A stretch of DNA of 64,000 nucleotides from Mariniflexile fucanivorans (GTDB lineage: Bacteria; Bacteroidota; Bacteroidia; Flavobacteriales; Flavobacteriaceae): assembly GCF_004341235.1 (NCBI RefSeq), contig NZ_SLUP01000002.1:186001-250000 (forward strand). Direction: 5' to 3'. Both the position numbers and the translations under genes were made by a program. Shown here in pieces: positions 1 to 64,000 of this stretch (the first letter of the stretch is position 1; each line of letters begins with the position of its first letter). The notes under the pieces are model-generated. The model saw nothing but the letters and a program-made list of their open reading frames with translations. It was not told the origin of the DNA and made no database searches.

Positions 1-738
1 ATTTTCGGCGCACAACTCGCACATCGCTTTTAAAAAATTTAGGTCGTAACGGTTATTTCTCCAATATAAACCCAACCAATATTTATCGCCTATTCTATTC
101 ATGCCCTCATAGTATGGAAATGGGTAAAATGGGACTTCCAAAGGTTTATCGACGGTTCTGTTGTTGGTGTCTATCGCATCACTAACCAATTCGAAAATAG
201 TTTCTACATTTTCTGGTTCTTCCTGCAACATGTTTTCAATGGCAAGCTCTACTTTATCTAAATCCCAGCTATAAATAAGCGCTGGATACATAACTGTTTT
301 TTTCCATTCTGGAAGTCGGATGTACAAATACCAATAATCTTCGTGTTCTGAAGCTATAAAATTAATATGCCCCGTAAATAAAGGCACTAAACGTTGTTTA
401 GGGTCGGTAATATTAACACGTAAATTTAATTTATGTTTGAATTGTTCCAAAACGTATAAATACCTATCGCTGGTAAGCCATGAGGTACTTGGAAAAATAT
501 CGGACGACACATAAGACGACACCATATTTTCGCAACGGTCTGCATTTGGAACTACTATTTGAAGTTTATCGAACGTCTTTAATTTTTCTACATCTACAGG
601 TTCTGGAAAAACAATATCTTGTCTTGAACCAAACGAAATGGAATCTAAACCCAAACTTTCTGCGGCTTCACAAATGTATTTTAACTCGCCCGGCGACAGT
701 ACACCACCGTTCACTATTAATCTATATGATTCACTCAT
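1..738 (-). CDS. Rubredoxin/nitrite-reductase ferredoxin-half-like protein, C-terminus cut off by window edge
   Basis: The reading frame is open from an ATG at 738 to the window edge, giving 246 residues without a stop. The start (MSESYRLIVNGGVLSPGELK) overlaps the stop of the upstream nitrate reductase in an ATGA junction, so translation is probably coupled. The visible part resembles the nitrite/sulfite reductase ferredoxin-like half domain; CELC near the cut end may begin a metal site. From memory, flavobacterial proteins with this N-terminus end in a rubredoxin domain and sit beside nitrate assimilation genes. I infer an electron-transfer role for nitrate or nitrite reduction. The rubredoxin part is outside the window, so the name rests on recall and context. 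Confidence 0.6.
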   Translation of the reverse strand, partial: MSESYRLIVNGGVLSPGELKYICEAAESLGLDSISFGSRQDIVFPEPVDVEKLKTFDKLQIVVPNADRCENMVSSYVSSDIFPSTSWLTSDRYLYVLEQFKHKLNLRVNITDPKQRLVPLFTGHINFIASEHEDYWYLYIRLPEWKKTVMYPALIYSWDLDKVELAIENMLQEEPENVETIFELVSDAIDTNNRTVDKPLEVPFYPFPYYEGMNRIGDKYWLGLYWRNNRYDLNFLKAMCELCAEN

Positions 739-3700
739 GCCAATACTTTTGCATTATTAAGAATTTCCTTAACCTCCGTTTTACAACTTCCGCAGCCTAA
801 ACCTGCTCCTGTTTTGTTACACAGTTCTGTAAAATCGGTACAGCCACTTTTAATGGCATCTTCAATATTACCTACACCTACCTGACTACAGGAACAGACT
901 AATTTACCAATAACAGGCACATCGTTTGAAGATCCGCGTAATAAAGTGTTTCTTTTATCAGACATTTCGATTTTGCTTTCAATCATGGTTTTAAATTCGG
1001 CAAATTCATTTTTATCACCCATTAAAACCGCACCAACTAACAAATCGTCCTTTACAATACATTTTTTATAATAGCGTTTTGAAATATCGGTGAAGATGAC
1101 TTCCTCATACGAATCATCATTTTCAGGTACATTTATTTCGCCAATGCTACACAGATTTAAATCGTTGAATTTTAAAATATTCATTAAAACCGAACCGTTA
1201 TAAGCACAACTAATATCGCCCGCAATAAAATTGGCTAAAATAGTGGCTTGCTCTTCTGCTGCTGAAGTAATTCCGAATAATTGATTATTAAATTCGGCAA
1301 TTTCACCAATCGCAAAAATATCTGAATTGGACGATTGCAAATGCTGATTCACTTTTACTCCACGACTGCAATGAATGCCGTTTTCTCTCGCAATTTCAAT
1401 ATTAGGAATCGTTCCAATAGCATATACAATGGCATTAGCCGTAATGAACTTTCCACTTTTTAAAGTGATGTTTAATTCGCCTGTATCATCATCATCAAAT
1501 ACGGTACTTACTTCATTGTCAAAGTAAATTTGAATACCACGTTCTTGCACATCCAAAGACAACAATTTACTTGAAATTTTATCTAATTGACGTTCCATTA
1601 ATCGAGATGCCCGTTGTATGATGGTGATTTTTACGTTTTTATGCTTCATGGCAGCTGCCAACTCTAAGCCTAAAAGTCCGCCTCCTACAATAACAACGTG
1701 TTGTTCTTCGGGTGGTAAACCTGTAGCATCTAAATAAGCTTTAAATCTATCGGCATCATTCTTATTACGCATGGTAAAACGCCCAGGCAGATCAATTTGA
1801 ACATCTTTTGGAATAAACGAACGACTTCCAGTTGCCAAAATAAGCTTATTGAAAGTGTGTTTATCGCCATTGGTATCTGTCACTATTTTATTTTCAGAAT
1901 CGATTTTGTTAATTGATGTTTCAGGATATACCTTAATATTTAACTTACCTAACTCTTTTTGTTTTATTTTAAGAAGTTGTTCCCAACTCAATTCTTCAGT
2001 TACATATTCGGGAAGCAACACCCTGTTATAAAACAAATTAGGCTCTTTTGAAAATACATGAATTTCATCAACTTCATTCGATTCTCTATAATTTTGAATA
2101 AATCGGAATGCTGCAGCTCCTGCCCCAACAATAATAATTTTTTCGACTGGCTTTTTATATTTTGAAACGGACACACGAGTATATTTAAAATCGGGTTCCT
2201 TCGATTCTGGATCTATATGTGTGTTGGTTAAATTATTAGCTCTATTTAAGGTGCTTTGCAACTGTTTCCCCCAGTGCATGGGTAAAAATACACAACCTTT
2301 TACAATACTATCAGTTACTTTTGCTCGTACCCTAACAACGCCGTTTTCGCTTTTAATTTCGGTAATATCACCATCTTTAATTTTACTTAAATATGCATCC
2401 ACAGGATTAATTTCTAAAACGGGCGTTGGATAATGGGTTTTTAAACGGGAAACTTTGCCCGTTTTTGTCATGGTATGCCAATGGTCTCGTACCCTGCCTG
2501 TTGTTAAAACTAAGGGGTAATCTTCATTGGGTTGTAACGCCGTATTGTGAATACTGGTAGCCACATTAAAAATGGCTTTTTGTGACGGCGTATAGAATTT
2601 TTTATCTTGAAAAAGTCGTGGCGTTCCTGCATGGCGGTATTCTGATACTGGCCACTGAAAGGTGCCTTCACTTTTTAATCTGTCATAATTTAAAAACGAT
2701 ACATCAATTTTTGTTCCTTTGGTCATAGAACAATATTCATCGTAAATTTCTTCGGTACTGTTGTAGTTAAAGCCTCGGAAGCCCATACGTTGCGCAAAAT
2801 CACAGAAAATCTCCACATCGGGTCTGGCTTCTCCAGGGGCATTTATTTCTTTAGGTAAATAGGAAATACGACGCTCAGAATTCGTCATCGTCCCTTCTTT
2901 TTCTAACCAACCAGCAGCAGGAAGTACCAAATCGGCAAAAGCCACAGTATCCGCTTTATGCGATATATCTTGAACCACAACAAACTTGGCGTTTTTCATG
3001 GCTTTTTCAACGCGATTTAAATTAGGTAAACTTACAAGTGGATTGGTACTGGCAATCCAAATAGCCTTTAATTTTCCAGATTCCAAAGCATCAAACATTT
3101 CGGTAGCTGTTAATCCTGGATTTGGTGAAATTTTATCAACGCCCCAAAATTGGGCTACTTCCCTGCGATGTTCTTCATTCATCAAGTCTTTGTGCACTGC
3201 CAAAAGATTTGCCATTCCTCCTACTTCACGACCTCCCATGGCATTAGGTTGTCCAGTTAAAGAAAACGGACCAGAACCTGGTTTACCAACTTGTCCGGTT
3301 ATAAGTGATAAGTTTAGTAAAGCTGTGTTTTTATCGGTACCTATTGCACTTTGGTTAAGCCCCATGGTCCACATGCTAATAAAGCCTTTTGAAAGACCAA
3401 TAATATCGGCGGCTTTTCGAATATCTGTTTCTGAAATTCCACAAATTTTTGAAGCTTCTTTTAATGAAGTTTCGAAAATTTGAGTTTTATAGGCATCAAA
3501 CCCTTCGGTATGATTTTTAATGAAGTCTTCATCAATTAATCCGCGTTTATACAAACATCTTCCTATGGCATTATATAAAACAACATCGGTTCCGGGAATT
3601 AACTGAAGGTGTAAATCGGCAAAATTTGCTGTATCCGTTTTACGCGGATCTATTACAATAATTTTCACATCGGGATTTTTCTCTTTATGCTGCTCGATGC

Positions 3701-4256
3701 GTCTGAAAAGAATGGGATGACACCAGGCAGGATTTGCACCAGTAATTAGAAAACAATCGGCTAATTCAATATCTTCATAAGATACTGGCACACTATCTTC
3801 TCCAAAGGTTTTTTTATATCCAACAACTGCCGAACTCATGCACAATCGTGAATTCGTATCGATATTATTGGTCCCTAAAAAACCTTTAGTTAGTTTATTG
3901 GCGATGTAATACTCTTCGGTTAAACTTTGTCCTGATACATAAAAGGCAACGCTATCCGGACCATGTTTTTTTATAATAGATTTAAAAACACTTGCTGCTC
4001 TCTCTAAAGCATCGTCCCAACTTACACGCTCGCGAGGATGTGAACGACTCCAGCGCATTTCGGGATATAAAATTCTATCGGAAGTATCGTTAACGACGTA
4101 ATGTAAATTCATGCCTTTTGAACAAAGCATACCTTTGTTTACAGGATGGTCTTTATCACCTTCAACCAGCACCTTATTATTGTTATCTTTTTTAACAATA
4201 ATCCCGCAACCAACTCCACAATACGAACACGTTGTTTTTACTTCCTTTTTATGCAT
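735..4256 (-). CDS. Assimilatory nitrate reductase fused to NirB-type flavoprotein and BFD [2Fe-2S] domain
   Basis: This 1173-residue cytoplasmic protein would reduce nitrate to nitrite. Residues 1-60 form the [4Fe-4S] domain (Cys10, Cys13, Cys17, Cys45). Residues 60-500 are the molybdopterin oxidoreductase core, with NSRLCMSS placing the likely Mo ligand at Cys139. Residues 575-700 are the dinucleotide-binding domain. A Rossmann motif (IIIVGAGAAAFRF, about residue 710) opens a FAD/NAD(P)H oxidoreductase like the N-terminal half of NirB, with a second NAD motif (VVIVGGGLLGLE). The tail is a BFD-like domain (CSCSQVG and GLGCGSC). Stand-alone NasA/NarB is about 700-900 residues, so this protein carries its own electron-input module. 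It lies downstream of the porter and overlaps the next gene by 4 bp. Confidence 0.93.
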   Translation of the reverse strand: MHKKEVKTTCSYCGVGCGIIVKKDNNNKVLVEGDKDHPVNKGMLCSKGMNLHYVVNDTSDRILYPEMRWSRSHPRERVSWDDALERAASVFKSIIKKHGPDSVAFYVSGQSLTEEYYIANKLTKGFLGTNNIDTNSRLCMSSAVVGYKKTFGEDSVPVSYEDIELADCFLITGANPAWCHPILFRRIEQHKEKNPDVKIIVIDPRKTDTANFADLHLQLIPGTDVVLYNAIGRCLYKRGLIDEDFIKNHTEGFDAYKTQIFETSLKEASKICGISETDIRKAADIIGLSKGFISMWTMGLNQSAIGTDKNTALLNLSLITGQVGKPGSGPFSLTGQPNAMGGREVGGMANLLAVHKDLMNEEHRREVAQFWGVDKISPNPGLTATEMFDALESGKLKAIWIASTNPLVSLPNLNRVEKAMKNAKFVVVQDISHKADTVAFADLVLPAAGWLEKEGTMTNSERRISYLPKEINAPGEARPDVEIFCDFAQRMGFRGFNYNSTEEIYDEYCSMTKGTKIDVSFLNYDRLKSEGTFQWPVSEYRHAGTPRLFQDKKFYTPSQKAIFNVATSIHNTALQPNEDYPLVLTTGRVRDHWHTMTKTGKVSRLKTHYPTPVLEINPVDAYLSKIKDGDITEIKSENGVVRVRAKVTDSIVKGCVFLPMHWGKQLQSTLNRANNLTNTHIDPESKEPDFKYTRVSVSKYKKPVEKIIIVGAGAAAFRFIQNYRESNEVDEIHVFSKEPNLFYNRVLLPEYVTEELSWEQLLKIKQKELGKLNIKVYPETSINKIDSENKIVTDTNGDKHTFNKLILATGSRSFIPKDVQIDLPGRFTMRNKNDADRFKAYLDATGLPPEEQHVVIVGGGLLGLELAAAMKHKNVKITIIQRASRLMERQLDKISSKLLSLDVQERGIQIYFDNEVSTVFDDDDTGELNITLKSGKFITANAIVYAIGTIPNIEIARENGIHCSRGVKVNQHLQSSNSDIFAIGEIAEFNNQLFGITSAAEEQATILANFIAGDISCAYNGSVLMNILKFNDLNLCSIGEINVPENDDSYEEVIFTDISKRYYKKCIVKDDLLVGAVLMGDKNEFAEFKTMIESKIEMSDKRNTLLRGSSNDVPVIGKLVCSCSQVGVGNIEDAIKSGCTDFTELCNKTGAGLGCGSCKTEVKEILNNAKVLA

Positions 4257-4369
4257 TTACAAATACGATTTATTACGAATTACGTTAATTTAACAACACC
4301 AAACAAGCTCCTAATCTATTATTAGTAATACAATAAAAAAGCTACTTGTTTATTCAAAATCTATTAAAA

Positions 4370-5803
4370 TTAACTTTTATAATCTGCCTTAACAGTAATT
4401 AATTCAGGACTTACTTCGTTTAAGTTTGGTTCCAAAACCACTTCATCTTCTGTTGAAAAACGAATGGCAAGCGCTAAAACTCCTGTTAACACAACCACAA
4501 AACCGATGATGAAATAACCGCTTGAAACTGCGCTAGATGCTGCTGCAGATTGCGCTGATTTCATAACTTCTTCACCCAATCCTTGATTTGAAACAAGTGC
4601 TGCTTTTTCCGCTACAGCCGATTTAGATTTTAATAACATAGCTGCTAAAAAAGCCCCTACATTTCCACCGGCACCAACAATTCCTGAAACCGAACCAATC
4701 GCTTTTTTATTTATAAATGGTACCACAGAAAAGGTTGCCCCTTCAGCCATTTGAACTGTTAAACTAAACATGATTAAAAACATGATTCCTAACACAATAC
4801 TTGTCGTTGTAGAAAATGTAACTAACATAATACCTTCTAATGATAAGATGGCCGCAAGAAACAATACACGACCACGTAAACCTTTAAGTTTTCCAAATTT
4901 ATCACCAAAGAAACCACCTAAGGTACGAGCAAAAATATTCATTAATGCAAAGGACAAAACAATGTTTCCTGCGGTAAGTCTGCTTAATTGAAACGTGTTT
5001 TGCAAATAATCATCCATGGTACCATATACTGTAAGTTCTATACCAAAACAAGCAGCATAAACTACAAAAAGTATCCATGTTCTATAATCTTTTATAACGG
5101 TTGAAAAACCAACTTTATCTTTTTTAGTAGTAACTTCTTCACCAGCGGCTCTTAAATCTTTAAAGTTTCCTTCAGGTGTATCTTGAGTAAAAAAGTAATA
5201 CACAATTCCCATTAAAAAACAAACGATACCTGCAATAACCATTGAATATCTCCAAGCCTCGGCATCGGCAACTCCAAAACTTACTACAGCAGCTGCGATT
5301 AATGGCATCCCTAAACGGTTAGCACCACCACCTAAATTACCCCATCCTGCAGATGTTGCATTGGCTGTTCCTACTACATTAGGAGCAAACATTAAAGAGG
5401 TATGTACTTGCGTAATTACGAACGAAGCACCTATGAAACCAATAAATAACCTACATACTAAAAATTGAAGTGGCGTTTGTACCAAACCACATGCAATTAC
5501 AGGAATAGCGCCTAATGTTAGCAACCATGTATAACATAATCTTGGACCGTATTTATCACATAATTTTCCAATAAGTAATCTGGCAAATACGGTTCCTGAA
5601 ACTGCTAAAATGATAGAGTTCCATTTTTGAGTTGGAGTTAATCCTAAATCTTTAACAACATCGGGCATAAATGGAACAATACCAAACCATGCGAAGAAAC
5701 ACATGAAGAATGAAATTGAAGTAATCCAAAATGTACGTGTTGGAATCGATTTAAAATTGAACAAACTTAGTTTAGTTGCCTTAAGAGATTGTGTCGTTTT
5801 CAT
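4370..5803 (-). CDS. Nitrate/nitrite porter, NarK/Nrt2 MFS family
   Basis: A 477-residue inner-membrane transporter of the major facilitator superfamily with about 12 hydrophobic segments. The nitrate signature GWGNLGGG is at residues 153-160, and a second glycine-rich signature (GIVGAGGNVGAF) lies in the C-terminal half, as in NarK, NasA and Nrt2. FARLLIG near residue 74 supplies the substrate arginine expected in TM2. It probably imports nitrate for the reductase 113 bp downstream. The central loop before TM7 is charged (TTKKDK). The upstream region carries a perfect FNR-like dyad and three TACGTA sites, suggesting control by both oxygen/NO-type and nitrate signals. Confidence 0.93.
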   Translation of the reverse strand: MKTTQSLKATKLSLFNFKSIPTRTFWITSISFFMCFFAWFGIVPFMPDVVKDLGLTPTQKWNSIILAVSGTVFARLLIGKLCDKYGPRLCYTWLLTLGAIPVIACGLVQTPLQFLVCRLFIGFIGASFVITQVHTSLMFAPNVVGTANATSAGWGNLGGGANRLGMPLIAAAVVSFGVADAEAWRYSMVIAGIVCFLMGIVYYFFTQDTPEGNFKDLRAAGEEVTTKKDKVGFSTVIKDYRTWILFVVYAACFGIELTVYGTMDDYLQNTFQLSRLTAGNIVLSFALMNIFARTLGGFFGDKFGKLKGLRGRVLFLAAILSLEGIMLVTFSTTTSIVLGIMFLIMFSLTVQMAEGATFSVVPFINKKAIGSVSGIVGAGGNVGAFLAAMLLKSKSAVAEKAALVSNQGLGEEVMKSAQSAAASSAVSSGYFIIGFVVVLTGVLALAIRFSTEDEVVLEPNLNEVSPELITVKADYKS

Positions 5804-5817
5804 AATAAGTATATTTA

Positions 5818-5902
5818 TACGTACAAAACTAAGTATATATACTTAATAATAAAAATATAAATTACGTATTATATAAATAAATACGTATTTGATAAATATC
5901 AA
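5818..5902 (-). promoter_or_regulatory. Nitrate porter promoter: -7 element, three TACGTA palindromes, FNR-like box
   Basis: On the minus strand a Bacteroidota -7 element TAGTTTTG lies at 5831-5824, just before the ATG at 5803. TACGTA palindromes are at 5818-5823, 5863-5868 and 5882-5887. TTGATAAATATCAA at 5889-5902 matches the E. coli FNR consensus TTGAT-N4-ATCAA exactly. Its centre is 64.5 bp upstream of the -7 start, so it would act from a class I-like distance. No clear -33 TTTG is present, as expected for an activator-dependent promoter. Binding proteins are inferred. Confidence 0.55.
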
Positions 5903-5985
5903 AATCTGTTTTTATGAATCTATCAAAAAACCTTACTTAATATATTGAATTTTACGAATAATAGAATAGAAAAACTAAGTTTGAA

Positions 5986-6657
5986 CTATATAAGTTGATA
6001 CTCATTAGCCTTATTACTTAGTTCCATAAGATTTTTTACGTTTAATTTTTTCATTAAATTGAAACGATGTACTTCGGCAGTACGTTTGCTAATTTGAAGT
6101 TCATCAGCAATATCTTTATTATTTTTTAACTGTAAAACAAGGTTTAATATTTGCTTTTCACGTTTGGTAAGATTGAATGGGTCTTCAATTTGTTTTGTTT
6201 CCGGAGTATTAATTGAAGGGGTTGCTGTGTTACCATTCACAAAATTATTCATAATGATTGCTGAAACATCACCCGTAAAGTATTTTCCTCCTGAAGCGAC
6301 TTTGTGAATGGCTTTTAAAAACTCTTCTTTACTTGCTCCTTTCAGTAAATAGCCATCGGCTCCTGCTTGAATGGCTTTTACTACGTATTCTTCAGAATCA
6401 TGCATTGAAAGCACTAAAGTTCTAACATGGGGATGATTTTTACTTATTTCAGCAACAACCTCAATACCATTAAGTTCTGGCATTCTGATATCCACAATCA
6501 ATAAATGCGGTTTATTTCTCTTAATAACCTCAAGAGCCTCAGCACCATTTGATGCCTCATCAATAACACGAATGCCTTCCTGATCTTCTAAAAGTGCTTT
6601 TATACCATCTCTTACTAAAACATGGTCGTCTGCTAAAACTACATTTATCATATTCAT
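5986..6657 (-). CDS. NarL/FixJ-family response regulator
   Basis: A 223-residue two-component regulator. The receiver domain (about 1-125) has the acidic pair Asp10/Asp11, the phospho-acceptor Asp56 in LLIVDIRMP, and Lys106 in GYLLKG. The C-terminal LuxR-type helix-turn-helix spans about 155-215 (LTKREKQILNLV and KRTAEVHRFNLMKKL). It sits 191 bp downstream of the NarX-like kinase on the same strand, so it is the probable partner and would regulate nirB, the porter and possibly itself. Its own promoter has a TACGTA site. The target sequence is inferred from site distribution only. Confidence 0.93.
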   Translation of the reverse strand: MNMINVVLADDHVLVRDGIKALLEDQEGIRVIDEASNGAEALEVIKRNKPHLLIVDIRMPELNGIEVVAEISKNHPHVRTLVLSMHDSEEYVVKAIQAGADGYLLKGASKEEFLKAIHKVASGGKYFTGDVSAIIMNNFVNGNTATPSINTPETKQIEDPFNLTKREKQILNLVLQLKNNKDIADELQISKRTAEVHRFNLMKKLNVKNLMELSNKANEYQLI

Positions 6658-6675
6658 TTTCTATTTTTATAAGTA

Positions 6676-6706
6676 CAAAAATAAGGATTTTAAGTAATAC
6701 TACGTA
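6676..6706 (-). promoter_or_regulatory. Response-regulator promoter with -7 element and TACGTA site
   Basis: A -7 element TATTTTTG lies at 6683-6676 on the minus strand, about 18 bp before the start codon at 6657. TACGTA is at 6701-6706, centred 20.5 bp upstream of the -7 start, where it would cover the -33 region. The rest of the 191-bp gap to the kinase gene (6707-6848) shows no gene or convincing terminator. Confidence 0.45.
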
Positions 6707-6848
6707 ATTTCATTTCAATAGAAAAAACATATATCAATAATTGTCTTTTAAGATATATACTTTAATAGTAGAAAACTATGAGCTTATCGAAGTAATAACC
6801 AAAAAAGCCAATAATGCGATGTCTCCTATCGTCGACATGACATTCAAA

Positions 6849-8663
6849 TTAACCCAATGGTATATTCAACGTTACTCGTGTTCCTTTTCCAATTTCGGAA
6901 GTTATAAAAAAACGCCCATCTATATATTTAATGCGTTCTCTCATAAAGGTCATTCCCATACCGCCATCGCCATTTTTAACATGCTTTACTTTTGAAGGAT
7001 CAAATCCTTTCCCATTATCATCAATAACAATACTAAGTATATTTTCACTGTGTGATAACGAAACGAGGATATGTGTAGAATCGGCGTACTTAATGGCATT
7101 ATTAATAGCTTCTTGTACAATACGGTAGATATTAATTTCCACTAACGAATCTAACCGTTTATTAAAATCTGTTTTATTGAATAATACAATATTTTTAGCG
7201 GTAAGTTTACCTAATTCCAACGTTAATTTTGAAAGTGCCGGTACAATACCATGATCGGAAAGTTCTGGTGGTGTTAAATTGAAGGTTGCTGTTCTTACTC
7301 CTTTAATAATATCTGATGTGAGTACTTTTAAGTGTTCAATTTTTAAAGCTGCTTTATCAATATCCTTAATATCAATACTTTCTAAATTGTATTTTAAACC
7401 GGTGAGCATTTGCCCAATGCCGTCATGCACATCTTTGGCAATGCGGTTTTGTTCCTTTTCTTGATTTTCAATAATTTTACTTGAAACAACCTTTTGCTGG
7501 TTTATTTTTTCCTCAAAACTTTCCTTGGTTAATCGGGCAATTTCAAGTTGAGCTGCTTTTCTTGTGGTAATTTCGGAAGCAATGATAAGGAGTTCCGATT
7601 TATCATCCGTGGGGTTAAACGGAATAATTGCCATTTCCAACCAAATATCTTGATTATCTTTCGTTGTTCCTTTTACTTCACCTTGCCAACCCTTTTTTCT
7701 ATGTTTATTAATTAAGTTTTCAATAACAAGTTGCTCTGCTTCATTTATAGAAAGTACTTCAGCAAAATTGGTAGTCATATTAAACTTTGTGAACTTAAAA
7801 AGTTTTGAAAACTTCTTACCCATATGCACTAAATTTCCAATAGTTGAAATGCGTGCAAACAGCAACGTTTCATCCATGGCATGACTTAACGCTCGCAATT
7901 CTTTAATCGATTTTTCTTTGGAAATACTTAGTTCGTCGGCATCAAATGCCATTTTTTTAGCTTTTTGCTCTGCAAATAATAATTCTGCAAGTATGGTTTT
8001 AACCGATTTTGCTGTTGGCCAAAATATAAATCGAAATTCTGCCAATAATATAAGTATGGTAAATGCCATTATAAACAACTCCAACTTACGTAACCAACTT
8101 ACTTTAGCATCGGCTTCTAAATCGTATTGATTTACAATCTCGTCCATAACATCAAGAAAATGGCCTTCGTATTGTTTTACAATGGCTACATCCTCCACAA
8201 AAACCGAATTTGATAATGGCGGAATGTTTTCAATTTTTTCAATAATGGCTTGGGAAGCATTGCTAATACTATCCAACGTTTGATTTAAAACTTCAAATTT
8301 ATCTTTGATAATTTCACTATTATTCCCTGGCAATCCTAAACTATCATTTCCGTTTTGAAGTGCCTTATGTGATACTGTCCATAATTTAAGAGTTTGCTTA
8401 ACCTTTTCCTTAAGGAGCAGTCGCTCTTCAATGCTATCTTCCGTAGAAAGTAATACAATCTCTTTTGTTAATTTCTGACTCAACATACGCTGTCTTCCCG
8501 CCACATTAATAACCGAAGAGTCACTTTGTTGGTCTTTTAAATACTTGCGCACCAAAATCTGACTCACAATTACCGAAAGCGCAATGGCACTCAAAGCAAT
8601 AATGTACAAACGGCTTAATCTATCAAAAGTGCGTTGATCTAATGAATTACCGTTTTTCGTCAT
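6849..8663 (-). CDS. NarX-like nitrate/nitrite-sensing histidine kinase
   Basis: A 604-residue membrane sensor kinase. TM1 is about residues 16-38 and TM2 about 190-212, enclosing a PilJ/NIT-type periplasmic four-helix domain. Residues 52-65 read INVAGRQRMLSQKL, which parallels the NarX/NarQ P-box (IN-AG--RM-S); Arg59 aligns with the nitrate-binding arginine of NarX. A PAS-like domain follows (about 265-375). The HisKA_3 motif has the phospho-acceptor His413 in DVHDGIGQ, and the HATPase domain has Asn521 and DDNGKGFD near 549. It is 15 bp downstream of the DUF4202 gene, in the nirB-nirD transcription unit. Nitrate is the expected ligand. Confidence 0.92.
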   Translation of the reverse strand: MTKNGNSLDQRTFDRLSRLYIIALSAIALSVIVSQILVRKYLKDQQSDSSVINVAGRQRMLSQKLTKEIVLLSTEDSIEERLLLKEKVKQTLKLWTVSHKALQNGNDSLGLPGNNSEIIKDKFEVLNQTLDSISNASQAIIEKIENIPPLSNSVFVEDVAIVKQYEGHFLDVMDEIVNQYDLEADAKVSWLRKLELFIMAFTILILLAEFRFIFWPTAKSVKTILAELLFAEQKAKKMAFDADELSISKEKSIKELRALSHAMDETLLFARISTIGNLVHMGKKFSKLFKFTKFNMTTNFAEVLSINEAEQLVIENLINKHRKKGWQGEVKGTTKDNQDIWLEMAIIPFNPTDDKSELLIIASEITTRKAAQLEIARLTKESFEEKINQQKVVSSKIIENQEKEQNRIAKDVHDGIGQMLTGLKYNLESIDIKDIDKAALKIEHLKVLTSDIIKGVRTATFNLTPPELSDHGIVPALSKLTLELGKLTAKNIVLFNKTDFNKRLDSLVEINIYRIVQEAINNAIKYADSTHILVSLSHSENILSIVIDDNGKGFDPSKVKHVKNGDGGMGMTFMRERIKYIDGRFFITSEIGKGTRVTLNIPLG

Positions 8664-8678
8664 TGGTTATTTTAATTT

Positions 8679-9263
8679 TTAGGAAATAGCTCGTTTAACA
8701 AGCGCTAAACTTTTATCTGAAAATTTAAGTTTTAGGGCTTCTGCATGTCCTTCTTCCGACATTTTAACCCATGTTTTTTGTAGAATATCAATTACCTTTT
8801 CATCGTTGTGCTTTTCAGCAAACTCTTCAAAGTAATAATCTAAAAATACCAAACAAATCACATCTTCAATCGTTTGGCTTTCTTCATTCTTTTTAATAAG
8901 TTTCTTATTGATTAAAAAAGAAACGCGCTCAATAAACTCACCGTCATAACCCACTTCTTTTAAAATATCAGCTGTAATTTCAGCATGCATTTTTTTAAGC
9001 GTTTCACGCCATTTTAAATAGCCAACTCTATCCATTGGGTATTCGTCTCTAGCAATTTTCCAACGGCAAATATGTTGCGCTCTGGCAGCAATTTGAAGCG
9101 CTCTCGAAGCATCTGGGTTAAACTGCAACAACTTTTGAGACATACGTTGCGAATACAATAGTTCTTTAGGAAAATCCAAACCACAAGCGTGGTAAACGTT
9201 AGGATCTTCAGAATTTTGTTTATCAATTAATGCAATGGCTGTTTCAAAACGTGTTGGTTTCAT
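8679..9263 (-). CDS. DUF4202 domain protein
   Basis: A 194-residue soluble protein that matches the DUF4202 family as I recall it: HACGLDFPKELLYSQRM near the start, RAQHICRWKIARDEYP in the middle and a histidine-rich HD-like helical pattern. There is no signal peptide or membrane segment. Its function is not known. In many bacteria it sits in nitrate assimilation clusters, and here it lies 18 bp downstream of nirD and 15 bp upstream of the nitrate-sensing kinase. I infer an accessory or regulatory role in nitrate reduction, with the conserved His residues suggesting metal binding. Confidence 0.82.
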   Translation of the reverse strand: MKPTRFETAIALIDKQNSEDPNVYHACGLDFPKELLYSQRMSQKLLQFNPDASRALQIAARAQHICRWKIARDEYPMDRVGYLKWRETLKKMHAEITADILKEVGYDGEFIERVSFLINKKLIKKNEESQTIEDVICLVFLDYYFEEFAEKHNDEKVIDILQKTWVKMSEEGHAEALKLKFSDKSLALVKRAIS

Positions 9264-9281
9264 GGTGCGTATATTTTAATG

Positions 9282-9659
9282 TTAATCTGAAAAGCCAATA
9301 TACACATTTCCTCCTTCAATTTTAACAGGATATACCGCAATTTTTAAATCATCGCCAGCTAAATTCGTACCGTCTTCCAACGAAAAATTCTTTTTATGCA
9401 TGGGGCAAGCCACTTTAGCAATGCCCTCTTTATCGCCAATCATCCCTAAAGACAGCACCATTTCCATTTTATGCGGACACAAATTCTGGCAAGCATACCA
9501 TTTGTCTTTTCTAGCGAAATTATACACCGCAATTTGCTTGGTTTTGTACTTAATACACGCCCCACTATTTTCAGGAAAATCCGATACGGTACCAACTTCA
9601 AACCACGTTTTAACGTCAGCTTCTGTAACCGATTTATATTGTTCAAGAATATTTTGCAT
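9282..9659 (-). CDS. nirD: Nitrite reductase small subunit NirD (Rieske)
   Basis: A 125-residue Rieske-type [2Fe-2S] subunit of the assimilatory NADH nitrite reductase. The cluster ligands are Cys61 and His63 (CPH) and Cys85 and His88 (CPMH). The length and the lack of a signal peptide match cytoplasmic NirD. It is separated from nirB by 206 bp of repeat-rich spacer, which is unusual for an obligate subunit pair. It is followed closely by the DUF4202 gene. The start ATG at 9659 follows an 8-bp repeat array. Confidence 0.93.
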   Translation of the reverse strand: MQNILEQYKSVTEADVKTWFEVGTVSDFPENSGACIKYKTKQIAVYNFARKDKWYACQNLCPHKMEMVLSLGMIGDKEGIAKVACPMHKKNFSLEDGTNLAGDDLKIAVYPVKIEGGNVYIGFSD

Positions 9660-9667
9660 ATCTATTA

Positions 9668-9707
9668 GTTTACTCGTTTATCTGTTTATTTGTTTATGCG
9701 TTTGAAA
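9668..9707. repeat. Octamer tandem repeat GTTTANNN
   Basis: Four 8-bp units beginning GTTTA, then a degenerate fifth (GTTTGAAA), lie directly upstream of nirD: GTTTACTC, GTTTATCT, GTTTATTT, GTTTATGC. The period is exact and the last three bases vary. A related octamer array (GTTGATTN) occurs inside pabB. Confidence 0.7.
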
Positions 9708-9748
9708 CACTTTCACAAATCCACTTTATTTAATTCATTTTTTTATTT

Positions 9749-9832
9749 GGGCGTTACCCTATCGGGTCGGGCTTTCCGCTACAAGTCCTCGTTCGTGCCT
9801 CACTGCGGGCTTTCCGCTGCAATCCCTAACGC
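9749..9832. repeat. GC-rich 84-bp intergenic element with inverted ends and internal direct repeat
   Basis: By hand count about 60% G+C, in strong contrast with the AT-rich surroundings. It begins GGGCGTTACCC and ends CCCTAACGC, so GCGTTA and TAACGC form inverted ends. The 13-mer CGGGCTTTCCGCT occurs twice (9768-9780 and 9806-9818), 38 bp apart. It contains no gene. From memory, similar elements are scattered through Flavobacteriaceae genomes. It is probably a small non-autonomous repeat. Confidence 0.6.
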
Positions 9833-9839
9833 TAAACAA

Positions 9840-9867
9840 TTGATAATTGTCAATTGTCAATTGATTT
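9840..9867. repeat. Heptamer tandem repeat TTGTCAA at nirB 3' end
   Basis: Four 7-bp units (TTGATAA, TTGTCAA, TTGTCAA, TTGATTT) abut the nirB stop codon at 9866-9868. The same heptamer forms a longer perfect array at 13600-13634, at the 3' end of adenine deaminase. Confidence 0.65.
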
Positions 9868-12385
9868 ACCACGCCTTTGGCATTTTCTGGTCACGCATTG
9901 GTACAAATACCAAATTATCATCCGTATCATCCGAATTCACAAAATGTTTGAAACGTTTTGCCATATTTGGGTCTTCAATAGCTTGTTTCCACTCACATTC
10001 GTATTTGTTAACAAGACCTTGCATTTCCAGTTCTAATTCTTCAGCAATTCCTAACGAATCTTCAATAACTACTTTCTTTAAATATTCAATACCACCATCC
10101 AATTTTTCTAACCAAGGCGCTGTTCTTACTAAAGGTCCAGCGGTTCGTATGTAAAACATTAAGAATCTATCTAAGTATTTAATAACTGTAGCATCGTCTA
10201 ATTGTTCTGCGAAAAGCACCGCGTGTTTTGGTGTGGCACCACCGTTTCCACAGACGTATAAATTCCATCCGCCATCAACAGCTATCAATCCGAAATCTTT
10301 ACCTCTGGCTTCAGCACATTCTCTAATACAACCCGAAACGCCTCCTTTTAATTTATGTGGTGAACGTAACCCTTTATATCTATCTTCAATTTCGATAGCG
10401 AAGGTGACACTTTCGTGCATTCCGTAACGACACCATGTAGAACCAACGCAACTTTTTACCGTTCTTAAAGATTTTCCGTATGCATGGCCGCTTTCAAAAC
10501 CGGCATCAATTAATTCTTTCCAAATAAGTGGTAACTCGTGTAATTGTGCACCGAATAAATCGATACGTTGTCCACCAGTTATTTTAGTATATAAATCGTA
10601 TTTTTTAGCAACTTCACCAATAACAATCAACTTATCGGGTGTAATTTCTCCACCAGCAATTCTTGGCACCACCGAATAGGTTCCGTTACGTTGAATATTG
10701 GCCAAAAAACGATCATTTGTATCTTGAATAGCCACTTGTTTGTTTGGCGTTTCCATAGTAATAGTCGCGAAAATAGACGCTAATGCTGGCTTACAAGTTT
10801 CACAACCGTCGCCTTCACCAAACAAGTTTAAAGCTTCGTCGTAATCTTTAACTTTATTAACTTTCACCAAATCGTATAACTCCTGACGGTTAAAACTAAA
10901 GTGCTCGCAAAGGGTTTCTTTAACTTCTTTTCCAAGAGATTTTAAAGTTTCATTTACCAAATCGACTACCATTGGTTTACAACCACCACAACCTGAAGTT
11001 GCTTTGGTTTTTGCAATAACATCGCCTAAATTTTGGCAACCGCCTTCAGTAATTGAAGAACAAATCATGCCTTTAGTCACACTTTCGCAAGAACACACCT
11101 GCGCTGCATCTGGAATATCCATCACACTTCCAAAGGATGAACCACCTTCACCTCTACTCCCTAAAATCAACTCTTCAGCATCTTCAGGAATTGGGAGACC
11201 GTTTAAATATATTTGATGAAACATATTATAATCAGATGCATCACCAACTAAAATACCTCCTAAAAGGCTTTTTCCATCATGACTGATATTAATACGTTTG
11301 TATAAATTCTTCGTTTTGTTCTCATAAATAATCGAATAGCCTTTTTCAACAGGCATAAAAGGCTCGCCGTAACTCGCTACATCTACACCAATTAATTTTA
11401 ATTTGGTAGACATATCGATATCGCTTTCCATTAAAACCTCTGAGTTTCCTATAATTTGGTTTACGGCAACACCAGCCATATCGTAACCGGGAGCTACTAA
11501 ACCGTAAATCATTTGGTTATATAAAGCAACTTCGCCAATAGCATAAATTTCTGGATCGGAAGTTTGCATTTTATCATTAACCACAATACCACCACGGGTT
11601 CCCATTTCCAAATAACAGGTTTTTGCTAATTCATCACGCGGTCTAATTCCTGCTGAAATAACCAACATTTCCACATCAATTTTATCATATTCTCCAAACT
11701 CCATTCCTGTGATACTTTTATCACCAAGAATTTTATTTGTAGCTTTTGATAAGTGTATATTGATTCCTAAAGATTCTAGTTTTTCTTGCAACACTTTACT
11801 TGCTCTGGTATCTAACTGTCGCGGCATCAATTTATTTGCAAACTCAACTACATGGGGTTCAAAACCCATATCCATGACTGCTTTAGCTGCTTCCAAACCC
11901 AATAAACCACCACCTAAAACCGCAGCTTTAATAGTGTCTTTTTTTCTTCCTTTCTTCAATTTAGCGGCATACGAAAGCATGTCTTCTAAATCTTCAATAG
12001 TTCTATAAACAAAAACACCTTGTTTTTCTACACCAGGAATATTTGGTACAAAAGGCGCAGAACCGGTAGCTAATACTAAGTAATCGTATTTATAATTTAA
12101 GTCTTTTGACGTTGTTACTTTTTTAGAAACACGATGAATTGCTGTAATACGTTCGTCGGTAACCAATTCAATTCCATGCTCTTCATACCATTCTCTAGGA
12201 GCCATTTCAAGAGCTTTCGCATCTTTATTCTCAAAAAACTCACTTAAATGAACACGGTCATATGCTGGTCTAGGTTCTTCACCAAAAACAGTTAACTGAA
12301 ATTTTTTATCTTTTGCTAGTGCTACAAATTTTTCACAAAACTTATAACCTACCATTCCGTTACCAACTACAATAATTTTCTTCAT
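9866..12385 (-). CDS. nirB: Nitrite reductase large subunit NirB
   Basis: An 839-residue NAD(P)H-dependent siroheme nitrite reductase making ammonium from nitrite in the cytoplasm. Domains in order: FAD/NAD oxidoreductase (IIVVGNGMVG at the N-terminus, AAVLGGGLLGLEAA near 160), two BFD-like [2Fe-2S] segments (CSCESVTKG with SGCGGCKP, then GDGCETCKP), a nitrite/sulfite reductase ferredoxin half-domain, and the siroheme/[4Fe-4S] domain with CVGSTWC (C-x5-C) and CIREC (C-x3-C). Length and domain order are standard for NirB. It is the first gene of the minus-strand nitrate block. The upstream region carries a -7 element and two TACGTA sites. Confidence 0.97.
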   Translation of the reverse strand: MKKIIVVGNGMVGYKFCEKFVALAKDKKFQLTVFGEEPRPAYDRVHLSEFFENKDAKALEMAPREWYEEHGIELVTDERITAIHRVSKKVTTSKDLNYKYDYLVLATGSAPFVPNIPGVEKQGVFVYRTIEDLEDMLSYAAKLKKGRKKDTIKAAVLGGGLLGLEAAKAVMDMGFEPHVVEFANKLMPRQLDTRASKVLQEKLESLGINIHLSKATNKILGDKSITGMEFGEYDKIDVEMLVISAGIRPRDELAKTCYLEMGTRGGIVVNDKMQTSDPEIYAIGEVALYNQMIYGLVAPGYDMAGVAVNQIIGNSEVLMESDIDMSTKLKLIGVDVASYGEPFMPVEKGYSIIYENKTKNLYKRINISHDGKSLLGGILVGDASDYNMFHQIYLNGLPIPEDAEELILGSRGEGGSSFGSVMDIPDAAQVCSCESVTKGMICSSITEGGCQNLGDVIAKTKATSGCGGCKPMVVDLVNETLKSLGKEVKETLCEHFSFNRQELYDLVKVNKVKDYDEALNLFGEGDGCETCKPALASIFATITMETPNKQVAIQDTNDRFLANIQRNGTYSVVPRIAGGEITPDKLIVIGEVAKKYDLYTKITGGQRIDLFGAQLHELPLIWKELIDAGFESGHAYGKSLRTVKSCVGSTWCRYGMHESVTFAIEIEDRYKGLRSPHKLKGGVSGCIRECAEARGKDFGLIAVDGGWNLYVCGNGGATPKHAVLFAEQLDDATVIKYLDRFLMFYIRTAGPLVRTAPWLEKLDGGIEYLKKVVIEDSLGIAEELELEMQGLVNKYECEWKQAIEDPNMAKRFKHFVNSDDTDDNLVFVPMRDQKMPKAW

Positions 12386-12388
12386 GAT

Positions 12389-12427
12389 TACGTATTTAAT
12401 AATACAAACATAAACAAAAACTACGTA
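12389..12427 (-). promoter_or_regulatory. nirB promoter: -7 element and two TACGTA sites
   Basis: On the minus strand a -7 element TATGTTTG lies at 12412-12405, about 20 bp before the nirB ATG. TACGTA palindromes flank it at 12422-12427 and 12389-12394, 33 bp apart. An AT-only palindrome is centred at 12441.5, but its composition makes it weak evidence. The 176-bp gap to the divergent end of the yheT-like gene holds no other feature. Confidence 0.5.
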
Positions 12428-12561
12428 TTAATACTTATTTTAAAATATAAATTATACTGATTTTATTGAATATTAGCAATTTCTTAATTTGAATAATCAT
12501 TTTCTAAGTATTCATTAAAATAAAATGGTAAGAAATACGAATGGACGCTATCAATTGATAG

Positions 12562-13521
12562 TTAGTTAAAAGATTTTATAAAATATAAAGCTCTTTTTTC
12601 ATTATAATAGACATTCTTTTTATCAATAAATCCCACATGGCCTCCAAATTTTGGCATTTCTAAATATAAATTCGGATTGTTTTTAGCTTCTTTAACCGGG
12701 TAACATTCTGGTGACAAAAAGGAATCGTTAAGCGCATTAATAATAAGTGTTGGCGTTTTTATTTTTGAAAGAAATTGAAGACTACTGCATTGCTCATAAT
12801 AATCTTCGGCATTTTTAAAACCATGTGCTTTTGATGTATAAATATTATCAAAATCGTATAAAGTTTTTATTGAATTAATATCTTCCACACTCAAATCATT
12901 GGTGTAGTTTTTTTGTTTGATTTTTAACCGGTTAACTAAATGCCTTTTAAATCTGTCGTGAAATAATATATTTTTAAAAGTGTGCAATTCTTTAGCAGAT
13001 CCAGATAAATAACAAGGTGCTGAAATGGCAATAGCCGATTTAATTTCCTGTGGAACTAATCCACCTTCACCCAAATATTTTAAAATAATATTCCCCCCTA
13101 AACTAATGCCTTTCAGGTAGATATCTGAATATTTTTTATTTAAAATAGCGTGATTAATAATCGCTTCCAAATCTTCGGTAGATCCCGAATGATAACTTCG
13201 GTACAACAAATTATCTTCACCACTACACCCTCGAAAATTTACACAAACCGCATCAATATTATTCTCGTTAAATAATTTAGCAGCTCCTGTTACATACGGA
13301 CGTTGGGCATTACCTTCCAATCCGTGAAGCAAAATAATTAATTTGTTGCTTTTTTCTTTTGAAAAACTCCAATCTAAATCCAGAAAATCTCCATCATCTA
13401 GCCTAAGGCGTTCACGTTCTTGTTTTAATGAAACACGACGTACCAAACCTGAATAAACAGTTGAAACAAAACCTTTTTTAAAAAAGAATAGTGGTTTGTA
13501 GGTTGGTTCTATTATTGGCAT
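12562..13521 (-). CDS. YheT-type alpha/beta-hydrolase
   Basis: A 319-residue alpha/beta-fold hydrolase of the YheT/EMB8 (UPF0017) group. The oxyanion-hole segment LLHGLEGNAQRPYV is near residue 82, the nucleophile elbow is GISLGGN, the acid is in INALNDSF, and the catalytic His is in GGHVGF near the end. NFRGCSGE after strand 4 is typical of the family. There is no signal peptide. Family members act as esterases of uncertain natural substrate. The gene stands alone; the spacer upstream is a heptamer repeat array. Confidence 0.88.
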   Translation of the reverse strand: MPIIEPTYKPLFFFKKGFVSTVYSGLVRRVSLKQERERLRLDDGDFLDLDWSFSKEKSNKLIILLHGLEGNAQRPYVTGAAKLFNENNIDAVCVNFRGCSGEDNLLYRSYHSGSTEDLEAIINHAILNKKYSDIYLKGISLGGNIILKYLGEGGLVPQEIKSAIAISAPCYLSGSAKELHTFKNILFHDRFKRHLVNRLKIKQKNYTNDLSVEDINSIKTLYDFDNIYTSKAHGFKNAEDYYEQCSSLQFLSKIKTPTLIINALNDSFLSPECYPVKEAKNNPNLYLEMPKFGGHVGFIDKKNVYYNEKRALYFIKSFN

Positions 13522-13525
13522 ATTT

Positions 13526-13567
13526 GGTTGTTGGTTTTTGGTTTTTGGTTGTTGGTTGATGGTTGCT
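13526..13567. repeat. Heptamer tandem repeat GGTTNNT
   Basis: Six exact-period 7-bp units (GGTTGTT, GGTTTTT, GGTTTTT, GGTTGTT, GGTTGAT, GGTTGCT) lie 5 bp upstream of the yheT-like start. With the TTGTCAA array they occupy much of the spacer between this gene and adenine deaminase. Confidence 0.7.
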
Positions 13568-13599
13568 GAAATTATTAATTTTTCATTGTTAATTGCTAA

Positions 13600-13634
13600 T
13601 TGTCAATTGTCAATTGTCAATTGTCAATTGTCAA
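13600..13634. repeat. Five perfect TTGTCAA heptamers overlapping the adenine deaminase stop
   Basis: Five uninterrupted copies of TTGTCAA. The array crosses the 3' end of the adenine deaminase gene; on the minus strand it encodes the last residues (TIDN) and supplies the TGA stop. The same unit follows nirB at 9847-9860. Confidence 0.85.
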
Positions 13635-15242
13635 AGATGTGAATTTAAAATTAGTTCCGTCAAACAATCCTTTATCACTTAGTTTTAATGATGGAATTAC
13701 CAACAATGCCATAAACGATAAGGTCATGTAAGGCGCGTGTAACGTGCTACCTAATTGTTTTGCCATGTTGTCGAGGTTAGCGTATTGTTTTCCTACCGTA
13801 ATTCCATCTTTATCACTCATAATTCCTGCGACTGGAAGCGGTACAATTTTTTCTTCGGAATTTGAAATGGCGCAAATACCGCCTTTATTTTCAATAATTA
13901 AATTAACCGCTTTACAAATGGCTTCATCAGAAACACCTACGGCAATGATATTATGCGAATCATGCCCTACAGATAATGCAATAGCACCTTCTTTCAATCC
14001 GAAATTTTTAATAAATGATATGGCAGGTTTTTCATTTTTATAACGATTTACCACCGTCATTTTTAATATGTCTTTTTCGATGTTTGAAACTAAATTTCCG
14101 TTAACTATTAAAGCATCTTCAATTAATTCGTTTGTCACTAATTGACCTTCCAGTGCTTCAATAACTCTAATTTTTTTGGCTGAAGATTCATATTTAAAAT
14201 CTGAAATCTCTTTTTTAATACAATTGAAATTATTCAGAATATCAAAAGATACTGGCTTAATTAAAGATTTTCCTTTATCAAAAACCAACTCGCCATTTAT
14301 ATATGTTTGAAGCGTTTTGAATTTTACTAAATCTTCAACAATAATGAAATCTGCAAAATCACCTACTTGTAACAATCCAACCTCTAAATTATAGTGTTTT
14401 ACTGGATTTACACAAGCCATTTGCAGTACTTTAAACACATCAATATCTTTTGCAATAGCTCTTGCGCAAAGTTTGTTTATATGGTCTACAATCAAATCGT
14501 CTGGATGTTTGTCATCACTACAAAACATCATGTTTTCAAAATTATCTGATGCCAAGTCGATTAGAGCATCGAAGTTTTTAGCGGCACTTCCTTCACGAAT
14601 TAAAATTTTCATGCCTTTTTGAAGTTTTTCTAAAGCTTCTTCATAAGTAAAACATTCGTGGTCGGTAGAAATTCCTGCGTTGATGTATTTAGTTATGTTG
14701 TCACCTCTTAATCCTGGTGCATGACCATCAACCGGTTTACCATATTTTTTTGCCCAATCAATTTTCTTCAAAACCTCTTCATCATCAAACAGAACACCCG
14801 GGTAATTCATCATTTCTGTTAAATATTTGATGTTAGGATTTTCTAAAAGTTTTTTTACTGCTTCAGAATCTATCACCGCACCCGCTGATTCAAACGTGGT
14901 AGCTGGTACACACGATGGTGCTCCAAAATTGAACTTAAACGGTACTTTTTTTCCGTTTTCAATCATAAACTCTACACCTTGAACCCCTAAGACATTAGCT
15001 ATTTCGTGCGGATCTGAAACGGTTGCTACGGTGCCATGGGTGACGGCTAATCTAGCAAATTCACTTGGCACCAACATCGAGCTTTCTATATGAATATGGG
15101 CATCTACAAAACCCGGAAGGATATAGGTTTCAATGTTATGATTCTTTTCAATAATCGATGCGATTTTTCCATTTTCAAAAGTGATTTCACCTTTAAAAAA
15201 ACGTTTGTTTGGTATGTCGATTATGTTTCCTTGTAGTTTCAA
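13617..15242 (-). CDS. ade: Adenine deaminase
   Basis: A 541-residue amidohydrolase converting adenine to hypoxanthine and ammonia for purine salvage. The metal-binding motif DAHIHIESS is at residues 47-55, followed by [20 protein letters not shown], which is characteristic of adenine deaminase. The later motifs [14 protein letters not shown] and [12 protein letters not shown] carry further metal or active-site residues. The C-terminal domain (about 370-541) includes [13 protein letters not shown]. The extreme C-terminus and stop codon come from a TTGTCAA repeat array. The ammonium released fits the nitrogen theme next door, but the genes are not clearly co-transcribed. Confidence 0.95.
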
Positions 15243-15263
15243 ATTATGATTTTAGTTAATTAG

Positions 15264-15285
15264 ACACTTCGACTGCGCTCAGTGT
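15264..15285. repeat. REP-like palindromic fragment between tilS and ade
   Basis: ACACTTCGACTGCGCTCA followed by GTGT has inverted ends (ACAC/GTGT, extendable to CACT/AGTG) and a GC-rich core in an AT-rich 50-bp spacer. The core CTTCGACTGCGCTCAG is, from memory, a frequent extragenic repeat in Bacteroidota and other genomes. Confidence 0.5.
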
Positions 15286-15292
15286 AACAAAT

Positions 15293-16606
15293 TTATTTTA
15301 ATTCAATTCTTAAAATATGTTTGGTGTTTTCGGATACTTTAAATCGGTTATCGGCACGCATACCAACTATCCAAATAATAGCTTTTCCAGAGCACAATAC
15401 CCACGTTTGCTCTTTTTCTAAAAGCGATTGCTTTTCATCTTTAAGATACTTGCTCACTTTCTTCTTCTTACCATCCATTCCTAAAGGAAAAAACACATCG
15501 CCTTCCTCCCATGTTCTTAAAGTTAATGGAAAATTTAAGGTCGTTTTATCTACATATACAATGGTTTTCGATGTTTCTAAAATAGCATCGGCTTCATCAA
15601 AAAACAATATACCTAAGGGCGTTTCAACTTGTTTATCAGTTTCTGAAATAGTAATAATGGAACGCTCATCATCAACTAATTCACTTAATAATAAATAATC
15701 CCTATCTTTTACTAAACGCCAATGTTTTGAAAACACTTGCTTACCAGGTTGAGCGTTTAATAAGTTTGTAACATCGTCCCATTCTGTAAATCCGTAAGCA
15801 TTTAAAAACCGGTATAAATAGGCTTTTATGTTATGAAACTTCTTAATTTCAAAAATACTTAGCTTAAATCCTGTAGGGGTTAACTTAATAATGCCCTCTT
15901 TGAATAAAGCTTCAATCCTATCGTCAATAATATCACAAGAACCCTGTAAATTATTTAAAGTAGTTTGAAAACTCTGCAATAAACTGGGGTTTATTTCCTT
16001 TAAAACCGGAATAACGTCGTGCCTTAATTTATTACGCATATATTTAGTGGATGCATTACTGCTATCATCACGCCATTTTAAATGATTTTCTTTAGCATAA
16101 AACTCAATAAATTCTCTCGAAAAAGGCAAGAGTGGTCTTACTAATTTACCATTAATTTCAGGAATACCCGTTAAACCATCTAAACCTGTACCACGCGTAA
16201 AATTTATCAAAAAAGTTTCCAAATTATCATCGGCATGGTGAGCCGTTAAAATATAATCGTATTTAAGTTGTTTTGCTAAAGTTTCAAACCAATCATAACG
16301 TAAAATACGGGCAGCCATTTGTATAGATAGTTTACTGTCTTGCGCAAAAGTGGTCGTATCAAAACTTTCAACAAACACTTCCAAATCCAAATCTTCTGCT
16401 AGTTGTAGCACAAAATCTTCATCGGCATCGCTTTCTTTTCCTCTTAAATTAAAGTTACAATGTGCCAAAGCAATATTGAAACCTAATTTATAGCATAAAT
16501 ACGTTAAAACCACGCTATCTATACCTCCTGAAATTGCTAGAAGTAACTTGCTATTTTTTAAAAACGAAAGCTTAGCGTTTATATGGGTTTCAAAATTGCC
16601 AATCAT
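15293..16606 (-). CDS. tilS: tRNA(Ile)-lysidine synthase
   Basis: A 437-residue cytoplasmic enzyme that converts C34 of the AUA-reading tRNA-Ile to lysidine using ATP and lysine; it is normally essential. The N-type ATP pyrophosphatase P-loop SGGIDS is at residues 26-31, and the family motif AHCNFNLRG follows, then HHADDNLET. The TilS C-terminal domain occupies about 360-437 (RTWEEGDVFFPLGM). The length matches the family. Confidence 0.96.
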   Translation of the reverse strand: MIGNFETHINAKLSFLKNSKLLLAISGGIDSVVLTYLCYKLGFNIALAHCNFNLRGKESDADEDFVLQLAEDLDLEVFVESFDTTTFAQDSKLSIQMAARILRYDWFETLAKQLKYDYILTAHHADDNLETFLINFTRGTGLDGLTGIPEINGKLVRPLLPFSREFIEFYAKENHLKWRDDSSNASTKYMRNKLRHDVIPVLKEINPSLLQSFQTTLNNLQGSCDIIDDRIEALFKEGIIKLTPTGFKLSIFEIKKFHNIKAYLYRFLNAYGFTEWDDVTNLLNAQPGKQVFSKHWRLVKDRDYLLLSELVDDERSIITISETDKQVETPLGILFFDEADAILETSKTIVYVDKTTLNFPLTLRTWEEGDVFFPLGMDGKKKKVSKYLKDEKQSLLEKEQTWVLCSGKAIIWIVGMRADNRFKVSENTKHILRIELK

Positions 16607-16755
16607 ATTTCAAAGTTAATGTTTATTTTAATCTCGCAAAATGGCTTGCCTCTAAAGTTTTTATTTTTATAGCTACTGCCCCAAAAACTGATTTTAATCA
16701 CATAAAATTCTACAGAATTTTGTAAATTTCGAAGACGATACTAAATACAGGCATT

Positions 16756-17448
16756 ATGAGTTCTATAGAAAAAATAAACGACCAAGCAACGCAAAAAGCG
16801 TTCAATAAAAAAGTGGTAGCAACCTCACAACAATTGCATCCTTATGTAAAACAACGTCTTTATATAGCAGAATCTACAGGGGTTATACCTAAAAAAATGT
16901 ATGCTTCAAATGGTATTATAGATGAAAGTATTGCTTCATTTTATGAAAAAGGCTATGATATTGACATGGAAGTAAATGCTATAAAATTAAAACTTTTTAA
17001 ATATGCTGATGCGGAATTGGATGCCATATTTAGGAAAGAGGATTTTCATAAAAATACAGTAAGTACAAATTCCATTTTAGAAGAAGAAATGGAAGCTTTG
17101 AAAGAAAAATATACCATTGATGATGGTTTTGATTTTGTAATGAATGATGAATTAAACGATATTTCATACCAGCAAGACCAAAAACAGAAACACTTATTTT
17201 TATATGATGAAGCAGATAATTCCTTTTTATCAACTTTTGAATCGGAGGATTTATCAGAAAACAAATCGAAAGAAATTATAGGAAGCCTTTACGGTTGGTT
17301 GCCTTTAAATGTTTCGAGTATAATAGACTTATTGGTATTTGGAAAATTAAATTTTGAAGAAATAGCGAAAGTTAAATCGATTGAAGTTAAGCGTGTTGAA
17401 TTTATTTATGAAGAAGTTAAAAATAAATTTAAAGACCATTTAGATTAA
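16756..17448 (+). CDS. Conserved flavobacterial protein, possible sigma-70 region-4-like HTH at C-terminus
   Basis: A 230-residue acidic soluble protein, divergent from tilS and overlapping the 3' end of pabB by 4 bp. I do not recognise a characterised family. The last 55 residues (GWLPLNVSSIIDLLVFGKLNFEEIAKV...EVKRVEFIYEEV) look like two helices with a turn, as in sigma factor region 4, and I have a faint memory of related proteins labelled sigma-70-like. The middle is rich in Asp, Glu and Lys and predicted helical. The 149-bp upstream gap contains TAAATTTC, close to the -7 consensus, about 35 bp before the ATG. Confidence 0.7.
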   Translation: MSSIEKINDQATQKAFNKKVVATSQQLHPYVKQRLYIAESTGVIPKKMYASNGIIDESIASFYEKGYDIDMEVNAIKLKLFKYADAELDAIFRKEDFHKNTVSTNSILEEEMEALKEKYTIDDGFDFVMNDELNDISYQQDQKQKHLFLYDEADNSFLSTFESEDLSENKSKEIIGSLYGWLPLNVSSIIDLLVFGKLNFEEIAKVKSIEVKRVEFIYEEVKNKFKDHLD

Positions 17449-18737
17449 TCTTCTAATACCTGTCGCATGGCTTTGGCTTTTACCAAGCACTCTTCGTATT
17501 CCTTTAGTGGGTTGCTTTTAGCAGTAATTGCCCCACCAACGGAATAGGATACGTATTTTTTGGTTTCATTGTATAAAATACTACGTATTACCACATTAAA
17601 ATCAAAATCACCCATGGGAGTAAAATACCCAACAGCGCCCGAGTAGAGTCCGCGTTTAGTTTCCTCTAAAGCTTCAATAATTTTCATTGCTGAGATTTTT
17701 GGCGCACCCGTCATGCTTCCCATTGGGAAGGTACTTTTTATCACATCAACGGGATTGGTATCTGGTGAAATTTGCGAGATAACGGTCGATATCATTTGGT
17801 GCACTTGATCAAACGTGTAGATTTTACACAATTCCTCCACGGCAACCGTACCTTTAATAGCGGTTTTAGATAAATCGTTACGCACCAAATCAACTATCAT
17901 AATATTTTCGCTAAGCTCTTTAGCATTGGCTAACAAATCTTTTTTTAATTGTTCATCTTCTTTTTTATCCTTAGAACGTTTAGCAGTTCCTTTTATGGGT
18001 TGAGAAATTATGGTAGTTCCCTGTTTTTTTAAATAACGTTCTGGAGAAGCTGAAAGCAGATATTTATCTTGGTATTTAAGAAAGGTTGCGAATGGCGTAT
18101 TGGAAATTCTGTTAAGTTTCAAATAGGTTTCCAGTGGGTTAATCGTGGTTTCTTCCGCATAAAACTCTTGACAAAAATTAGCTTCATACATATCGCCTCG
18201 GTGTATATGTGCCAGCATGCTATTTATTTTTTTGAAATAGTCATTTTTATGGATACGGAGTTTTATTTTGATGGGATTGTTGATTTGTTGATATGTTGAT
18301 TCGTTGATTTGTTTAATCTCTTTTAAATCTTCTTTCCATTCATCATCAACCATTTTTAAATACTGTATTTCAACTTCATTTCCTTTAAAAAAGAAGATTT
18401 TTTTGGGTTGAAAGAAGTATAAATCAGGAAACTCCAAGCCATCAAAATTTTGTGATATTAGATTTTCAACAGCATTTTTTAAATCGTACGTCAAATAACC
18501 AAAAACCCAATCTTTTACGGTGTTTTGATATTCTTTTAGATGCTCAAAAGCTTGTGTATAATCCGTTTTAATACTTGTAAAAGCATCAACTGCCAATACG
18601 GCATCGTAGTTAGAATAGTTTTGATGGTAATTATTAGAATCTAACCAAACTACATCATCAAACTGTTGCGACCATTGCAGCAACTTATATTTAAACAAGT
18701 CTATATTTGGTGTGGTATGGTGGTAAGTTGTTCTCAA
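17445..18737 (-). CDS. pabB: Aminodeoxychorismate synthase component I (PabB)
   Basis: A 430-residue chorismate-binding enzyme. It makes 4-amino-4-deoxychorismate for folate synthesis, with glutamine-derived ammonia from a partner PabA not in the window. The C-terminal chorismate-binding domain has SASPERYL, PIKGTAKR, ENIMIVDLVRNDL, STFPMGSMTGAPK and GLYSGAVGY. The lysine in PIKGT is the residue that distinguishes PabB from TrpE. Residues around 135-150 (KQINESTYQQINNPIK) are encoded by four 8-bp repeats and look like a lineage-specific insertion. It is convergent with the gene at 16756-17448. Confidence 0.93.
   Translation of the reverse strand: MRTTYHHTTPNIDLFKYKLLQWSQQFDDVVWLDSNNYHQNYSNYDAVLAVDAFTSIKTDYTQAFEHLKEYQNTVKDWVFGYLTYDLKNAVENLISQNFDGLEFPDLYFFQPKKIFFFKGNEVEIQYLKMVDDEWKEDLKEIKQINESTYQQINNPIKIKLRIHKNDYFKKINSMLAHIHRGDMYEANFCQEFYAEETTINPLETYLKLNRISNTPFATFLKYQDKYLLSASPERYLKKQGTTIISQPIKGTAKRSKDKKEDEQLKKDLLANAKELSENIMIVDLVRNDLSKTAIKGTVAVEELCKIYTFDQVHQMISTVISQISPDTNPVDVIKSTFPMGSMTGAPKISAMKIIEALEETKRGLYSGAVGYFTPMGDFDFNVVIRSILYNETKKYVSYSVGGAITAKSNPLKEYEECLVKAKAMRQVLED
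18279..18310. repeat. Octamer repeat GTTGATTN inside pabB
   Basis: Four 8-bp units (GTTGATTT, GTTGATAT, GTTGATTC, GTTGATTT) lie within the pabB coding region. The unit is not a multiple of three, so successive copies are read in different frames and any slippage would break the gene. A similar octamer array precedes nirD. Confidence 0.75.
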
Positions 18738-18908
18738 TTCTAAAATTTAAGTTGTAAAGTTAATTAGATTCCTTAAAAATTTGCAAGTTTAGTACTTTAG
18801 TTTATATATACACGCTGAATGAAATGCCTTATTATAATTATGAAATTCCTATTTGTAGAAAGAAAAAACAGTTGTAATTAGGGGCTTGAAAGGTGATAAT
18901 TTAATACT

Positions 18909-21506
18909 TTATACAGGAAGATAAACAATAAATTGGGCACTTACATTTTCGGTTCCTTGAGCAACAATATAACCATTGTGGTTTTCTACAATTTTTTTAC
19001 ATATTGCCAAACCGATACCTGTACCCGAATATTCGGTTTTTTGATGTAAACGCTGAAATACTTCAAATATTTTTTCGGCATATTGTTGCTTGAAGCCAAT
19101 ACCATTGTCTATAAACGTTATTTTGTGATATTGTTTATGTTCTTTTTGAACAGAATCAGGCAGTTCTGTAGCTGAAACTTTGATATACTGAATTTGTATT
19201 CTTGGAGTTTCGTCTGTTCTTTTATATTTTATAGCATTAGATATTAAATTGGTGAACAATTGCTCCATTTGAAACGTGACTCCCATTATTTTGGGAAGAT
19301 TATCTGAAATAATTTCGGTACTTGAATTACTAATATTTGTGGTTAAATCTTCTTTAACTTTAGCTAATACGTGGTTCAAATCAACCTTTTCAAAATCTTT
19401 TTTTGTAATGTTAATTTTAGAATAAGCCAGCAAATTCTCAATAAGCGATTGCATGCGGTTAACGGCTTTAATCACTTTTCCAAAATAGTCTTTACTCTTT
19501 TCTGTGAAATTTTCTGCTTCAGTATCTTGTATTCTTAAAGCAAACAATTGTATTTTTCGTAAAGGTTCCTGTAAATCATGACTTGCTACACGGTTAAAGG
19601 ATTCAAGCTCATCGTTTCTGCTTTTTAATTCCAAATTACTTTTCAATAACATGGCCTCTGCCTCAATAGTTTCAGTAACGTCTTGAACAACACCTATCAT
19701 AACCAATTTATCATTTTTGTTTATAAATTGACCATTCGTTTTAAAATGCCTTATAGTACCCTGTTTAGTAAGTATTCGGTAAGTATGTTCGGAAACTTGA
19801 AGTTCTGTTAATGCTTTTTTTCCAATTTTATCATATTCATTTAAATCCTCTGGATGTATAAATTCCCTGTATTTTTCAAATGAAGGCTCAAACTCCTTTG
19901 GTTGATAGCCTAACATTTGATAAAAATTATCTGAAATTTCAGAAATACCCGTATCCAAATACCAGATAAAATTACCAATTTTAGCAATACGTTCTGCCCC
20001 TGTTAAAATAGAATTTTGAATTATAAGCACTTCATTTAAATTTACTAATTGATTTGCTTTTTCTTTATCTCCTGTAACATCCCTGGTTGTTATTGTAACC
20101 CCATCGCCTAATTTAATGGCAGTGGCTTTAAACCATTGTACGCTGCCATTTTTATTATTGTAAGGAACCTCATATTCCACAGCTTTATCATTTTCTATGG
20201 CATTCACCATATGCTCAAAAACACCTGAATTAAAAGTACTTGGAAATACTTCTGATATTTTTTTATTTTTAATATCGTCTGGAATATCTCCTGTTAGAGG
20301 ACTTATTTTATCATTAACAAAAAGAACTTCAAAATCTACAATTTTACCATCCTTATTTCTGATGCTTTTAAAGTGCATAACTATATGCGAAATACTCTTA
20401 AAAATATTTGTAAGTAGTGCACGATTATCTAATAATGTTAAGTTTTGATGCTCTAAACGTTTTTTAAGAGCCGATTCCATTTCTTTAGATTCTTCATCGG
20501 CTGTAGCATTTCGGCAGGTAACCAAAACACCTTCTGCAAGTGAGGTAACCAATAATTTAAACCACATGGTTTTACCATCAATGCTAATTTTTCTATCAAA
20601 AACAACTTTAGTCTTTTTTTTAAATGATGTTATTAATTCTTGCAATTCACTATGCGATTTATGTAAAGGATACACATTTAACACTGTATCGCCCATTATT
20701 TTATCTGGTTCGAGTCCTAGATAATCTCGATTACAATCATTGGCATATATAATTTTGAAATCTATTATTTCATTGGTAATACCATAAATGGGTTCGTAAT
20801 AGTTTACTATATTATCGGTTGTGGCTAGTACGTTTTTTAAGAAGGCTTCCGATTTTCTTATCTTTAATTTGTTATTGTATATTCTAAAAAAAGAGATAAC
20901 AAATACAAGCAACGCAAAAAATGCCAAGATTAATAGCATATTTGGCGTTAAAGATTTATGAAAAGTATAAGTTAGTTTTCTTTCGTTTAATAAACGCTTT
21001 TCATCTGTAAGCATTCTGTTTTTTATGCTCCCTATGTCGTCTAAAGTTCTATTGATTTTTAATTTTTGGGATTGTTTTATTTCTGCTGCATCTAAACTGT
21101 CTTGCTCATTAACAACATCCAAATTTAAAAGTTGGCTGTGTAAATTATTTAACAATGCCGTAAGTGGCTTTATGCGTGCTTTTTGTAAATCGTTATCTTG
21201 AATAAGTAAACTTAAAGTATCTATTATAGATTGCCCTTCTTGCTTATAAGCTATAAACCCGTTATTTGAATCTTTGTTTTTTAATAATTCTTCTCTAAAT
21301 TCTTCTGTTTTTGCTTTATTATAATGGTTGGTTAAATCACTTAAAGCATTATAAACTTGTAATGTATGCACAACCCTTTCTGCAGATTTTTGCGTAAGCA
21401 TAATTTGCCTATAGGTCATGCTAGTAGTAACCAATAATAACATAACGGCAATAACCAGCAGTACTATATAAGTTTTTGTAGAAGTATATAATTGCTTAAA
21501 GTTCAT
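18909..21506 (-). CDS. PAS-domain sensor histidine kinase
   Basis: An 865-residue membrane kinase. TM1 is about residues 13-32 and TM2 about 188-210, enclosing a helical CHASE3-like periplasmic domain. Three PAS-type domains follow (about 215-340, 360-485, 500-620). HisKA has the phospho-acceptor His643 in ASHDLQEPLRK, a form seen in phytochrome-like kinases, and the HATPase domain has NLISNAIKYK, IDNGIGF and SGTGIGLAICKKI. The receiver gene lies 5 bp upstream on the same strand, so they form one operon. The stimulus is unknown. The 171-bp gap on its 3' side shows nothing recognisable. Confidence 0.9.
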   Translation of the reverse strand: MNFKQLYTSTKTYIVLLVIAVMLLLVTTSMTYRQIMLTQKSAERVVHTLQVYNALSDLTNHYNKAKTEEFREELLKNKDSNNGFIAYKQEGQSIIDTLSLLIQDNDLQKARIKPLTALLNNLHSQLLNLDVVNEQDSLDAAEIKQSQKLKINRTLDDIGSIKNRMLTDEKRLLNERKLTYTFHKSLTPNMLLILAFFALLVFVISFFRIYNNKLKIRKSEAFLKNVLATTDNIVNYYEPIYGITNEIIDFKIIYANDCNRDYLGLEPDKIMGDTVLNVYPLHKSHSELQELITSFKKKTKVVFDRKISIDGKTMWFKLLVTSLAEGVLVTCRNATADEESKEMESALKKRLEHQNLTLLDNRALLTNIFKSISHIVMHFKSIRNKDGKIVDFEVLFVNDKISPLTGDIPDDIKNKKISEVFPSTFNSGVFEHMVNAIENDKAVEYEVPYNNKNGSVQWFKATAIKLGDGVTITTRDVTGDKEKANQLVNLNEVLIIQNSILTGAERIAKIGNFIWYLDTGISEISDNFYQMLGYQPKEFEPSFEKYREFIHPEDLNEYDKIGKKALTELQVSEHTYRILTKQGTIRHFKTNGQFINKNDKLVMIGVVQDVTETIEAEAMLLKSNLELKSRNDELESFNRVASHDLQEPLRKIQLFALRIQDTEAENFTEKSKDYFGKVIKAVNRMQSLIENLLAYSKINITKKDFEKVDLNHVLAKVKEDLTTNISNSSTEIISDNLPKIMGVTFQMEQLFTNLISNAIKYKRTDETPRIQIQYIKVSATELPDSVQKEHKQYHKITFIDNGIGFKQQYAEKIFEVFQRLHQKTEYSGTGIGLAICKKIVENHNGYIVAQGTENVSAQFIVYLPV

Positions 21507-21511
21507 ACGTT

Positions 21512-21958
21512 TTAAATACGAAATATAAATGTTTCTTTATTTAAATTTGAATTATGTGCTAGCCAATTAATTGTGAGTGTTTTTTCTACCATTTCGCATA
21601 GTTTAGTAAAACAACTTGGTTTATTTATATAAATATTGGCGCCTTTTTTAAAAGAATCTTCTATATCTTTTTCTGAAGAAGATGTTGAATACATGGCTAT
21701 GAACAAATCTTTTAAATTAGGGTGGTTACGAATCTCGGTTAAACATTGCATACCATTAACTATAGGCATGTTGATATCTAAAAAAATTAAATTTGGAAGC
21801 TCTACATTAGGCTGAAAAAGATAATCTAACAATTCTTGCCCATGTTTAAAAAGTGACAATGATGTTTTTAAGGATATGTCTTCTAAAGCTTCACTAAACA
21901 GCAATCTATCATCTTCATCATCATCAGCTAAAATTATTTTATATATAGTATCGCTCAT
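21512..21958 (-). CDS. Receiver-only response regulator (Rcp1-like)
   Basis: A 148-residue protein made of a receiver domain alone. It has the acidic cluster at residues 12-17 (DDDEDD), the phospho-acceptor Asp61 in LIFLDINMP, a conserved Ser/Thr (YSTSSSE) and Lys in INKPSCF. It lacks an output domain and probably relays phosphate with the PAS kinase encoded 5 bp downstream. Confidence 0.92.
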   Translation of the reverse strand: MSDTIYKIILADDDEDDRLLFSEALEDISLKTSLSLFKHGQELLDYLFQPNVELPNLIFLDINMPIVNGMQCLTEIRNHPNLKDLFIAMYSTSSSEKDIEDSFKKGANIYINKPSCFTKLCEMVEKTLTINWLAHNSNLNKETFIFRI

Positions 21959-22381
21959 TTATAATAGTATTTTGTGTAAAGTTACATGTAATAAATTGTT
22001 TTATCATAAAATATTTTACACACCTTACACCAAAATAATTTAATGTAGGAACCTATGTAAATGAAAAGATTGACAAGGAAATGATTAATATTAATAAAAT
22101 CAGTTTTAGATCAATGCCTTCAAAATAGTAACTAATACATGAAAGATATACTTTTTAATTGATAAATGAAATGGTTTCACTTAATATTTACAACCCTTTA
22201 AAGCACTGATTTTTAAATAGAAAGAAGTGAAAAATTAAAAACAATCACTGAATACAATTATTTTATTAAGAACTTTTAAAAACTAAAAAACACGAGCAAC
22301 CATAAATAAAATTGAAACTTAATTTACTGCAATATATATAGCTGTTTGGCTATTGAATTAATATGAAAAGTGATTTTTTTA
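21959..22381. other. 423-bp intergenic region with no recognisable gene
   Basis: Very AT-rich. No plausible coding frame, RNA gene or stable terminator was found. It contains the promoter region of the receiver/kinase operon and the 3' side of the small gene ending at 22382. A plus-strand open frame beginning at 22370 is the antisense shadow of that small gene. Confidence 0.6.
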
Positions 22382-22762
22382 CTATTCATTGGTAATACTT
22401 TCATCATTGGAGACATTACTTTTTGGTATCTTTTTAAAAAATTCCGCTACTTCCAAATCGGCGCTTGGGCCATATCCCAGCAAAAAAGTTCCTTTTTCAT
22501 CTTTATTGGTTTTGATAATATAAAGTATAGACATATCAGAAGGATCACTCATACCTTCGTACCTATGTTCTGCAACAATATAAATATCATTAGGAGCATA
22601 CTCGTTTTTTGTTTCACTGGTAATGAGCTTATCATTTTTAAAATGAAAATTAGCCGTGAAACCTTTTTCTTGATAGATTTTTATAAAATCTTTTTCATGT
22701 TTAGCAAATTCATTTTCCATGTCTTTAAGTTTTTTAGATTGAACAGATTTATTTAAAAGCAT
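22382..22762 (-). CDS. Small conserved Bacteroidota protein (family sometimes labelled phosphoribosylpyrophosphate synthetase)
   Basis: About 126 residues from the ATG at 22762; ATGs at 22798 and 22720 are alternatives, and a longer frame would need a TTG at 22816. The core (KHEKDFIKIYQEKGFTANFH, then EHRYEGMSDPSDMSILYII, then GTFLLGYGPSADLEVAEF) matches, from memory, a ~100-residue Bacteroidota family that databases name phosphoribosylpyrophosphate synthetase. It is too short for that enzyme and lacks the PRPP motif, so the name should not be trusted. Function unknown. It stands alone between two minus-strand units. Confidence 0.65.
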   Translation of the reverse strand: MLLNKSVQSKKLKDMENEFAKHEKDFIKIYQEKGFTANFHFKNDKLITSETKNEYAPNDIYIVAEHRYEGMSDPSDMSILYIIKTNKDEKGTFLLGYGPSADLEVAEFFKKIPKSNVSNDESITNE

Positions 22763-22889
22763 AACGATGAAAGAAAAAAACTTTACATACCATGCCATTC
22801 CAAACCAAATTTGCAAAAAAAACTAGGATAAGATTAACGCAAACACATTAGTATTTAACGCTATTCATTTAAAGATGGTTAAACTAAAA

Positions 22890-23801
22890 TTAATCGTTGT
22901 TTGCATTTTCACTTGCATTTTCATTAGGAGCAATTTGCAGCTTGTTTTTTCCAAAGTCCAAGGTGCGGATTGGGAAAGGAATGTTAATACCTTTAGCATT
23001 GAAATGGGTTTTAATAAGCTTAATTGCCTTATGCCTTGCTTCATGTTCTTGCTTTGCTTTAACCATATCAATCCAAAAACGAGTCATGAAATTAATAGAG
23101 GAATCGCCAAATTCCGTAAAGAAAAACTCAACACCCTCTCCTTCTTTTTGCTCAAAATTTTCTGCAATAATACCAACTACTAAATCTTCAACTTCTTGTA
23201 AATTGCTTTCGTAACCAACGCCACAGGTTACTGCAATTCTGCTGCGCTCGCTTATAGAATAATTAGTAAATGCATTTTCAACAAATTTTGAATTAGGAAT
23301 AACTACATAGTTATTATCCGTTTGTCGTAAAACGATGTTTCTAAGGCTAATTTCAGATACAAAACCATCAGCTTCACTCGTTTTTATATAATCGTTTATT
23401 CTTATTTTATCCATAAACGATAGCACTACACCACCTACCGTATTGCTTAATGTGCCCTGAAGCGCCAAACCTATGGCTAAACCAATAACACCAGCACCAG
23501 CTAGGATACTTGTTAATACTTTATCAAGATCCAAAACACCGAGGGCTATAAAAAACCCAATCATAATAACAATGATGAAAATAATTTTTGCAATAATAAG
23601 CTGAATTGATTTTTGGCTGATATGCGTCAACAAGTACTTATTTGAAAGTTTTTTAATACCGCGCGCAACAAAATAAAAAAGAAGCATTGTTAAAATTGCC
23701 ATTACCAAGTTAGGCAACTTTAAAATTATGGCATCTAGCCAACCATCTAACTTGTCCCACAGTTTACTTACTGAGCCTTCTATTGAAAATTTATCGTTCA
23801 T
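22890..23801 (-). CDS. MscS-family mechanosensitive channel
   Basis: About 303 residues from the ATG at 23801, chosen because it lies 12 bp after the upstream stop; the longer frame would overlap that gene. Three membrane segments precede the MscS core. The pore helix is represented by ILAGAGVIGLAIGLALQGTLSNTVGGV, split here only by its Gly/Ala pattern, followed by the beta domain (IRINDYIKTSEADGFV). It probably relieves turgor on osmotic downshock. The C-terminus ends in an Asn-rich tail. It follows the SLC13-type transporter as a likely two-gene operon. Confidence 0.9.
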   Translation of the reverse strand: MNDKFSIEGSVSKLWDKLDGWLDAIILKLPNLVMAILTMLLFYFVARGIKKLSNKYLLTHISQKSIQLIIAKIIFIIVIMIGFFIALGVLDLDKVLTSILAGAGVIGLAIGLALQGTLSNTVGGVVLSFMDKIRINDYIKTSEADGFVSEISLRNIVLRQTDNNYVVIPNSKFVENAFTNYSISERSRIAVTCGVGYESNLQEVEDLVVGIIAENFEQKEGEGVEFFFTEFGDSSINFMTRFWIDMVKAKQEHEARHKAIKLIKTHFNAKGINIPFPIRTLDFGKNKLQIAPNENASENANND

Positions 23802-23812
23802 TTTTAAAAAAT

Positions 23813-25633
23813 TTATAACATTCTGGTTAATAAAAAAGTAGCCACTATCCAAAGTATTAAGCTAAGCATGCCGCCAATAAATAAAAAGTGTTTAAATCGG
23901 TAATTACCTAAGCCGTATATTAAAGTATTGGTTTGATACCCCATTGGGGTGAAAAAACTAAAATTGGCAGCAAACATAATTGCTAATATAAAGGGTTTAA
24001 AGTCTAAATCCATACCTTGGGCTACTGAAATTGCTATAGGTGTCATAATTATTGCAGTGGCGTTATTGCTAACCACACCACTTAATACCATGGTTACAAA
24101 AAATAAAGTCCCTATAATTATGTAGTGCGGTTGTCCTGATAAAAAACCTAATAATTTTTCTGAAACCCACATATCTGTGCCTGTATTATGCATAGCAAAA
24201 CCCAGAGGAATCATACCTGCCAACAAGAAAAATATTTGCCAATTTACTTTTTTATAAACGGTGTTCAGGTTTAAATTCTTTGTAATAAGCAGTAAACATA
24301 CGCCTGCCAAAGCACTTACCATAATAGATAACAATCCTGTTGCTGCCAACATAATTACTAAAATTAAAACCCCTAAGGAAAAATATCTTTTGAACTTTGA
24401 GTCTGTGTTTACTTTATTAAATTCTTGTAAAACCACTACATTTTCCATGGTTTCTAAAGCTGGCAGTTTTTCTTTTGATGTTTCAACCAATAGCCTGTCG
24501 CCTGCCTTTAACACCAAACGATTCATACTGCTGCGCACCATTCTGTCTTGCAAGTTTATAAGTGTTTTTCTTTTTTTTATAGCCAACGGAATGGCATCCT
24601 GTAACATAAAACTTCGTAGACTCGCCATGTTTTTACCTAATAACGAGGCTCCTGGAAGCATTAAAAGTTCAACAAAAACATCTTCATCTAATTCATTAGT
24701 GCCAATTTCTTTTTCATTATTGTCATCATCCAATTCATCTACTTTTTTACCTTCATAAACCCTTAGGTTTTCCGATGTTTTAATACGTGCCAGGTTTTCA
24801 AGGTTACATAATAAAAGTAATTCATCATTTTGCTTTAAAGTAATATATTTTCCGGGTGAATTGTGAATTCTATTATTCCGAATTAACTGTAGTAATGATA
24901 CTTCGGGGTTTTCAAAGAGAAACGTTTCTTGGATTTTTTTTCCGATTAATTCTGAATCTGGATTGATGCTCACTTTGGTAAGATAATTATCGATATTATA
25001 ATCTTTCCCCAAATTTTTTACAGTGTCCCAAGGAAGCCATCGCAACGATATAGTTAAATAAATAATAGATATGCTAAGAAATATAAGACCTAAAACAGAA
25101 AATTCAAAAAAACCGAGCTTTTCTGCACCTAAGTTTTTTGCCACAGCGTTTACTATTAAATTTGTTGAAGTGCCCATTAATGTACAAGACCCACCTAAAA
25201 TACCCGCAAATGAAATGGGCAACAAAAGTTTAGATTGTGGAATTTTATATTTTTCTGAAAGCTGGTTAATTATTTTTATAAAAACGATAACCACGGCAGT
25301 AGTACTTATAAACGCCGATATGCCCGCTGTTACGAACATAAAAATAGGTGCCATTATATAAATAGGTAACGACTTAATTTTGCCCATGCCCGAAGTAAGC
25401 CAATGTATTACGCCATTTTCTTCCATGGCTATGGCCAAAATCATGAGTGCTAAAACGGCTATGGTAGCTGGATTTGAAAAACCACTAATCCCCTCTTCTG
25501 GTGTTACCAATCCTAATAAAATTAGGGAAACAATAATAAAAAAAGCTATTTTATCAATAGGAAAAATTTCAAAAACAAAAAGCACTATTGTTACCAATAG
25601 CACCGAAAACATTAATATAATTTCTCCATCCAT
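23813..25633 (-). CDS. SLC13/DASS-type permease with TrkA_C domains
   Basis: A 606-residue inner-membrane transporter of the ion-transporter superfamily. About 5-6 membrane segments precede two cytosolic TrkA_C (RCK_C) domains (about 205-295 and 310-400), and a second membrane half follows. Conserved hairpin motifs include GGSCTLMGTSTNLIVN and GVVSNNATAIIMTP. This architecture is seen in anion transporters (sulfate, dicarboxylate) of bacteria and algae. The substrate cannot be told from the sequence; sulfate or a dicarboxylate is most likely. Confidence 0.88.
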   Translation of the reverse strand: MDGEIILMFSVLLVTIVLFVFEIFPIDKIAFFIIVSLILLGLVTPEEGISGFSNPATIAVLALMILAIAMEENGVIHWLTSGMGKIKSLPIYIMAPIFMFVTAGISAFISTTAVVIVFIKIINQLSEKYKIPQSKLLLPISFAGILGGSCTLMGTSTNLIVNAVAKNLGAEKLGFFEFSVLGLIFLSISIIYLTISLRWLPWDTVKNLGKDYNIDNYLTKVSINPDSELIGKKIQETFLFENPEVSLLQLIRNNRIHNSPGKYITLKQNDELLLLCNLENLARIKTSENLRVYEGKKVDELDDDNNEKEIGTNELDEDVFVELLMLPGASLLGKNMASLRSFMLQDAIPLAIKKRKTLINLQDRMVRSSMNRLVLKAGDRLLVETSKEKLPALETMENVVVLQEFNKVNTDSKFKRYFSLGVLILVIMLAATGLLSIMVSALAGVCLLLITKNLNLNTVYKKVNWQIFFLLAGMIPLGFAMHNTGTDMWVSEKLLGFLSGQPHYIIIGTLFFVTMVLSGVVSNNATAIIMTPIAISVAQGMDLDFKPFILAIMFAANFSFFTPMGYQTNTLIYGLGNYRFKHFLFIGGMLSLILWIVATFLLTRML

Positions 25634-25785
25634 CTATAAAAATATTAATTTTTTTTAACTTATTGAAAACTTTACTGCTTTACTTAAACTTGAAAAACTT
25701 TGATGCTTTTTATTTTTATACCGCAAAAGTTTATATCAAAAATTAAATTCAATATAAACCTTGTGGATTTTAATCTCAAATTATT

Positions 25786-26427
25786 CTATGATGCTCTGGT
25801 GCTATTTACTAATGTTTCCAACTCATTTCGCTCCAGAGATTTACCATAAACAGCTTGGTCTGGATCCATAATATTGGTATCACTTAAGTTTCCAATATAT
25901 AAAGCATCAAACCCTATATCTTCAATAAGTTGTTTTCCCACTTTCCTACTTTCTAAATCTTGTGCAGCAAATGGAATCGTTAATTTATTGGAAGTTCTAA
26001 AAGCACGATCTCTTAAATGCTCTGCATGTATACTATTAAAAGCTTTAACTGTTTTTGCTGTGCCAAATTTCATAGCTGTATATTCCGAAGCATTATAATT
26101 AGCGTCCCTAACTTTCTGTGCCATTTCTCCATCTCTTTCAGGATAGGGATTTGTTGCATCAATAATAATTTTATCGCCATATTCTCCAGCATAAAGTTCT
26201 GCTATTTCATCAATGGCTTTAAATGGCACTGCCAATAAATACACATCGGCATTTGCCTCAAAAGCCTCAGTAACACTTACTGCTTTGGCATTTTCACCTG
26301 CTTCATTCACTAAACTATTAAGCTCTTTTGGGTGCCTTGAACTAAACAATACTTGGTGTCCTGCTTTACTCCAGTGCTTACCTAAATTTCCTCCTATATT
26401 TCCGCTTCCTATTATTCCTATTTTCAT
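25786..26427 (-). CDS. NADPH-dependent F420-reductase-like oxidoreductase
   Basis: A 213-residue protein with a Rossmann NAD(P) site at the start (IGIIGSGNIGGNLGKHWSKAG) and SSRHPKEL at the end of strand 2, an NADP-type pattern. DATNPYPERDGE and KAFNSIHAEHL are typical of the F420H2:NADP oxidoreductase-like family (NADP_Rossmann_F420). Flavobacteria generally lack F420, so the true substrate is unknown. The flanking gaps of about 150-180 bp hold nothing recognisable. Confidence 0.82.
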   Translation of the reverse strand: MKIGIIGSGNIGGNLGKHWSKAGHQVLFSSRHPKELNSLVNEAGENAKAVSVTEAFEANADVYLLAVPFKAIDEIAELYAGEYGDKIIIDATNPYPERDGEMAQKVRDANYNASEYTAMKFGTAKTVKAFNSIHAEHLRDRAFRTSNKLTIPFAAQDLESRKVGKQLIEDIGFDALYIGNLSDTNIMDPDQAVYGKSLERNELETLVNSTRAS

Positions 26428-26606
26428 AACATTTCATTTTAAAATTAATCATTTATATCAATCCGTTTATAGTTATTCCTAACAAGAATTTTAAAAAACC
26501 ATAAATTTGTGATATTGTAAATTATTTATTTTAAAGTAAAACGGTTGACTTAAACCAATTGATTATTGACTCAATACATTGAAAAAAGAGTTCGTTTAGT
26601 GGTTTT

Positions 26607-27626
26607 TCAAAGTCTGTTATGTGCTTTTCCGTATTCTTTCTTATAAATTCTAACCACCAATAAGAATAAACTAATTAATAAAGGACCAAAAACCAATCCT
26701 ATAAAACCAAAAAGCGGTATTCCAATAATAACACCTATAAGCGTAATTAAAGGATGAACGTTATCCAGTCTTTTAAGCACATAAAGGCGAATAAGATTAT
26801 CTGTAACGCCTACCACTACGATACCATATAATAAAACGCCCCAAGCCTGAAATGTATCTCCATTTGAAATCGCCAAAATAAAAACCGGAATAGTACCCAA
26901 AAAGTTTCCTACAAAAGGAATCATAGAACCAATGGTTACAACTACGGCCCAAAAAAATGGACTTTCAACACCAAATATTAAAAACCCTATTAAGGCAACA
27001 AAACCTTGAGCCAAAGCTACTAAAGGAATACCAATGGCGTTAGAACGTACCATGGCATGTACCTCTTTACCTAATGTTTTAACATTATCCTTGCTTATAG
27101 GAATATAATCAATTAATGTTTCGCGTAGCTGTTTACGGTTGGTAAGCATGTAAAACAATAAAAAATACATGATTGAAATAGCTATAAACGTACTAAAAGT
27201 GCCGCCTAAAATATTTGTAATGCTCTTTGTAATTCCGTTGGAAATTGATGAAGCATCTATTTGGTCTGTTATATTATACCCGAGCGATTGCTCCCAACCT
27301 TCCAATTTATTTTTAACTACTTGTACCACTTTTTCTGAATTTTGGGCTGCTTTACCTATTTTGTTACCCAGCATAAGTACAGCACCTGCAATAGGAAGCA
27401 AAATAGATATAAAAGACAATAACATAAGCAAAGCTGCAGCCAAATTAGGGTTCCAGCCCCTATTAATCAATTTACCCATAATCCCTTTTAACAACACATA
27501 TAAAGTAATGGCCCCTAATACACCAGATAAATAGGGTATCATTTCTCGGAAAATCAAAACTCCCATTAAAACTATTAACAAGAGTGTAAATATTTGGCGT
27601 ATTATTTTTGCGTTTATACTATTCAT
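26607..27626 (-). CDS. AI-2E family transporter
   Basis: A 339-residue membrane protein with about eight hydrophobic segments and the AI-2E family motifs VPLVALAQGFVALIGFLIFG-like and GNFLGTIPVFI, with a proline-rich C-terminal pore region. Family members export autoinducer-2 (TqsA) or act as Na+/H+ antiporters, so the name does not fix the substrate. It is a single gene with its start 36 bp from the previous end. Confidence 0.88.
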   Translation of the reverse strand: MNSINAKIIRQIFTLLLIVLMGVLIFREMIPYLSGVLGAITLYVLLKGIMGKLINRGWNPNLAAALLMLLSFISILLPIAGAVLMLGNKIGKAAQNSEKVVQVVKNKLEGWEQSLGYNITDQIDASSISNGITKSITNILGGTFSTFIAISIMYFLLFYMLTNRKQLRETLIDYIPISKDNVKTLGKEVHAMVRSNAIGIPLVALAQGFVALIGFLIFGVESPFFWAVVVTIGSMIPFVGNFLGTIPVFILAISNGDTFQAWGVLLYGIVVVGVTDNLIRLYVLKRLDNVHPLITLIGVIIGIPLFGFIGLVFGPLLISLFLLVVRIYKKEYGKAHNRL

Positions 27627-27662
27627 TAGTTACAGTTATATATTAAAGTTAAAAATAAATGC

Positions 27663-27902
27663 TTAATTATTTCGAAGTGCATGTATAAGTTCTTCTTTAT
27701 TCATTTTGGAACGCCCTTCAATACCAACATTTTTTGCTTGTTCATATAAGTCGTTTTTTGTCCACTTTTCATAAGCCTTCGCTTCACCTCCTTTTTTGCC
27801 AGCATTAGGTGTATTAGCAATTCTTGCAGATTTTTGTTTACTGTAACCTTTCTCGCGAAGCGCTTCATATTGGTCTTCATTTTTTATACTTGGAATATCC
27901 AT
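27663..27902 (-). CDS. Small Rho_N/DUF7218-like protein
   Basis: A 79-residue basic protein. The first half (YEALREKGYSKQKSARIANT) matches a short family often labelled DUF7218, and the second half (KNDLYEQAKNVGIEGRSKMNKEELIHAL) resembles the Rho termination factor N-terminal/SAP-like helix-extended-helix fold. It is probably a small nucleic-acid-binding or stress protein. It lies beside csbD-like and SYLF genes, which are also stress-associated. Confidence 0.78.
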   Translation of the reverse strand: MDIPSIKNEDQYEALREKGYSKQKSARIANTPNAGKKGGEAKAYEKWTKNDLYEQAKNVGIEGRSKMNKEELIHALRNN

Positions 27903-28119
27903 AGCTTTAATTTTATGTTCAACTTTATAATTTCAGATCAAATTTTGCCATAAATAATTAATATACTTAACCTTATCAGATAAAATATTGACTTCAAACC
28001 GATTCGTAATTTATTGGCTATTGCATTAAGAAAATATTTTTTTGAGTTAATGATGCGGTGTTTCTTTCTGTAATTTTATTTCATATTAAAAAGAAATATT
28101 AACTAAAAATTAAAAGATT

Positions 28120-28308
28120 ATGAACTCAGATCAAATAGAAGGAAAATGGAAACAAATAAAAGGTAAATTCAAACAAAAATATGGTGATCTTACCGATGAT
28201 GATTTAACCTATTCTGAAGGGAAATTCGATGAAATGATGGGTAACCTTCAAGAAAAAACAGGTAAAACAAAAGAAGATTTAAAAAAAGAAATTGAATCTT
28301 GGCAATAG
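28120..28308 (+). CDS. CsbD family stress protein
   Basis: A 62-residue hydrophilic protein with the CsbD repeats IEGKWKQIKGKFKQKYGDLTD and YSEGKFDEMMGNLQEKTGK, here given only by their key W/K/G/D pattern. CsbD-like proteins are general-stress induced in many bacteria, with unknown biochemical role. It is monocistronic and followed by a strong terminator. Confidence 0.92.
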   Translation: MNSDQIEGKWKQIKGKFKQKYGDLTDDDLTYSEGKFDEMMGNLQEKTGKTKEDLKKEIESWQ

Positions 28309-28335
28309 ATTTAAAATTATTACTGATTAATAGCA

Positions 28336-28371
28336 ATATCCTCCCAGTTTAAATTGGGAGGATATTTTTTT
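28336..28371 (+). terminator. Intrinsic terminator after csbD-like gene
   Basis: Perfect inverted repeat ATATCCTCCCA/TGGGAGGATAT around a short loop, followed by a run of seven T. Lies 28 bp after the csbD stop. Confidence 0.9.
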
Positions 28372-28430
28372 GTTATCTATGCCATTATTCAAAATATTGA
28401 TTCGATTAAATGAAATATGGTATATGTGCC

Positions 28431-28466
28431 AAAAAAAAGGTTGGCAATTTTAGCCAACCTTTTTAA
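28431..28466 (-). terminator. Intrinsic terminator after SYLF gene
   Basis: AAGGTTGGC/GCCAACCTT stem with an A/T-rich loop; on the minus strand it is followed by eight T. It lies about 20 bp past the SYLF stop. A shorter T run on the other side could let it work on the plus strand as well. Confidence 0.88.
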
Positions 28467-28484
28467 GATTAAATATATTGATTA

Positions 28485-29021
28485 TTATTGTGGAAATGGG
28501 TGATATTCAAATTTTTGACCACCTACTGAGGCATCTGCCATAAGTCCCGCTTTAGGCAAAGCAAAAACCATAACACCATCGGAATAACTAGCGTTTTCAG
28601 ATTTTCCTTCTTCAGCTACTACTGCAGAAGCTTCAGCTGAAAATTCATAATTACCTTGTTTAAATTTTGCTAAAGCTGCATCGGTTTCAAAAAAGATAAC
28701 TTGTATCATAGCTTGTCCACCCGCTTGAAGTCCAATGTTTATTTTTTTCAAGGATGTCATTCCTACTGCAGTACCGTTTTCGTAAAGAACACCGTTACCG
28801 CTAGCACCACCTACAATTAAACCACCTTTTCCAACATTCGGGAAAATAGCATAACCAGAAGCATTATCAAAATATGTTTCCAATCCTGCATCTGTGGCAA
28901 TTAGTGTGCTTTTCGCTTTTTGTGCATCTGCCATTATTTCTGTGTCTTTTTCACTTTGTGCCATGGCACCAGTTGTGATTAAAATAAGGCAAACTATCAT
29001 AAATCTTTTTAGAGTTTTCAT
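28485..29021 (-). CDS. SYLF/YSC84-like lipid-binding domain protein
   Basis: A 178-residue exported protein with a signal peptide (MKTLKRFMIVCLILITTGAMAQ, cleaved after about residue 22). The SYLF core is visible as ASGYAIFPNVGKGGLIVGG, NGVLYENG and KINIGLQAGGQAMIQVIFF-type strands. SYLF proteins bind phosphoinositides in eukaryotes; the bacterial role is unknown, probably at the periplasmic face of a membrane. Confidence 0.87.
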   Translation of the reverse strand: MKTLKRFMIVCLILITTGAMAQSEKDTEIMADAQKAKSTLIATDAGLETYFDNASGYAIFPNVGKGGLIVGGASGNGVLYENGTAVGMTSLKKINIGLQAGGQAMIQVIFFETDAALAKFKQGNYEFSAEASAVVAEEGKSENASYSDGVMVFALPKAGLMADASVGGQKFEYHPFPQ

Positions 29022-29117
29022 AAATTTATTTTTTTTATTGTTAATATTTCAAATATATAATATTAATAATCAGTACAATAACTCTATTAATCTCATTATT
29101 GACTCAAAAAAAAATTT

Positions 29118-29966
29118 CTATTTCTTTTCAATTTGCTCCACAGAAAGTGTTGTGGTTGGTAAATTAAACCCTTCAGATTTTAAAGCAGCATACATATCTA
29201 ATTGTAAATCTGTTTTTAATTTGCCACCAGGAGCTCTTACTTCATCTGTTTTATACCAAAAAAGAACTAAAATGTTAACCGTGTCGTTTTCAATTTTATC
29301 TACCAAAACATCATACATAGGCGTTTTCAAAACAAACTCATTTTTATTTAAGGTAGAATCAATAATTGCAATCGCTTGGTGTATTCTTTCATCGTGTACT
29401 ACTGTTAAAATGAATTCGTTACGCATTAATTCATCTATGGTATAATTTTTTAAATTGTTCTTCAAAATAGAACCATTTGGAATGTAGGCGTCTATGCCAT
29501 CTACGGTTTTTATGGTTGTGGAGCGTAATCTCATTTCAATAACTCGCCCCTTTATACCGTCAATTTCAATTAAATCTCCAATTCTAAAAGGCCTTTGAAA
29601 TGCCATTAATATACCAGCTATAAAATTTTCGCCTATATCTTTTAATGCAAAACCAATTATGAAAGTGGTTAAGCCTGCCCCTGCTAAAATTTTATTAGTC
29701 ACATCATCAAAACCTAAGATCCCTAATGATATTACAAATAGCAAAACAGTTAAAACCAATGAAATAACACTTAAAATGAAATCTGCTATTAATGGATCGT
29801 CAGATTTTGAAATGATTATTTTTTTGGCATATTTATTTATCAGCCTAATAATTAATAGGCCAATTATGAATATTACAAGTGCTAAAAATATTTTTGGCAA
29901 ATGAGATACTAAATTTAACCACGATTGATGAATTGAGTCTTTGAATATGTTTATTTCTGTGTCCAT
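29118..29966 (-). CDS. MscS-family mechanosensitive channel (second copy)
   Basis: A 282-residue MscS protein of E. coli-like length with three N-terminal membrane segments and a glycine/alanine pore helix (KILAGAGLTTFIIGFALKDIG), followed by the beta domain (FRIGDLIEIDGIKGRV) and a C-terminal alpha/beta vestibule. It is only distantly like the channel at 22890-23801. It lies 5 bp after the MCE-domain gene and may be co-transcribed with it. Confidence 0.92.
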   Translation of the reverse strand: MDTEINIFKDSIHQSWLNLVSHLPKIFLALVIFIIGLLIIRLINKYAKKIIISKSDDPLIADFILSVISLVLTVLLFVISLGILGFDDVTNKILAGAGLTTFIIGFALKDIGENFIAGILMAFQRPFRIGDLIEIDGIKGRVIEMRLRSTTIKTVDGIDAYIPNGSILKNNLKNYTIDELMRNEFILTVVHDERIHQAIAIIDSTLNKNEFVLKTPMYDVLVDKIENDTVNILVLFWYKTDEVRAPGGKLKTDLQLDMYAALKSEGFNLPTTTLSVEQIEKK

Positions 29967-29971
29967 AATTT

Positions 29972-30718
29972 TTATTTATTTTTTTCTGCGCGTTCCTCTG
30001 CGGCTTCTTCAGCCTTTTTTTCTGCTTCTTTTTTTGCTTTTTCCTTTTCTCTTTCTTTCTTTTTAAAATAACCTCTTAAAAGAAAATTATGCTTTGCAGC
30101 TTCCATGTTTTGTTCTAAACCTTTGGAACCCTGTCTTAAATTTTCCATGGTTTTTTCCATATCTCTGGCTACACCTTCATCGTTTAGTAGTTTGCCTAAA
30201 GTACCTTCACCTTCATTAATATCAATTAACATGGTAGCCAATTCATCGGTTATAACTTCGGCATTTTCGGCAGTAATTTTAATAGATGCCAAAATATCAT
30301 CAAATTCAACAGGCTCCATAGATTGAATAAAGGAACCATCTTTAATTTCTGGAGCTGATGAGCTTCCTTGTGAAATCATTAAAAGTTTATCGCCTATAAC
30401 ACCTTCAGAAGTTATGGACGCTTTACTATCTTTTTTGATGAATTTTTTAACATCCTTATCCATCATAGCTACCACATTTACCGTAGAATCGTTAATTATG
30501 GATACACTTTCAATAGTACCAACGGCTATTCCTGAAAACCGAACTTGACCTCCAACCTGTAAACCACTTACATTACGAAAATTGGTATTTATCTTAAATT
30601 TTGAGCTGAACAAGTTTTGATTACTTCCTATAAAAAAAATAATTATAAATAAGATCAATATTCCAATGGAAACAAAAATTCCAAGTTTCACTTTATATGC
30701 GTTTTTATTTGTTTTCAT
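29972..30718 (-). CDS. MlaD-family (MCE domain) lipid-binding protein
   Basis: A 248-residue membrane-anchored periplasmic protein: one N-terminal TM helix (about 12-30), an MCE domain (about 38-120, FRNVSGLQVGGQVRFSG then GDKLLMISQGS) and a helical tail ending in a Lys/Glu/Ala-rich segment. It would form the substrate-binding ring of an Mla-type phospholipid transporter with the ATPase and permease encoded just upstream. No MlaB or MlaC gene is nearby, which is common in Bacteroidota. Confidence 0.88.
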   Translation of the reverse strand: MKTNKNAYKVKLGIFVSIGILILFIIIFFIGSNQNLFSSKFKINTNFRNVSGLQVGGQVRFSGIAVGTIESVSIINDSTVNVVAMMDKDVKKFIKKDSKASITSEGVIGDKLLMISQGSSSAPEIKDGSFIQSMEPVEFDDILASIKITAENAEVITDELATMLIDINEGEGTLGKLLNDEGVARDMEKTMENLRQGSKGLEQNMEAAKHNFLLRGYFKKKEREKEKAKKEAEKKAEEAAEERAEKNK

Positions 30719-30813
30719 CTGTTACAATTTATTTTGTTATGGCCGAATGAAATGTCCAATTATAATTCTGGCTAATTGTTTTACAACTTAATAATGGACA
30801 TTTTAAAATACAA

Positions 30814-31557
30814 TTATTTAAAAAATGACTGTATGTAGGTATCCTCATCATTAATAAATGCTTCTAAACTTCCTACTTTATAAACTTTACCGTCTTTTAT
30901 CATAGCAATTCTATCGGCTACCGTTTTTACACAATTGATGTCGTGGGTAATGATGATAGATGAATTTTTAAATTTAGTTTTGGTATCGTTTATTAAATTA
31001 CTTATCTCATCGGATGTTATGGGATCCAATCCTGTTGTGGGTTCATCATATAAAATGATATTTGGATTCACCACAAGCGTTCTTGCTAAACCTATTCTTT
31101 TTTTCATGCCTCCAGATAATTCTGACGGCATTTTATCAATAGAATCAGGCATCCCTACATTTTCTAAAGCTTCCACAATTTTATCATTGATTTCTTCTTC
31201 TGAAAATTTTTCATTCAACCTTGAAAGTGCAAATGTTAAATTTTCTCTTACGGTCATCGAATCATATAGAGCCGCACCTTGAAAAAGAAATCCTATTTTT
31301 TTGCGTACTTCTATCAAAGCATCTTCATCAATATCTGTCAACTCGTGTTCACCTACTTTAATGCTTCCTTCATCATGCTTTAAAAGACTGACGATACACT
31401 TAATTAAAACCGATTTTCCTGAACCCGATTTACCCAAAACCACTAAATTTTCATTTTTTAAAAGTTCTAAATTAACGCCATCTAAAACCTTTTGATCTCC
31501 AAAACTTTTTTTGAGATCTTTAATTTCTATAAGAACGTTATTTGAGTTGTTTTCCAT
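30814..31557 (-). CDS. Mla-type ABC transporter ATPase (MlaF-like)
   Basis: A 247-residue ABC ATPase with Walker A GKSGSGKS, signature LSGGMKKRIGLA, Walker B IILYDEPTTGLDP and the switch His in IITHDI. It powers the MlaE permease, with which it shares a TAATG stop/start overlap, and the MCE protein encoded 95 bp downstream. Role: phospholipid movement between inner and outer membranes to maintain asymmetry. Confidence 0.92.
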   Translation of the reverse strand: MENNSNNVLIEIKDLKKSFGDQKVLDGVNLELLKNENLVVLGKSGSGKSVLIKCIVSLLKHDEGSIKVGEHELTDIDEDALIEVRKKIGFLFQGAALYDSMTVRENLTFALSRLNEKFSEEEINDKIVEALENVGMPDSIDKMPSELSGGMKKRIGLARTLVVNPNIILYDEPTTGLDPITSDEISNLINDTKTKFKNSSIIITHDINCVKTVADRIAMIKDGKVYKVGSLEAFINDEDTYIQSFFK

Positions 31558-32375
31558 TAGAATAAATCGGTTATCTGTACAGCAATTAAGTCTACAATAA
31601 TTAATAATAATGATGAAGTTACCACCGCAGAGTTTGCTGCAATACCAACACTTTCTGTTCCTCTACCTGCATTATAGCCTTTATAGCAGCCCACTAAACC
31701 AATAACAGCACCAAAAAAGAACGATTTTATAACCGCAGGAAACACATCAATAAATTCGACTTGACTAAATGCTTGGTTTATAAATAAGCTTAAACTTACG
31801 TTATCTTTAATATTGATGCCTAACCAACTACCAAAAATTCCAATAGCATCGGCATATAAGGTTAAAAGCGGAATCATTACGGTAGCTGCAAGTACGCGTG
31901 GGATAATTAAAAAATTTATGGGGTTTGTGTTAGATACTTCCATCGCATCAATTTGTTCGGTAACTCGCATAGAACCCAATTCAGCTCCCATACTCGAACC
32001 AATTTTTCCAGCACAAATTAAAGCTGTAATTACAGGTCCCATTTCTCTAATAATAGAAATCGCAACCATACCAGGCAACATGGCAACAGCACCAAATTCT
32101 ACTAATGGAGGTCGAGATTGAATGGTTAAAACCAAACCGACAATAATACCTGTAATCGAAATCAATCCTACCGATTTGTTCCCTATTTGGTAACATTGTT
32201 TTAAAAATTCTTGAAATTCAAACGTCTTAGTGAAAAGGTTTTTCATTACGGTTTTTAAATATTCAATAACATTTGATATGTCTATGAAAAACGATACACT
32301 CTTATCTTTTATTAAGGTTATAAAAGAAGGTGTTTTAAGAGTTGATTCGTCTGAATTATATAAATTTTTAGGCAT
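31557..32375 (-). CDS. Mla-type ABC transporter permease (MlaE-like)
   Basis: A 272-residue permease with about five membrane segments. The family motifs SIIREMGPVITALICAGKIG and MGAELGSMRVTEQIDAMEV are readily seen. There is a long hydrophilic N-terminus (about 40 residues) before the first helix. It is the first gene of an mlaE-mlaF-mlaD-mscS group. The 161-bp gap upstream to the TamA-like gene's end shows no further gene. Confidence 0.92.
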   Translation of the reverse strand: MPKNLYNSDESTLKTPSFITLIKDKSVSFFIDISNVIEYLKTVMKNLFTKTFEFQEFLKQCYQIGNKSVGLISITGIIVGLVLTIQSRPPLVEFGAVAMLPGMVAISIIREMGPVITALICAGKIGSSMGAELGSMRVTEQIDAMEVSNTNPINFLIIPRVLAATVMIPLLTLYADAIGIFGSWLGINIKDNVSLSLFINQAFSQVEFIDVFPAVIKSFFFGAVIGLVGCYKGYNAGRGTESVGIAANSAVVTSSLLLIIVDLIAVQITDLF

Positions 32376-32536
32376 GAATTAAGTATTGCAATATGCCAAT
32401 AAAGTTACATGCTTTTGAAGATTAAGAATTACAAGATTTTTACCATTTATTATAGAATATCAATGAAATAGATGGGAATTGATTGTATTGGAATTAATTA
32501 AAATTTACACTTAAAACAATCCTTAATAAAATCATA

Positions 32537-34825
32537 TTAAAAAGGATAACCAATAGCTAAATTGAATATTAAATTTTCTTTTCTCCAGCCACTATTTCCA
32601 AAGCTAATATCATCAATAACCCATCGATTTCCTTCTTGCAAATATGGTTTTCTTAAAGGGAATGCAAAATCTGTTCTCAATACCAAGAAACTAAAATCGA
32701 ATCGAAGCCCTACACCTGCTCCAACGGCTAATTCATTTAAAAATTGACCCGAAAATTTTGCTCCGGGTTTTTCAGCACTTTCATTTAGCAACCAAATATT
32801 ACCCGCATCAACAAATAGCGCTCCTTTAACAAATTTGTAAAGCGTGGTTCTTAATTCTGTATTTAATTCCAATTTTAAATCGCCCGATTGGTCTGGTAAA
32901 AACGAATTGGTTACTTCATTGCCATTAAAAGTTCCTGGACCAATAGAACGCGCCCTAAAAGCTCTAATACTACTGGTTCCTCCAATGAAGAACTGTTTAA
33001 TGAAAGGCAACTCTTCAGAATTTCCATATGGAATTCCTGCTCCTACTATAATTCTACTGGCCAGCGTAGTTTGCTTGTTAAAATTATAATAATGGCGAAA
33101 ATCCATTTCTAATTTTGAATATTGGCTAAACGGAACGCCCAATATACTTTTGGGGTTATCGCTATCGTTAGCACCCAATATTAAGCCTACCGAGTTTCCT
33201 GACAAATCGACTTCACCTTTAAAATAAATATTATTTTTTTTATTCTTCAACATCGTATTGGTGTAGGTGTAAGAATAGGTAGTACCTAAAATAAATTGTT
33301 TATCGATTACTTTTTGTAGCGAAGGATTTTCAGCAATTTGTGATTTATATAAATCTGAAACATTGTTGGAAGATGTATATGCGATGTTCACCACATTAAG
33401 ATTGTGTTCTTTACGCTCATTTTCCTTCCATAAATAGCCAAACGACCCGTTGAATGTTTTTAAGGAATATAATTTGGTACGTAATTGATATTCGTAACTT
33501 AAAGATGCTTTGGTATTAGGTACGTAGGCGCTACCTGAACTCATGGTAAAAGGTGAAATAAATCGAGGCCAAATTAAGTTAGCTTCACCACCAAATCGAT
33601 ACACGTTAAACCCATTGTTTTGTCCTGAAACTTGTGCTTCTAAACCTGCAAATGCCGATATTTTTAATAGTTCAGCACCTTTGAACGTATTGCGATTGCT
33701 CCAATTAACATTCAATTCCGTACCTGAATAATTGGCTGAATTTGTTTTAGCCAAGGCTTCTACTTGTATGGATTTTTTTTGCAAAGGAGTTAAATAATAA
33801 TACGCATCCAAATTATTTTCTAATGAATCATTTTCTTTAAATTCATTTTTTACAAATTTAAATGTGCCTAAAGTTATTAATCTATTTAATGATAAATTAT
33901 GCGTAGTTCTGTTGTACAAATCTCCCTTATTGAATAACAGCGTTTTATCAAATATGAAGGGTTTAAACACCGTTTTGTTGTCTATTATAGTAAGATCTTC
34001 ATATTTAGTGGTTTCCATTTTTCTTGTAGAAATGGTGTCCCTTTTCAAATTGAAGCTTGGGTAAACAAATATGTTATTGATTCTATATTGATTTTTGGCT
34101 TTTTCAGGAATATCATTTTTTATTTTAACCAATAAATCTACTTCATGATTGGCAACCGTACTATCAACTTGAACTAAAAGATAATCTTCATTAAAATAAT
34201 AAAAACCACGTTCTTTAAGTTTGGTATCTATGCGTGTTCGTTCGCTTTTTATAACGTCTAAATCATAGGGTTTTCCTATTTTTAATAGACTGTTTTCTTT
34301 TAAAGTATCAATTTCATTCGCAAGAAGTATAGAATCTTTAGGAAAAACAACCGATTTAATTTTATACTGATTATGTAAATTCACTTCATAATTAGCTTTT
34401 GCTTTTTTTCCTGTTCTTGTGGAATCCGCACTTGATTCTGCATTAAAAAAGCCTTTGTTTTCAACATAATTTTGAATTACTTTTTTATTGTATTCCAAAT
34501 CCACTTTACTCATTAAAACAGGCGCTTTTCCTAGTTTGTATTTTACCCAATGTTTAAAACCTTTATCTTTATTTACGGTATCGAATATGTTATAAAAAAA
34601 GAGGCTTGGGCGCATGCCTAAAAAAGATTTGTTTGGTTCTGGACGAATTAATTCATTCAATGCAGACTCTATCGCTTTTCTTGTTTTTTTAGGTTCTTTG
34701 CCCTTTTCAATCTTTAAGGTATGACCAACATACAATAAATTGCCTTCGGGAATTTTACGTGTTCCACTACAGCCTAACAGGAAGGCTACTGAAAATAATA
34801 GAGCTATATAATTATTAATTTTCAT
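32537..34825 (-). CDS. BamA/TamA-family outer-membrane insertase (TamA-like)
   Basis: About 762 residues from the ATG at 34825, chosen because it opens a lipoprotein signal (MKINNYIALLFSVAFLLGCSG); the longer frame adds 21 charged residues. POTRA-like repeats occupy about 30-400 (KIEKGKEPKK..., PYDLDVIKSERTRIDTKLKERGFYYF, NRTTHNLSLNRLITLGTFKF). The Omp85 beta-barrel follows, with the family signature FIGGTSSIRAFRARSIGPG and a C-terminal strand ending in GYPF. It overlaps the tamB stop by 11 bp, so the two probably form a TAM-like complex for outer-membrane biogenesis. A lipid-anchored Omp85 protein is typical of Bacteroidota. Confidence 0.92.
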   Translation of the reverse strand: MKINNYIALLFSVAFLLGCSGTRKIPEGNLLYVGHTLKIEKGKEPKKTRKAIESALNELIRPEPNKSFLGMRPSLFFYNIFDTVNKDKGFKHWVKYKLGKAPVLMSKVDLEYNKKVIQNYVENKGFFNAESSADSTRTGKKAKANYEVNLHNQYKIKSVVFPKDSILLANEIDTLKENSLLKIGKPYDLDVIKSERTRIDTKLKERGFYYFNEDYLLVQVDSTVANHEVDLLVKIKNDIPEKAKNQYRINNIFVYPSFNLKRDTISTRKMETTKYEDLTIIDNKTVFKPFIFDKTLLFNKGDLYNRTTHNLSLNRLITLGTFKFVKNEFKENDSLENNLDAYYYLTPLQKKSIQVEALAKTNSANYSGTELNVNWSNRNTFKGAELLKISAFAGLEAQVSGQNNGFNVYRFGGEANLIWPRFISPFTMSSGSAYVPNTKASLSYEYQLRTKLYSLKTFNGSFGYLWKENERKEHNLNVVNIAYTSSNNVSDLYKSQIAENPSLQKVIDKQFILGTTYSYTYTNTMLKNKKNNIYFKGEVDLSGNSVGLILGANDSDNPKSILGVPFSQYSKLEMDFRHYYNFNKQTTLASRIIVGAGIPYGNSEELPFIKQFFIGGTSSIRAFRARSIGPGTFNGNEVTNSFLPDQSGDLKLELNTELRTTLYKFVKGALFVDAGNIWLLNESAEKPGAKFSGQFLNELAVGAGVGLRFDFSFLVLRTDFAFPLRKPYLQEGNRWVIDDISFGNSGWRKENLIFNLAIGYPF

Positions 34826-37800
34826 TCTTGTTCTTGTTTTTTCTGTTGCCTTTTCGCTTTGAGTGAAACAATTCCCTAAACTTATCATAGTTCATGGTGA
34901 TTATAAACGCGACCCCCGTTTCAATAACTTGACCTTGTAAAGCCACCTGGTAATTGTTTTTTCTGTAAGCTCTTATTTTGTATCTACCATCTTTTGTAAG
35001 CAAATAATCGGCTGTTACATCGCCTGCTATATTGGTAGCTTGTTCATTTTCCTGACCTTCACCCTCCAACCCAAAACTACTGCCTACGGTTACTTTTAAT
35101 CGGTCGTCCAATAATTGTTTTGAAAGGCCCACATTCAAATCGGTTCGTTCTTCTCTTTCACCAGATGAATAGTCTTCTGTAGCTTCCAAATCAAAATCTA
35201 ATTCAAAGCCTTTTATTAAATCTCCAGCCAAATTATTAAGCTGCTGCGATAAAATTTTGCTCACACTTTGTTTTGCTAAAAATGCACCACTGGTACCGCC
35301 CGCTTCACTTTCAAAAGGATTTTCGCCTATAAAACGGTTCAATAACAAAAGAGCAAATACTTGTTTATTAAGCGCATCTTCATCTGTTCTAATCTGTTCT
35401 AACTTGGTTTGTGTTGTATTGATTATTTCGGTTGATACATCATTGTTTCCATCTGGTAAAACAATATCAAAAGTAATTTCGGGCTGCAATAACTCACCTT
35501 TCATTATTAAATTTGTTTCAAAAGGGATTTTTTGTTTGTATGTATTTCTAGTTTCAGGAGTTATACCAACTAACTGGTCGTCCACTAAATCTAATGGCGA
35601 AGCTTCTACATTATAAACGGCCGTTATATTGATGTTTGCGGTTGTAGGTTCTCCCGTCCACAGAATATAACTTTCGGGTTCTATTTCAAATTTTCTTTTT
35701 ATCAAGTTGAAATTCATTTCATAAGCACCACCAGTAAATTCATATTTTCCGGTTAGGGTTGTTTTTCCCGATGGATCGATGCCTCCTGTTAGTTCTGCTT
35801 CACCTTTAAGTTTTAAATAATCGCCATTAACTTCATCTATAATTATAGAAATTTCCGCTTCTTTGTCCACTTCAATATTTACTGATGCATCGATGCCTTT
35901 TACTTCTGTTTGGGTAATTTGTTTTGTTGGATCTTCATAGGTAATCAATACCGGTTGGTCTTGGTCTATAAATTCCACAATGCCTTCCCTATCTGCAATG
36001 GATGGATCGCTTTGTGGCAATACGATGGTAAATTTAGTATCGGCATTAATTTTAATTGTTCCATCTATAATAGGGCTTTCTAAAGTTCCTTTTATACCCA
36101 AATTATTATCTAAATAGAGTTCACCATAAAACAAATCGTTGTCTTTTGCTTCTGAATTTACGGCCCTAAAATTATCGGCAATTACATTTAAATTGAATCC
36201 TAAATTGGTGTAATCTTTACTATCAATAGAACCACTTATTTTTAAAGGATTTCCATTTTCATCCTGTAATTTAAAATCATCAAAAACAATTTTATCAGAA
36301 TTAAAAACAATCTCATCATTAATCAAATTAAATTTTGAATTTAATGGCACTACCAGAAACCCCACATCATTAAACTTAATATTACCATTTACATTGGGGT
36401 TGGCGGCTTTTCCGGTGATATCTAATTTTCCTTTTAAAAAACCTTCACTTTCTTTTAAATTTTCTAAAGTGAACGGTTGAAGGGATGTCATTTGAAGTTT
36501 TTGAATATCGACATTAAAATCTAAATTTTCAGACGTTACATTGTAGTTTCCTTCCAAATTTAATTGATTATCTAAACCCGTTAACGTTACATTGGCACTA
36601 TACAAATTGGCGGTTTTATTATCTACTTTCACATTTAAATTTCCTACCGTATCGTTTTTCATTTTGAGATTTTCGATATCTAAATCGGCAACAAATAATA
36701 AATTAGAGGTTACATCATTTAACGTAGCTTCTCCATTAATGGTTCCTCCTATTTCAAAATTTGATTTGGCAATACTTGTTAAAGATTCCAGCTTAAAATT
36801 TTCAAAATTTGCTAAAATGGGTGCATTTAACGTGTTATTTTCAGATTGAACTGAAAATGATTGTTGACCGTTTTCAATTTTGAAATTGGAAACCATGATT
36901 CTTTTCTTCTCTAACTTTATAAAATTAGCATCATCAATTTTCCAATCTTCGTAATTTAAAAGTAATTTTTCAGGATTAAAACTGATGACGGATGCGCCTA
37001 AACTATCTTTATAAACACCTGAAATAATATATTTATCCTTGTTTTGTACATCTTTTATATTTAGGGTGTAATCTACCGTTTTATCTTCTAAAGTGCCTGT
37101 TAATGATGTTTTTTGAATTTCAAATGCAGATACTTTTATTTTATCTAAAGACAAATCATAAAGTAATGCATCCGTTTTTGTATTTACTTTTAAAACCCCA
37201 TTTGAAACTTCATTGTTTGCATAATTTAACCTTGGAATAACGGCATTGATTACAATAGAATCATTCACGGAATTGTAACTTCCATTCAATGTGATTTCAG
37301 ATAATTCTATAATTTCAGGAATTATTTTTTTGGTAATAACATTGTCTTTAATAATGAATTCAAAATCTAAATTCTGATTTTCTTCATTTTTAACATATGC
37401 TTTGTCCAGTTGATAATATTTTGAAATGGAATTCGTCAATTGATCGGCTATGGTTGATAATTTGTAATTTCCAGTAATCAAACCATTTGCAAATTGCGAT
37501 TTTAAAATAATAGAATCTTTTTCTATATTGGATTTAGCGATAACACTTATGGTATCCAACGGAAATTGTTCTTTTTCTAAAGCAATTAAAAAATTATTGG
37601 CACGTAGAGTTCCATTTAGATTATCAGGATTTAAATCTTCAAAATTGGCGGTAATATTCCCTTTCATTTTTAAAGGGCCTGCATGAAGATTGAGTTTATT
37701 TAAATCGACTAATTCCATATTCAGCTTTAAATCTACTGTCGGTTTTTCTGGATTGGAAGACCCATTGGCATCTAAATCAAAATTTAAATTTGGGTCTTTA

Positions 37801-39794
37801 GAACTTGCTTTAACTACATAAACACCTTTATCAATACTTCCGTTAAGGAGTATATTCTTATAATCATAATTATTGAATTTTGCTGTAACAATTTCAGAAT
37901 TTAGTTTCGCAGTCATGGTGGAAGGATCAAGACTTCTACCATTTACAGTAGCGTTAACGGTTACTTTTCCAAATTGATCGTTTTTAATGAATTTACCCAA
38001 ATCGAAATTTTCCACGCTAGCATCGGCGATGTATTTTTCATTATTTTTTCGTGATTGGTCAAAAGTGGCTTCCACAAGAGCATTACCCATTGAACTTTTC
38101 AAATTCAAACGCGTTTGAAAATCATTTAGGCTACCTTTAAAATTTCCTTCTACATTTAGGTTTTCAGGTAACTTAATGGTGTTTGGAATGGTATTTTTAG
38201 GCGTAAATGAATAAATATCTTTTGAAGAAGTTTCAAAATTAAGAATATTAAGATTAAAAATTGCTTTTTCAATGTTGGGCAAACCGCTAATGGTTCCGTT
38301 TATATTAACATTTGTGCTACCAATACCATTTGCAGTAAACGTATTTATATTTAAATCATCAATTTTACCTTTTATAATAGCATTAAAGTTAACTATAGCA
38401 TTGGGATTGTTCTTAAAAATATCATTGGAATTCAACTGAGGCACCAATAACAAAACATCTTTAAATCCCAATTTACTATCTATTAAATTCGCATCGACAA
38501 CTAGGTTTTCTGGATTTTCACTTAAAGATTCAATAGAAGGATAAAAAATTAAAATATTGTTTTGCAAGGTAGTCTGTGGCGTTTGCAAATACAATTTTTT
38601 AAGCGAAGCGCTTTGGGAAGCATAGTTAAACTCTGTGGTTAATGCTTCCAAACTAAAACCACTTTTTTCTTTAAAAGATAGGGTTTCAATTTCTCCACTG
38701 TATGCCGTATTGTTTATGGCAATTGATTTTCCTTGAAAATTTAAATCGTTCAATTTTAAATGATTGAAATCAATACCTTGAACCGTTTTTACGGCATTAT
38801 TGTTATCGAAAGCAAAATTTAAGTTGGTCAGGGAAATGTCCGCAACATCTATTTTCCATGAAGAACTTGATGTGTTTTCAGCAGTTTTCTCTTTGCTTTC
38901 CGTACTCTTATTGGATGCGGTTAAGGTAATTTCACCGTTAGTTTCAATCAATTCTATAGTTTTTAAAGCAATAATCTGCTTTTCTAAATCAATGATTTCA
39001 ACTTCGGTTTTTAATTTCTTAAATTGAATTTTAGTATCAAGATTTGTAATGGCATCTTTATACTTTATATCAATATTCTCTAAGTTAATATCCTTTAAAC
39101 CTAGCTTTAATATGTTTGTATTTGATTCATTTTCAATTTTTTCAGTGGCTTTTTTAGAAGCTTCCACTATATCTTGATCTAAAACCAATCTTAATCCTTT
39201 TAAATTGATTTCAGGAACATCAAATGTTAAGTTTTCTAAATCAAATGTCTTAATGTCCGTATCAAAATGATAAATAAATAAATTGATATTATTTTTTGCA
39301 ACGGCATCTTGGTAGGTGAATTTTATTTGGTCCAGATTTATGTTTTTAACAGAAATCTCCATGGGTTCAGTATCTGTTTTCGGTTCATTGGTTTCAAATG
39401 CTTTGATAATGTAATCGAAGTTAAATACAGAATCGTTGTTTACTTTAATATTAGCTGTAATATTTTCTAAATCGATGGAATTAATTTCTACCGTATTGTT
39501 CAATAATTTGAGCAAATCAATATCAATTTTCAATGTTTCTCCAGCCAACAGAGTGTCTTTAGATTGGTCTTCGAAGTAAAAATCGTGTAGAATAACTTTT
39601 TTAGGCAGGCCAATTTCGATAGAACCCACTTCTACTTTTGTTTTTATTTTTTCTTGCAAATAAACCACAGCCTTGTCCTTTACAAAATTCTGAACAAAGG
39701 GAATTTGTAATGCAAGTACAATCAATAAAAAAACCGCTACAAATATGAGCAAGATTTTTAAAACGATTTTCGCAACTTTTTTAAGTATAACCAT
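34815..39794 (-). CDS. tamB: TamB-like translocation/assembly or lipid-transfer protein
   Basis: A 1659-residue protein with one N-terminal membrane anchor (about 10-32), then a very long run of repeated beta-strand segments (AsmA-like, for example IDLENITANI and SIDLLDINLENIDIKY-type strands), and a C-terminal TamB/DUF490 domain (about 1200-1600; LTGKYEFTGGAYEMNFNLIKRKFEIEP gives the pattern). Such proteins form hydrophobic grooves bridging the periplasm. It is the first gene of the pair with the TamA-like insertase. Bacteroidota TamB proteins are usually 1400-1700 residues, so it looks full length. Confidence 0.93.
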   Translation of the reverse strand: MVILKKVAKIVLKILLIFVAVFLLIVLALQIPFVQNFVKDKAVVYLQEKIKTKVEVGSIEIGLPKKVILHDFYFEDQSKDTLLAGETLKIDIDLLKLLNNTVEINSIDLENITANIKVNNDSVFNFDYIIKAFETNEPKTDTEPMEISVKNINLDQIKFTYQDAVAKNNINLFIYHFDTDIKTFDLENLTFDVPEINLKGLRLVLDQDIVEASKKATEKIENESNTNILKLGLKDINLENIDIKYKDAITNLDTKIQFKKLKTEVEIIDLEKQIIALKTIELIETNGEITLTASNKSTESKEKTAENTSSSSWKIDVADISLTNLNFAFDNNNAVKTVQGIDFNHLKLNDLNFQGKSIAINNTAYSGEIETLSFKEKSGFSLEALTTEFNYASQSASLKKLYLQTPQTTLQNNILIFYPSIESLSENPENLVVDANLIDSKLGFKDVLLLVPQLNSNDIFKNNPNAIVNFNAIIKGKIDDLNINTFTANGIGSTNVNINGTISGLPNIEKAIFNLNILNFETSSKDIYSFTPKNTIPNTIKLPENLNVEGNFKGSLNDFQTRLNLKSSMGNALVEATFDQSRKNNEKYIADASVENFDLGKFIKNDQFGKVTVNATVNGRSLDPSTMTAKLNSEIVTAKFNNYDYKNILLNGSIDKGVYVVKASSKDPNLNFDLDANGSSNPEKPTVDLKLNMELVDLNKLNLHAGPLKMKGNITANFEDLNPDNLNGTLRANNFLIALEKEQFPLDTISVIAKSNIEKDSIILKSQFANGLITGNYKLSTIADQLTNSISKYYQLDKAYVKNEENQNLDFEFIIKDNVITKKIIPEIIELSEITLNGSYNSVNDSIVINAVIPRLNYANNEVSNGVLKVNTKTDALLYDLSLDKIKVSAFEIQKTSLTGTLEDKTVDYTLNIKDVQNKDKYIISGVYKDSLGASVISFNPEKLLLNYEDWKIDDANFIKLEKKRIMVSNFKIENGQQSFSVQSENNTLNAPILANFENFKLESLTSIAKSNFEIGGTINGEATLNDVTSNLLFVADLDIENLKMKNDTVGNLNVKVDNKTANLYSANVTLTGLDNQLNLEGNYNVTSENLDFNVDIQKLQMTSLQPFTLENLKESEGFLKGKLDITGKAANPNVNGNIKFNDVGFLVVPLNSKFNLINDEIVFNSDKIVFDDFKLQDENGNPLKISGSIDSKDYTNLGFNLNVIADNFRAVNSEAKDNDLFYGELYLDNNLGIKGTLESPIIDGTIKINADTKFTIVLPQSDPSIADREGIVEFIDQDQPVLITYEDPTKQITQTEVKGIDASVNIEVDKEAEISIIIDEVNGDYLKLKGEAELTGGIDPSGKTTLTGKYEFTGGAYEMNFNLIKRKFEIEPESYILWTGEPTTANINITAVYNVEASPLDLVDDQLVGITPETRNTYKQKIPFETNLIMKGELLQPEITFDIVLPDGNNDVSTEIINTTQTKLEQIRTDEDALNKQVFALLLLNRFIGENPFESEAGGTSGAFLAKQSVSKILSQQLNNLAGDLIKGFELDFDLEATEDYSSGEREERTDLNVGLSKQLLDDRLKVTVGSSFGLEGEGQENEQATNIAGDVTADYLLTKDGRYKIRAYRKNNYQVALQGQVIETGVAFIITMNYDKFRELFHSKRKGNRKNKNKNEN

Positions 39795-40011
39795 GAAAAT
39801 TTAGAAACGCTTGTATGTAATAACTGATTTATTTAGTATCACTTTAATGTATTAAAAATACTTTTGTGAAGATATTGCTTTAAAGAATAAGGCTTATTAT
39901 ATAATTATAAAGATTTCTTTCAAGATTTTAACCCTTTTACGTCTTCAAATTAATCAGAGATACACATATCCCATAAGTTATATTTCAGATTTTAAATTAA
40001 ATATGAACAAT

Positions 40012-40055
40012 GTAACCAATGTTACTCAACATATTATTTACAGATAGTATTTTTG
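40012..40055 (+). promoter_or_regulatory. Crp/Fnr-type dyad and -7 element upstream of HMA/cytochrome operon
   Basis: GTAAC-CAAT-GTTAC is a perfect dyad at 40012-40025. A -7 element TATTTTTG lies at 40048-40055; the dyad centre (40018.5) is 29.5 bp from the -7 start. No -33 TTTG is present. This spacing corresponds to the class II activator position (about -41.5). The rest of the 292-bp gap to tamB shows only AT-rich sequence. Confidence 0.7.
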
Positions 40056-40086
40056 AAAATATTAAAAAACCAAATTAAAAAATATC

Positions 40087-40356
40087 ATGATTGCATCAAT
40101 ATTAGTACAAAACCTAAAATGTGGTGGTTGTGCACATACCATATCAACCAAACTTGCAACTATTGAAAATATTACTAACTTGCATGTAGATGTTGATGAA
40201 AGCAAGGTAACTTTCAATTATTTGAATGAAGAAGACACTATTAAGGTGAAAGATAAATTAAAAAGTTTAGGGTATCCGTCCATAGAAGATTCGAATTCTT
40301 TAACATCAAAAGCTAAATCTTTTGTAAGTTGTGCTACGGGCAAACTATCAAAATAA
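40087..40356 (+). CDS. Heavy-metal-associated (HMA) domain protein
   Basis: An 89-residue CopZ-like protein with the metal motif CGGC (Cys12, Cys15) after strand 1 and a ferredoxin-like babbab fold over residues 1-68. A C-terminal extension adds one more Cys (FVSCATG). It probably binds Cu(I) or another soft metal. It lies 10 bp upstream of the cytochrome gene in one operon and shares a regulatory dyad with the copper-receptor and sulfur genes. Confidence 0.9.
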   Translation: MIASILVQNLKCGGCAHTISTKLATIENITNLHVDVDESKVTFNYLNEEDTIKVKDKLKSLGYPSIEDSNSLTSKAKSFVSCATGKLSK

Positions 40357-40366
40357 AATAATAAGT

Positions 40367-41353
40367 ATGATAAAAAACATCATAACAATAGTGTTTATCT
40401 CTTTGGTTTTTAGCTGCAATAATTCTAAAAAAGGAAATTACATTTCCAAAGATAAAGAAGAGAATACACCATTACATCCAGGTAAAAAGTTAATGGAAAC
40501 CAATTGTTATGTTTGTCATAATCCTGCTGCTAGTGAAGAAGATAGAATTGCGCCGGCAATGGTAGCCGTTAAAAACCATTATATTGACAGCAACACTTCA
40601 AAAGAAGAATTTATCGCTAAAATGCAAGCTTGGATTAAAAACCCGAATAAAGACGATGCAAAAATGGTTGGTTCTGTAGATCGTTTTGGTGTGATGCCAA
40701 AAACACCATATCCTGAAAAAACCATAGAACAAATTGCAGATTACATGTTTGATAATGATATTGAAGGTTCAAAAGATTTTGAAAAACATTTTAATGAGGA
40801 AATAGGCACAGGCAATGCACAAGGCAAAGAAATGGGACAAGAAAAATCCCAAACTAATTTTCAAAATTTACCTTATGCTGAACGTGGTTTGAAATATGCA
40901 TTGACCACTAAAGCCGTATTAGGTAAAAATTTAATGGGAACCATTCAAAAAAAAGGCACTTTGGAAGCTTTATCATTTTGTAATGTAGAGGCATACCCGT
41001 TGACGGATAGTATGGCTGTTGTGCATAACGCAACCATTAAGCGGGCAACGGATAAACCTAGAAACCCACAAAACCAAGCAAATACTGAAGAATTAAAATA
41101 TATTAAAACATTCAAAGAAGTAGTTGGAAACAACGAAGAACCTAAACCAATTGTAAAAGAGTTGGATGATAAAGTTCAGGTCTTCTACCCTATTACCACA
41201 AATACCATGTGCCTACAATGCCATGGAAAACCAAATGAAACTATTGAAAAATCAACATTAACAAAAATTAAAAATTTATACCATACCGATAAAGCTATTG
41301 GGTATGATGTAAATGAAGTAAGAGGTATTTGGAGTATTACTTTTGATAAATAA
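40367..41353 (+). CDS. Cytochrome c lipoprotein with DUF3365 (Tll0287-like) heme domain
   Basis: About 328 residues from the ATG at 40367; the earlier frame start at 40331 overlaps the HMA gene and lacks a signal. The signal ends in a lipobox (ISLVFSC, Cys17). A class I cytochrome c domain occupies 35-130 with NCYVCH (Cys47, Cys50, His51) and a Met ligand candidate in GVMPKTPYPE. The DUF3365 domain (about 155-328) has a second heme motif CLQCH. It is a periplasmic or surface diheme protein, possibly a redox or gas sensor or an electron carrier. It is followed at once by a thioredoxin. Confidence 0.88.
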   Translation: MIKNIITIVFISLVFSCNNSKKGNYISKDKEENTPLHPGKKLMETNCYVCHNPAASEEDRIAPAMVAVKNHYIDSNTSKEEFIAKMQAWIKNPNKDDAKMVGSVDRFGVMPKTPYPEKTIEQIADYMFDNDIEGSKDFEKHFNEEIGTGNAQGKEMGQEKSQTNFQNLPYAERGLKYALTTKAVLGKNLMGTIQKKGTLEALSFCNVEAYPLTDSMAVVHNATIKRATDKPRNPQNQANTEELKYIKTFKEVVGNNEEPKPIVKELDDKVQVFYPITTNTMCLQCHGKPNETIEKSTLTKIKNLYHTDKAIGYDVNEVRGIWSITFDK

Positions 41354-41357
41354 AAAC

Positions 41358-41660
41358 ATGTCAGGTATGAGCAAATTTTCAGAATTAATAAATCAAGATA
41401 AACCAGTTTTGGTCGATTTCTTTGCAGAATGGTGCGGACCATGTAAAATGTTAGCGCCCATTTTAAAACAAGTAAAAGATAGCTTAGGCGATCGTGTATC
41501 TATTGTAAAAATAGATGTGGATAAAAACCAAGCCTTAGCTGCAAAATACAAAGTAAGAGGTGTACCAACCATGATGCTATTTAAAGATGGAAAACAGGTA
41601 TGGAAACAATCGGGTGTATTACAAAAAGATGAAATTATTAACATAATAACCACTTACTAA
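41358..41660 (+). CDS. Thioredoxin
   Basis: About 100 residues with the WCGPC active site and cis-Pro in VRGVPTMMLF. No signal peptide, so it is cytoplasmic. The ATG at 41358 is preferred over 41343, which overlaps the cytochrome stop region; 41367 is also possible. A dedicated thioredoxin in this operon could reduce the peroxiredoxin or persulfide enzymes encoded nearby (inference). Confidence 0.92.
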   Translation: MSGMSKFSELINQDKPVLVDFFAEWCGPCKMLAPILKQVKDSLGDRVSIVKIDVDKNQALAAKYKVRGVPTMMLFKDGKQVWKQSGVLQKDEIINIITTY

Positions 41661-41765
41661 AAAGGTTTTATAAAAGCATCGAACTATATTCGGTTTACTG
41701 ACAAATGTCATATTTCATAAGAATTAAGTTTGTAATTTTATACTCAGAAAAAAAACAGAAAAAGT

Positions 41766-41936
41766 ATGATTAAATCTTTAATAGCATTATATAGTTGGTC
41801 TAACGGAGTTGTCATGATTGCAATCTTCGCTTTAGTTTGTATTACCTTAGTTGGTATACTCATTAATTTTATGATGAAAGGAAAAGATAAAGATGTTTCT
41901 AACAATCTGAATGAAGACGAAAACACAGAACACTGA
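41766..41936 (+). CDS. 56-residue single-span membrane protein
   Basis: ATG at 41766 to TGA at 41934-41936. A hydrophobic segment of about 22 residues (VVMIAIFALVCITLVGILIN, residues 15-34) is followed by a charged tail rich in Lys, Asp, Asn and Glu. It is preceded by an A-rich leader and followed 20 bp later by a strong terminator, which supports expression. It may be the last gene of the HMA-cytochrome-thioredoxin operon or have its own promoter. I do not recognise the family. Confidence 0.65.
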   Translation: MIKSLIALYSWSNGVVMIAIFALVCITLVGILINFMMKGKDKDVSNNLNEDENTEH

Positions 41937-41952
41937 TTAAAATTAATTTATA

Positions 41953-41992
41953 GCAAAAAAAGGGGTAGTTTATAATAAACTACCCTTTTTTT
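41953..41992. terminator. Bidirectional terminator between small membrane gene and TonB receptor
   Basis: Inverted repeat GGGTAGTTTA (41963-41972) / TAAACTACCC (41976-41985) flanked by A-runs on the left and T-runs on the right. It can terminate the plus-strand operon and the minus-strand receptor operon, whose stop is at 42008. Confidence 0.9.
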
Positions 41993-42007
41993 ATTGTGGA
42001 AAAACAA

Positions 42008-44119
42008 CTAAAATTTATATTGTAAAAAGGCGGAAAAATTTCTACCTGGTTCTGTAATTGGAGTGTTTCCCAAATCTGCTTGATTTGTAAACGAAAAGTT
42101 TAAATGGTTGACATAAGCTTCATCTAATGCATTTATAACAGCAACACCCAGCGTAACATTTTTAATTGGTTTTAAGCCCAACCTAAAATCCAATGTTTGA
42201 TAACCATCAGTTTCTGTTTCGCCAAAACTTTTAGAAATATTTTCTTGTTTTGATACTACATTGTACTGAATATTTCCCCAAAATTTATCCTTTTCAATTC
42301 CAAAAAATAATCGGGTTGTTAACGGTGGTGTTAGTGGCAATGATTCTGCCAAATCTTTGTTTTTGGAGTACACATAAGAGAGTTCAGATTTTAGAAAATA
42401 ATCATCTAAAAAATCTAATTGAACCATCGCTTCAAAACCGGTTTTATAGGCTTCATCAAGATTTCTAAACACTTTTGGGTTTATTGGCTGAACCGTAGGG
42501 CTGAACTTTCGGTTTAAAGTTTCATCTACAATACCCACAATATAGTTTTCGAAAAACGAATAGTAAAAAGACGTTTCATATTTAAAACTATTAAAACCAT
42601 TTTTTAATGGTTCGTTTCCTTTAAATCCAATTTCAAATTGATTATTAACTTCTGCTTTTAAATCTGGATTCCCAATATATTCATATGGATCTTGACCTAC
42701 GGAAAAGTGATTGATGAAACGTTCTATCATATTTGCAGACCGAACACCTCGACCATAAGCAGCTTCTAAAGTAAACCTATTTGAAACTACTTTTTTTACG
42801 GAAACCGTTCCACTAATATTATGTTCTGTACGTTTTTCAAGATCGTACATGGCTGCAAAGTCTTCTTCAGGATCCTGTATATCGGCAGTAACATTATCAT
42901 AACGCATGCCTGCGGTAAGAACCGTTTTAGAATTTAAACTGTATTTAGCTTCTGTAAAAACACCAAAATCGTTGATGTAGGAATCCTGCCAAACCTTATC
43001 ATTAAAGGTTCTGGGTGTTGGCAAAGTAGTACCGTTCATTATTTTCACCAATCTTGTTCTACCACCATCTCTTGCAACATGCATGGCATCTAAACCTGAA
43101 AACACATTCAATTTTTCAATGGGATGCCAATTAAGTTCAATTTTACCACCAGCCGTGGTAGCATCGACAGCAGATGAAGATTCCGTCATCATAAAAGAAG
43201 GTCGGTTATTATTGGTCATTAAATGATCAACATAACTGTAATAAACCTTTGCGGTTAATGCTTTTGCAATTTCACCCATGTTGTCCAATGTATAGTCCAA
43301 GGAAATAATACTGCTATTGTCGTACTCTGTATCCATAGGTAGTGCCGCATGTAACACGTCACGTCCAAAAGATTGTCTCCAATGTGCTTGCAAGCGTTGA
43401 TCGTCAGAAAAATTATAGCCCATTTTTAAGCCATAATCGGTACTTCTAAAAGACGATGGAATTTCAACTCCATCACCATCTTCATAATTTCCAAAATCCC
43501 GGTAACCTGCATTGGCAACAATATCATATTTATTCTGTATATATTGAAGTTGCACTAAATTTACTAAGGAGTTTCCATTGCTTTCATAACCACCTGAAAC
43601 TTTTCCGTGTAAACCAAGTTCTTCATAATCTGTTTTTTGGGTTACCAAATTTACAATACCTCCAAAAGTAGCTCCGTACCTCACGGTATAAGGGCCTTTT
43701 ATAATTTCAATTTTAGCAATTTCTTCAGGAATTATATGGGTGGTAATGGGGTCCATTCTATTCGGGCATGCATGCATTGCTTTGGTGCCACCATCATACT
43801 GAATGTTTAATTGTTCGTATTGTGCTGCTCTAAAGGAAGGATCGATGGCATAATTCCCTCTTTTAATTACCGAAAACCCATTGATGTTATTGAATAAATC
43901 GGCCACATTTTTAGGCTGTACAACCTTTTCATCATAATTATTGGCAACAACGGTTAGTACCGGATCTGTTTTTAAATTTCCGGTAACAATCACTTCATTA
44001 AGTTTTGTTATTTTTTGTTTAATAGTATCTTTTTCAGTCGGTTTTAGTTCTTGACCATAAGATACAGCTGTAATAAGCGTGCATAAAAGCACACTGTATA
44101 ATGTTTTCATCAGTTTCAA
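42008..44119 (-). CDS. TonB-dependent copper receptor, OprC/NosA-like
   Basis: A 703-residue outer-membrane receptor: signal peptide (1-22), plug domain (about 40-160, with EVIVTGNL and IEIIKGPYTVRYGATFGGIVNLVT) and a 22-strand barrel ending in LQYKF. Residues 116-122 read HACPNRM, so Cys118 and Met122 form CxxxM. DHLMTNN provides His299 and Met301. In Pseudomonas OprC the copper ligands are, from memory, Cys143/Met147 and His323/Met325, with almost the same separation (176 against 177 residues here). I infer copper import. It follows the small Cys-rich exported protein gene on the same strand. Confidence 0.88.
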   Translation of the reverse strand: MKLMKTLYSVLLCTLITAVSYGQELKPTEKDTIKQKITKLNEVIVTGNLKTDPVLTVVANNYDEKVVQPKNVADLFNNINGFSVIKRGNYAIDPSFRAAQYEQLNIQYDGGTKAMHACPNRMDPITTHIIPEEIAKIEIIKGPYTVRYGATFGGIVNLVTQKTDYEELGLHGKVSGGYESNGNSLVNLVQLQYIQNKYDIVANAGYRDFGNYEDGDGVEIPSSFRSTDYGLKMGYNFSDDQRLQAHWRQSFGRDVLHAALPMDTEYDNSSIISLDYTLDNMGEIAKALTAKVYYSYVDHLMTNNNRPSFMMTESSSAVDATTAGGKIELNWHPIEKLNVFSGLDAMHVARDGGRTRLVKIMNGTTLPTPRTFNDKVWQDSYINDFGVFTEAKYSLNSKTVLTAGMRYDNVTADIQDPEEDFAAMYDLEKRTEHNISGTVSVKKVVSNRFTLEAAYGRGVRSANMIERFINHFSVGQDPYEYIGNPDLKAEVNNQFEIGFKGNEPLKNGFNSFKYETSFYYSFFENYIVGIVDETLNRKFSPTVQPINPKVFRNLDEAYKTGFEAMVQLDFLDDYFLKSELSYVYSKNKDLAESLPLTPPLTTRLFFGIEKDKFWGNIQYNVVSKQENISKSFGETETDGYQTLDFRLGLKPIKNVTLGVAVINALDEAYVNHLNFSFTNQADLGNTPITEPGRNFSAFLQYKF

Positions 44120-44171
44120 TATTATATTAATTTAAATAATTTAGGCAGTGCTTACTACCAATTAAAAAAAC

Positions 44172-44552
44172 TTATGAAACTCGTGGCGGACGAAAACAAC
44201 CTTCTATATCACTAAAAGAATATAGGTTGAAATAATATGAGAAATGCTGTTTTTTGCACTCTATTTTATTGGTAAATACAAATTCTGAAATGGGGCTTGG
44301 GTATAATAAAAGTTCCTTAAAATCAATAATACTTTCTGGTGTTTTCTGCTCTTTACTTTGCGATTCTGCAACTTTTTTTAAATGGCATTTACCATTACAT
44401 TGAAGTTCGGGTTTGTCTTTATTTTCACAAAGATTTTCAATAAATCCCATTTTATCCAATTCATAATAAGCATATGTAAAAGATACCCTAGTGCTATTGA
44501 ATAAAATCAATACCATTAAGATAAAAGTTATTATGTATGTGCCTGTTTTCAA
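44172..44552 (-). CDS. Small Cys-rich exported protein upstream of copper receptor, TTG start
   Basis: A 126-residue frame starting at TTG 44552, directly preceded by an in-frame TAA, so no ATG alternative exists upstream; an internal Met at residue 13 would cut into the hydrophobic segment. Residues 5-24 are a membrane or signal segment. CENKDKPELQCNGKCHLKK (residues about 43-61) is a likely metal site. The C-terminus ends in GCFRPPRVS. The protein at 51674-52036 has a similar plan and end (SPPPRLA). It lies 52 bp upstream of the copper receptor, so a copper-handling role is likely. Family not identified. Confidence 0.75.
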   Translation of the reverse strand: MKTGTYIITFILMVLILFNSTRVSFTYAYYELDKMGFIENLCENKDKPELQCNGKCHLKKVAESQSKEQKTPESIIDFKELLLYPSPISEFVFTNKIECKKQHFSYYFNLYSFSDIEGCFRPPRVS

Positions 44553-44558
44553 TTATAG

Positions 44559-44601
44559 CAAATTTAAAACAGTCTGTTGGTTATTAAACTGATATTTATC
44601 A
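44559..44601 (-). promoter_or_regulatory. FNR-like dyad and -7 element of copper-receptor operon
   Basis: TGATATTTATCA at 44590-44601 is a perfect TGAT-N4-ATCA dyad. On the minus strand the -7 element TAAATTTG starts at 44566; the dyad centre (44595.5) is 29.5 bp from it. The -7 element ends 6 bp before the TTG codon, which implies a leaderless or nearly leaderless mRNA. The sequence is the exact reverse complement of the box at 62806-62817. Confidence 0.68.
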
Positions 44602-44678
44602 TTGACTTTGAGGTAGTATAATACTACTTTGATTCATTAAATAATTTATAAAGTTATTACTAAAACTAGATTCTTTAA

Positions 44679-44722
44679 GTAACATTAGTAGCATAGATAA
44701 ATACTATGAAGTTATATATTTG
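44679..44722 (+). promoter_or_regulatory. Degenerate Crp/Fnr-type dyad and -7 element of peroxiredoxin gene
   Basis: GTAAC-ATTA-GTAGC at 44679-44692 has a perfect left half and a degenerate right half. The -7 element TATATTTG is at 44715-44722. The centre-to-box distance is 29.5 bp, as in the better sites. The 197-bp gap is shared with the divergent copper-receptor operon. Confidence 0.5.
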
Positions 44723-44749
44723 CAATAAATAAATTAAATACTTATAATT

Positions 44750-45421
44750 ATGAATACAACAGATTTAACAGAAAAAACAGAAAACAATAATGCCATGCCA
44801 AGAATTGGTGATTTTGCACCAGATTTTGAAGCTGTGACTACAAAAGGTAAAATTAAATTTTCAGATTTCGCAAAAGATAAATGGGTGGTTATGTTCTCGC
44901 ATCCAGCCGATTTCACCCCTGTTTGCACCACAGAAATGAGTGGATTTGCAACTAGAAAAAGTGAATTCGACGCCTTAAATACCGAACTTTTAGGATTGAG
45001 TATCGATAGTATTCACGCACACTTAGGATGGGTACAAAATGTAAGAGAAAATACTGGAGTTTATTTTGATTTCCCCATTATTGCAGATATCGATATGAAA
45101 GTATCTAAACTTTACGGAATGCTTCAGCCTAATGAAAGTGAAACAGCTGCAGTTAGAGCCGTTTTCTTTATCGATCCTAAGAAAAAAATTCGTTTGGTCA
45201 TGTATTATCCTTTAAATGTAGGTAGAAATATGAACGAAATTCTAAGAGCATTGGAAGCCTTACAAACTTCAGATAAATATAAAGTAGCCATGCCTTTAGA
45301 TTGGAAAAAAGGAGATAAAGTTATTGTTGGACCACCTAAAACTTTAGATGAACTAAACGACAGACTTAACGATGATTCTTTAGAAAAAGTTGATTGGTAT
45401 TTGGCTAAGAAAAATATCTAA
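44750..45421 (+). CDS. 1-Cys peroxiredoxin (Prx6 subfamily)
   Basis: A 223-residue cytoplasmic thiol peroxidase. The peroxidatic Cys59 is in HPADFTPVCTTE. No second cysteine is present, so it is a 1-Cys enzyme. The long C-terminal Prx6 arm contains PLNVGRNMNEILRALEALQ and WKKGDKVIVGPP. It detoxifies peroxides, and possibly persulfides. A terminator follows, and the next gene is the persulfide-dioxygenase-like protein 75 bp downstream. Confidence 0.94.
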   Translation: MNTTDLTEKTENNNAMPRIGDFAPDFEAVTTKGKIKFSDFAKDKWVVMFSHPADFTPVCTTEMSGFATRKSEFDALNTELLGLSIDSIHAHLGWVQNVRENTGVYFDFPIIADIDMKVSKLYGMLQPNESETAAVRAVFFIDPKKKIRLVMYYPLNVGRNMNEILRALEALQTSDKYKVAMPLDWKKGDKVIVGPPKTLDELNDRLNDDSLEKVDWYLAKKNI

Positions 45422-45430
45422 AATTATCTT

Positions 45431-45471
45431 AAAAATTCGGTCTTTATTTTATAGATAAGACCGAATTTTTT
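45431..45471 (+). terminator. Intrinsic terminator after peroxiredoxin
   Basis: AAAAATTCGGTCTT / AAGACCGAATTTTT stem with an A/T loop, then T-rich sequence. Begins about 10 bp after the stop. Confidence 0.88.
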
Positions 45472-45496
45472 ATATTAAGACATTAAAAAAAGGAAT

Positions 45497-46843
45497 ATGA
45501 ACATTATACAAATTAAAGACAGTCCATTGGCACATTATTCGTATGTAATAATTAGTGAAGACCAAATGGCTATTGTCGATCCTGCAAGAAATACAGAACC
45601 ATACTATAAGTTGGCAGAAAAGCATCATGCAAAAATTACGGCTATTTTTGAAACCCACCCACATGCCGATTTTGTAAGCAGCCATTTACAATTACATAAA
45701 GAAACCGGGGCAACCATATATGTTAGTAAATTGGTTGGTGCAAGTTATCCGCACAAAACTTTTGATGATGGCGATGTGGTTACGTTGGCAAATATTACAT
45801 TTAAAGCTATAAACACCCCAGGACACTCACCAGATAGCATTACCGTAATGGCAGAAGACCATGATAATAATCAGGCTATGTTTTCTGGAGACACCTTATT
45901 TATTGGGGATGTTGGGCGACCCGATTTAAGGGAAAAGGCTGGTAATATGAAGGCTAAAAGAGAGGAATTAGCAAAAAGCATGTACCATACAATACAAAAT
46001 AAGTTTAATCATTTACCAGACAGTACCATGGTTTATCCAGCGCACGGAGCAGGTTCCTTATGCGGGAAAAGTATGAGCGACGATGCTTCAAGTACTCTAG
46101 GTAGAGAAAGAAATGAAAACTGGGCGTTTAAAAATTTAACTGAAGACCAGTTTGTAGATCACATTTTAAAAGATCAACCTTTTATTCCTTCATATTTTGG
46201 TTTTAATGTAGATATAAATAAAGAAGGTGCCGATAATTTTGAATTGAGCATTGCAAAAACAACATTTCAGTTTCAAATCAATCAGTTTGACGCTAATAAT
46301 GCTTTGATAATAGATACTAGGAGTCATGAAGATTTTAAAAATAATCATTTAAAAAATAGCATTAATATTAAAGCAGAAACCGAAGATGATAAATTTGAAA
46401 CCTGGTTAGGTTCCATTGTTAAACCAGAAGAAGCGTTTTATGTGGTGCTAAATTCTATAAAAGATCGTGATACCATATTAAACAGAATTGCTAAAATAGG
46501 CTACGAAAAGCAGTTAAAAGGTTTGATGACTTTGGGGAAAACCACTTTTGAAAATTCAGAAACATTTAATTTAAATGAGTTTAAAAAGCACCCAGAAGCC
46601 TATACAATAATTGATGTAAGAAACAAAAGTGAAGTTGAAGAAGGTAAAATTTTCGAAAAAGCTATCTCTATACCACTAAATCAATTAAGAGATTCTGAAG
46701 TACAAATTCCAACAAACAAACCTATTGTAGTGCATTGTGCGGGAGGTTATCGTAGTGCTGCTGGTAGCAGTATTCTTGATAAAAAATTAAAAGGTGCAAC
46801 AGTTTACGATTTAAGTGATGATGTGAAACAGTTTCAAGATTAA
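45497..46843 (+). CDS. Metallo-beta-lactamase-fold persulfide dioxygenase-like protein with two rhodanese domains
   Basis: 448 residues. The MBL domain (about 1-235) has THPHADFVSSH, GHSPDSITV and SGDTLFIGDVGRPDL, with PAHGAGSLCGKSMS; this resembles ETHE1-type persulfide dioxygenases. Rhodanese domain 1 (about 265-350, IIDTRSHEDF) has VVLNS where the catalytic loop should be, so it is probably inactive. Rhodanese domain 2 (about 365-448, IIDVRNKSEV) has an intact loop HCAGGYRSA with its Cys. Role inferred: oxidising glutathione-like persulfide to sulfite and moving sulfane sulfur. It lies between terminators. Confidence 0.92.
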   Translation: MNIIQIKDSPLAHYSYVIISEDQMAIVDPARNTEPYYKLAEKHHAKITAIFETHPHADFVSSHLQLHKETGATIYVSKLVGASYPHKTFDDGDVVTLANITFKAINTPGHSPDSITVMAEDHDNNQAMFSGDTLFIGDVGRPDLREKAGNMKAKREELAKSMYHTIQNKFNHLPDSTMVYPAHGAGSLCGKSMSDDASSTLGRERNENWAFKNLTEDQFVDHILKDQPFIPSYFGFNVDINKEGADNFELSIAKTTFQFQINQFDANNALIIDTRSHEDFKNNHLKNSINIKAETEDDKFETWLGSIVKPEEAFYVVLNSIKDRDTILNRIAKIGYEKQLKGLMTLGKTTFENSETFNLNEFKKHPEAYTIIDVRNKSEVEEGKIFEKAISIPLNQLRDSEVQIPTNKPIVVHCAGGYRSAAGSSILDKKLKGATVYDLSDDVKQFQD

Positions 46844-46871
46844 ATTAAAATCAATACCATCATAATTAAAA

Positions 46872-46908
46872 CAAACCCGAAAGAACAATGCTTCGGGTTT
46901 TGTTTTTT
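46872..46908 (+). terminator. Intrinsic terminator after MBL-rhodanese gene
   Basis: AAACCCGAA / TTCGGGTTT stem, loop of about 10 bases, followed by a T-rich tract. It lies in the convergent gap to the SoxB-like gene that ends at 46933. Confidence 0.85.
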
Positions 46909-46932
46909 GAAATTTTAAATAAGCACAATGAA

Positions 46933-48360
46933 TTATACCAAGCGAAAACTTTTAATTTTAGAAAGACTGAAATTTGGATGCTGCTTAAGATAATGCTTCA
47001 TAGCTTCAACTGCTTTTATATCTGATTCTATTCGGTTTTTACCATATTTTTTCGCCACACCTTGCATAGTCACAAAACTTACTTTATAGATTTTTTCAGG
47101 ATTTATGTGGGAACCTTTATAGTAAATTTCCTGGATACGGTGGCCGCTTGGATTTTCAATACGCATATTTACTTGCAAGCCAAAAACACGTTTTACATAA
47201 CCTCCCATTTGCCCAAATGGATCTTTACAAAAAGTACGTTCCAGATTTTCTTCCAACATGTCCTTAATTTCTTTTCCTGTTAAATGGACAGTTGAAACTG
47301 GCGGATTCATTGGGGCAATATTATATAAATCATCTTCCGTGATATTACCTTTTGGAATTGGCGCCCCATAACGCCATCCGTTTGAAAAGGCAATTTCAGT
47401 ATTTGTACTTTGTGCAATGGCTTTCAAGAGCAATTCATCCATAGTGGAGTTTATGGTATTGTAACGATGTAGAATTTGGTCCGTGGTGCCTAAAGCAGCA
47501 GTTCTAATATCCTTATAAGGTTTCAAAATGTTTTGAACCAACTGATCCACATCCGTATTTTTTGGTAGAGAATCGTCAATTTTTATAAGTTCGAACGCAC
47601 AATCTTTAATCTGTTTGTCTTGAATTTCCAAAGTAAAATTTCCTAAAAATGCTCCGTGACAACCGCATTGTACAATTCGTGCATTATTAATTTCAATAGG
47701 ACTATAATTTCGGTTGTGGGTATGTGCACTTAAACAGATATCAATTCCATCTACCTTTTTCAAAAGTGCCACATCTTGCGGAAAACCATTGTGCGAAAGC
47801 AAAATAATCATATCGGCTCCTTCTGCTTTCAATTGCTTTATATGCTTAGGAAGTTCCTCTTCACCTGAAGTAAACTTTAAACCTTTACTCATTTTTTCTG
47901 GCATCACTTTATCAATAATCATGGCACATATACCAATTACGCCAATTTTAAGTCCCGCTTTTTGAATTAATATAGCGGGCTGCAAAAAATTAGAGCCATC
48001 TTCCTTAAAAACATTGCATCCCAATGTTGGAAATTCTAATTGTTTATCTATATTTTTTAAATGTTCTGGACCATAGGCAAAATCCCAATGCCCAACCAAG
48101 GCATCAAGTTTTAAAGCATTTAAAATAGGCACAAGAGCTTCTCCTTGAGAATCTACTAAAGGTTTTGTACCATGTAAGGTGTCTCCTCCATCAAAAAATA
48201 ATGTATTCGGGTTTTGGCTACGAATCTCATCTACCAATCCTGCAATATGTGCATAACCACCAGCTGTTTCAATCACTTCACCCGTTTCGTTGTAAAACAA
48301 TTCTGGGTGTGGTGCCAAGTAACCGTGAACGTCGTTTATAAATAAAATATTTAGTTTCAT
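46933..48360 (-). CDS. SoxB/5'-nucleotidase-family metallophosphoesterase, cytoplasmic
   Basis: 475 residues of the calcineurin-like phosphoesterase plus 5'-nucleotidase C-terminal fold. Metal motifs: NDVHG (Asp10, His12), DGGDTLHG and LSAHTHNRN. The canonical GNHEFD is replaced by GHWDFAYG, which resembles the GHWEFTYG of thiosulfohydrolase SoxB. There is no signal peptide, unlike SoxB and UshA. A second paralogue lies two genes upstream and shares the HPELF insertion after the first motif. Substrate unknown; a sulfur ester or a nucleotide are both possible. It is the last gene of the operon that starts near 52036. Confidence 0.87.
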   Translation of the reverse strand: MKLNILFINDVHGYLAPHPELFYNETGEVIETAGGYAHIAGLVDEIRSQNPNTLFFDGGDTLHGTKPLVDSQGEALVPILNALKLDALVGHWDFAYGPEHLKNIDKQLEFPTLGCNVFKEDGSNFLQPAILIQKAGLKIGVIGICAMIIDKVMPEKMSKGLKFTSGEEELPKHIKQLKAEGADMIILLSHNGFPQDVALLKKVDGIDICLSAHTHNRNYSPIEINNARIVQCGCHGAFLGNFTLEIQDKQIKDCAFELIKIDDSLPKNTDVDQLVQNILKPYKDIRTAALGTTDQILHRYNTINSTMDELLLKAIAQSTNTEIAFSNGWRYGAPIPKGNITEDDLYNIAPMNPPVSTVHLTGKEIKDMLEENLERTFCKDPFGQMGGYVKRVFGLQVNMRIENPSGHRIQEIYYKGSHINPEKIYKVSFVTMQGVAKKYGKNRIESDIKAVEAMKHYLKQHPNFSLSKIKSFRLV

Positions 48361-48449
48361 AAGTTTTATTTTTTAATTACATCTGATGTGATTTGTCTTC
48401 CCAAGAAACTAATAAACTTTAAGTATTATTTCCTCTTTCAAAAAAAATA

Positions 48450-49067
48450 TTACTTCAAACCATTCAGAAACTCTTTAAATTCCGAAGTATTGTAATCTGC
48501 CATTCCTTTATGTGTTAATGCTAAATTTCCTTTCGCATCGATAATAAATGTGGTTGGTAAAGCAGAAGATTCAAACATTTCAGGAATATTACTTGCAAGT
48601 GTATAAATAGGAAAATTATAACCTTTACTTTTATTAAAAGATTTTGCTTTTTCAAAATCTTTGTCGAACGAGATCATTACAAAAGCAACGTCATCTCCCA
48701 TCTCTTCATACAATTTATTTATACTTGGCATTTCTGCAACACAAGGTGGACACCATGTAGCCCAATAGTTCATAAAAATCACTTTACCTTTTAAATTTTC
48801 CAGAGAAGAAATATTTCCTTCACTATCCATTAGTTTTAAGTTTAAATCTGCCGTTTTAGTTTGAGGCAGATTTGTTTCATTTTCATTATTTTGAACATGT
48901 GCTATTTCTTCAATATCTGGATTCATTAAGCCCGTTGCAAGCAGTCCACGTTGCGCAAAACCAATAACTTCGGTATGTAAGCCAGTGATGTAAAGCACAG
49001 CAAGAATAGCTACAAAAATTCCATTCTTAATCCATGATTTTTTTATGTTCTTTTTTTCTTTATTCAT
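48450..49067 (-). CDS. TlpA-family thiol-disulfide protein
   Basis: About 205 residues from the ATG at 49067, 13 bp after the upstream stop; the longer frame overlaps that gene. One N-terminal membrane segment (about 15-32) precedes a periplasmic thioredoxin fold with YWATWCPPCVAEMPS and cis-Pro in SALPTTFII. It resembles TlpA/SoxW-like reductants. In this operon it may keep a periplasmic sulfur enzyme or DsrE-like carrier reduced. Confidence 0.92.
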   Translation of the reverse strand: MNKEKKNIKKSWIKNGIFVAILAVLYITGLHTEVIGFAQRGLLATGLMNPDIEEIAHVQNNENETNLPQTKTADLNLKLMDSEGNISSLENLKGKVIFMNYWATWCPPCVAEMPSINKLYEEMGDDVAFVMISFDKDFEKAKSFNKSKGYNFPIYTLASNIPEMFESSALPTTFIIDAKGNLALTHKGMADYNTSEFKEFLNGLK

Positions 49068-49080
49068 AGTTTTATTTTTT

Positions 49081-50742
49081 TTAATGAAATTCATAATTCG
49101 TTTGAGGAACGGTTGAAAAAGAATACTCACCAAGATAATCACAATACGCCCTTCCTTCTAAAGTTGGCGATACTGGCGATTTTTTTTGAAGATATTCTTC
49201 AACAGCTTCGTGTATGGTATAATCTTTTACTTCAACATCCTTCACATTTGCCATTCTACACAAATTGTCAATTGGATCGCCAGGACGTACACAAGCTGAA
49301 ATGGTATAATATTCATCATCTTGCATGGGTTGTCCTTTTACTGTTATTGAAGATATTCGTTTGCCTCTTTCATTCTGACTGTTAAAATCGACTTTCATTC
49401 CTGAAAAACGTACCAACCAGCCACCAAAACGTTCGGTTGGATTTTGAGAAAAGGCATTGTGCATTTCTTTTTCTAACCAATCTTTAATTTGTTTACCTGT
49501 AGCTTTTCCAGTTTTTACAGGTTCATTTACAGGAAGTAAATTCCATAAATTAGCTCTTGTAATAGGTGCAGGTTTTCCATCTTCTGGCACAATAGGATTT
49601 CCAAATCGGAAGCCGTTAGAAATTGATATGTCTGCACCAGTTTTCCAGCGTGCAGCATCTGTAATCATGTTATCCATAGGGTTTTCAACAGTTAAATATC
49701 TATAAATTGGTGTGTTGGTATAACCAATAATAGTTTCCAAATACTCTTTATATGGTGCTTTTGCTTTATCTACCAACGATTGAATTTTTTGGTTAGCAGG
49801 ATAAACTTCAGGATCTACATCAATAAGGTCATAAGCATCGCCAACCAATTTACCATCTACAAAATGCAATGTTAACTTTCCAACGAAAGAACCAAAAGCT
49901 CCGGGTTCTGTAACTTTGGCATACTTACCTTGAATCATTTCACGAACACGTTCGTGGGTATCGTTGCCTAAAATGTAATCGGCATGTTCTGCAATCGGGT
50001 TACTAGCCAGTTCTACTTGTTTAAAAATTCCGATATGGGTCACTAAGAAAAGTACGTCTATATTTTCTTTGACTTTGATATCGTCTACCATTTTTTTCAA
50101 ATGGTCATCAAGACCACTAAAGCCAATACCTTGACTAAAAATAGGATTTTGCCTTACAGGAACGTCTGGATCGTTAATACCAACAAAACCTAAACGTACG
50201 CCTTCAATTTCTTTTACAGCATACGCGGGAAATAATGGGTTTTCATTTTCATCATCAAACATATTTTGAACTATCACATCGGTTTCATAACCTTTCATGA
50301 TTTCTAGCATCATATTCTTGCCATAAACGACTTCCCAATTGCCAGGAATGATTACATCGTAACCCATATTTTTAATCACATCTTGCATTACTTTACCTTC
50401 CGATAGAGCAGCATAACCGCTTCCTTGTATTAAATCGCCTCCATCTACAATAATTGTTTTGTTAGGGTTTGCTTCGCGTTCTTTATCAAAAAGCGTTTTA
50501 ATATTTGCAAGACCACCACGATTTTTGAATACAATTTTTTCGTCTTCCCAGAATAATTCGGGATGTGTATCTAACTGCCCATGAATATCCGCCGTTTGTA
50601 ATATGGTAATGCTTAAAGTGTCATTTTTAATTGCATTATTATTTGTCATTTGGTTCTTCTTTTCTGTTTTACAGGATACCGTTAAGATTACCATTCCTAA
50701 AAGGAAAACAGTTTTTAAAATTGTTCTTTTATAGTTTGTCAT
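49081..50742 (-). CDS. SoxB/5'-nucleotidase-family lipoprotein
   Basis: 553 residues with a lipoprotein signal (MTNYKRTILKTVFLLGMVIL, lipobox TVSC). Metal motifs: QTADIHGQ, VDGGDLIQG, TLVTHIG-type and GNDTHERV. GNHEFD is replaced by GNWEVVYG, again SoxB-like, and LEGRAYCDY is near the C-terminus. The paralogue at 46933-48360 is cytoplasmic, so one membrane-anchored and one soluble copy flank the TlpA gene. A periplasmic or surface thiosulfohydrolase or nucleotidase role is inferred. It is 2 bp from the DsrE gene. Confidence 0.87.
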   Translation of the reverse strand: MTNYKRTILKTVFLLGMVILTVSCKTEKKNQMTNNNAIKNDTLSITILQTADIHGQLDTHPELFWEDEKIVFKNRGGLANIKTLFDKEREANPNKTIIVDGGDLIQGSGYAALSEGKVMQDVIKNMGYDVIIPGNWEVVYGKNMMLEIMKGYETDVIVQNMFDDENENPLFPAYAVKEIEGVRLGFVGINDPDVPVRQNPIFSQGIGFSGLDDHLKKMVDDIKVKENIDVLFLVTHIGIFKQVELASNPIAEHADYILGNDTHERVREMIQGKYAKVTEPGAFGSFVGKLTLHFVDGKLVGDAYDLIDVDPEVYPANQKIQSLVDKAKAPYKEYLETIIGYTNTPIYRYLTVENPMDNMITDAARWKTGADISISNGFRFGNPIVPEDGKPAPITRANLWNLLPVNEPVKTGKATGKQIKDWLEKEMHNAFSQNPTERFGGWLVRFSGMKVDFNSQNERGKRISSITVKGQPMQDDEYYTISACVRPGDPIDNLCRMANVKDVEVKDYTIHEAVEEYLQKKSPVSPTLEGRAYCDYLGEYSFSTVPQTNYEFH

Positions 50743-50744
50743 AA

Positions 50745-51167
50745 TTAAAGGCTTAAGCTTTTATAATTTTGTTTTTGAAGTTGAAAATTGTAAAGAATTC
50801 CGTTTTCTACAATTTTAATGTCTTTAGGAACTAATGCCCTATCTATTTTAAATTTATTGAGTGAAAATCCACAAGCGACTATAGTTACTCCTGCTTCTTT
50901 GGCTTTTTTAATGAATTTGTTTATTTTCTCAGCATCTGTAATGTCGCCTATTTCTTGTCCACAAATAATAACTTCAAAATTGCCAAAGACTTTGCCTTCT
51001 TCCGCTTTAAGTGCTTCTGCGGTTAATATAATAGGCTGTAATTGGGCGACTTTATTAGTGACCACTACATAATTATTTTTGCTGCTATCTGTTTCCTGTG
51101 CTTGTAAATTTGTACTACTAACAAGCGTAATTATTAGCATTATGGAACTAAAAATATATGATTTCAT
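50745..51167 (-). CDS. Exported DsrE-family sulfur-carrier-like protein
   Basis: 140 residues with a signal peptide (MKSYIFSSIMLIITLVSSTN... AQA-type cleavage near 23). The DsrE fold covers about 30-140; one Cys lies in FEVIICGQEI and a second in IVACGFSLNKFKI at the position used in DsrE-like carriers. Most characterised DsrE/TusD proteins are cytoplasmic, so the signal peptide is notable. It lies between the SoxB-like lipoprotein and the DoxX protein, with gaps of 2 and 8 bp. Confidence 0.88.
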   Translation of the reverse strand: MKSYIFSSIMLIITLVSSTNLQAQETDSSKNNYVVVTNKVAQLQPIILTAEALKAEEGKVFGNFEVIICGQEIGDITDAEKINKFIKKAKEAGVTIVACGFSLNKFKIDRALVPKDIKIVENGILYNFQLQKQNYKSLSL

Positions 51168-51175
51168 ATGTTATT

Positions 51176-51574
51176 TTATTTTAAAAGGTTATCGGTGTCG
51201 TTCATTATAAAAAATAGAAGTCCACCTAAAATTGCTATGTTTTTAAATAGAGGTCCAAGTGTAGTTATTTGCCCTACTTGAACGGTTAATGTAATTGGAA
51301 TTAAAACCGCCAATAATACCATTGCAGCCCATTTTGTTTTGTATCCTATTAAGAATAGAAAACCTGCTGACACCATTGCGATTCCTGAAAGTACAATAAG
51401 CCATTGTGGCTCGCCAAAAAAATAGGCAATGCCTTTAAAGCTGGCTTGCTCTATCCTTTTTGCTGTTTTTTCTATATTTAGTAAATGATTTGTTCCTGCT
51501 ACTAGGAAAATACCACTCACTAGGATGCGCAATAATTGTATGGAACGGCGACTTATTAAAATTTTTGTCGTCAT
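51176..51574 (-). CDS. DoxX/MauE-family membrane protein
   Basis: 132 residues with four hydrophobic segments and the DoxX-like pattern LRILVSGIFLVAGTNHLLN and MVSAGFLFLIGYKTKWAA. DoxX relatives are quinone-reactive subunits or accessory proteins in thiosulfate oxidation and in many redox systems. Its place before DsrE and SoxB-like genes fits transfer of sulfur-derived electrons to the quinone pool (inference). Confidence 0.85.
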   Translation of the reverse strand: MTTKILISRRSIQLLRILVSGIFLVAGTNHLLNIEKTAKRIEQASFKGIAYFFGEPQWLIVLSGIAMVSAGFLFLIGYKTKWAAMVLLAVLIPITLTVQVGQITTLGPLFKNIAILGGLLFFIMNDTDNLLK

Positions 51575-51673
51575 TATTAAAATGTAAAAAGTTTTGTATT
51601 ACTTAAGCGTTTCTTCAAGATAGTTTTTATAACTACTGAGAAACACCAAATTCAAATTTCAAATAAATAGAAA

Positions 51674-52036
51674 TTATGCTAAACGAGGAGGTGGAGAAAC
51701 GCTTTCTAAATAGCGATAACTTAATGTTGAAGTAAAATAATCGTTATAAACTGTAATTGATTTTATGTTTCTTGTGGTCCAAGAAAACAATTCAAACTGA
51801 AATTGAGAGGTACAAAAACCACTTAATAAAATCTCTTGAGATGTAACCAAATCAGCTTGCGAAAAATCCATAATTTTATTTGCCAGTATAGGAGCACTCT
51901 TCTTTTTGCAGTTTGGTTTTACAAAAGTGATAGTGTTTCCACCAAATAGAAGATTTAACCCATTGGCATCTATGGCAATGAATTTTGCCAAAAACACAAA
52001 TGTGAGTAAAACTGGTATGTAAGTATGAATTTTCAA
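51674..52036 (-). CDS. Small exported protein with C-terminal PPR, TTG start
   Basis: 120 residues starting at TTG 52036; there is no upstream or nearby downstream ATG in frame. Signal segment about 5-24. Cysteines at about 43 (KPNCKKK) and 74 (GFCTS). The C-terminus is SPPPRLA, close to the CFRPPRVS end of the small protein before the copper receptor; the two also share length and signal. The predicted -7 element ends 9 bp before the TTG. It heads the DoxX-DsrE-SoxB-like operon after a 99-bp gap. Family unknown. Confidence 0.65.
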   Translation of the reverse strand: MKIHTYIPVLLTFVFLAKFIAIDANGLNLLFGGNTITFVKPNCKKKSAPILANKIMDFSQADLVTSQEILLSGFCTSQFQFELFSWTTRNIKSITVYNDYFTSTLSYRYLESVSPPPRLA

Positions 52037-52044
52037 GATTAGAG

Positions 52045-52088
52045 CAAAAATAAGAGTAAGGACGTGCCGAATTTGTAACCTTTGTTAC
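52045..52088 (-). promoter_or_regulatory. Crp/Fnr-type dyad and -7 element of the SoxB-like operon
   Basis: GTAAC-CTTT-GTTAC is a perfect dyad at 52075-52088. On the minus strand the -7 element TATTTTTG runs 52052-52045 and equals the one upstream of the HMA operon. Centre 52081.5 to 52052 is 29.5 bp. No -33 element is seen. Confidence 0.7.
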
Positions 52089-52202
52089 TTAAGCGTGTTA
52101 AAATTATATTAAATAACAAGATTGTTTTCTAAAATTAGCCTCAATATCAATATTTCAAACCTGTGAATAAATTTATTTTACTCAAAAAAATAAATAGAAT
52201 CA

Positions 52203-52247
52203 GCTACTAATGTTACATACCAAAGAATAAGATTTACTTTATATTTG
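52203..52247 (+). promoter_or_regulatory. Half-degenerate dyad and -7 element of cydAB
   Basis: GCTAC-TAAT-GTTAC at 52203-52216 has a perfect right half. The -7 element TATATTTG at 52240-52247 starts 30.5 bp from the centre, one base more than at the other sites. The cydA ATG is at 52284. Confidence 0.48.
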
Positions 52248-52283
52248 CAAAATAGATTTTTACTGTCCAAATACTTTTCAAAA

Positions 52284-53618
52284 ATGGAAGACATGCTCTT
52301 TTACGATAGAATGCAATTCGCATTTACTATCACATTTCATTATTTATTTCCGCAATTAACCATGGGACTTTCTTTAATGATTGTCTATTTTAAATGGAAA
52401 TTCCTCAGAACAAAAATTGACAAATACAACGACGCCGCAAAATTTTGGATGAAGATTTTTGCGCTCAACTTTGCCATGGGTGTCGTTACTGGTATTCCCA
52501 TGGAATTTCAATTTGGTACCAATTGGGCAAAATTTTCTGAGCTCACAGGTGGTATTATTGGACAAACATTAGCCATGGAAGGTATGTTTTCTTTCTTTTT
52601 AGAGTCGTCCTTTTTAGGGCTCTTTTTATTTGGGGAAAAACTGCTCGGACAAAAACTACATTTCTTAACAGGCTTTCTGGTCTTTTTAGGCTCGTGGGCC
52701 AGTGGCTATTTAATTATAGCCACACATTCTTGGATGCAATATCCTGTAGGGTACGAAATTGTAGAAAACGGAAAATTTGTACTTACTAACTTTGGTGCAT
52801 TATTCTCAAACCCTTGGTTATTACCTTCGTTTTTGCATAATCAAATGGGTTCTGTTATTACGTCTTCGTTTGTAGTGGCAGGTGTTGGTGCTTTCTATTT
52901 GTTAAATAATAAGCATAGCGAATTCGGAAAACTGTTTGTAAAAACAGGCGTTATATTTGGTTTAGTTTCAAGCATATTGGTGGCGTTTCCAACAGGAGAT
53001 TTAACAGCTAAAAACGTTGTAAAACATCAACCTGTAACCTTTGCTGCTATGGAAGGTATTTTTGAAACGGAAGATGGAGGTTCAGAAATTATATTAATAG
53101 GTCAACCTGATACAGAAAATAAAAAACTCGATAACAAAATTGCCGTTCCTAATATATTAAGTTTTTTAACCTATCAACGTTGGGATGCTCAAATAAAAGG
53201 TTTAAATGAATTTGATGAAAGTTTGCATCCAACCAATATTCCAGGTTTGTACTATGCCTATCACATTATGGTTGGTTTAGGCACTATCTTTATTGGCTTA
53301 ATGCTATTGGCTGCCGTACAATTATTCAGAAAAAAACTTTATAATTCAAAATGGATTTTATGGACTATTATGTTTATGCTCCCATTTCCTTACATAGCAA
53401 ACACAACAGGTTGGTACACGGCAGAATTAGGCAGACAACCTTGGTTGGTTTATAACTTATTAAGAACTTCCGATGGAATTTCACCCACTGTTTCATCTGG
53501 AAACACCTTATTTACTTTACTTGGTTTTATTGGACTCTATTTATTACTAGGACTGTTGTTTTTAATGCTCGCAGGAAAAATAATTAACAAAGGACCTGAA
53601 ACTACAAAACTTAACTAA
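52284..53618 (+). CDS. cydA: Cytochrome bd ubiquinol oxidase subunit I
   Basis: 444 residues from the ATG at 52284; this start places the axial His at residue 19 (FHYLFPQ), as in E. coli CydA, and the longer frame has no support. About nine membrane segments. MEFQFGTNW, AMEGMFSFFLESSFLGLFLFGE (the Glu pair) and FLHNQMGSVITS (the second heme His) are present, and GRQPWLVYNLLRTSDG marks the end of the core. The Q loop is short. It reduces oxygen to water with quinol at high affinity, without proton pumping. cydB follows 2 bp later. Confidence 0.96.
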   Translation: MEDMLFYDRMQFAFTITFHYLFPQLTMGLSLMIVYFKWKFLRTKIDKYNDAAKFWMKIFALNFAMGVVTGIPMEFQFGTNWAKFSELTGGIIGQTLAMEGMFSFFLESSFLGLFLFGEKLLGQKLHFLTGFLVFLGSWASGYLIIATHSWMQYPVGYEIVENGKFVLTNFGALFSNPWLLPSFLHNQMGSVITSSFVVAGVGAFYLLNNKHSEFGKLFVKTGVIFGLVSSILVAFPTGDLTAKNVVKHQPVTFAAMEGIFETEDGGSEIILIGQPDTENKKLDNKIAVPNILSFLTYQRWDAQIKGLNEFDESLHPTNIPGLYYAYHIMVGLGTIFIGLMLLAAVQLFRKKLYNSKWILWTIMFMLPFPYIANTTGWYTAELGRQPWLVYNLLRTSDGISPTVSSGNTLFTLLGFIGLYLLLGLLFLMLAGKIINKGPETTKLN

Positions 53619-53620
53619 TT

Positions 53621-54697
53621 ATGGAATTATTCTGGTATATCGTTTTAATGACTATGCTAACCATCTACGTCATTTTAGATGGTTACGATTTTGGTGCAGG
53701 CATCATTCATTTGTTTTTTGCAAAAAACGAAAAAGATAAAAAAGCAATCACTAATGCCATTGGCCCTTTTTGGGATGCGAATGAAGTATGGTTAATTGCA
53801 TCGGGTGGCGTGCTGTTTTTCGCTTTTCCAACCTTATATGCTTCTTCCTTTAGCGGGTTTTATTTACCTTTAATTATGATTCTTTGGTTACTTATTTTTA
53901 GAGCCATCGGTTTGGAATTAAGAGGACAAATACACAATAAAATGTGGGAAGGTATTTGGGATAAAGCCTTTGGTATTTCAAGTTTACTTTTGGCTTTATT
54001 TTTTGGTATCGCTCTAGGCAACGTAGTAAGAGGCGTTAATTTAGGTATGGTTACAAACGGCGTTTCTGCACACGAACCACATTATTTCTTCTTACCTCTT
54101 TGGAATTCAACGTTTAGTCCACATGCTGAACATTTAGGAATTATTGACTGGTTTACGTTGTTACTTGGCGTTATTGGTGTTGTAGCATTAACCATTCATG
54201 GTGCCAACTGGATTATTTTTAAAACCAATTCAGATTTGAATGAAAAACTGAAAAAGGTGGTATTTAATCTCAACATTGTGTTATTGGCTTTAGTAATTAT
54301 TTCGCTTTTTATTTGGCATATTATAGAACCACAACCCTTTCATAATTTCTTAGATAAACCTTGGTTATTTATTTTCCCAATCATCACATTTACAGGATTA
54401 TTTGGAATATTTAAAGTAAAAACTTTTAAAAAACATGGTTTAGGATTTTTGTTTTCATCCTTATTTCTTTTTGGAGGATTAACATCAACCGTTGCATCCA
54501 TATTCCCAAAAGTTCTTCCTTCAACAAATAATATAAATCCAGATTTAACAGTATACAATGTAGCCGCTCACGAATACGGATTGTCTGTTGGTGTCTATTG
54601 GTTTGTTATCGCAGCGCTTTTAGTTGGTGTTTATATGTTTGTACAATATCGTGTGTTTAGAGGAAAAATGGATGATGTGGGGTATGGTGAACACTAG
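53621..54697 (+). CDS. cydB: Cytochrome bd ubiquinol oxidase subunit II
   Basis: 358 residues, about eight membrane segments. LDGYDFGAGIIH near the start and GPFWDANEVWLIASGGVLFFAFP are diagnostic of CydB. It stabilises the hemes of CydA. It is followed 15 bp later by a small membrane protein gene and then a strong terminator. Confidence 0.96.
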   Translation: MELFWYIVLMTMLTIYVILDGYDFGAGIIHLFFAKNEKDKKAITNAIGPFWDANEVWLIASGGVLFFAFPTLYASSFSGFYLPLIMILWLLIFRAIGLELRGQIHNKMWEGIWDKAFGISSLLLALFFGIALGNVVRGVNLGMVTNGVSAHEPHYFFLPLWNSTFSPHAEHLGIIDWFTLLLGVIGVVALTIHGANWIIFKTNSDLNEKLKKVVFNLNIVLLALVIISLFIWHIIEPQPFHNFLDKPWLFIFPIITFTGLFGIFKVKTFKKHGLGFLFSSLFLFGGLTSTVASIFPKVLPSTNNINPDLTVYNVAAHEYGLSVGVYWFVIAALLVGVYMFVQYRVFRGKMDDVGYGEH

Positions 54698-54712
54698 TAA
54701 AAATCAAAAATC

Positions 54713-55009
54713 ATGACAGGGACACTAATTTCTTTAATTAGTATTTTCGTTGGTATCATTGCTGCAAATTTATTTGGGTTGTTTAAGAAAAAATTTACCT
54801 TCAATTTTACGGGAAATACATTAATTGGAGTTTTTGGAAGCATCTTATTAATAAAAACTTTTGGAAGGTTAGGATTTGATCCATGGGCGATTATGAACAA
54901 CGGAAATTTTAATGGTTTTTTATTAATTATTAACTTATTAGTATCTGCTTTAGGAGGTGTTTTAGGATTGATTTTTGCAAAAATGCTTTATAATAAAATG
55001 AATAAATAA
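54713..55009 (+). CDS. Small membrane protein in the cydAB operon
   Basis: 98 residues with three to four hydrophobic segments and several glycines at helix faces (GVFGSILLIKTFG, LVSALGGVLGLIFAKML). The plan resembles GlsB/YeaQ (transglycosylase-associated) proteins, but I am not certain of homology. Being third in the cydAB operon and before its terminator, it may be an accessory or assembly factor for the oxidase, in the way CydX is, though it is larger than CydX. Confidence 0.8.
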   Translation: MTGTLISLISIFVGIIAANLFGLFKKKFTFNFTGNTLIGVFGSILLIKTFGRLGFDPWAIMNNGNFNGFLLIINLLVSALGGVLGLIFAKMLYNKMNK

Positions 55010-55012
55010 TTT

Positions 55013-55050
55013 AAAAAATAATCAAATACTTGTGTGTTTGATTATTTTTT
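55013..55050 (+). terminator. Terminator of the cydAB operon
   Basis: Perfect 14-bp inverted repeat AAAAAATAATCAAA / TTTGATTATTTTTT with a 10-base loop, starting 4 bp after the stop. The T-run makes it functional on the plus strand, and the A-run would work in reverse. Confidence 0.88.
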
Positions 55051-55059
55051 GTAATTTTG

Positions 55060-55086
55060 TTAACCAAATGGTTAAACCATATAGTT
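55060..55086 (+). promoter_or_regulatory. Tandem palindromic operators in front of the TetR gene
   Basis: AACCAAATGGTT (55062-55073, within the perfect TTAACC-AAAT-GGTTAA at 55060-55075) and AACCATATAGTT (55075-55086, one mismatch pair) are 13 bp apart centre to centre and end 4 bp before the ATG. A -7 element TAATTTTG lies at 55052-55059. They are probably TetR autoregulation sites controlling the efflux operon. Confidence 0.7.
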
Positions 55087-55090
55087 AAAA

Positions 55091-55702
55091 ATGAAAAAAA
55101 CCAAAGACGAAAATACGGAAGAACAAATACTTGAAGCAGCAAAAAATATTTTTCAATCTAAAGGAATGGATGGTGCTCGCATGCAAGAAATTGCAGATAA
55201 AGCAGGTATAAACAAAGCCATGCTTCACTATTATTACAGAAGTAAACAATTATTATTTGAAGCCGTTTTTAACAATGCCTTTTTATTATTGGCGCCTCAG
55301 TTAAACACCGTTTTAAATGATGATTCATCCATTGAAGAAAAGATTAAAAATTTTACTACAAATTATATTTCATTCATTTTAAAACATCCTTATTTACCAA
55401 ATTTTGTAATTCAAGAGCTTAACAGAAATCCGGAATTTATCTTAAAAATGAAAGAAAACAAGGAATTTCCAAATCTTGAAAAATTTAAAAAACAAGTAAA
55501 TGAAGAAATTAAAAAAGGTATTATAAAACCAATAGCTGCAGAACAATTATTCATCAATATCATGGCGCTAAATATTTTCCCATTTGTTGCAAAACCATTA
55601 ATCAAAGCTTTTATAAATGCCGATGATGAAACTTACCTACAACTTATGGAAAACCGAAAAACAGAAGTATCAAACTTTATTATCAATTCAATAAAGCATT
55701 AA
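55091..55702 (+). CDS. TetR/AcrR-family repressor
   Basis: 203 residues. The N-terminal helix-turn-helix (about 10-57) includes ARMQEIADKAGINKAMLHYYYRSKQLLFE. The C-terminal ligand domain is helical and has no recognised specificity. Two palindromes lie directly upstream. It is the first gene of the TolC-HlyD-ABC set, 4 bp from the TolC gene, so it most likely represses its own operon and releases it on binding a drug-like ligand. Confidence 0.92.
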   Translation: MKKTKDENTEEQILEAAKNIFQSKGMDGARMQEIADKAGINKAMLHYYYRSKQLLFEAVFNNAFLLLAPQLNTVLNDDSSIEEKIKNFTTNYISFILKHPYLPNFVIQELNRNPEFILKMKENKEFPNLEKFKKQVNEEIKKGIIKPIAAEQLFINIMALNIFPFVAKPLIKAFINADDETYLQLMENRKTEVSNFIINSIKH

Positions 55703-55706
55703 TAAA

Positions 55707-56957
55707 ATGAAACGAATCATCCTTATTTTTATAATATTAATAGAACTTCCTAGTCTGGCACAACAGAGCATCACATTAGAGGCATGTTACCAATTGGCAA
55801 CAGAAAATTATCCGTTGGCAAAACAATCTCAATTGCTCGAAAATCAAAATCAATTAGACAAGGAGGTTATTTCCAACACAAAATTACCGCAGTTAAGTTT
55901 TGATGCGCAAGCTACTTATCAATCCGATGTTATTGAGTTTCCTCTGGCAATGTCTGGAATAGAACCTTTAAATAAAGACCAATATCGTGCAACGCTTTCA
56001 GTAAACCAACTTATTTACAATGGAGGTGCTACAGGTGCTTCTTTAGAAGTGAAATCGGCTCAAAACAAAACAAAGCAAAAGCAGGTTGAAGTCAATTTAT
56101 ACCAACTAAAGCAAAAGATAAATCAGCTTTATTTCTCCATTTTATTATCCCAGGAAACCGATTTATTATTAAAAGCGAAACAAAAACAATTACAAGCCAA
56201 ATTAAACGAAGTGAAATCGGGTATTAAATATGGCGTCATTTTACCTGCATCTGATAAAATTTTAGAAGCTGAATTATTAAAAATAAATCAGCAATTTGCA
56301 GAAGTTGAAAGCAATAAAGCATCACTAATTGAAACACTTTCTAGTATTATTGGTGAAACTTTAAGCATTTCTACCCTATTCGAAAACGCTTTGGTTACTT
56401 CACCTGTAAAAACCGAAATAAACCGACCAGAATTGGAACTATTTCAACTTAAAAAAGAAGAAATTGAAACGAACGAAGCTTTAATTGCCAAACAAAACGC
56501 CCCCAAATTACTTGGGTTTGCAACTGGTGGCTACGGAAACCCAGGGTTGAATATGCTGGATAATTCATTTCAAACCTTTTATACGGTTGGTGTTAAATTG
56601 AATTGGAATGTATTCGACTGGAATTCCAACAAAAAACAACGTCAATCCTTAGCTATTAATAAGGATATTATAGAAACTGAATCGGAAACCTTTGAATTAA
56701 ACACAAACGCAGAACTGAACCAACAACAAAAGGAAATCGATAAAATTGAAGCTTTTATAACTTCCGATTTAGAGATTATCAATCTTCGTAAAGATGTGCT
56801 AAAATCTGCTGATTCCCAATTACAAAACGGCGTTATCACTTCATCGGCTTACATCACAGAACTCACCAATTTATTTGAAGATGAAAACATGATGATTAGG
56901 CACAAAATACAATTACAACTCGCAAAAGCAAATTACAATACCATTAAAGGACTCTAA
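55707..56957 (+). CDS. TolC-family outer membrane efflux protein
   Basis: 416 residues with a signal peptide (about 1-18) and two repeated OEP helical domains (ITLEACYQLATENYPLAKQ at the start of the first, LELFQLKKEEIETNEALIAKQNAPKLLGFATGGYGNPG-type at the second). It forms the outer-membrane channel of the export system encoded downstream, as a trimer. Confidence 0.92.
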   Translation: MKRIILIFIILIELPSLAQQSITLEACYQLATENYPLAKQSQLLENQNQLDKEVISNTKLPQLSFDAQATYQSDVIEFPLAMSGIEPLNKDQYRATLSVNQLIYNGGATGASLEVKSAQNKTKQKQVEVNLYQLKQKINQLYFSILLSQETDLLLKAKQKQLQAKLNEVKSGIKYGVILPASDKILEAELLKINQQFAEVESNKASLIETLSSIIGETLSISTLFENALVTSPVKTEINRPELELFQLKKEEIETNEALIAKQNAPKLLGFATGGYGNPGLNMLDNSFQTFYTVGVKLNWNVFDWNSNKKQRQSLAINKDIIETESETFELNTNAELNQQQKEIDKIEAFITSDLEIINLRKDVLKSADSQLQNGVITSSAYITELTNLFEDENMMIRHKIQLQLAKANYNTIKGL

Positions 56958-56967
56958 TTTTTTACAA

Positions 56968-57861
56968 ATGAAAACATACAAAGCAATTTTAGGATTAATC
57001 ATCATTATTTTAAGTTTTACTTCCTGCGGAAATGGAAACGATAAAGCAGACGGGTATGGCAATTTTGAAGCTACAGAAATAACAATTTCAGCAGAAAATA
57101 ATGGAAAATTAATGCAATTTAATATTGAGGAAGGCGATAAAGTTGAAAAGGACAAATTCATAGGCTATATCGATACCATTCCGTTAACATTAAAACGTGA
57201 ACAATTAGAGGTTTCAAAAGCGGTTATTAGTTCAAAATCAAAAGGTGTTTTATCTCAAATTAATGTGTTAAACGCTCAATTAAAAACAGCAAACACGAAC
57301 AGAAACAGAGCACAAAACCTGATAAAAGACAATGCTGGAACACAAAAACAACTGGATGATGTTCAGGGAGAAATAGACGTTATCAAAAACCAAATGCGCA
57401 GTATTGAAATACAGAATGCACCCGTAGTAAATGAACTTAAAAGTATGGATGTTCAACTAAAGCAAATTGATGACCAAATTCAAAAAAGCAAGCTTACAAA
57501 TCCGGTAAACGGAACGGTTTTAGTAAAATACGCAGAACCAAACGAAATCACTTCTTTTGGAAAACCGCTCTATAAAATAGCCGATTTAAGCACCATGCAA
57601 CTGCGTGTTTATATAAGTGAAACACAATTAGCTTCTGTTAAAATTGGACAAAACGTTACTGTGAAAATTGATGAAGCAGATGCTATGAAATCCTATAAAG
57701 GCACTATTAGTTGGATTGCATCGGAAGCAGAATTCACGCCAAAAATAATCCAAACAAAGGAAGAGCGCGTTGCCTTGGTATATGCCGTAAAAGTGGATGT
57801 AAAAAATGATGGAAGTTTAAAAATTGGCATGCCAGCTGAAATGTGGATAAACAATAATTAA
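56968..57861 (+). CDS. HlyD-family efflux adaptor lipoprotein
   Basis: 297 residues with lipobox FTSC near residue 20. The biotinyl-lipoyl-like half (FEATEITISAENNGKLMQFNIEEGDKVEKDKFIGYID), a long coiled coil (about 75-165) and beta-barrel (VNGTVLVKYAEPNEITSFGKPLYKIADLS) are in the order of YbhG/HlyD adaptors. It bridges the ABC permeases and TolC. OsmC follows 11 bp later. Confidence 0.92.
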   Translation: MKTYKAILGLIIIILSFTSCGNGNDKADGYGNFEATEITISAENNGKLMQFNIEEGDKVEKDKFIGYIDTIPLTLKREQLEVSKAVISSKSKGVLSQINVLNAQLKTANTNRNRAQNLIKDNAGTQKQLDDVQGEIDVIKNQMRSIEIQNAPVVNELKSMDVQLKQIDDQIQKSKLTNPVNGTVLVKYAEPNEITSFGKPLYKIADLSTMQLRVYISETQLASVKIGQNVTVKIDEADAMKSYKGTISWIASEAEFTPKIIQTKEERVALVYAVKVDVKNDGSLKIGMPAEMWINNN

Positions 57862-57872
57862 AATATATAATC

Positions 57873-58331
57873 ATGGAAAAACATACTTATAATGTTAACA
57901 TTAGTTGGACACAAGACCGCAAAGGAATGATGTGTTCACCAGAATTAAATAATGCAGAAACGAATGAATCTAACTGCATAGAAGTTGCAACACCGCCCGA
58001 ATTTGACAAAGGCATGCCAAATATTTGGTCGCCAGAACATTTATTTACCGCAGCCGTAAGCAGTTGTTTAATGACTACTTTTTTGGCCATTGCAGAATAT
58101 TCAAAATTAGAATTCATCAGTTTTAAATGTGGTTCTAAAGGTGTTTTAGAAAAAGTAGATGGCAAATTTGCAATAACCGAAGTGTTTTTGTTTCCTGAAG
58201 TTGTAATTAATGATGAATCTAAACGAGAACGTGCCGAACGAATTGTTGAAAAAGCTGAAAAAGCCTGTTTAATTTCAAATTCCATTACTTCAAAAATTAC
58301 TATGGAAACTAAAATTATTGTTCAAAATTAA
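57873..58331 (+). CDS. OsmC-family protein
   Basis: 152 residues of the OsmC/Ohr fold. The two redox Cys are in VSSCLMTTF (about residue 66) and EKACLISNS (about 130), with the SPEHLFTAAVSSC motif typical of the family. Members reduce organic peroxides or other electrophiles. Being inside an efflux operon, it may protect against the exported compound. Confidence 0.9.
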   Translation: MEKHTYNVNISWTQDRKGMMCSPELNNAETNESNCIEVATPPEFDKGMPNIWSPEHLFTAAVSSCLMTTFLAIAEYSKLEFISFKCGSKGVLEKVDGKFAITEVFLFPEVVINDESKRERAERIVEKAEKACLISNSITSKITMETKIIVQN

Positions 58332-58337
58332 CAAGAC

Positions 58338-59240
58338 GTGAGTATATCTGTAAACCATATTAGTAAATCCTATAAAAAAGTAAAAGCCTTACAAGACATT
58401 TCCTTTGAAGTCAAACAAAATGAACTTTTTGGACTTATTGGTCCTGATGGTGCCGGAAAAACAACTTTGTTCAGGATTTTAACGACGCTTTTATTTCCCA
58501 ATGAAGGCACAGCAACTGTTGCTGGTTTTGATGTGGTAACAGACTATAAAAAGATTCGAAACAGTGTTGGTTACATGCCAGGGAAATTTTCGTTGTATCA
58601 AGATTTAACTGTTGAAGAAAATCTAAACTTTTTCGCCACCATTTTTGGAACAACCATTGAAGAAAACTACGATCTAATTAAAGATATTTATGTTCAAATT
58701 GAACCTTTTAAAAATCGTCGTGCTGGTAAACTTTCTGGTGGCATGAAGCAAAAGTTAGCTTTATGCTGTGCATTAATACATAAACCGAAAGTGTTGTTTT
58801 TAGATGAACCCACAACTGGAGTCGATCCCGTTTCTAGAAAAGAATTTTGGGATATGTTGAAACGCCTTCAACAAAAAAACATCACCATTTTGGTATCAAC
58901 GCCTTATATGGATGAAGCGGCTTTATGTGATAGAATTGCCTTAATCCAAGATGGAAAAATTTTAGAGATTGACACACCTGAAGCGATTGTAAAACATTTT
59001 CCGAAACAAATTTATAATGTACGTGCCAATAACATGTACCAACTTATAACCAGTTTAAATGAATACCAACACAACCATAGCGTGTACCCTTTTGGTGAGT
59101 TTGTGCATTACACGGACAGCAGAACGGATTTTAATCCGAATGATTTAAAAGTGTACTTAGAATCTAAAAATCTGTTCAACATAGAAATTGAAAAAACCAA
59201 AGCAACCATTGAAGATACCTTTATGGAATTAGCCAAATAA
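58338..59240 (+). CDS. ABC transporter ATPase, GTG start
   Basis: 300 residues starting with GTG at 58338. Walker A is GPDGAGKTT, signature LSGGMKQKLAL, Walker B VLFLDEPTTGVDP. It is of the CcmA/YbhF half-ATPase kind, with a C-terminal extension of about 70 residues. It overlaps the next ATPase gene in a TAATG junction, and the two could dimerise or be alternatives. Confidence 0.94.
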   Translation: MSISVNHISKSYKKVKALQDISFEVKQNELFGLIGPDGAGKTTLFRILTTLLFPNEGTATVAGFDVVTDYKKIRNSVGYMPGKFSLYQDLTVEENLNFFATIFGTTIEENYDLIKDIYVQIEPFKNRRAGKLSGGMKQKLALCCALIHKPKVLFLDEPTTGVDPVSRKEFWDMLKRLQQKNITILVSTPYMDEAALCDRIALIQDGKILEIDTPEAIVKHFPKQIYNVRANNMYQLITSLNEYQHNHSVYPFGEFVHYTDSRTDFNPNDLKVYLESKNLFNIEIEKTKATIEDTFMELAK

Positions 59241-59968
59241 TGAATAATAACAAAGTCATACAAGTAGAAGGATTAACCAAAACGTTTGGTGATTTCACAG
59301 CTGTAAACGCCATCACTTTTGAGGTTGAAAAAGGTGAAATATTTGGTTTTTTAGGAGCGAATGGCGCAGGAAAAACTACAGCCATGAAAATGCTAATTGG
59401 TATTTCCAACCCAACATCTGGAAAAGCAAACGTAGCAGGGTTTGATGTATTTACACATGCTGAAGACATCAAAAAAAACATTGGTTATATGAGTCAGAAA
59501 TTTGCCTTGTACGACGATTTAACCGTTAAAGAAAACATTACCTTCTTTGGTGGCATTTATGGATTACCAAGAAAAAGAATCAAGGAAAAATCGGAAATAT
59601 TGATTCAAGAATTAGGTCTTGAAAAAGTTGCTAATACCTTAGTTGGTGCTTTACCTTTAGGTTGGAAACAGAAATTATCTTTTTCTGTATCATTAATACA
59701 CGACCCGAAAATCGTGTTTTTAGATGAACCAACTGGAGGCGTTGACCCCATTACCAGACGTCAGTTTTGGGAAATGATTTACAAAGCAGCCCATGAAGGA
59801 ACAACTGTTTTTGTAACAACGCACTATATGGATGAAGCAGAATATTGCGACCGGGTTTCCATCATGGTTAACGGAAAAATTGAAGCTTTAGACACACCTA
59901 AAAAGCTTAAAGAACAATTTAAAGTGGATAATATGAATGATGTGTTTTTGAAATTAGCTAGAGGATGA
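59240..59968 (+). CDS. ABC transporter ATPase (second)
   Basis: 242 residues. Walker A is GANGAGKTT, and Walker B is IVFLDEPTGGVDP. The signature is degenerate, PLGWKQKL in place of LSGGxxQ, as in the second half of YbhF. Together with the preceding gene it reconstitutes the two halves of a YbhF-like ATPase. It drives export by the two ABC-2 permeases beyond the inserted cassette. Confidence 0.94.
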   Translation: MNNNKVIQVEGLTKTFGDFTAVNAITFEVEKGEIFGFLGANGAGKTTAMKMLIGISNPTSGKANVAGFDVFTHAEDIKKNIGYMSQKFALYDDLTVKENITFFGGIYGLPRKRIKEKSEILIQELGLEKVANTLVGALPLGWKQKLSFSVSLIHDPKIVFLDEPTGGVDPITRRQFWEMIYKAAHEGTTVFVTTHYMDEAEYCDRVSIMVNGKIEALDTPKKLKEQFKVDNMNDVFLKLARG

Positions 59969-59972
59969 AAGT

Positions 59973-60495
59973 TTCCCGCAGATTTCGCAGATTCTCGCAG
60001 AAAAGAAACAAAAAATAGATATGCATTTATCTGTGAAATCTGCGTGAGAAAAAAACAAAAACAAATACTATGAAAGAATTGACAGAAAACGAGATTTCAT
60101 ATTTAATAAGAGGTGCAATTTTTAAAGTCTATAATGAATTAGGTCCAGGTTTGTTAGAATCTGTATATGAAACTGTTTTAATGTATGAGTTGCAAAAGCA
60201 AGGTTTATCAGTTAAAAAGCAGGTAGTACTGCCTGTATTTTATGATAGTATTGAATTAGAAATAGGTTTTAGATTGGATTTATTAGTAAATAATAAAGTA
60301 ATAATTGAAATCAAATCGGTAGAGATTTTGTCAAAAGTACATCATAAACAAATTCTAACTTATCTAAAGATTTCAGAAATGAAGTTAGGCATTTTAGTAA
60401 ATTTTAATGTTGATGACATATCAAAAGGAGTTTTTAGAAAAGTAAACGGGTTATAACAATAAAATATCTGCGGTAATCAGTGAAATCCGCGGGAA
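59973..60495. mobile_element. GxxExxY cassette bounded by 29-bp imperfect inverted repeats
   Basis: The left end (59973-60001, starting TTCCCGC) and the reverse complement of the right end (60467-60495) agree at 24 of 29 positions by hand alignment. A second inverted copy of GCAGATTTC-CAGAT lies at 60029-60043, so the left side can also fold as a hairpin. The enclosed DNA carries only the GxxExxY gene. It sits between the ATPase and permease genes of an otherwise tight operon. No transposase is present, so it is a candidate non-autonomous element; whether it moves is inference. Confidence 0.6.
60070..60456 (+). CDS. GxxExxY protein (PD-(D/E)XK nuclease-like)
   Basis: 128 residues. The family motif is visible as GPGLLESVY (G-xx-E-xx-Y) near residue 28. 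GFRLDLLVNNKVIIEIKSVE holds the Asp and the E-I-K of a PD-(D/E)XK nuclease core, so catalytic residues look intact. Its function is unproven; family members are found as inserted reading frames in many Bacteroidota genomes. Here it breaks an efflux operon and is flanked by inverted repeats. Confidence 0.9.
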   Translation: MKELTENEISYLIRGAIFKVYNELGPGLLESVYETVLMYELQKQGLSVKKQVVLPVFYDSIELEIGFRLDLLVNNKVIIEIKSVEILSKVHHKQILTYLKISEMKLGILVNFNVDDISKGVFRKVNGL

Positions 60496-60501
60496 TATAT
60501 T

Positions 60502-61608
60502 ATGAAAAGATTTATAGGCTTCATAAAAAAGGAATTCTACCATATTTTTAGAGATAGACGCTCGTTGTTTATCCTATTTGGAATGCCCATTGCCCAAATT
60601 ATGCTGTTTGGTTTCGCCATTACCAATGAAATCAACAATGTAGATATTGCTATTTTAGACCATTCAAAAGATGCAACTACAAAAGAAATTATCAATAAAA
60701 TATCGGCATCAAAATATTTCAGCATCAAACAAATGCTAACGCGTGAAGCAGAAATTGCCTCGGTTTTTGAAAAAGGGCATGTTAAAGCCGTTTTAAATTT
60801 TGAAAAAGATTTCAGTCAAAAATTAATAAAAGACAACAAAGCAACTGTCCAAATTATTACCGATGCTACAGATCCTAATACAGCTAACACTATAAGTAAT
60901 TATGTAAATGCCATCCTTCAAACGTATCAAAAAGAAATAAACAAAGACATTGTTATTTCCTATCAAATAGTACCACAAACACGCATGGTTTACAATCCAG
61001 AATTAAAAAGTGTGTATATGTTTGTACCAGGTGTTATGACTATTATTTTGATGCTAGTTTCAGCAATGATGACCTCAATTTCCATTACCAGAGAAAAAGA
61101 ATTAGGCACCATGGAAATTCTTTTAGTATCACCTTTAAAACCAATTCAGGTGATTGTAGGCAAAGTGTTTCCATACATTTTTCTATCAATAATAAATGCT
61201 ATTGTTATTGTAATGCTAAGCATTTTCATATTTAAAATGCCCGTTCAAGGTAGTTTGTTTTTATTAGGTCTGGAAAGTGTTTTATTCATTATAACGGCTT
61301 TGGCTTTAGGTATTTTAATCTCAACTATTTCCGCAACACAACAAACCGCCATGATGATTTCTTTAATGGGATTAATGCTTCCTGTAATACTATTATCTGG
61401 TTTCATTTTTCCTATTTCAAGCATGCCTTTACCGCTTCAACTTATCAGTAATATTATACCCGCAAAATGGTTTATCATCATCATTAAAGGCATAATGCTT
61501 AAAGGTGTTGGACTTCAATACATTTGGAAAGAAACCTTGATTTTAGTAGGAATGACCGTATTTTTCATAGCATTAAGTGTGAAAAAATATAAAATTAGAT
61601 TAGAGTAA
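60502..61608 (+). CDS. ABC-2 family efflux permease
   Basis: 368 residues: one N-terminal TM, a large periplasmic domain (about 45-170) and five C-terminal TMs. ITREKELGTMEILLVSPLKP is typical of the ABC-2/YbhS-YbhR family. It would pair with the next permease and the two ATPases. TAATG overlap with the next gene. Confidence 0.94.
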   Translation: MKRFIGFIKKEFYHIFRDRRSLFILFGMPIAQIMLFGFAITNEINNVDIAILDHSKDATTKEIINKISASKYFSIKQMLTREAEIASVFEKGHVKAVLNFEKDFSQKLIKDNKATVQIITDATDPNTANTISNYVNAILQTYQKEINKDIVISYQIVPQTRMVYNPELKSVYMFVPGVMTIILMLVSAMMTSISITREKELGTMEILLVSPLKPIQVIVGKVFPYIFLSIINAIVIVMLSIFIFKMPVQGSLFLLGLESVLFIITALALGILISTISATQQTAMMISLMGLMLPVILLSGFIFPISSMPLPLQLISNIIPAKWFIIIIKGIMLKGVGLQYIWKETLILVGMTVFFIALSVKKYKIRLE

Positions 61609-62729
61609 TGAAAACAATTCTATACATCATCCAAAAAGAGTTCAAGCAAATCTTTAGAAATAAAGGCATGCTTCCTATCATATTTGTATTACCACTACTC
61701 CAACTTATTATACTATCAAATGCGGCCACTTTTGAAATTAAAAATATCAAATTTGGTTATATTGATAACGACCATACTTCAACATCCAGAGCATTAATTG
61801 AAAAATTCAATGCATCAACCTATTTTGATGTTTTAACAGATTTTCCTTCGGAAGAACTAGCCAGTTCAGCCATGTTAAACGGCAACGTAGATGTTATTTT
61901 GGAAATTCCACAGTATTTTGAACGCAATCTACAAAAAGAAAAATACAACCATTTAGGTGTTACCATTAATGCAATTGATGGTGCCGCAGCAGGTGTTGAA
62001 AACGTTTATGTTACACAGATTGTTCAAAATTTTAATAAACACTTAAAAGTTGATTTGTTACAACCTTCAGACCTACAAATCCAACCCATCAATATAGATA
62101 CCATTCCGTTGTTTTGGTATAACAAAACCTTAAATTACAAAACCTATATGGTTCCGGGCATTTTGGTTTTATTAGTTACCATGATTACGCTTTTCCTTTC
62201 AGGAATGAATATTGTACGTGAAAAGGAAATAGGGACTTTGGAACAAATCAATGTGACCCCAATTAAAAAAAGCCAGTTTATAATAGGAAAGCTTTTCCCA
62301 TTTTGGGTAATAGGAATGAGTTTATTAACAGTGGGATTAATTATAGCAAAACTAATTTTCAATGTACCGATGGTAGGTAGTTTGCCCCTCATGTATTTTT
62401 ATACATCCATTTATATTTTAGTGGTTTTAGGCATAGGTTTATTCATTTCAAACTTTACGGAAACACAGCAACAAGCTATGTTTATTGCTTGGTTTTTTAC
62501 GGTTATTTTCATTTTAATGAGTGGTTTATTTACTCCTATTGAAAGCATGCCAAAATGGGCCCAAACCATTACCGAATTCAACCCCATAAAATATTTTGTA
62601 CAGGTAATGCGTATGGTGATGCTTAAAGGTTCAGGGCTTATGGACATCCTCCCTCAACTATTAAAAACATTATTGTATGCTTTTATTATGAATGGGTTAG
62701 CCGTTTGGAGTTATAAAAAGACGAATTAA
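61608..62729 (+). CDS. ABC-2 family efflux permease (second)
   Basis: 373 residues with the same plan as its neighbour: TM1, a periplasmic domain and five TMs, with IVREKEIGTLEQINVTPIKK between TM2 and TM3. It completes a YbhFSRG-like exporter. The operon ends here; no clear terminator is visible before the regulatory region of the next gene. Confidence 0.94.
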   Translation: MKTILYIIQKEFKQIFRNKGMLPIIFVLPLLQLIILSNAATFEIKNIKFGYIDNDHTSTSRALIEKFNASTYFDVLTDFPSEELASSAMLNGNVDVILEIPQYFERNLQKEKYNHLGVTINAIDGAAAGVENVYVTQIVQNFNKHLKVDLLQPSDLQIQPINIDTIPLFWYNKTLNYKTYMVPGILVLLVTMITLFLSGMNIVREKEIGTLEQINVTPIKKSQFIIGKLFPFWVIGMSLLTVGLIIAKLIFNVPMVGSLPLMYFYTSIYILVVLGIGLFISNFTETQQQAMFIAWFFTVIFILMSGLFTPIESMPKWAQTITEFNPIKYFVQVMRMVMLKGSGLMDILPQLLKTLLYAFIMNGLAVWSYKKTN

Positions 62730-62736
62730 GGCTTGT

Positions 62737-62817
62737 GTAACTTTAGTTACTGTAAAACAGTTTAAAAATAACAATCTTTACTTAATCGCTTTAAAGTGTT
62801 AAGAGTGATAAATATCA
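62737..62817 (+). promoter_or_regulatory. Two Crp/Fnr-type dyads in front of the sulfide:quinone oxidoreductase gene
   Basis: GTAAC-TTTA-GTTAC is perfect at 62737-62750; a degenerate -7-like AATCTTTA begins at 62773, 29.5 bp from its centre. TGAT-AAAT-ATCA lies at 62806-62817; TAACTTCA begins at 62841, again 29.5 bp from its centre. Two different dyad types in tandem, each with a matching -7-like element, suggest two start sites under related regulators. The ATG is at 62868. Confidence 0.6.
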
Positions 62818-62867
62818 TTTTACAATTTTTATTTTTAAACTAACTTCACAATATTAATTTACATTAA

Positions 62868-64000
62868 ATGTCTAAAATAGTTATTCTTGGAGCAGGTATT
62901 TCGGGTCATGTAGCTGCATCCCATTTACGCAGAAAATTATCCAAAGAACATGAAGTTTTGGTGGTCTCACCAAATAGTAATTACCAGTGGATTCCTTCAA
63001 ACATTTGGGTGGGTATTGGCAGAATGAAATCTGAAAAAATCTTATTTCCTTTAGAGCCTTTGTACAAAAAGAAAAACATTGGCTATAAACAAGCCAAAGC
63101 AGTTTCATTTTATCCTGAAGGTGACAAAAGCGAACAAAAACCTTATGTTTTAGCCGAATATGTCGCAGGAACCAATCAAGGTCAACAAGAAAAAATCACC
63201 TACGATTATTTGATAAATGCGACGGGGCCGAAACTTAATTTTGAAGCCACCGAAGGCCTAATTCCTGGTAAAAACAAAACCTATTCTGTATGTACTTACA
63301 CACATGCAGACCATGCTTGGGAAGGATTAAATGATATTATTCAACAAATGAAGGCTGGTAAAAAAGCCAAAATTTTAATTGGAACGGGACATGCCAAATC
63401 TACTTGTCAAGGTGCTGCATTCGAGTATATTTTAAATGTAGAAAAAGAGCTGCACAAACACAATGTAAGAGACATGGCCGAAATAACTTGGATTGCCAAC
63501 GAACATCAATTAGGCGATTTTGGAATGGATGGCATGTTGATGAGTTATGGTGATATGATTATGAAATCCAGTGAATTGGTCGAAATGATTTTTGAAGATA
63601 GAAACATTAAATGGATTATTGGTGCCGGCGTTAATAAAATTGAAGATGGTATTGCTTATTATGAAACCCTTGATGGTGAATACAAAGTAGAAACTTACGA
63701 TTTCGCCATGCTAATTCCAGCATTTTCTGGTCATGGCTTTAAGGCTTTTGATAAGAACGAAAATGATATTACAGAAAAACTCTTCAAAGGATTTATGATT
63801 GTAGATGCAGACTATACACCAAAACCTTACGAAGAATGGACTGTTCAAGATTGGCCAGAAACTTACCAAAACCCCAATTATAAAAATATTTATGCACCAG
63901 GTATCGCCTTTGCGCCACCTCATGCCATTTCAAAACCAAGAAAAAGCGCAAACGGAACAGATATTTCACCTGCACCACCACGAACAGGAATGCCCTCAGG
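62868..64000 (+). CDS. Sulfide:quinone oxidoreductase-like flavoprotein, C-terminus cut off by window edge
   Basis: 377 codons to the window end with no stop. The FAD Rossmann motif is IVILGAGISGHVAASHLRRKL (dinucleotide pattern G-x-G-x-x-G). SNYQWIPSNIWVGIGRM follows as in SQR proteins. GTGHAKSTCQGAAFEYILNVEKEL contains an SQR-type catalytic Cys, and APPHAIS lies near the C-terminal part visible. It would oxidise sulfide to sulfane sulfur and reduce quinone at the inner membrane, feeding persulfide dioxygenase and cytochrome bd encoded earlier. Which SQR type it is cannot be told because the end is missing. Confidence 0.85.
   Translation, partial: MSKIVILGAGISGHVAASHLRRKLSKEHEVLVVSPNSNYQWIPSNIWVGIGRMKSEKILFPLEPLYKKKNIGYKQAKAVSFYPEGDKSEQKPYVLAEYVAGTNQGQQEKITYDYLINATGPKLNFEATEGLIPGKNKTYSVCTYTHADHAWEGLNDIIQQMKAGKKAKILIGTGHAKSTCQGAAFEYILNVEKELHKHNVRDMAEITWIANEHQLGDFGMDGMLMSYGDMIMKSSELVEMIFEDRNIKWIIGAGVNKIEDGIAYYETLDGEYKVETYDFAMLIPAFSGHGFKAFDKNENDITEKLFKGFMIVDADYTPKPYEEWTVQDWPETYQNPNYKNIYAPGIAFAPPHAISKPRKSANGTDISPAPPRTGMPS

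Follow-up and report, generated by a model that had tools for sequence, protein, structure and literature searches.

Palindromic sites in Mariniflexile fucanivorans as probable operators of a Crp/Fnr-family activator of sulfide and thiol-redox genes

Bacteroidota are abundant in sulfide-rich habitats, and the open-licence literature that we searched yielded no regulator from this phylum for the handling of sulfide or persulfide. None of the sulfane-sulfur sensors named in the available portions of two sources, CstR, SqrR/BigR, FisR, OxyR, LasR and OhrR, belongs to the Crp/Fnr family (PMC7315123; PMC9774590). CstR, SqrR/BigR and FisR resemble the system described below in their association with a persulfide dioxygenase and yeeE/yedE or sulfide-oxidising genes (PMC7315123; PMC9774590; same portions). 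The Crp protein of A. baumannii has been found persulfidated, with a functional effect given as unknown in the same partial text (PMC7315123). Assignment of our candidate regulator to the families of CstR, SqrR and FisR (CsoR, ArsR and sigma54-activator, respectively) was rejected because it has Crp/Fnr domains and fold.

Class II promoters of CRP have the geometry of site to core promoter that is inferred, without mapped starts, for the sites reported here. The candidate regulator shares with CRP the Crp/Fnr domain order, the fold and the equivalents of Arg180 and Arg185; it differs in having Val in place of Glu181 and scores only 50 bits against the NCBIfam CRP equivalog cut-off of 266. In the alignment, Glu72 and Arg82, the cAMP-contact residues of CRP, correspond to Met79 and Lys89, two contacts that are not kept. 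The nearest solved sequence is another Crp/Fnr protein, EUBREC_1222 (PDB 3dv8, E 1e-14), in which two cysteines, six residues apart, occupy the positions of Cys77 and Cys83 of the candidate but which reads HREVITR in the recognition helix, with Glu rather than Val. NtcA, the Crp-family nitrogen regulator of cyanobacteria, recognizes GTAN8TAC, a pattern that includes GTAAC-N4-GTTAC, and in canonical promoters does so at -41.5 with a -10 element TAN3T, as far as the consulted excerpt goes (PMC3898017). The candidate has the Arg-Val pair of NtcA at CRP positions 180/181 (alignment), and the TAnnTT found here reads as TAN3T at class II distance, no start being mapped. In contrast to NtcA, it appears with sulfur and redox rather than nitrogen targets and with a Bacteroidetes-type -7 element, and the candidate protein, P0001, reaches 44.3 bits against the NCBIfam NtcA equivalog cut-off of 244.95. 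Finally, the HcpR2 consensus GTAACnnnnGTTAC, published in 2005 (Rodionov; PMC1274295), is identical to the dyad consensus found here; in the available part of that report, HcpR2 has Pro181 and a predicted regulon that in most Bacteroides consists of hcp only, whereas the candidate has Val and a multi-operon sulfur set. The suggestion of the earlier note that no flavobacterial regulon with this site had been described has to be narrowed: the half-site is known from HcpR2 and NtcA and is not new, while the regulator subfamily, the sulfur regulon and the cysteine motif at the cAMP-binding place of CRP look new.

In the window, that is, the whole 64-kb stretch of DNA analysed, the five dyads of the earlier note all lie where it had put them. 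The dyads and the octamers downstream of them are:

40012..40025, plus strand: perfect dyad GTAACCAATGTTAC, upstream of the HMA/cytochrome/thioredoxin genes
40048..40055, plus strand: -7 element TATTTTTG, 22 nt past the dyad at 40012
44679..44692, plus strand: degenerate dyad GTAACATTAGTAGC, 2 mismatches, upstream of the peroxiredoxin gene
44715..44722, plus strand: -7 element TATATTTG, 22 nt past the dyad at 44679
52075..52088, minus strand: perfect dyad GTAACAAAGGTTAC in minus-strand reading, upstream of the SoxB-like operon
52045..52052, minus strand: -7 element TATTTTTG, 22 nt past the dyad at 52075 (C2:238045-238088)
52203..52216, plus strand: degenerate dyad GCTACTAATGTTAC, upstream of cydAB
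52240..52247, plus strand: -7 element TATATTTG, 23 nt past the cydAB dyad at 52203
62737..62750, plus strand: perfect dyad GTAACTTTAGTTAC, upstream of the sulfide:quinone oxidoreductase (SQR) gene
62773..62780, plus strand: weak -7-like octamer AATCTTTA, 2 mismatches, 22 nt past the SQR dyad

The genes behind these sites are:

40087..40356, plus strand: HMA-domain protein, copper-chaperone-like (Pfam HMA; weak CopZ match under cut-off)
40364..41353, plus strand: c-type cytochrome with a Tll0287-like domain
41343..41660, plus strand: thioredoxin
44750..45421, plus strand: peroxiredoxin
45497..46843, plus strand: metallo-beta-lactamase and rhodanese protein, persulfide-dioxygenase-like (Blh model far under cut-off)
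51674..52036, minus strand: 120-aa protein, first gene of the SoxB-like operon, no Pfam match
51176..51574, minus strand: DoxX family membrane protein
50745..51167, minus strand: DsrE-like protein (weak, below gathering score)
49081..50742, minus strand: SoxB-like/5'-nucleotidase-family protein (SoxB model 260.7 bits, cut-off 550)
48450..49142, minus strand: TlpA/ResA-like thiol-disulfide oxidoreductase (under cut-offs)
46933..48360, minus strand: SoxB-like protein (SoxB model 336.2 bits, cut-off 550)
52284..53618, plus strand: cytochrome bd oxidase subunit I (under equivalog cut-offs, E 5e-79)
53621..54697, plus strand: cytochrome bd oxidase subunit II (cydB over cut-off)
62868..64000, plus strand: SQR-like flavoprotein (SQR_III 59 bits, under cut-off), continuing beyond the window

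Three perfect copies of GTAAC-N4-GTTAC in the window compare with 0.09 expected, and none of 100 shuffles reached three. The degenerate copies are not significant as sites on their own, matches with up to two mismatches numbering 25 against 24.3 expected; they gain weight only because of their spacing and the sites of other genomes, where perfect spaced sites precede peroxiredoxin genes (L114 and L223) and a cydA gene (L233). A spaced site also precedes an HMA-like gene (L239), and homologues of the first gene of the SoxB-like operon stand behind six of 71 sites in the family. Compared across 13 SQR loci from 60 genomes, the own genome included, the dyad upstream of SQR is kept among orthologues, being perfect in four, with one mismatch in six, with two in two and missing from one, although the copies with mismatches were partly read by eye from the upstream sequence.

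In the genome as a whole, 10 perfect copies against 8 of the reversed control pattern amount to roughly background density for bare dyads, the very outcome that the earlier note had named as refuting; only the spaced pattern is diagnostic. Seven of the 10 precede genes and three fall within coding sequence; TAnnTTTG follows at exactly 22 nt in four of the seven, two of them outside the window, and no -7 element is present at that distance from the dyad at C2:318824. Inside the window the distance from dyad centre to -7 element is 29.5 (22 nt past the dyad) at 40012, 52075 and 44679 and 30.5 (23 nt) at cydA, as had been claimed; counting 62737 as a fourth site at 29.5 bp was generous, since AATCTTTA has only four of the six consensus letters.

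The same spacing dominates in other genomes. In 80 regulator-neighbourhood loci of named relatives we counted 121 perfect dyads versus a single reversed control, and 56 of the 63 TAnnTTTG elements found within 80 nt downstream of them start exactly 22 nt past the dyad. When any spacing from 5 to 35 nt was allowed in 100 genomes of the family, among the 150 matches listed 114 fell at 22, 12 at 21 and three at 23, the other 28 values sharing 21 matches. A 22-nt spacing would place the dyad near -41.5, the position of a class II activator, and no conserved -33 element was found in the spacer of 69 aligned sites, in agreement with the class II reading and the missing -33 boxes proposed earlier. 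The position thus fits class II geometry, in the absence of mapped transcription starts.

The candidate regulator is a Crp/Fnr protein encoded outside the window (G000 C11:14026-14658) in a TauE/persulfide-dioxygenase cluster; a paralogue lies at C2:311798-312460 in a phs-like operon, and both of these sulfur clusters hold a dyad. P0001 and P0002 each combine a cNMP_binding domain with a Crp-type HTH, both over Pfam cut-offs, and the fold search agrees. Among the 11 loci of the genome with a cNMP domain, only the two paralogues encode the helix SR..[IV][ST]R, in both cases as HTSRVVISR. Of the 167 genomes of the family that have a homologue (E 1e-15 or better), 126 contain the spaced site and 41 lack a perfect one; of the 32 genomes without a homologue, one contains it (p 3e-15). 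Across the phylum it is present in 14 of 19 genomes with a close homologue (E under 1e-55), in three of 49 with a weaker one and in none of 130 without one at 1e-30, and within one genus in 37 of 40 with a homologue at 1e-55 versus 12 of 61 without (p 9e-14). The site thus tracks one Crp/Fnr clade, as anticipated, and the dyad is very probably the binding site of a relative of CRP and NtcA that seems not to have been described, binding data being absent.

The first genes behind 71 spaced sites of family genomes, judged from the 25 of 40 Pfam families listed and from one gene per site, are mainly those of sulfide, persulfide and thiol-redox metabolism plus a TolC-type efflux gene, the commonest target (16 of 71), for which we know of no role in sulfur metabolism. 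Spaced sites thus recur upstream of the same sulfur and redox genes in other genomes, as predicted; of the proposed theme of copper, persulfide and low-oxygen respiration, the sulfide, persulfide and thiol-redox part stands, and only a minor place falls to the HMA protein, the cytochromes and bd oxidase. As annotated, the genes that the site marks in many Flavobacteriaceae serve the handling of sulfide and related sulfur compounds. Sulfur genes sought with queries from the own genome are absent from 22 of 80 regulator loci, some of them short, and the perfect dyad from 13 of 80.

We consider it probable that the dyads are operators of a Crp/Fnr-family class II activator that is encoded outside the window and controls a sulfide/persulfide and thiol-redox regulon. 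The sites, their spacing and conservation, the target genes and the co-occurrence with the regulator are computational observations; binding and activation by the candidate protein are inferred without binding, expression or transcription-start data. The recognition helix of the dimer (Arg-Val) would read (T)GTAAC-N4-GTTAC(A), and the dimer, sitting near -41.5 where a -33 box would otherwise lie, would recruit RNA polymerase to the -7 element TAnnTTTG. The predicted regulon comprises SQR, persulfide dioxygenase, rhodaneses, TauE and SulP transporters and the SoxB-like operon, along with TlpA/thioredoxin, peroxiredoxin, bd oxidase, cytochromes, the HMA protein and a TolC/RND pump. The rule of site plus spacing is so simple that it could serve to annotate the regulon in most flavobacterial genomes, and it names candidate sulfur-stress genes, including the TolC/RND pump, DUF983 and the gene for the 120-aa protein that opens the SoxB-like operon.

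How the signal is perceived is inferred more weakly, without chemistry or signal data. Cys77, Cys83 and Cys84, conserved in 93, 81 and 83 of 95 homologues, lie where CRP holds cAMP and may sense sulfide-derived persulfide or polysulfide. To the wider proposal we commit ourselves only half-way: in many Flavobacteriaceae, and in part of the Bacteroidota beyond the family, sulfide/persulfide homeostasis would be under the control of a Crp/Fnr activator whose cyclic-nucleotide pocket has turned into a multi-cysteine sulfane-sulfur sensor, the first such regulator in its family; its DNA code would be NtcA-like, and its Arg-Glu relatives would prefer half-sites of the GTGA type.

The cydA, cytochrome and Tll0287-like targets and the cysteines in the sensor domain could also be explained by a sensor of oxygen or of general redox state similar to FNR, in which case the main theme would be low-oxygen respiration. 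We regard this as unlikely, given that most of the 71 first genes are neither cytochrome nor bd genes; moreover, FNR holds its [4Fe-4S] cluster with four cysteine ligands, a set that is absent because P0001 has only three cysteines (77, 83, 84), none N-terminal. The right half-site overlaps the expected place of a -33 box relative to the -7 element, so that the bound protein might instead be a repressor, loss of binding bringing derepression, as with CstR or BigR, described as repressors in the sections at hand (PMC9774590; PMC7315123). This too carries little conviction: without a -33 consensus there is nothing to repress, and the fixed 22-nt spacing matches class II activation, for which canonical NtcA promoters are an example (PMC3898017, in part).

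It is very unlikely that the sites belong to an HcpR2-type regulator of NO or nitrosative stress, the sulfur genes being a lineage-specific extension, even though the motif equals GTAACnnnnGTTAC, HcpR2 is predicted in Bacteroides too (PMC1274295, excerpt) and P. gingivalis HcpR ranks 13th among the fold matches of the candidate. That match has 18% identity, Pro at position 181 of HcpR2 contrasts with Val (same excerpt; no direct HcpR2 alignment), and no hcp-like cluster was seen among the 71 first genes, within the limits of that survey. There remains a faint chance that the sites serve DNA-binding proteins of another family whose palindrome is similar, with the Crp/Fnr gene merely a co-conserved neighbour: in one genus 12 of 61 genomes have a site without a homologue at 1e-55, weaker homologues left out of account, and no homologue of P0001 or P0003 lies beside the site in 12 neighbourhoods (11 of those genomes plus G344 of the same genus). 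However, G344 has an Arg-Glu homologue elsewhere in its genome, and co-occurrence in three samples, the location of the regulator within the clusters, its NtcA-like residue pair and the class II geometry all point to a Crp/Fnr protein.

Val183, the equivalent of CRP position 181, is Val in 90 of 95 homologues and Glu in five. The Val/Glu covariation with half-sites represents one independent contrast on a quick tree and is not strict; in G344, G352 and G294 the regulator fetched is Arg-Glu, yet a perfect GTAAC spaced site is present. Regulators with Val or Glu and different half-sites provide a natural test of the position-181 code of CRP: across 129 regulator loci, with a relaxed -7 element and spacing of 21-23 nt, GTGA halves occur in four of 96 spaced dyads beside Arg-Val regulators only and in all 20 beside Arg-Glu regulators only.

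All five sites of the earlier note were recovered in the window at their reported positions. The three perfect GTAAC-N4-GTTAC dyads compare with 0.09 expected, and none of 100 shuffled sequences gave three. Matches with up to two mismatches numbered 25 in the window against 24.3 expected, so the two degenerate sites are insufficient by themselves. A TAnnTTTG (-7) element starts 22 nt from the dyad end at 40012, 52075 and 44679; at cydA the distance is 23 nt. At the site of the sulfide:quinone oxidoreductase (SQR), the octamer in the -7 place, AATCTTTA, is a weak match. The sites and candidate regulators of this genome (4.74 Mb in 29 contigs, the window being C2:186001-250000) are as follows.

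Window 40012: perfect dyad upstream of the HMA operon
Window 44679: degenerate dyad, peroxiredoxin
Window 52075, minus strand: perfect dyad upstream of the SoxB-like operon
Window 52203: degenerate dyad, cydAB
Window 62737: perfect dyad upstream of SQR
C1:34333: perfect dyad upstream of a rhodanese gene
C2:250765: perfect dyad upstream of a TolC-type gene, then a membrane-fusion-like gene and an RND pump
C2:318824: perfect dyad with a PhsA-like molybdopterin oxidoreductase gene on one side and a multiheme cytochrome gene on the other
C11:14665: perfect dyad upstream of a TauE-like gene (named by likeness to locus L106), then persulfide-dioxygenase-like and rhodanese genes
C11:14026-14658: Crp/Fnr protein P0001, directly upstream of the TauE site
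C2:311798-312460: Crp/Fnr protein P0002, at the end of the PhsA-like cluster, the opposite end of which bears the C2:318824 dyad

The SoxB-like operon encodes two SoxB-like proteins (window 46933-48360 and 49081-50742) that score 336 and 261 with the SoxB model, both far below the cut-off of 550 bits, and their real SoxB function is doubtful.

The density of bare dyads is near background, a result that the earlier note had listed as refuting: the whole genome contains 10 perfect dyads, 7 upstream of genes and 3 within coding sequence, against 8 for the reversed control. The bare dyad is thus a poor detector, and its density was left out as proof. Four of the seven gene-upstream dyads have TAnnTTTG exactly 22 nt past the dyad, and two of these, at C2:250765 and C11:14665, are outside the window and thus additional to those of the earlier note. 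At the rhodanese site, TTTG can be read in the same place, with the element one base shorter. The perfect dyad at C2:318824 (positions 1501-1514 of locus L007) has no -7 element at 22 nt; on the side of the cytochrome, TAATTTTG occurs at a downstream distance of 41 nt, which adds roughly two helical turns and, judged from sequence alone, resembles a class I place. Spaced matches with three mismatches in this genome were dismissed as noise, given that the control yielded more (49 and 44 vs 64 and 77).

The spacing rule was examined in 80 named loci round regulator homologues (934 kb in all), which contain 121 perfect dyads against a single one for the reversed control; 13 of the 80 lack a perfect dyad. 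A chance origin of the dyads is ruled out by the shuffles together with such reversed controls in other loci and genomes. TAnnTTTG elements located within 80 nt downstream of these dyads, on either strand, start at 22 nt in 56 of 63 cases, at 21 nt in 3 and elsewhere in 4. When 100 family genomes were scanned with any spacing from 5 to 35 nt allowed, the 150 matches listed comprised 114 at 22 nt, 12 at 21, 3 at 23 and 21 spread over the other 28 spacing values. The spacer carries almost no information in 69 aligned sites, hence there is no conserved -33 box, in agreement with the earlier note. Numbering the first T of the -7 element as -12, by analogy with sigma70 promoters, would put the dyad centre at -41.5, the class II place that had been proposed. 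In 78 of 87 spaced sites, the first start codon of an ORF follows within 40 nt of the -7 element.

The genome contains 11 matches to the cNMP-binding domain, and in two of these loci the recognition helix HTSRVVISR is encoded, the two proteins being 43% identical. The nearest named homologue of the candidate regulator is from Mariniflexile (91% identity), and the AlphaFold model (pLDDT 89.4, pTM 0.65) shows an ordinary Crp/Fnr fold. At 1e-15, homologues of P0001 were detected in 167 of the 199 family genomes; a perfect spaced site is found in 127 of the 199, the reversed control giving 7 matches. The site is present in 126 of the 167 genomes with a homologue vs 1 of the 32 without (homologue status was inferred by elimination for 12 genomes, and all cross-tables were compiled by hand). 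Because family genomes without a homologue are often small, the test was repeated in a phylum sample, where the site was found in 14/19 genomes with a close homologue, 3/49 with a weaker one and 0/130 with none, and within one genus, with 37/40 vs 12/61 for genomes with and without a close homologue. The predicted correlation with one Crp/Fnr clade is borne out in all three samples. A cAMP-CRP orthologue and FNR were also considered as the regulator, and both were rejected: the cAMP-contact residues of CRP are not kept, and the cysteine ligand set of FNR is absent. This is a real, conserved regulon of inferred class II type, and the P0001-type protein is a strong, computationally inferred candidate for its regulator.

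The 12 exceptions in the genus, with a site but no close regulator, are not random. Wider neighbourhoods were fetched for 11 of the exceptions, and the phylum sample supplied a twelfth, that of G344, which belongs to the same genus. Rhodanese genes, mostly in tandem pairs, follow the site in 10 of the 12 neighbourhoods (L300-L304, L306-L309 and L311); the other two have a persulfide-dioxygenase-like gene (G417) and a cytochrome gene (G445) there. No homologue of P0001 or of the further query P0003 was found beside the site in the 12 neighbourhoods; G344 encodes an Arg-Glu homologue (see below) beside a TauE-like gene elsewhere in the genome.

In the PhsA-like cluster (locus L013, C2:312000-326000), P0002 stands at the end and the cluster is divergent from the multiheme cytochrome, which matches the selenite/tellurite-reduction family ExtM under the cut-off; the YeeE/YedE-like, NrfD-like and rhodanese-like genes were named by eye.

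Fetching of 74 family loci, two of which (L222 and L134) share one site, gave 73 distinct spaced sites; two (L219 and L249) lack an 80-aa ORF in the next 400 nt, leaving 71 first genes. These are not a random draw because 44 of the 74 loci were picked by hand from the matches listed and only 30 automatically. The first genes encode TolC-type outer membrane proteins (16), persulfide-dioxygenase-like and rhodanese proteins (12), TauE (8), SulP (6), the 120-aa first product of the SoxB-like operon (6) and TlpA/thioredoxin-like proteins (4), with two each for peroxiredoxin, Tll0287-like cytochrome, YgaP-like membrane protein, DUF983 and Thioredoxin_9, and one each for an SQR-like flavoprotein, cydA, HMA-like, DsrE, a SoxA/TsdA-type cytochrome and the regulator itself. 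A further three, one each for aldehyde dehydrogenase, porin O/P and fatty acid hydroxylase, lie outside the sulfur theme. A Pfam scan of the 71 agrees, with OEP 16, rhodanese 12, metallo-beta-lactamase 9, TauE 8, sulfate permease 6 and AhpC/TSA 6 among the families listed (25 of 40). Within this sample, spaced sites mostly precede sulfur and redox genes, as anticipated; copper is rejected as the unifying theme, with only one HMA-like gene among the 71. The dyad is kept in most SQR promoters (13 loci). When the 80 named regulator loci were searched by tblastn with queries from our genome, the persulfide-dioxygenase type was detected in 54 and TauE in 46; 58 loci matched at least one of eight sulfur queries and 22, some of them short, none.

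The commonest single target is the TolC-type gene, which in our genome (C2:250765; loci L006 and L012) precedes the membrane-fusion-like gene and RND pump; we know of no sulfur substrate for such an efflux system. In eight loci (L064, L066, L067, L072, L089, L090, L092 and L130) from Flavobacterium, Sphingobacterium and one further genome, the regulator gene has a spaced site upstream of its own start, which suggests possible autoregulation there.

Since the targets make and consume persulfide, sulfane sulfur is the simplest guess for the signal, the sensing itself being inferred. Among 95 homologues, Cys77 is conserved in 93, Cys83 in 81 and Cys84 in 83, and P0001 has no other cysteine. These align with CRP residues 70, 76 and 77, in the cAMP-binding loop, and Met79 and Lys89 take the place of CRP Glu72 and Arg82. 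The sensors named in the available text of two sources, namely CstR, SqrR/BigR and FisR together with OxyR, LasR and OhrR (PMC9774590, PMC7315123), do not include a Crp/Fnr protein; Crp of A. baumannii is described there as persulfidated, with unknown effect (PMC7315123).

Alignment to NtcA and CRP places Arg-Val at CRP positions 180/181 of the regulator, the same pair as in NtcA and unlike the Arg-Glu of CRP. The literature on NtcA and HcpR offers parallels: in the portions available, the NtcA site is GTAN8TAC at -41.5 (PMC3898017), which is contained in our dyad, and GTAACnnnnGTTAC of HcpR2 was linked to Pro at 181 by Rodionov and colleagues (PMC1274295). The DNA half-site is not new, having been described for HcpR2, and belongs to the NtcA type. 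No Crp/Fnr regulator of this sulfur gene set was found in the open-licence literature, and, as far as that literature was searched, there is no description of the regulator subfamily, of the sulfur regulon or of the sensor proposed here.

This residue pair is Arg-Val in 103, Arg-Glu in 30 and Gly-Val in 1 of the 134 homologues that 129 loci provided. Of the spaced dyads with a relaxed -7 element at 21-23 nt, those with a GTGA half number 4 of 96 at loci with Arg-Val regulators only vs 20 of 20 at Arg-Glu-only loci, where GTAAC/GTAAC is absent (0). For a quick tree and a per-regulator count, 114 rows were kept after removal of near-identical proteins, the count being confined to loci with exactly one retained regulator. 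Arg-Val regulators then comprised 43 with A-type sites only, 2 with both types, 1 with G-type only and 1 other (32 had no such site), and Arg-Glu regulators had G-type only in 13 of 13 (9 had no such site). The association of residue 181 (Val or Glu) with the half-site is strong, but represents one independent contrast on the quick tree. Nor is it strict: three genomes with a fetched Arg-Glu regulator (G344, G352 and G294) have a perfect GTAAC spaced site. In a Lutibacter locus (L103:3890), an Arg-Val regulator is directly followed by GTGATGCAAATCAC, which has class II spacing and lies upstream of an Arg-Glu paralogue, an arrangement of sites and genes hinting that the two regulator types may form a cascade.
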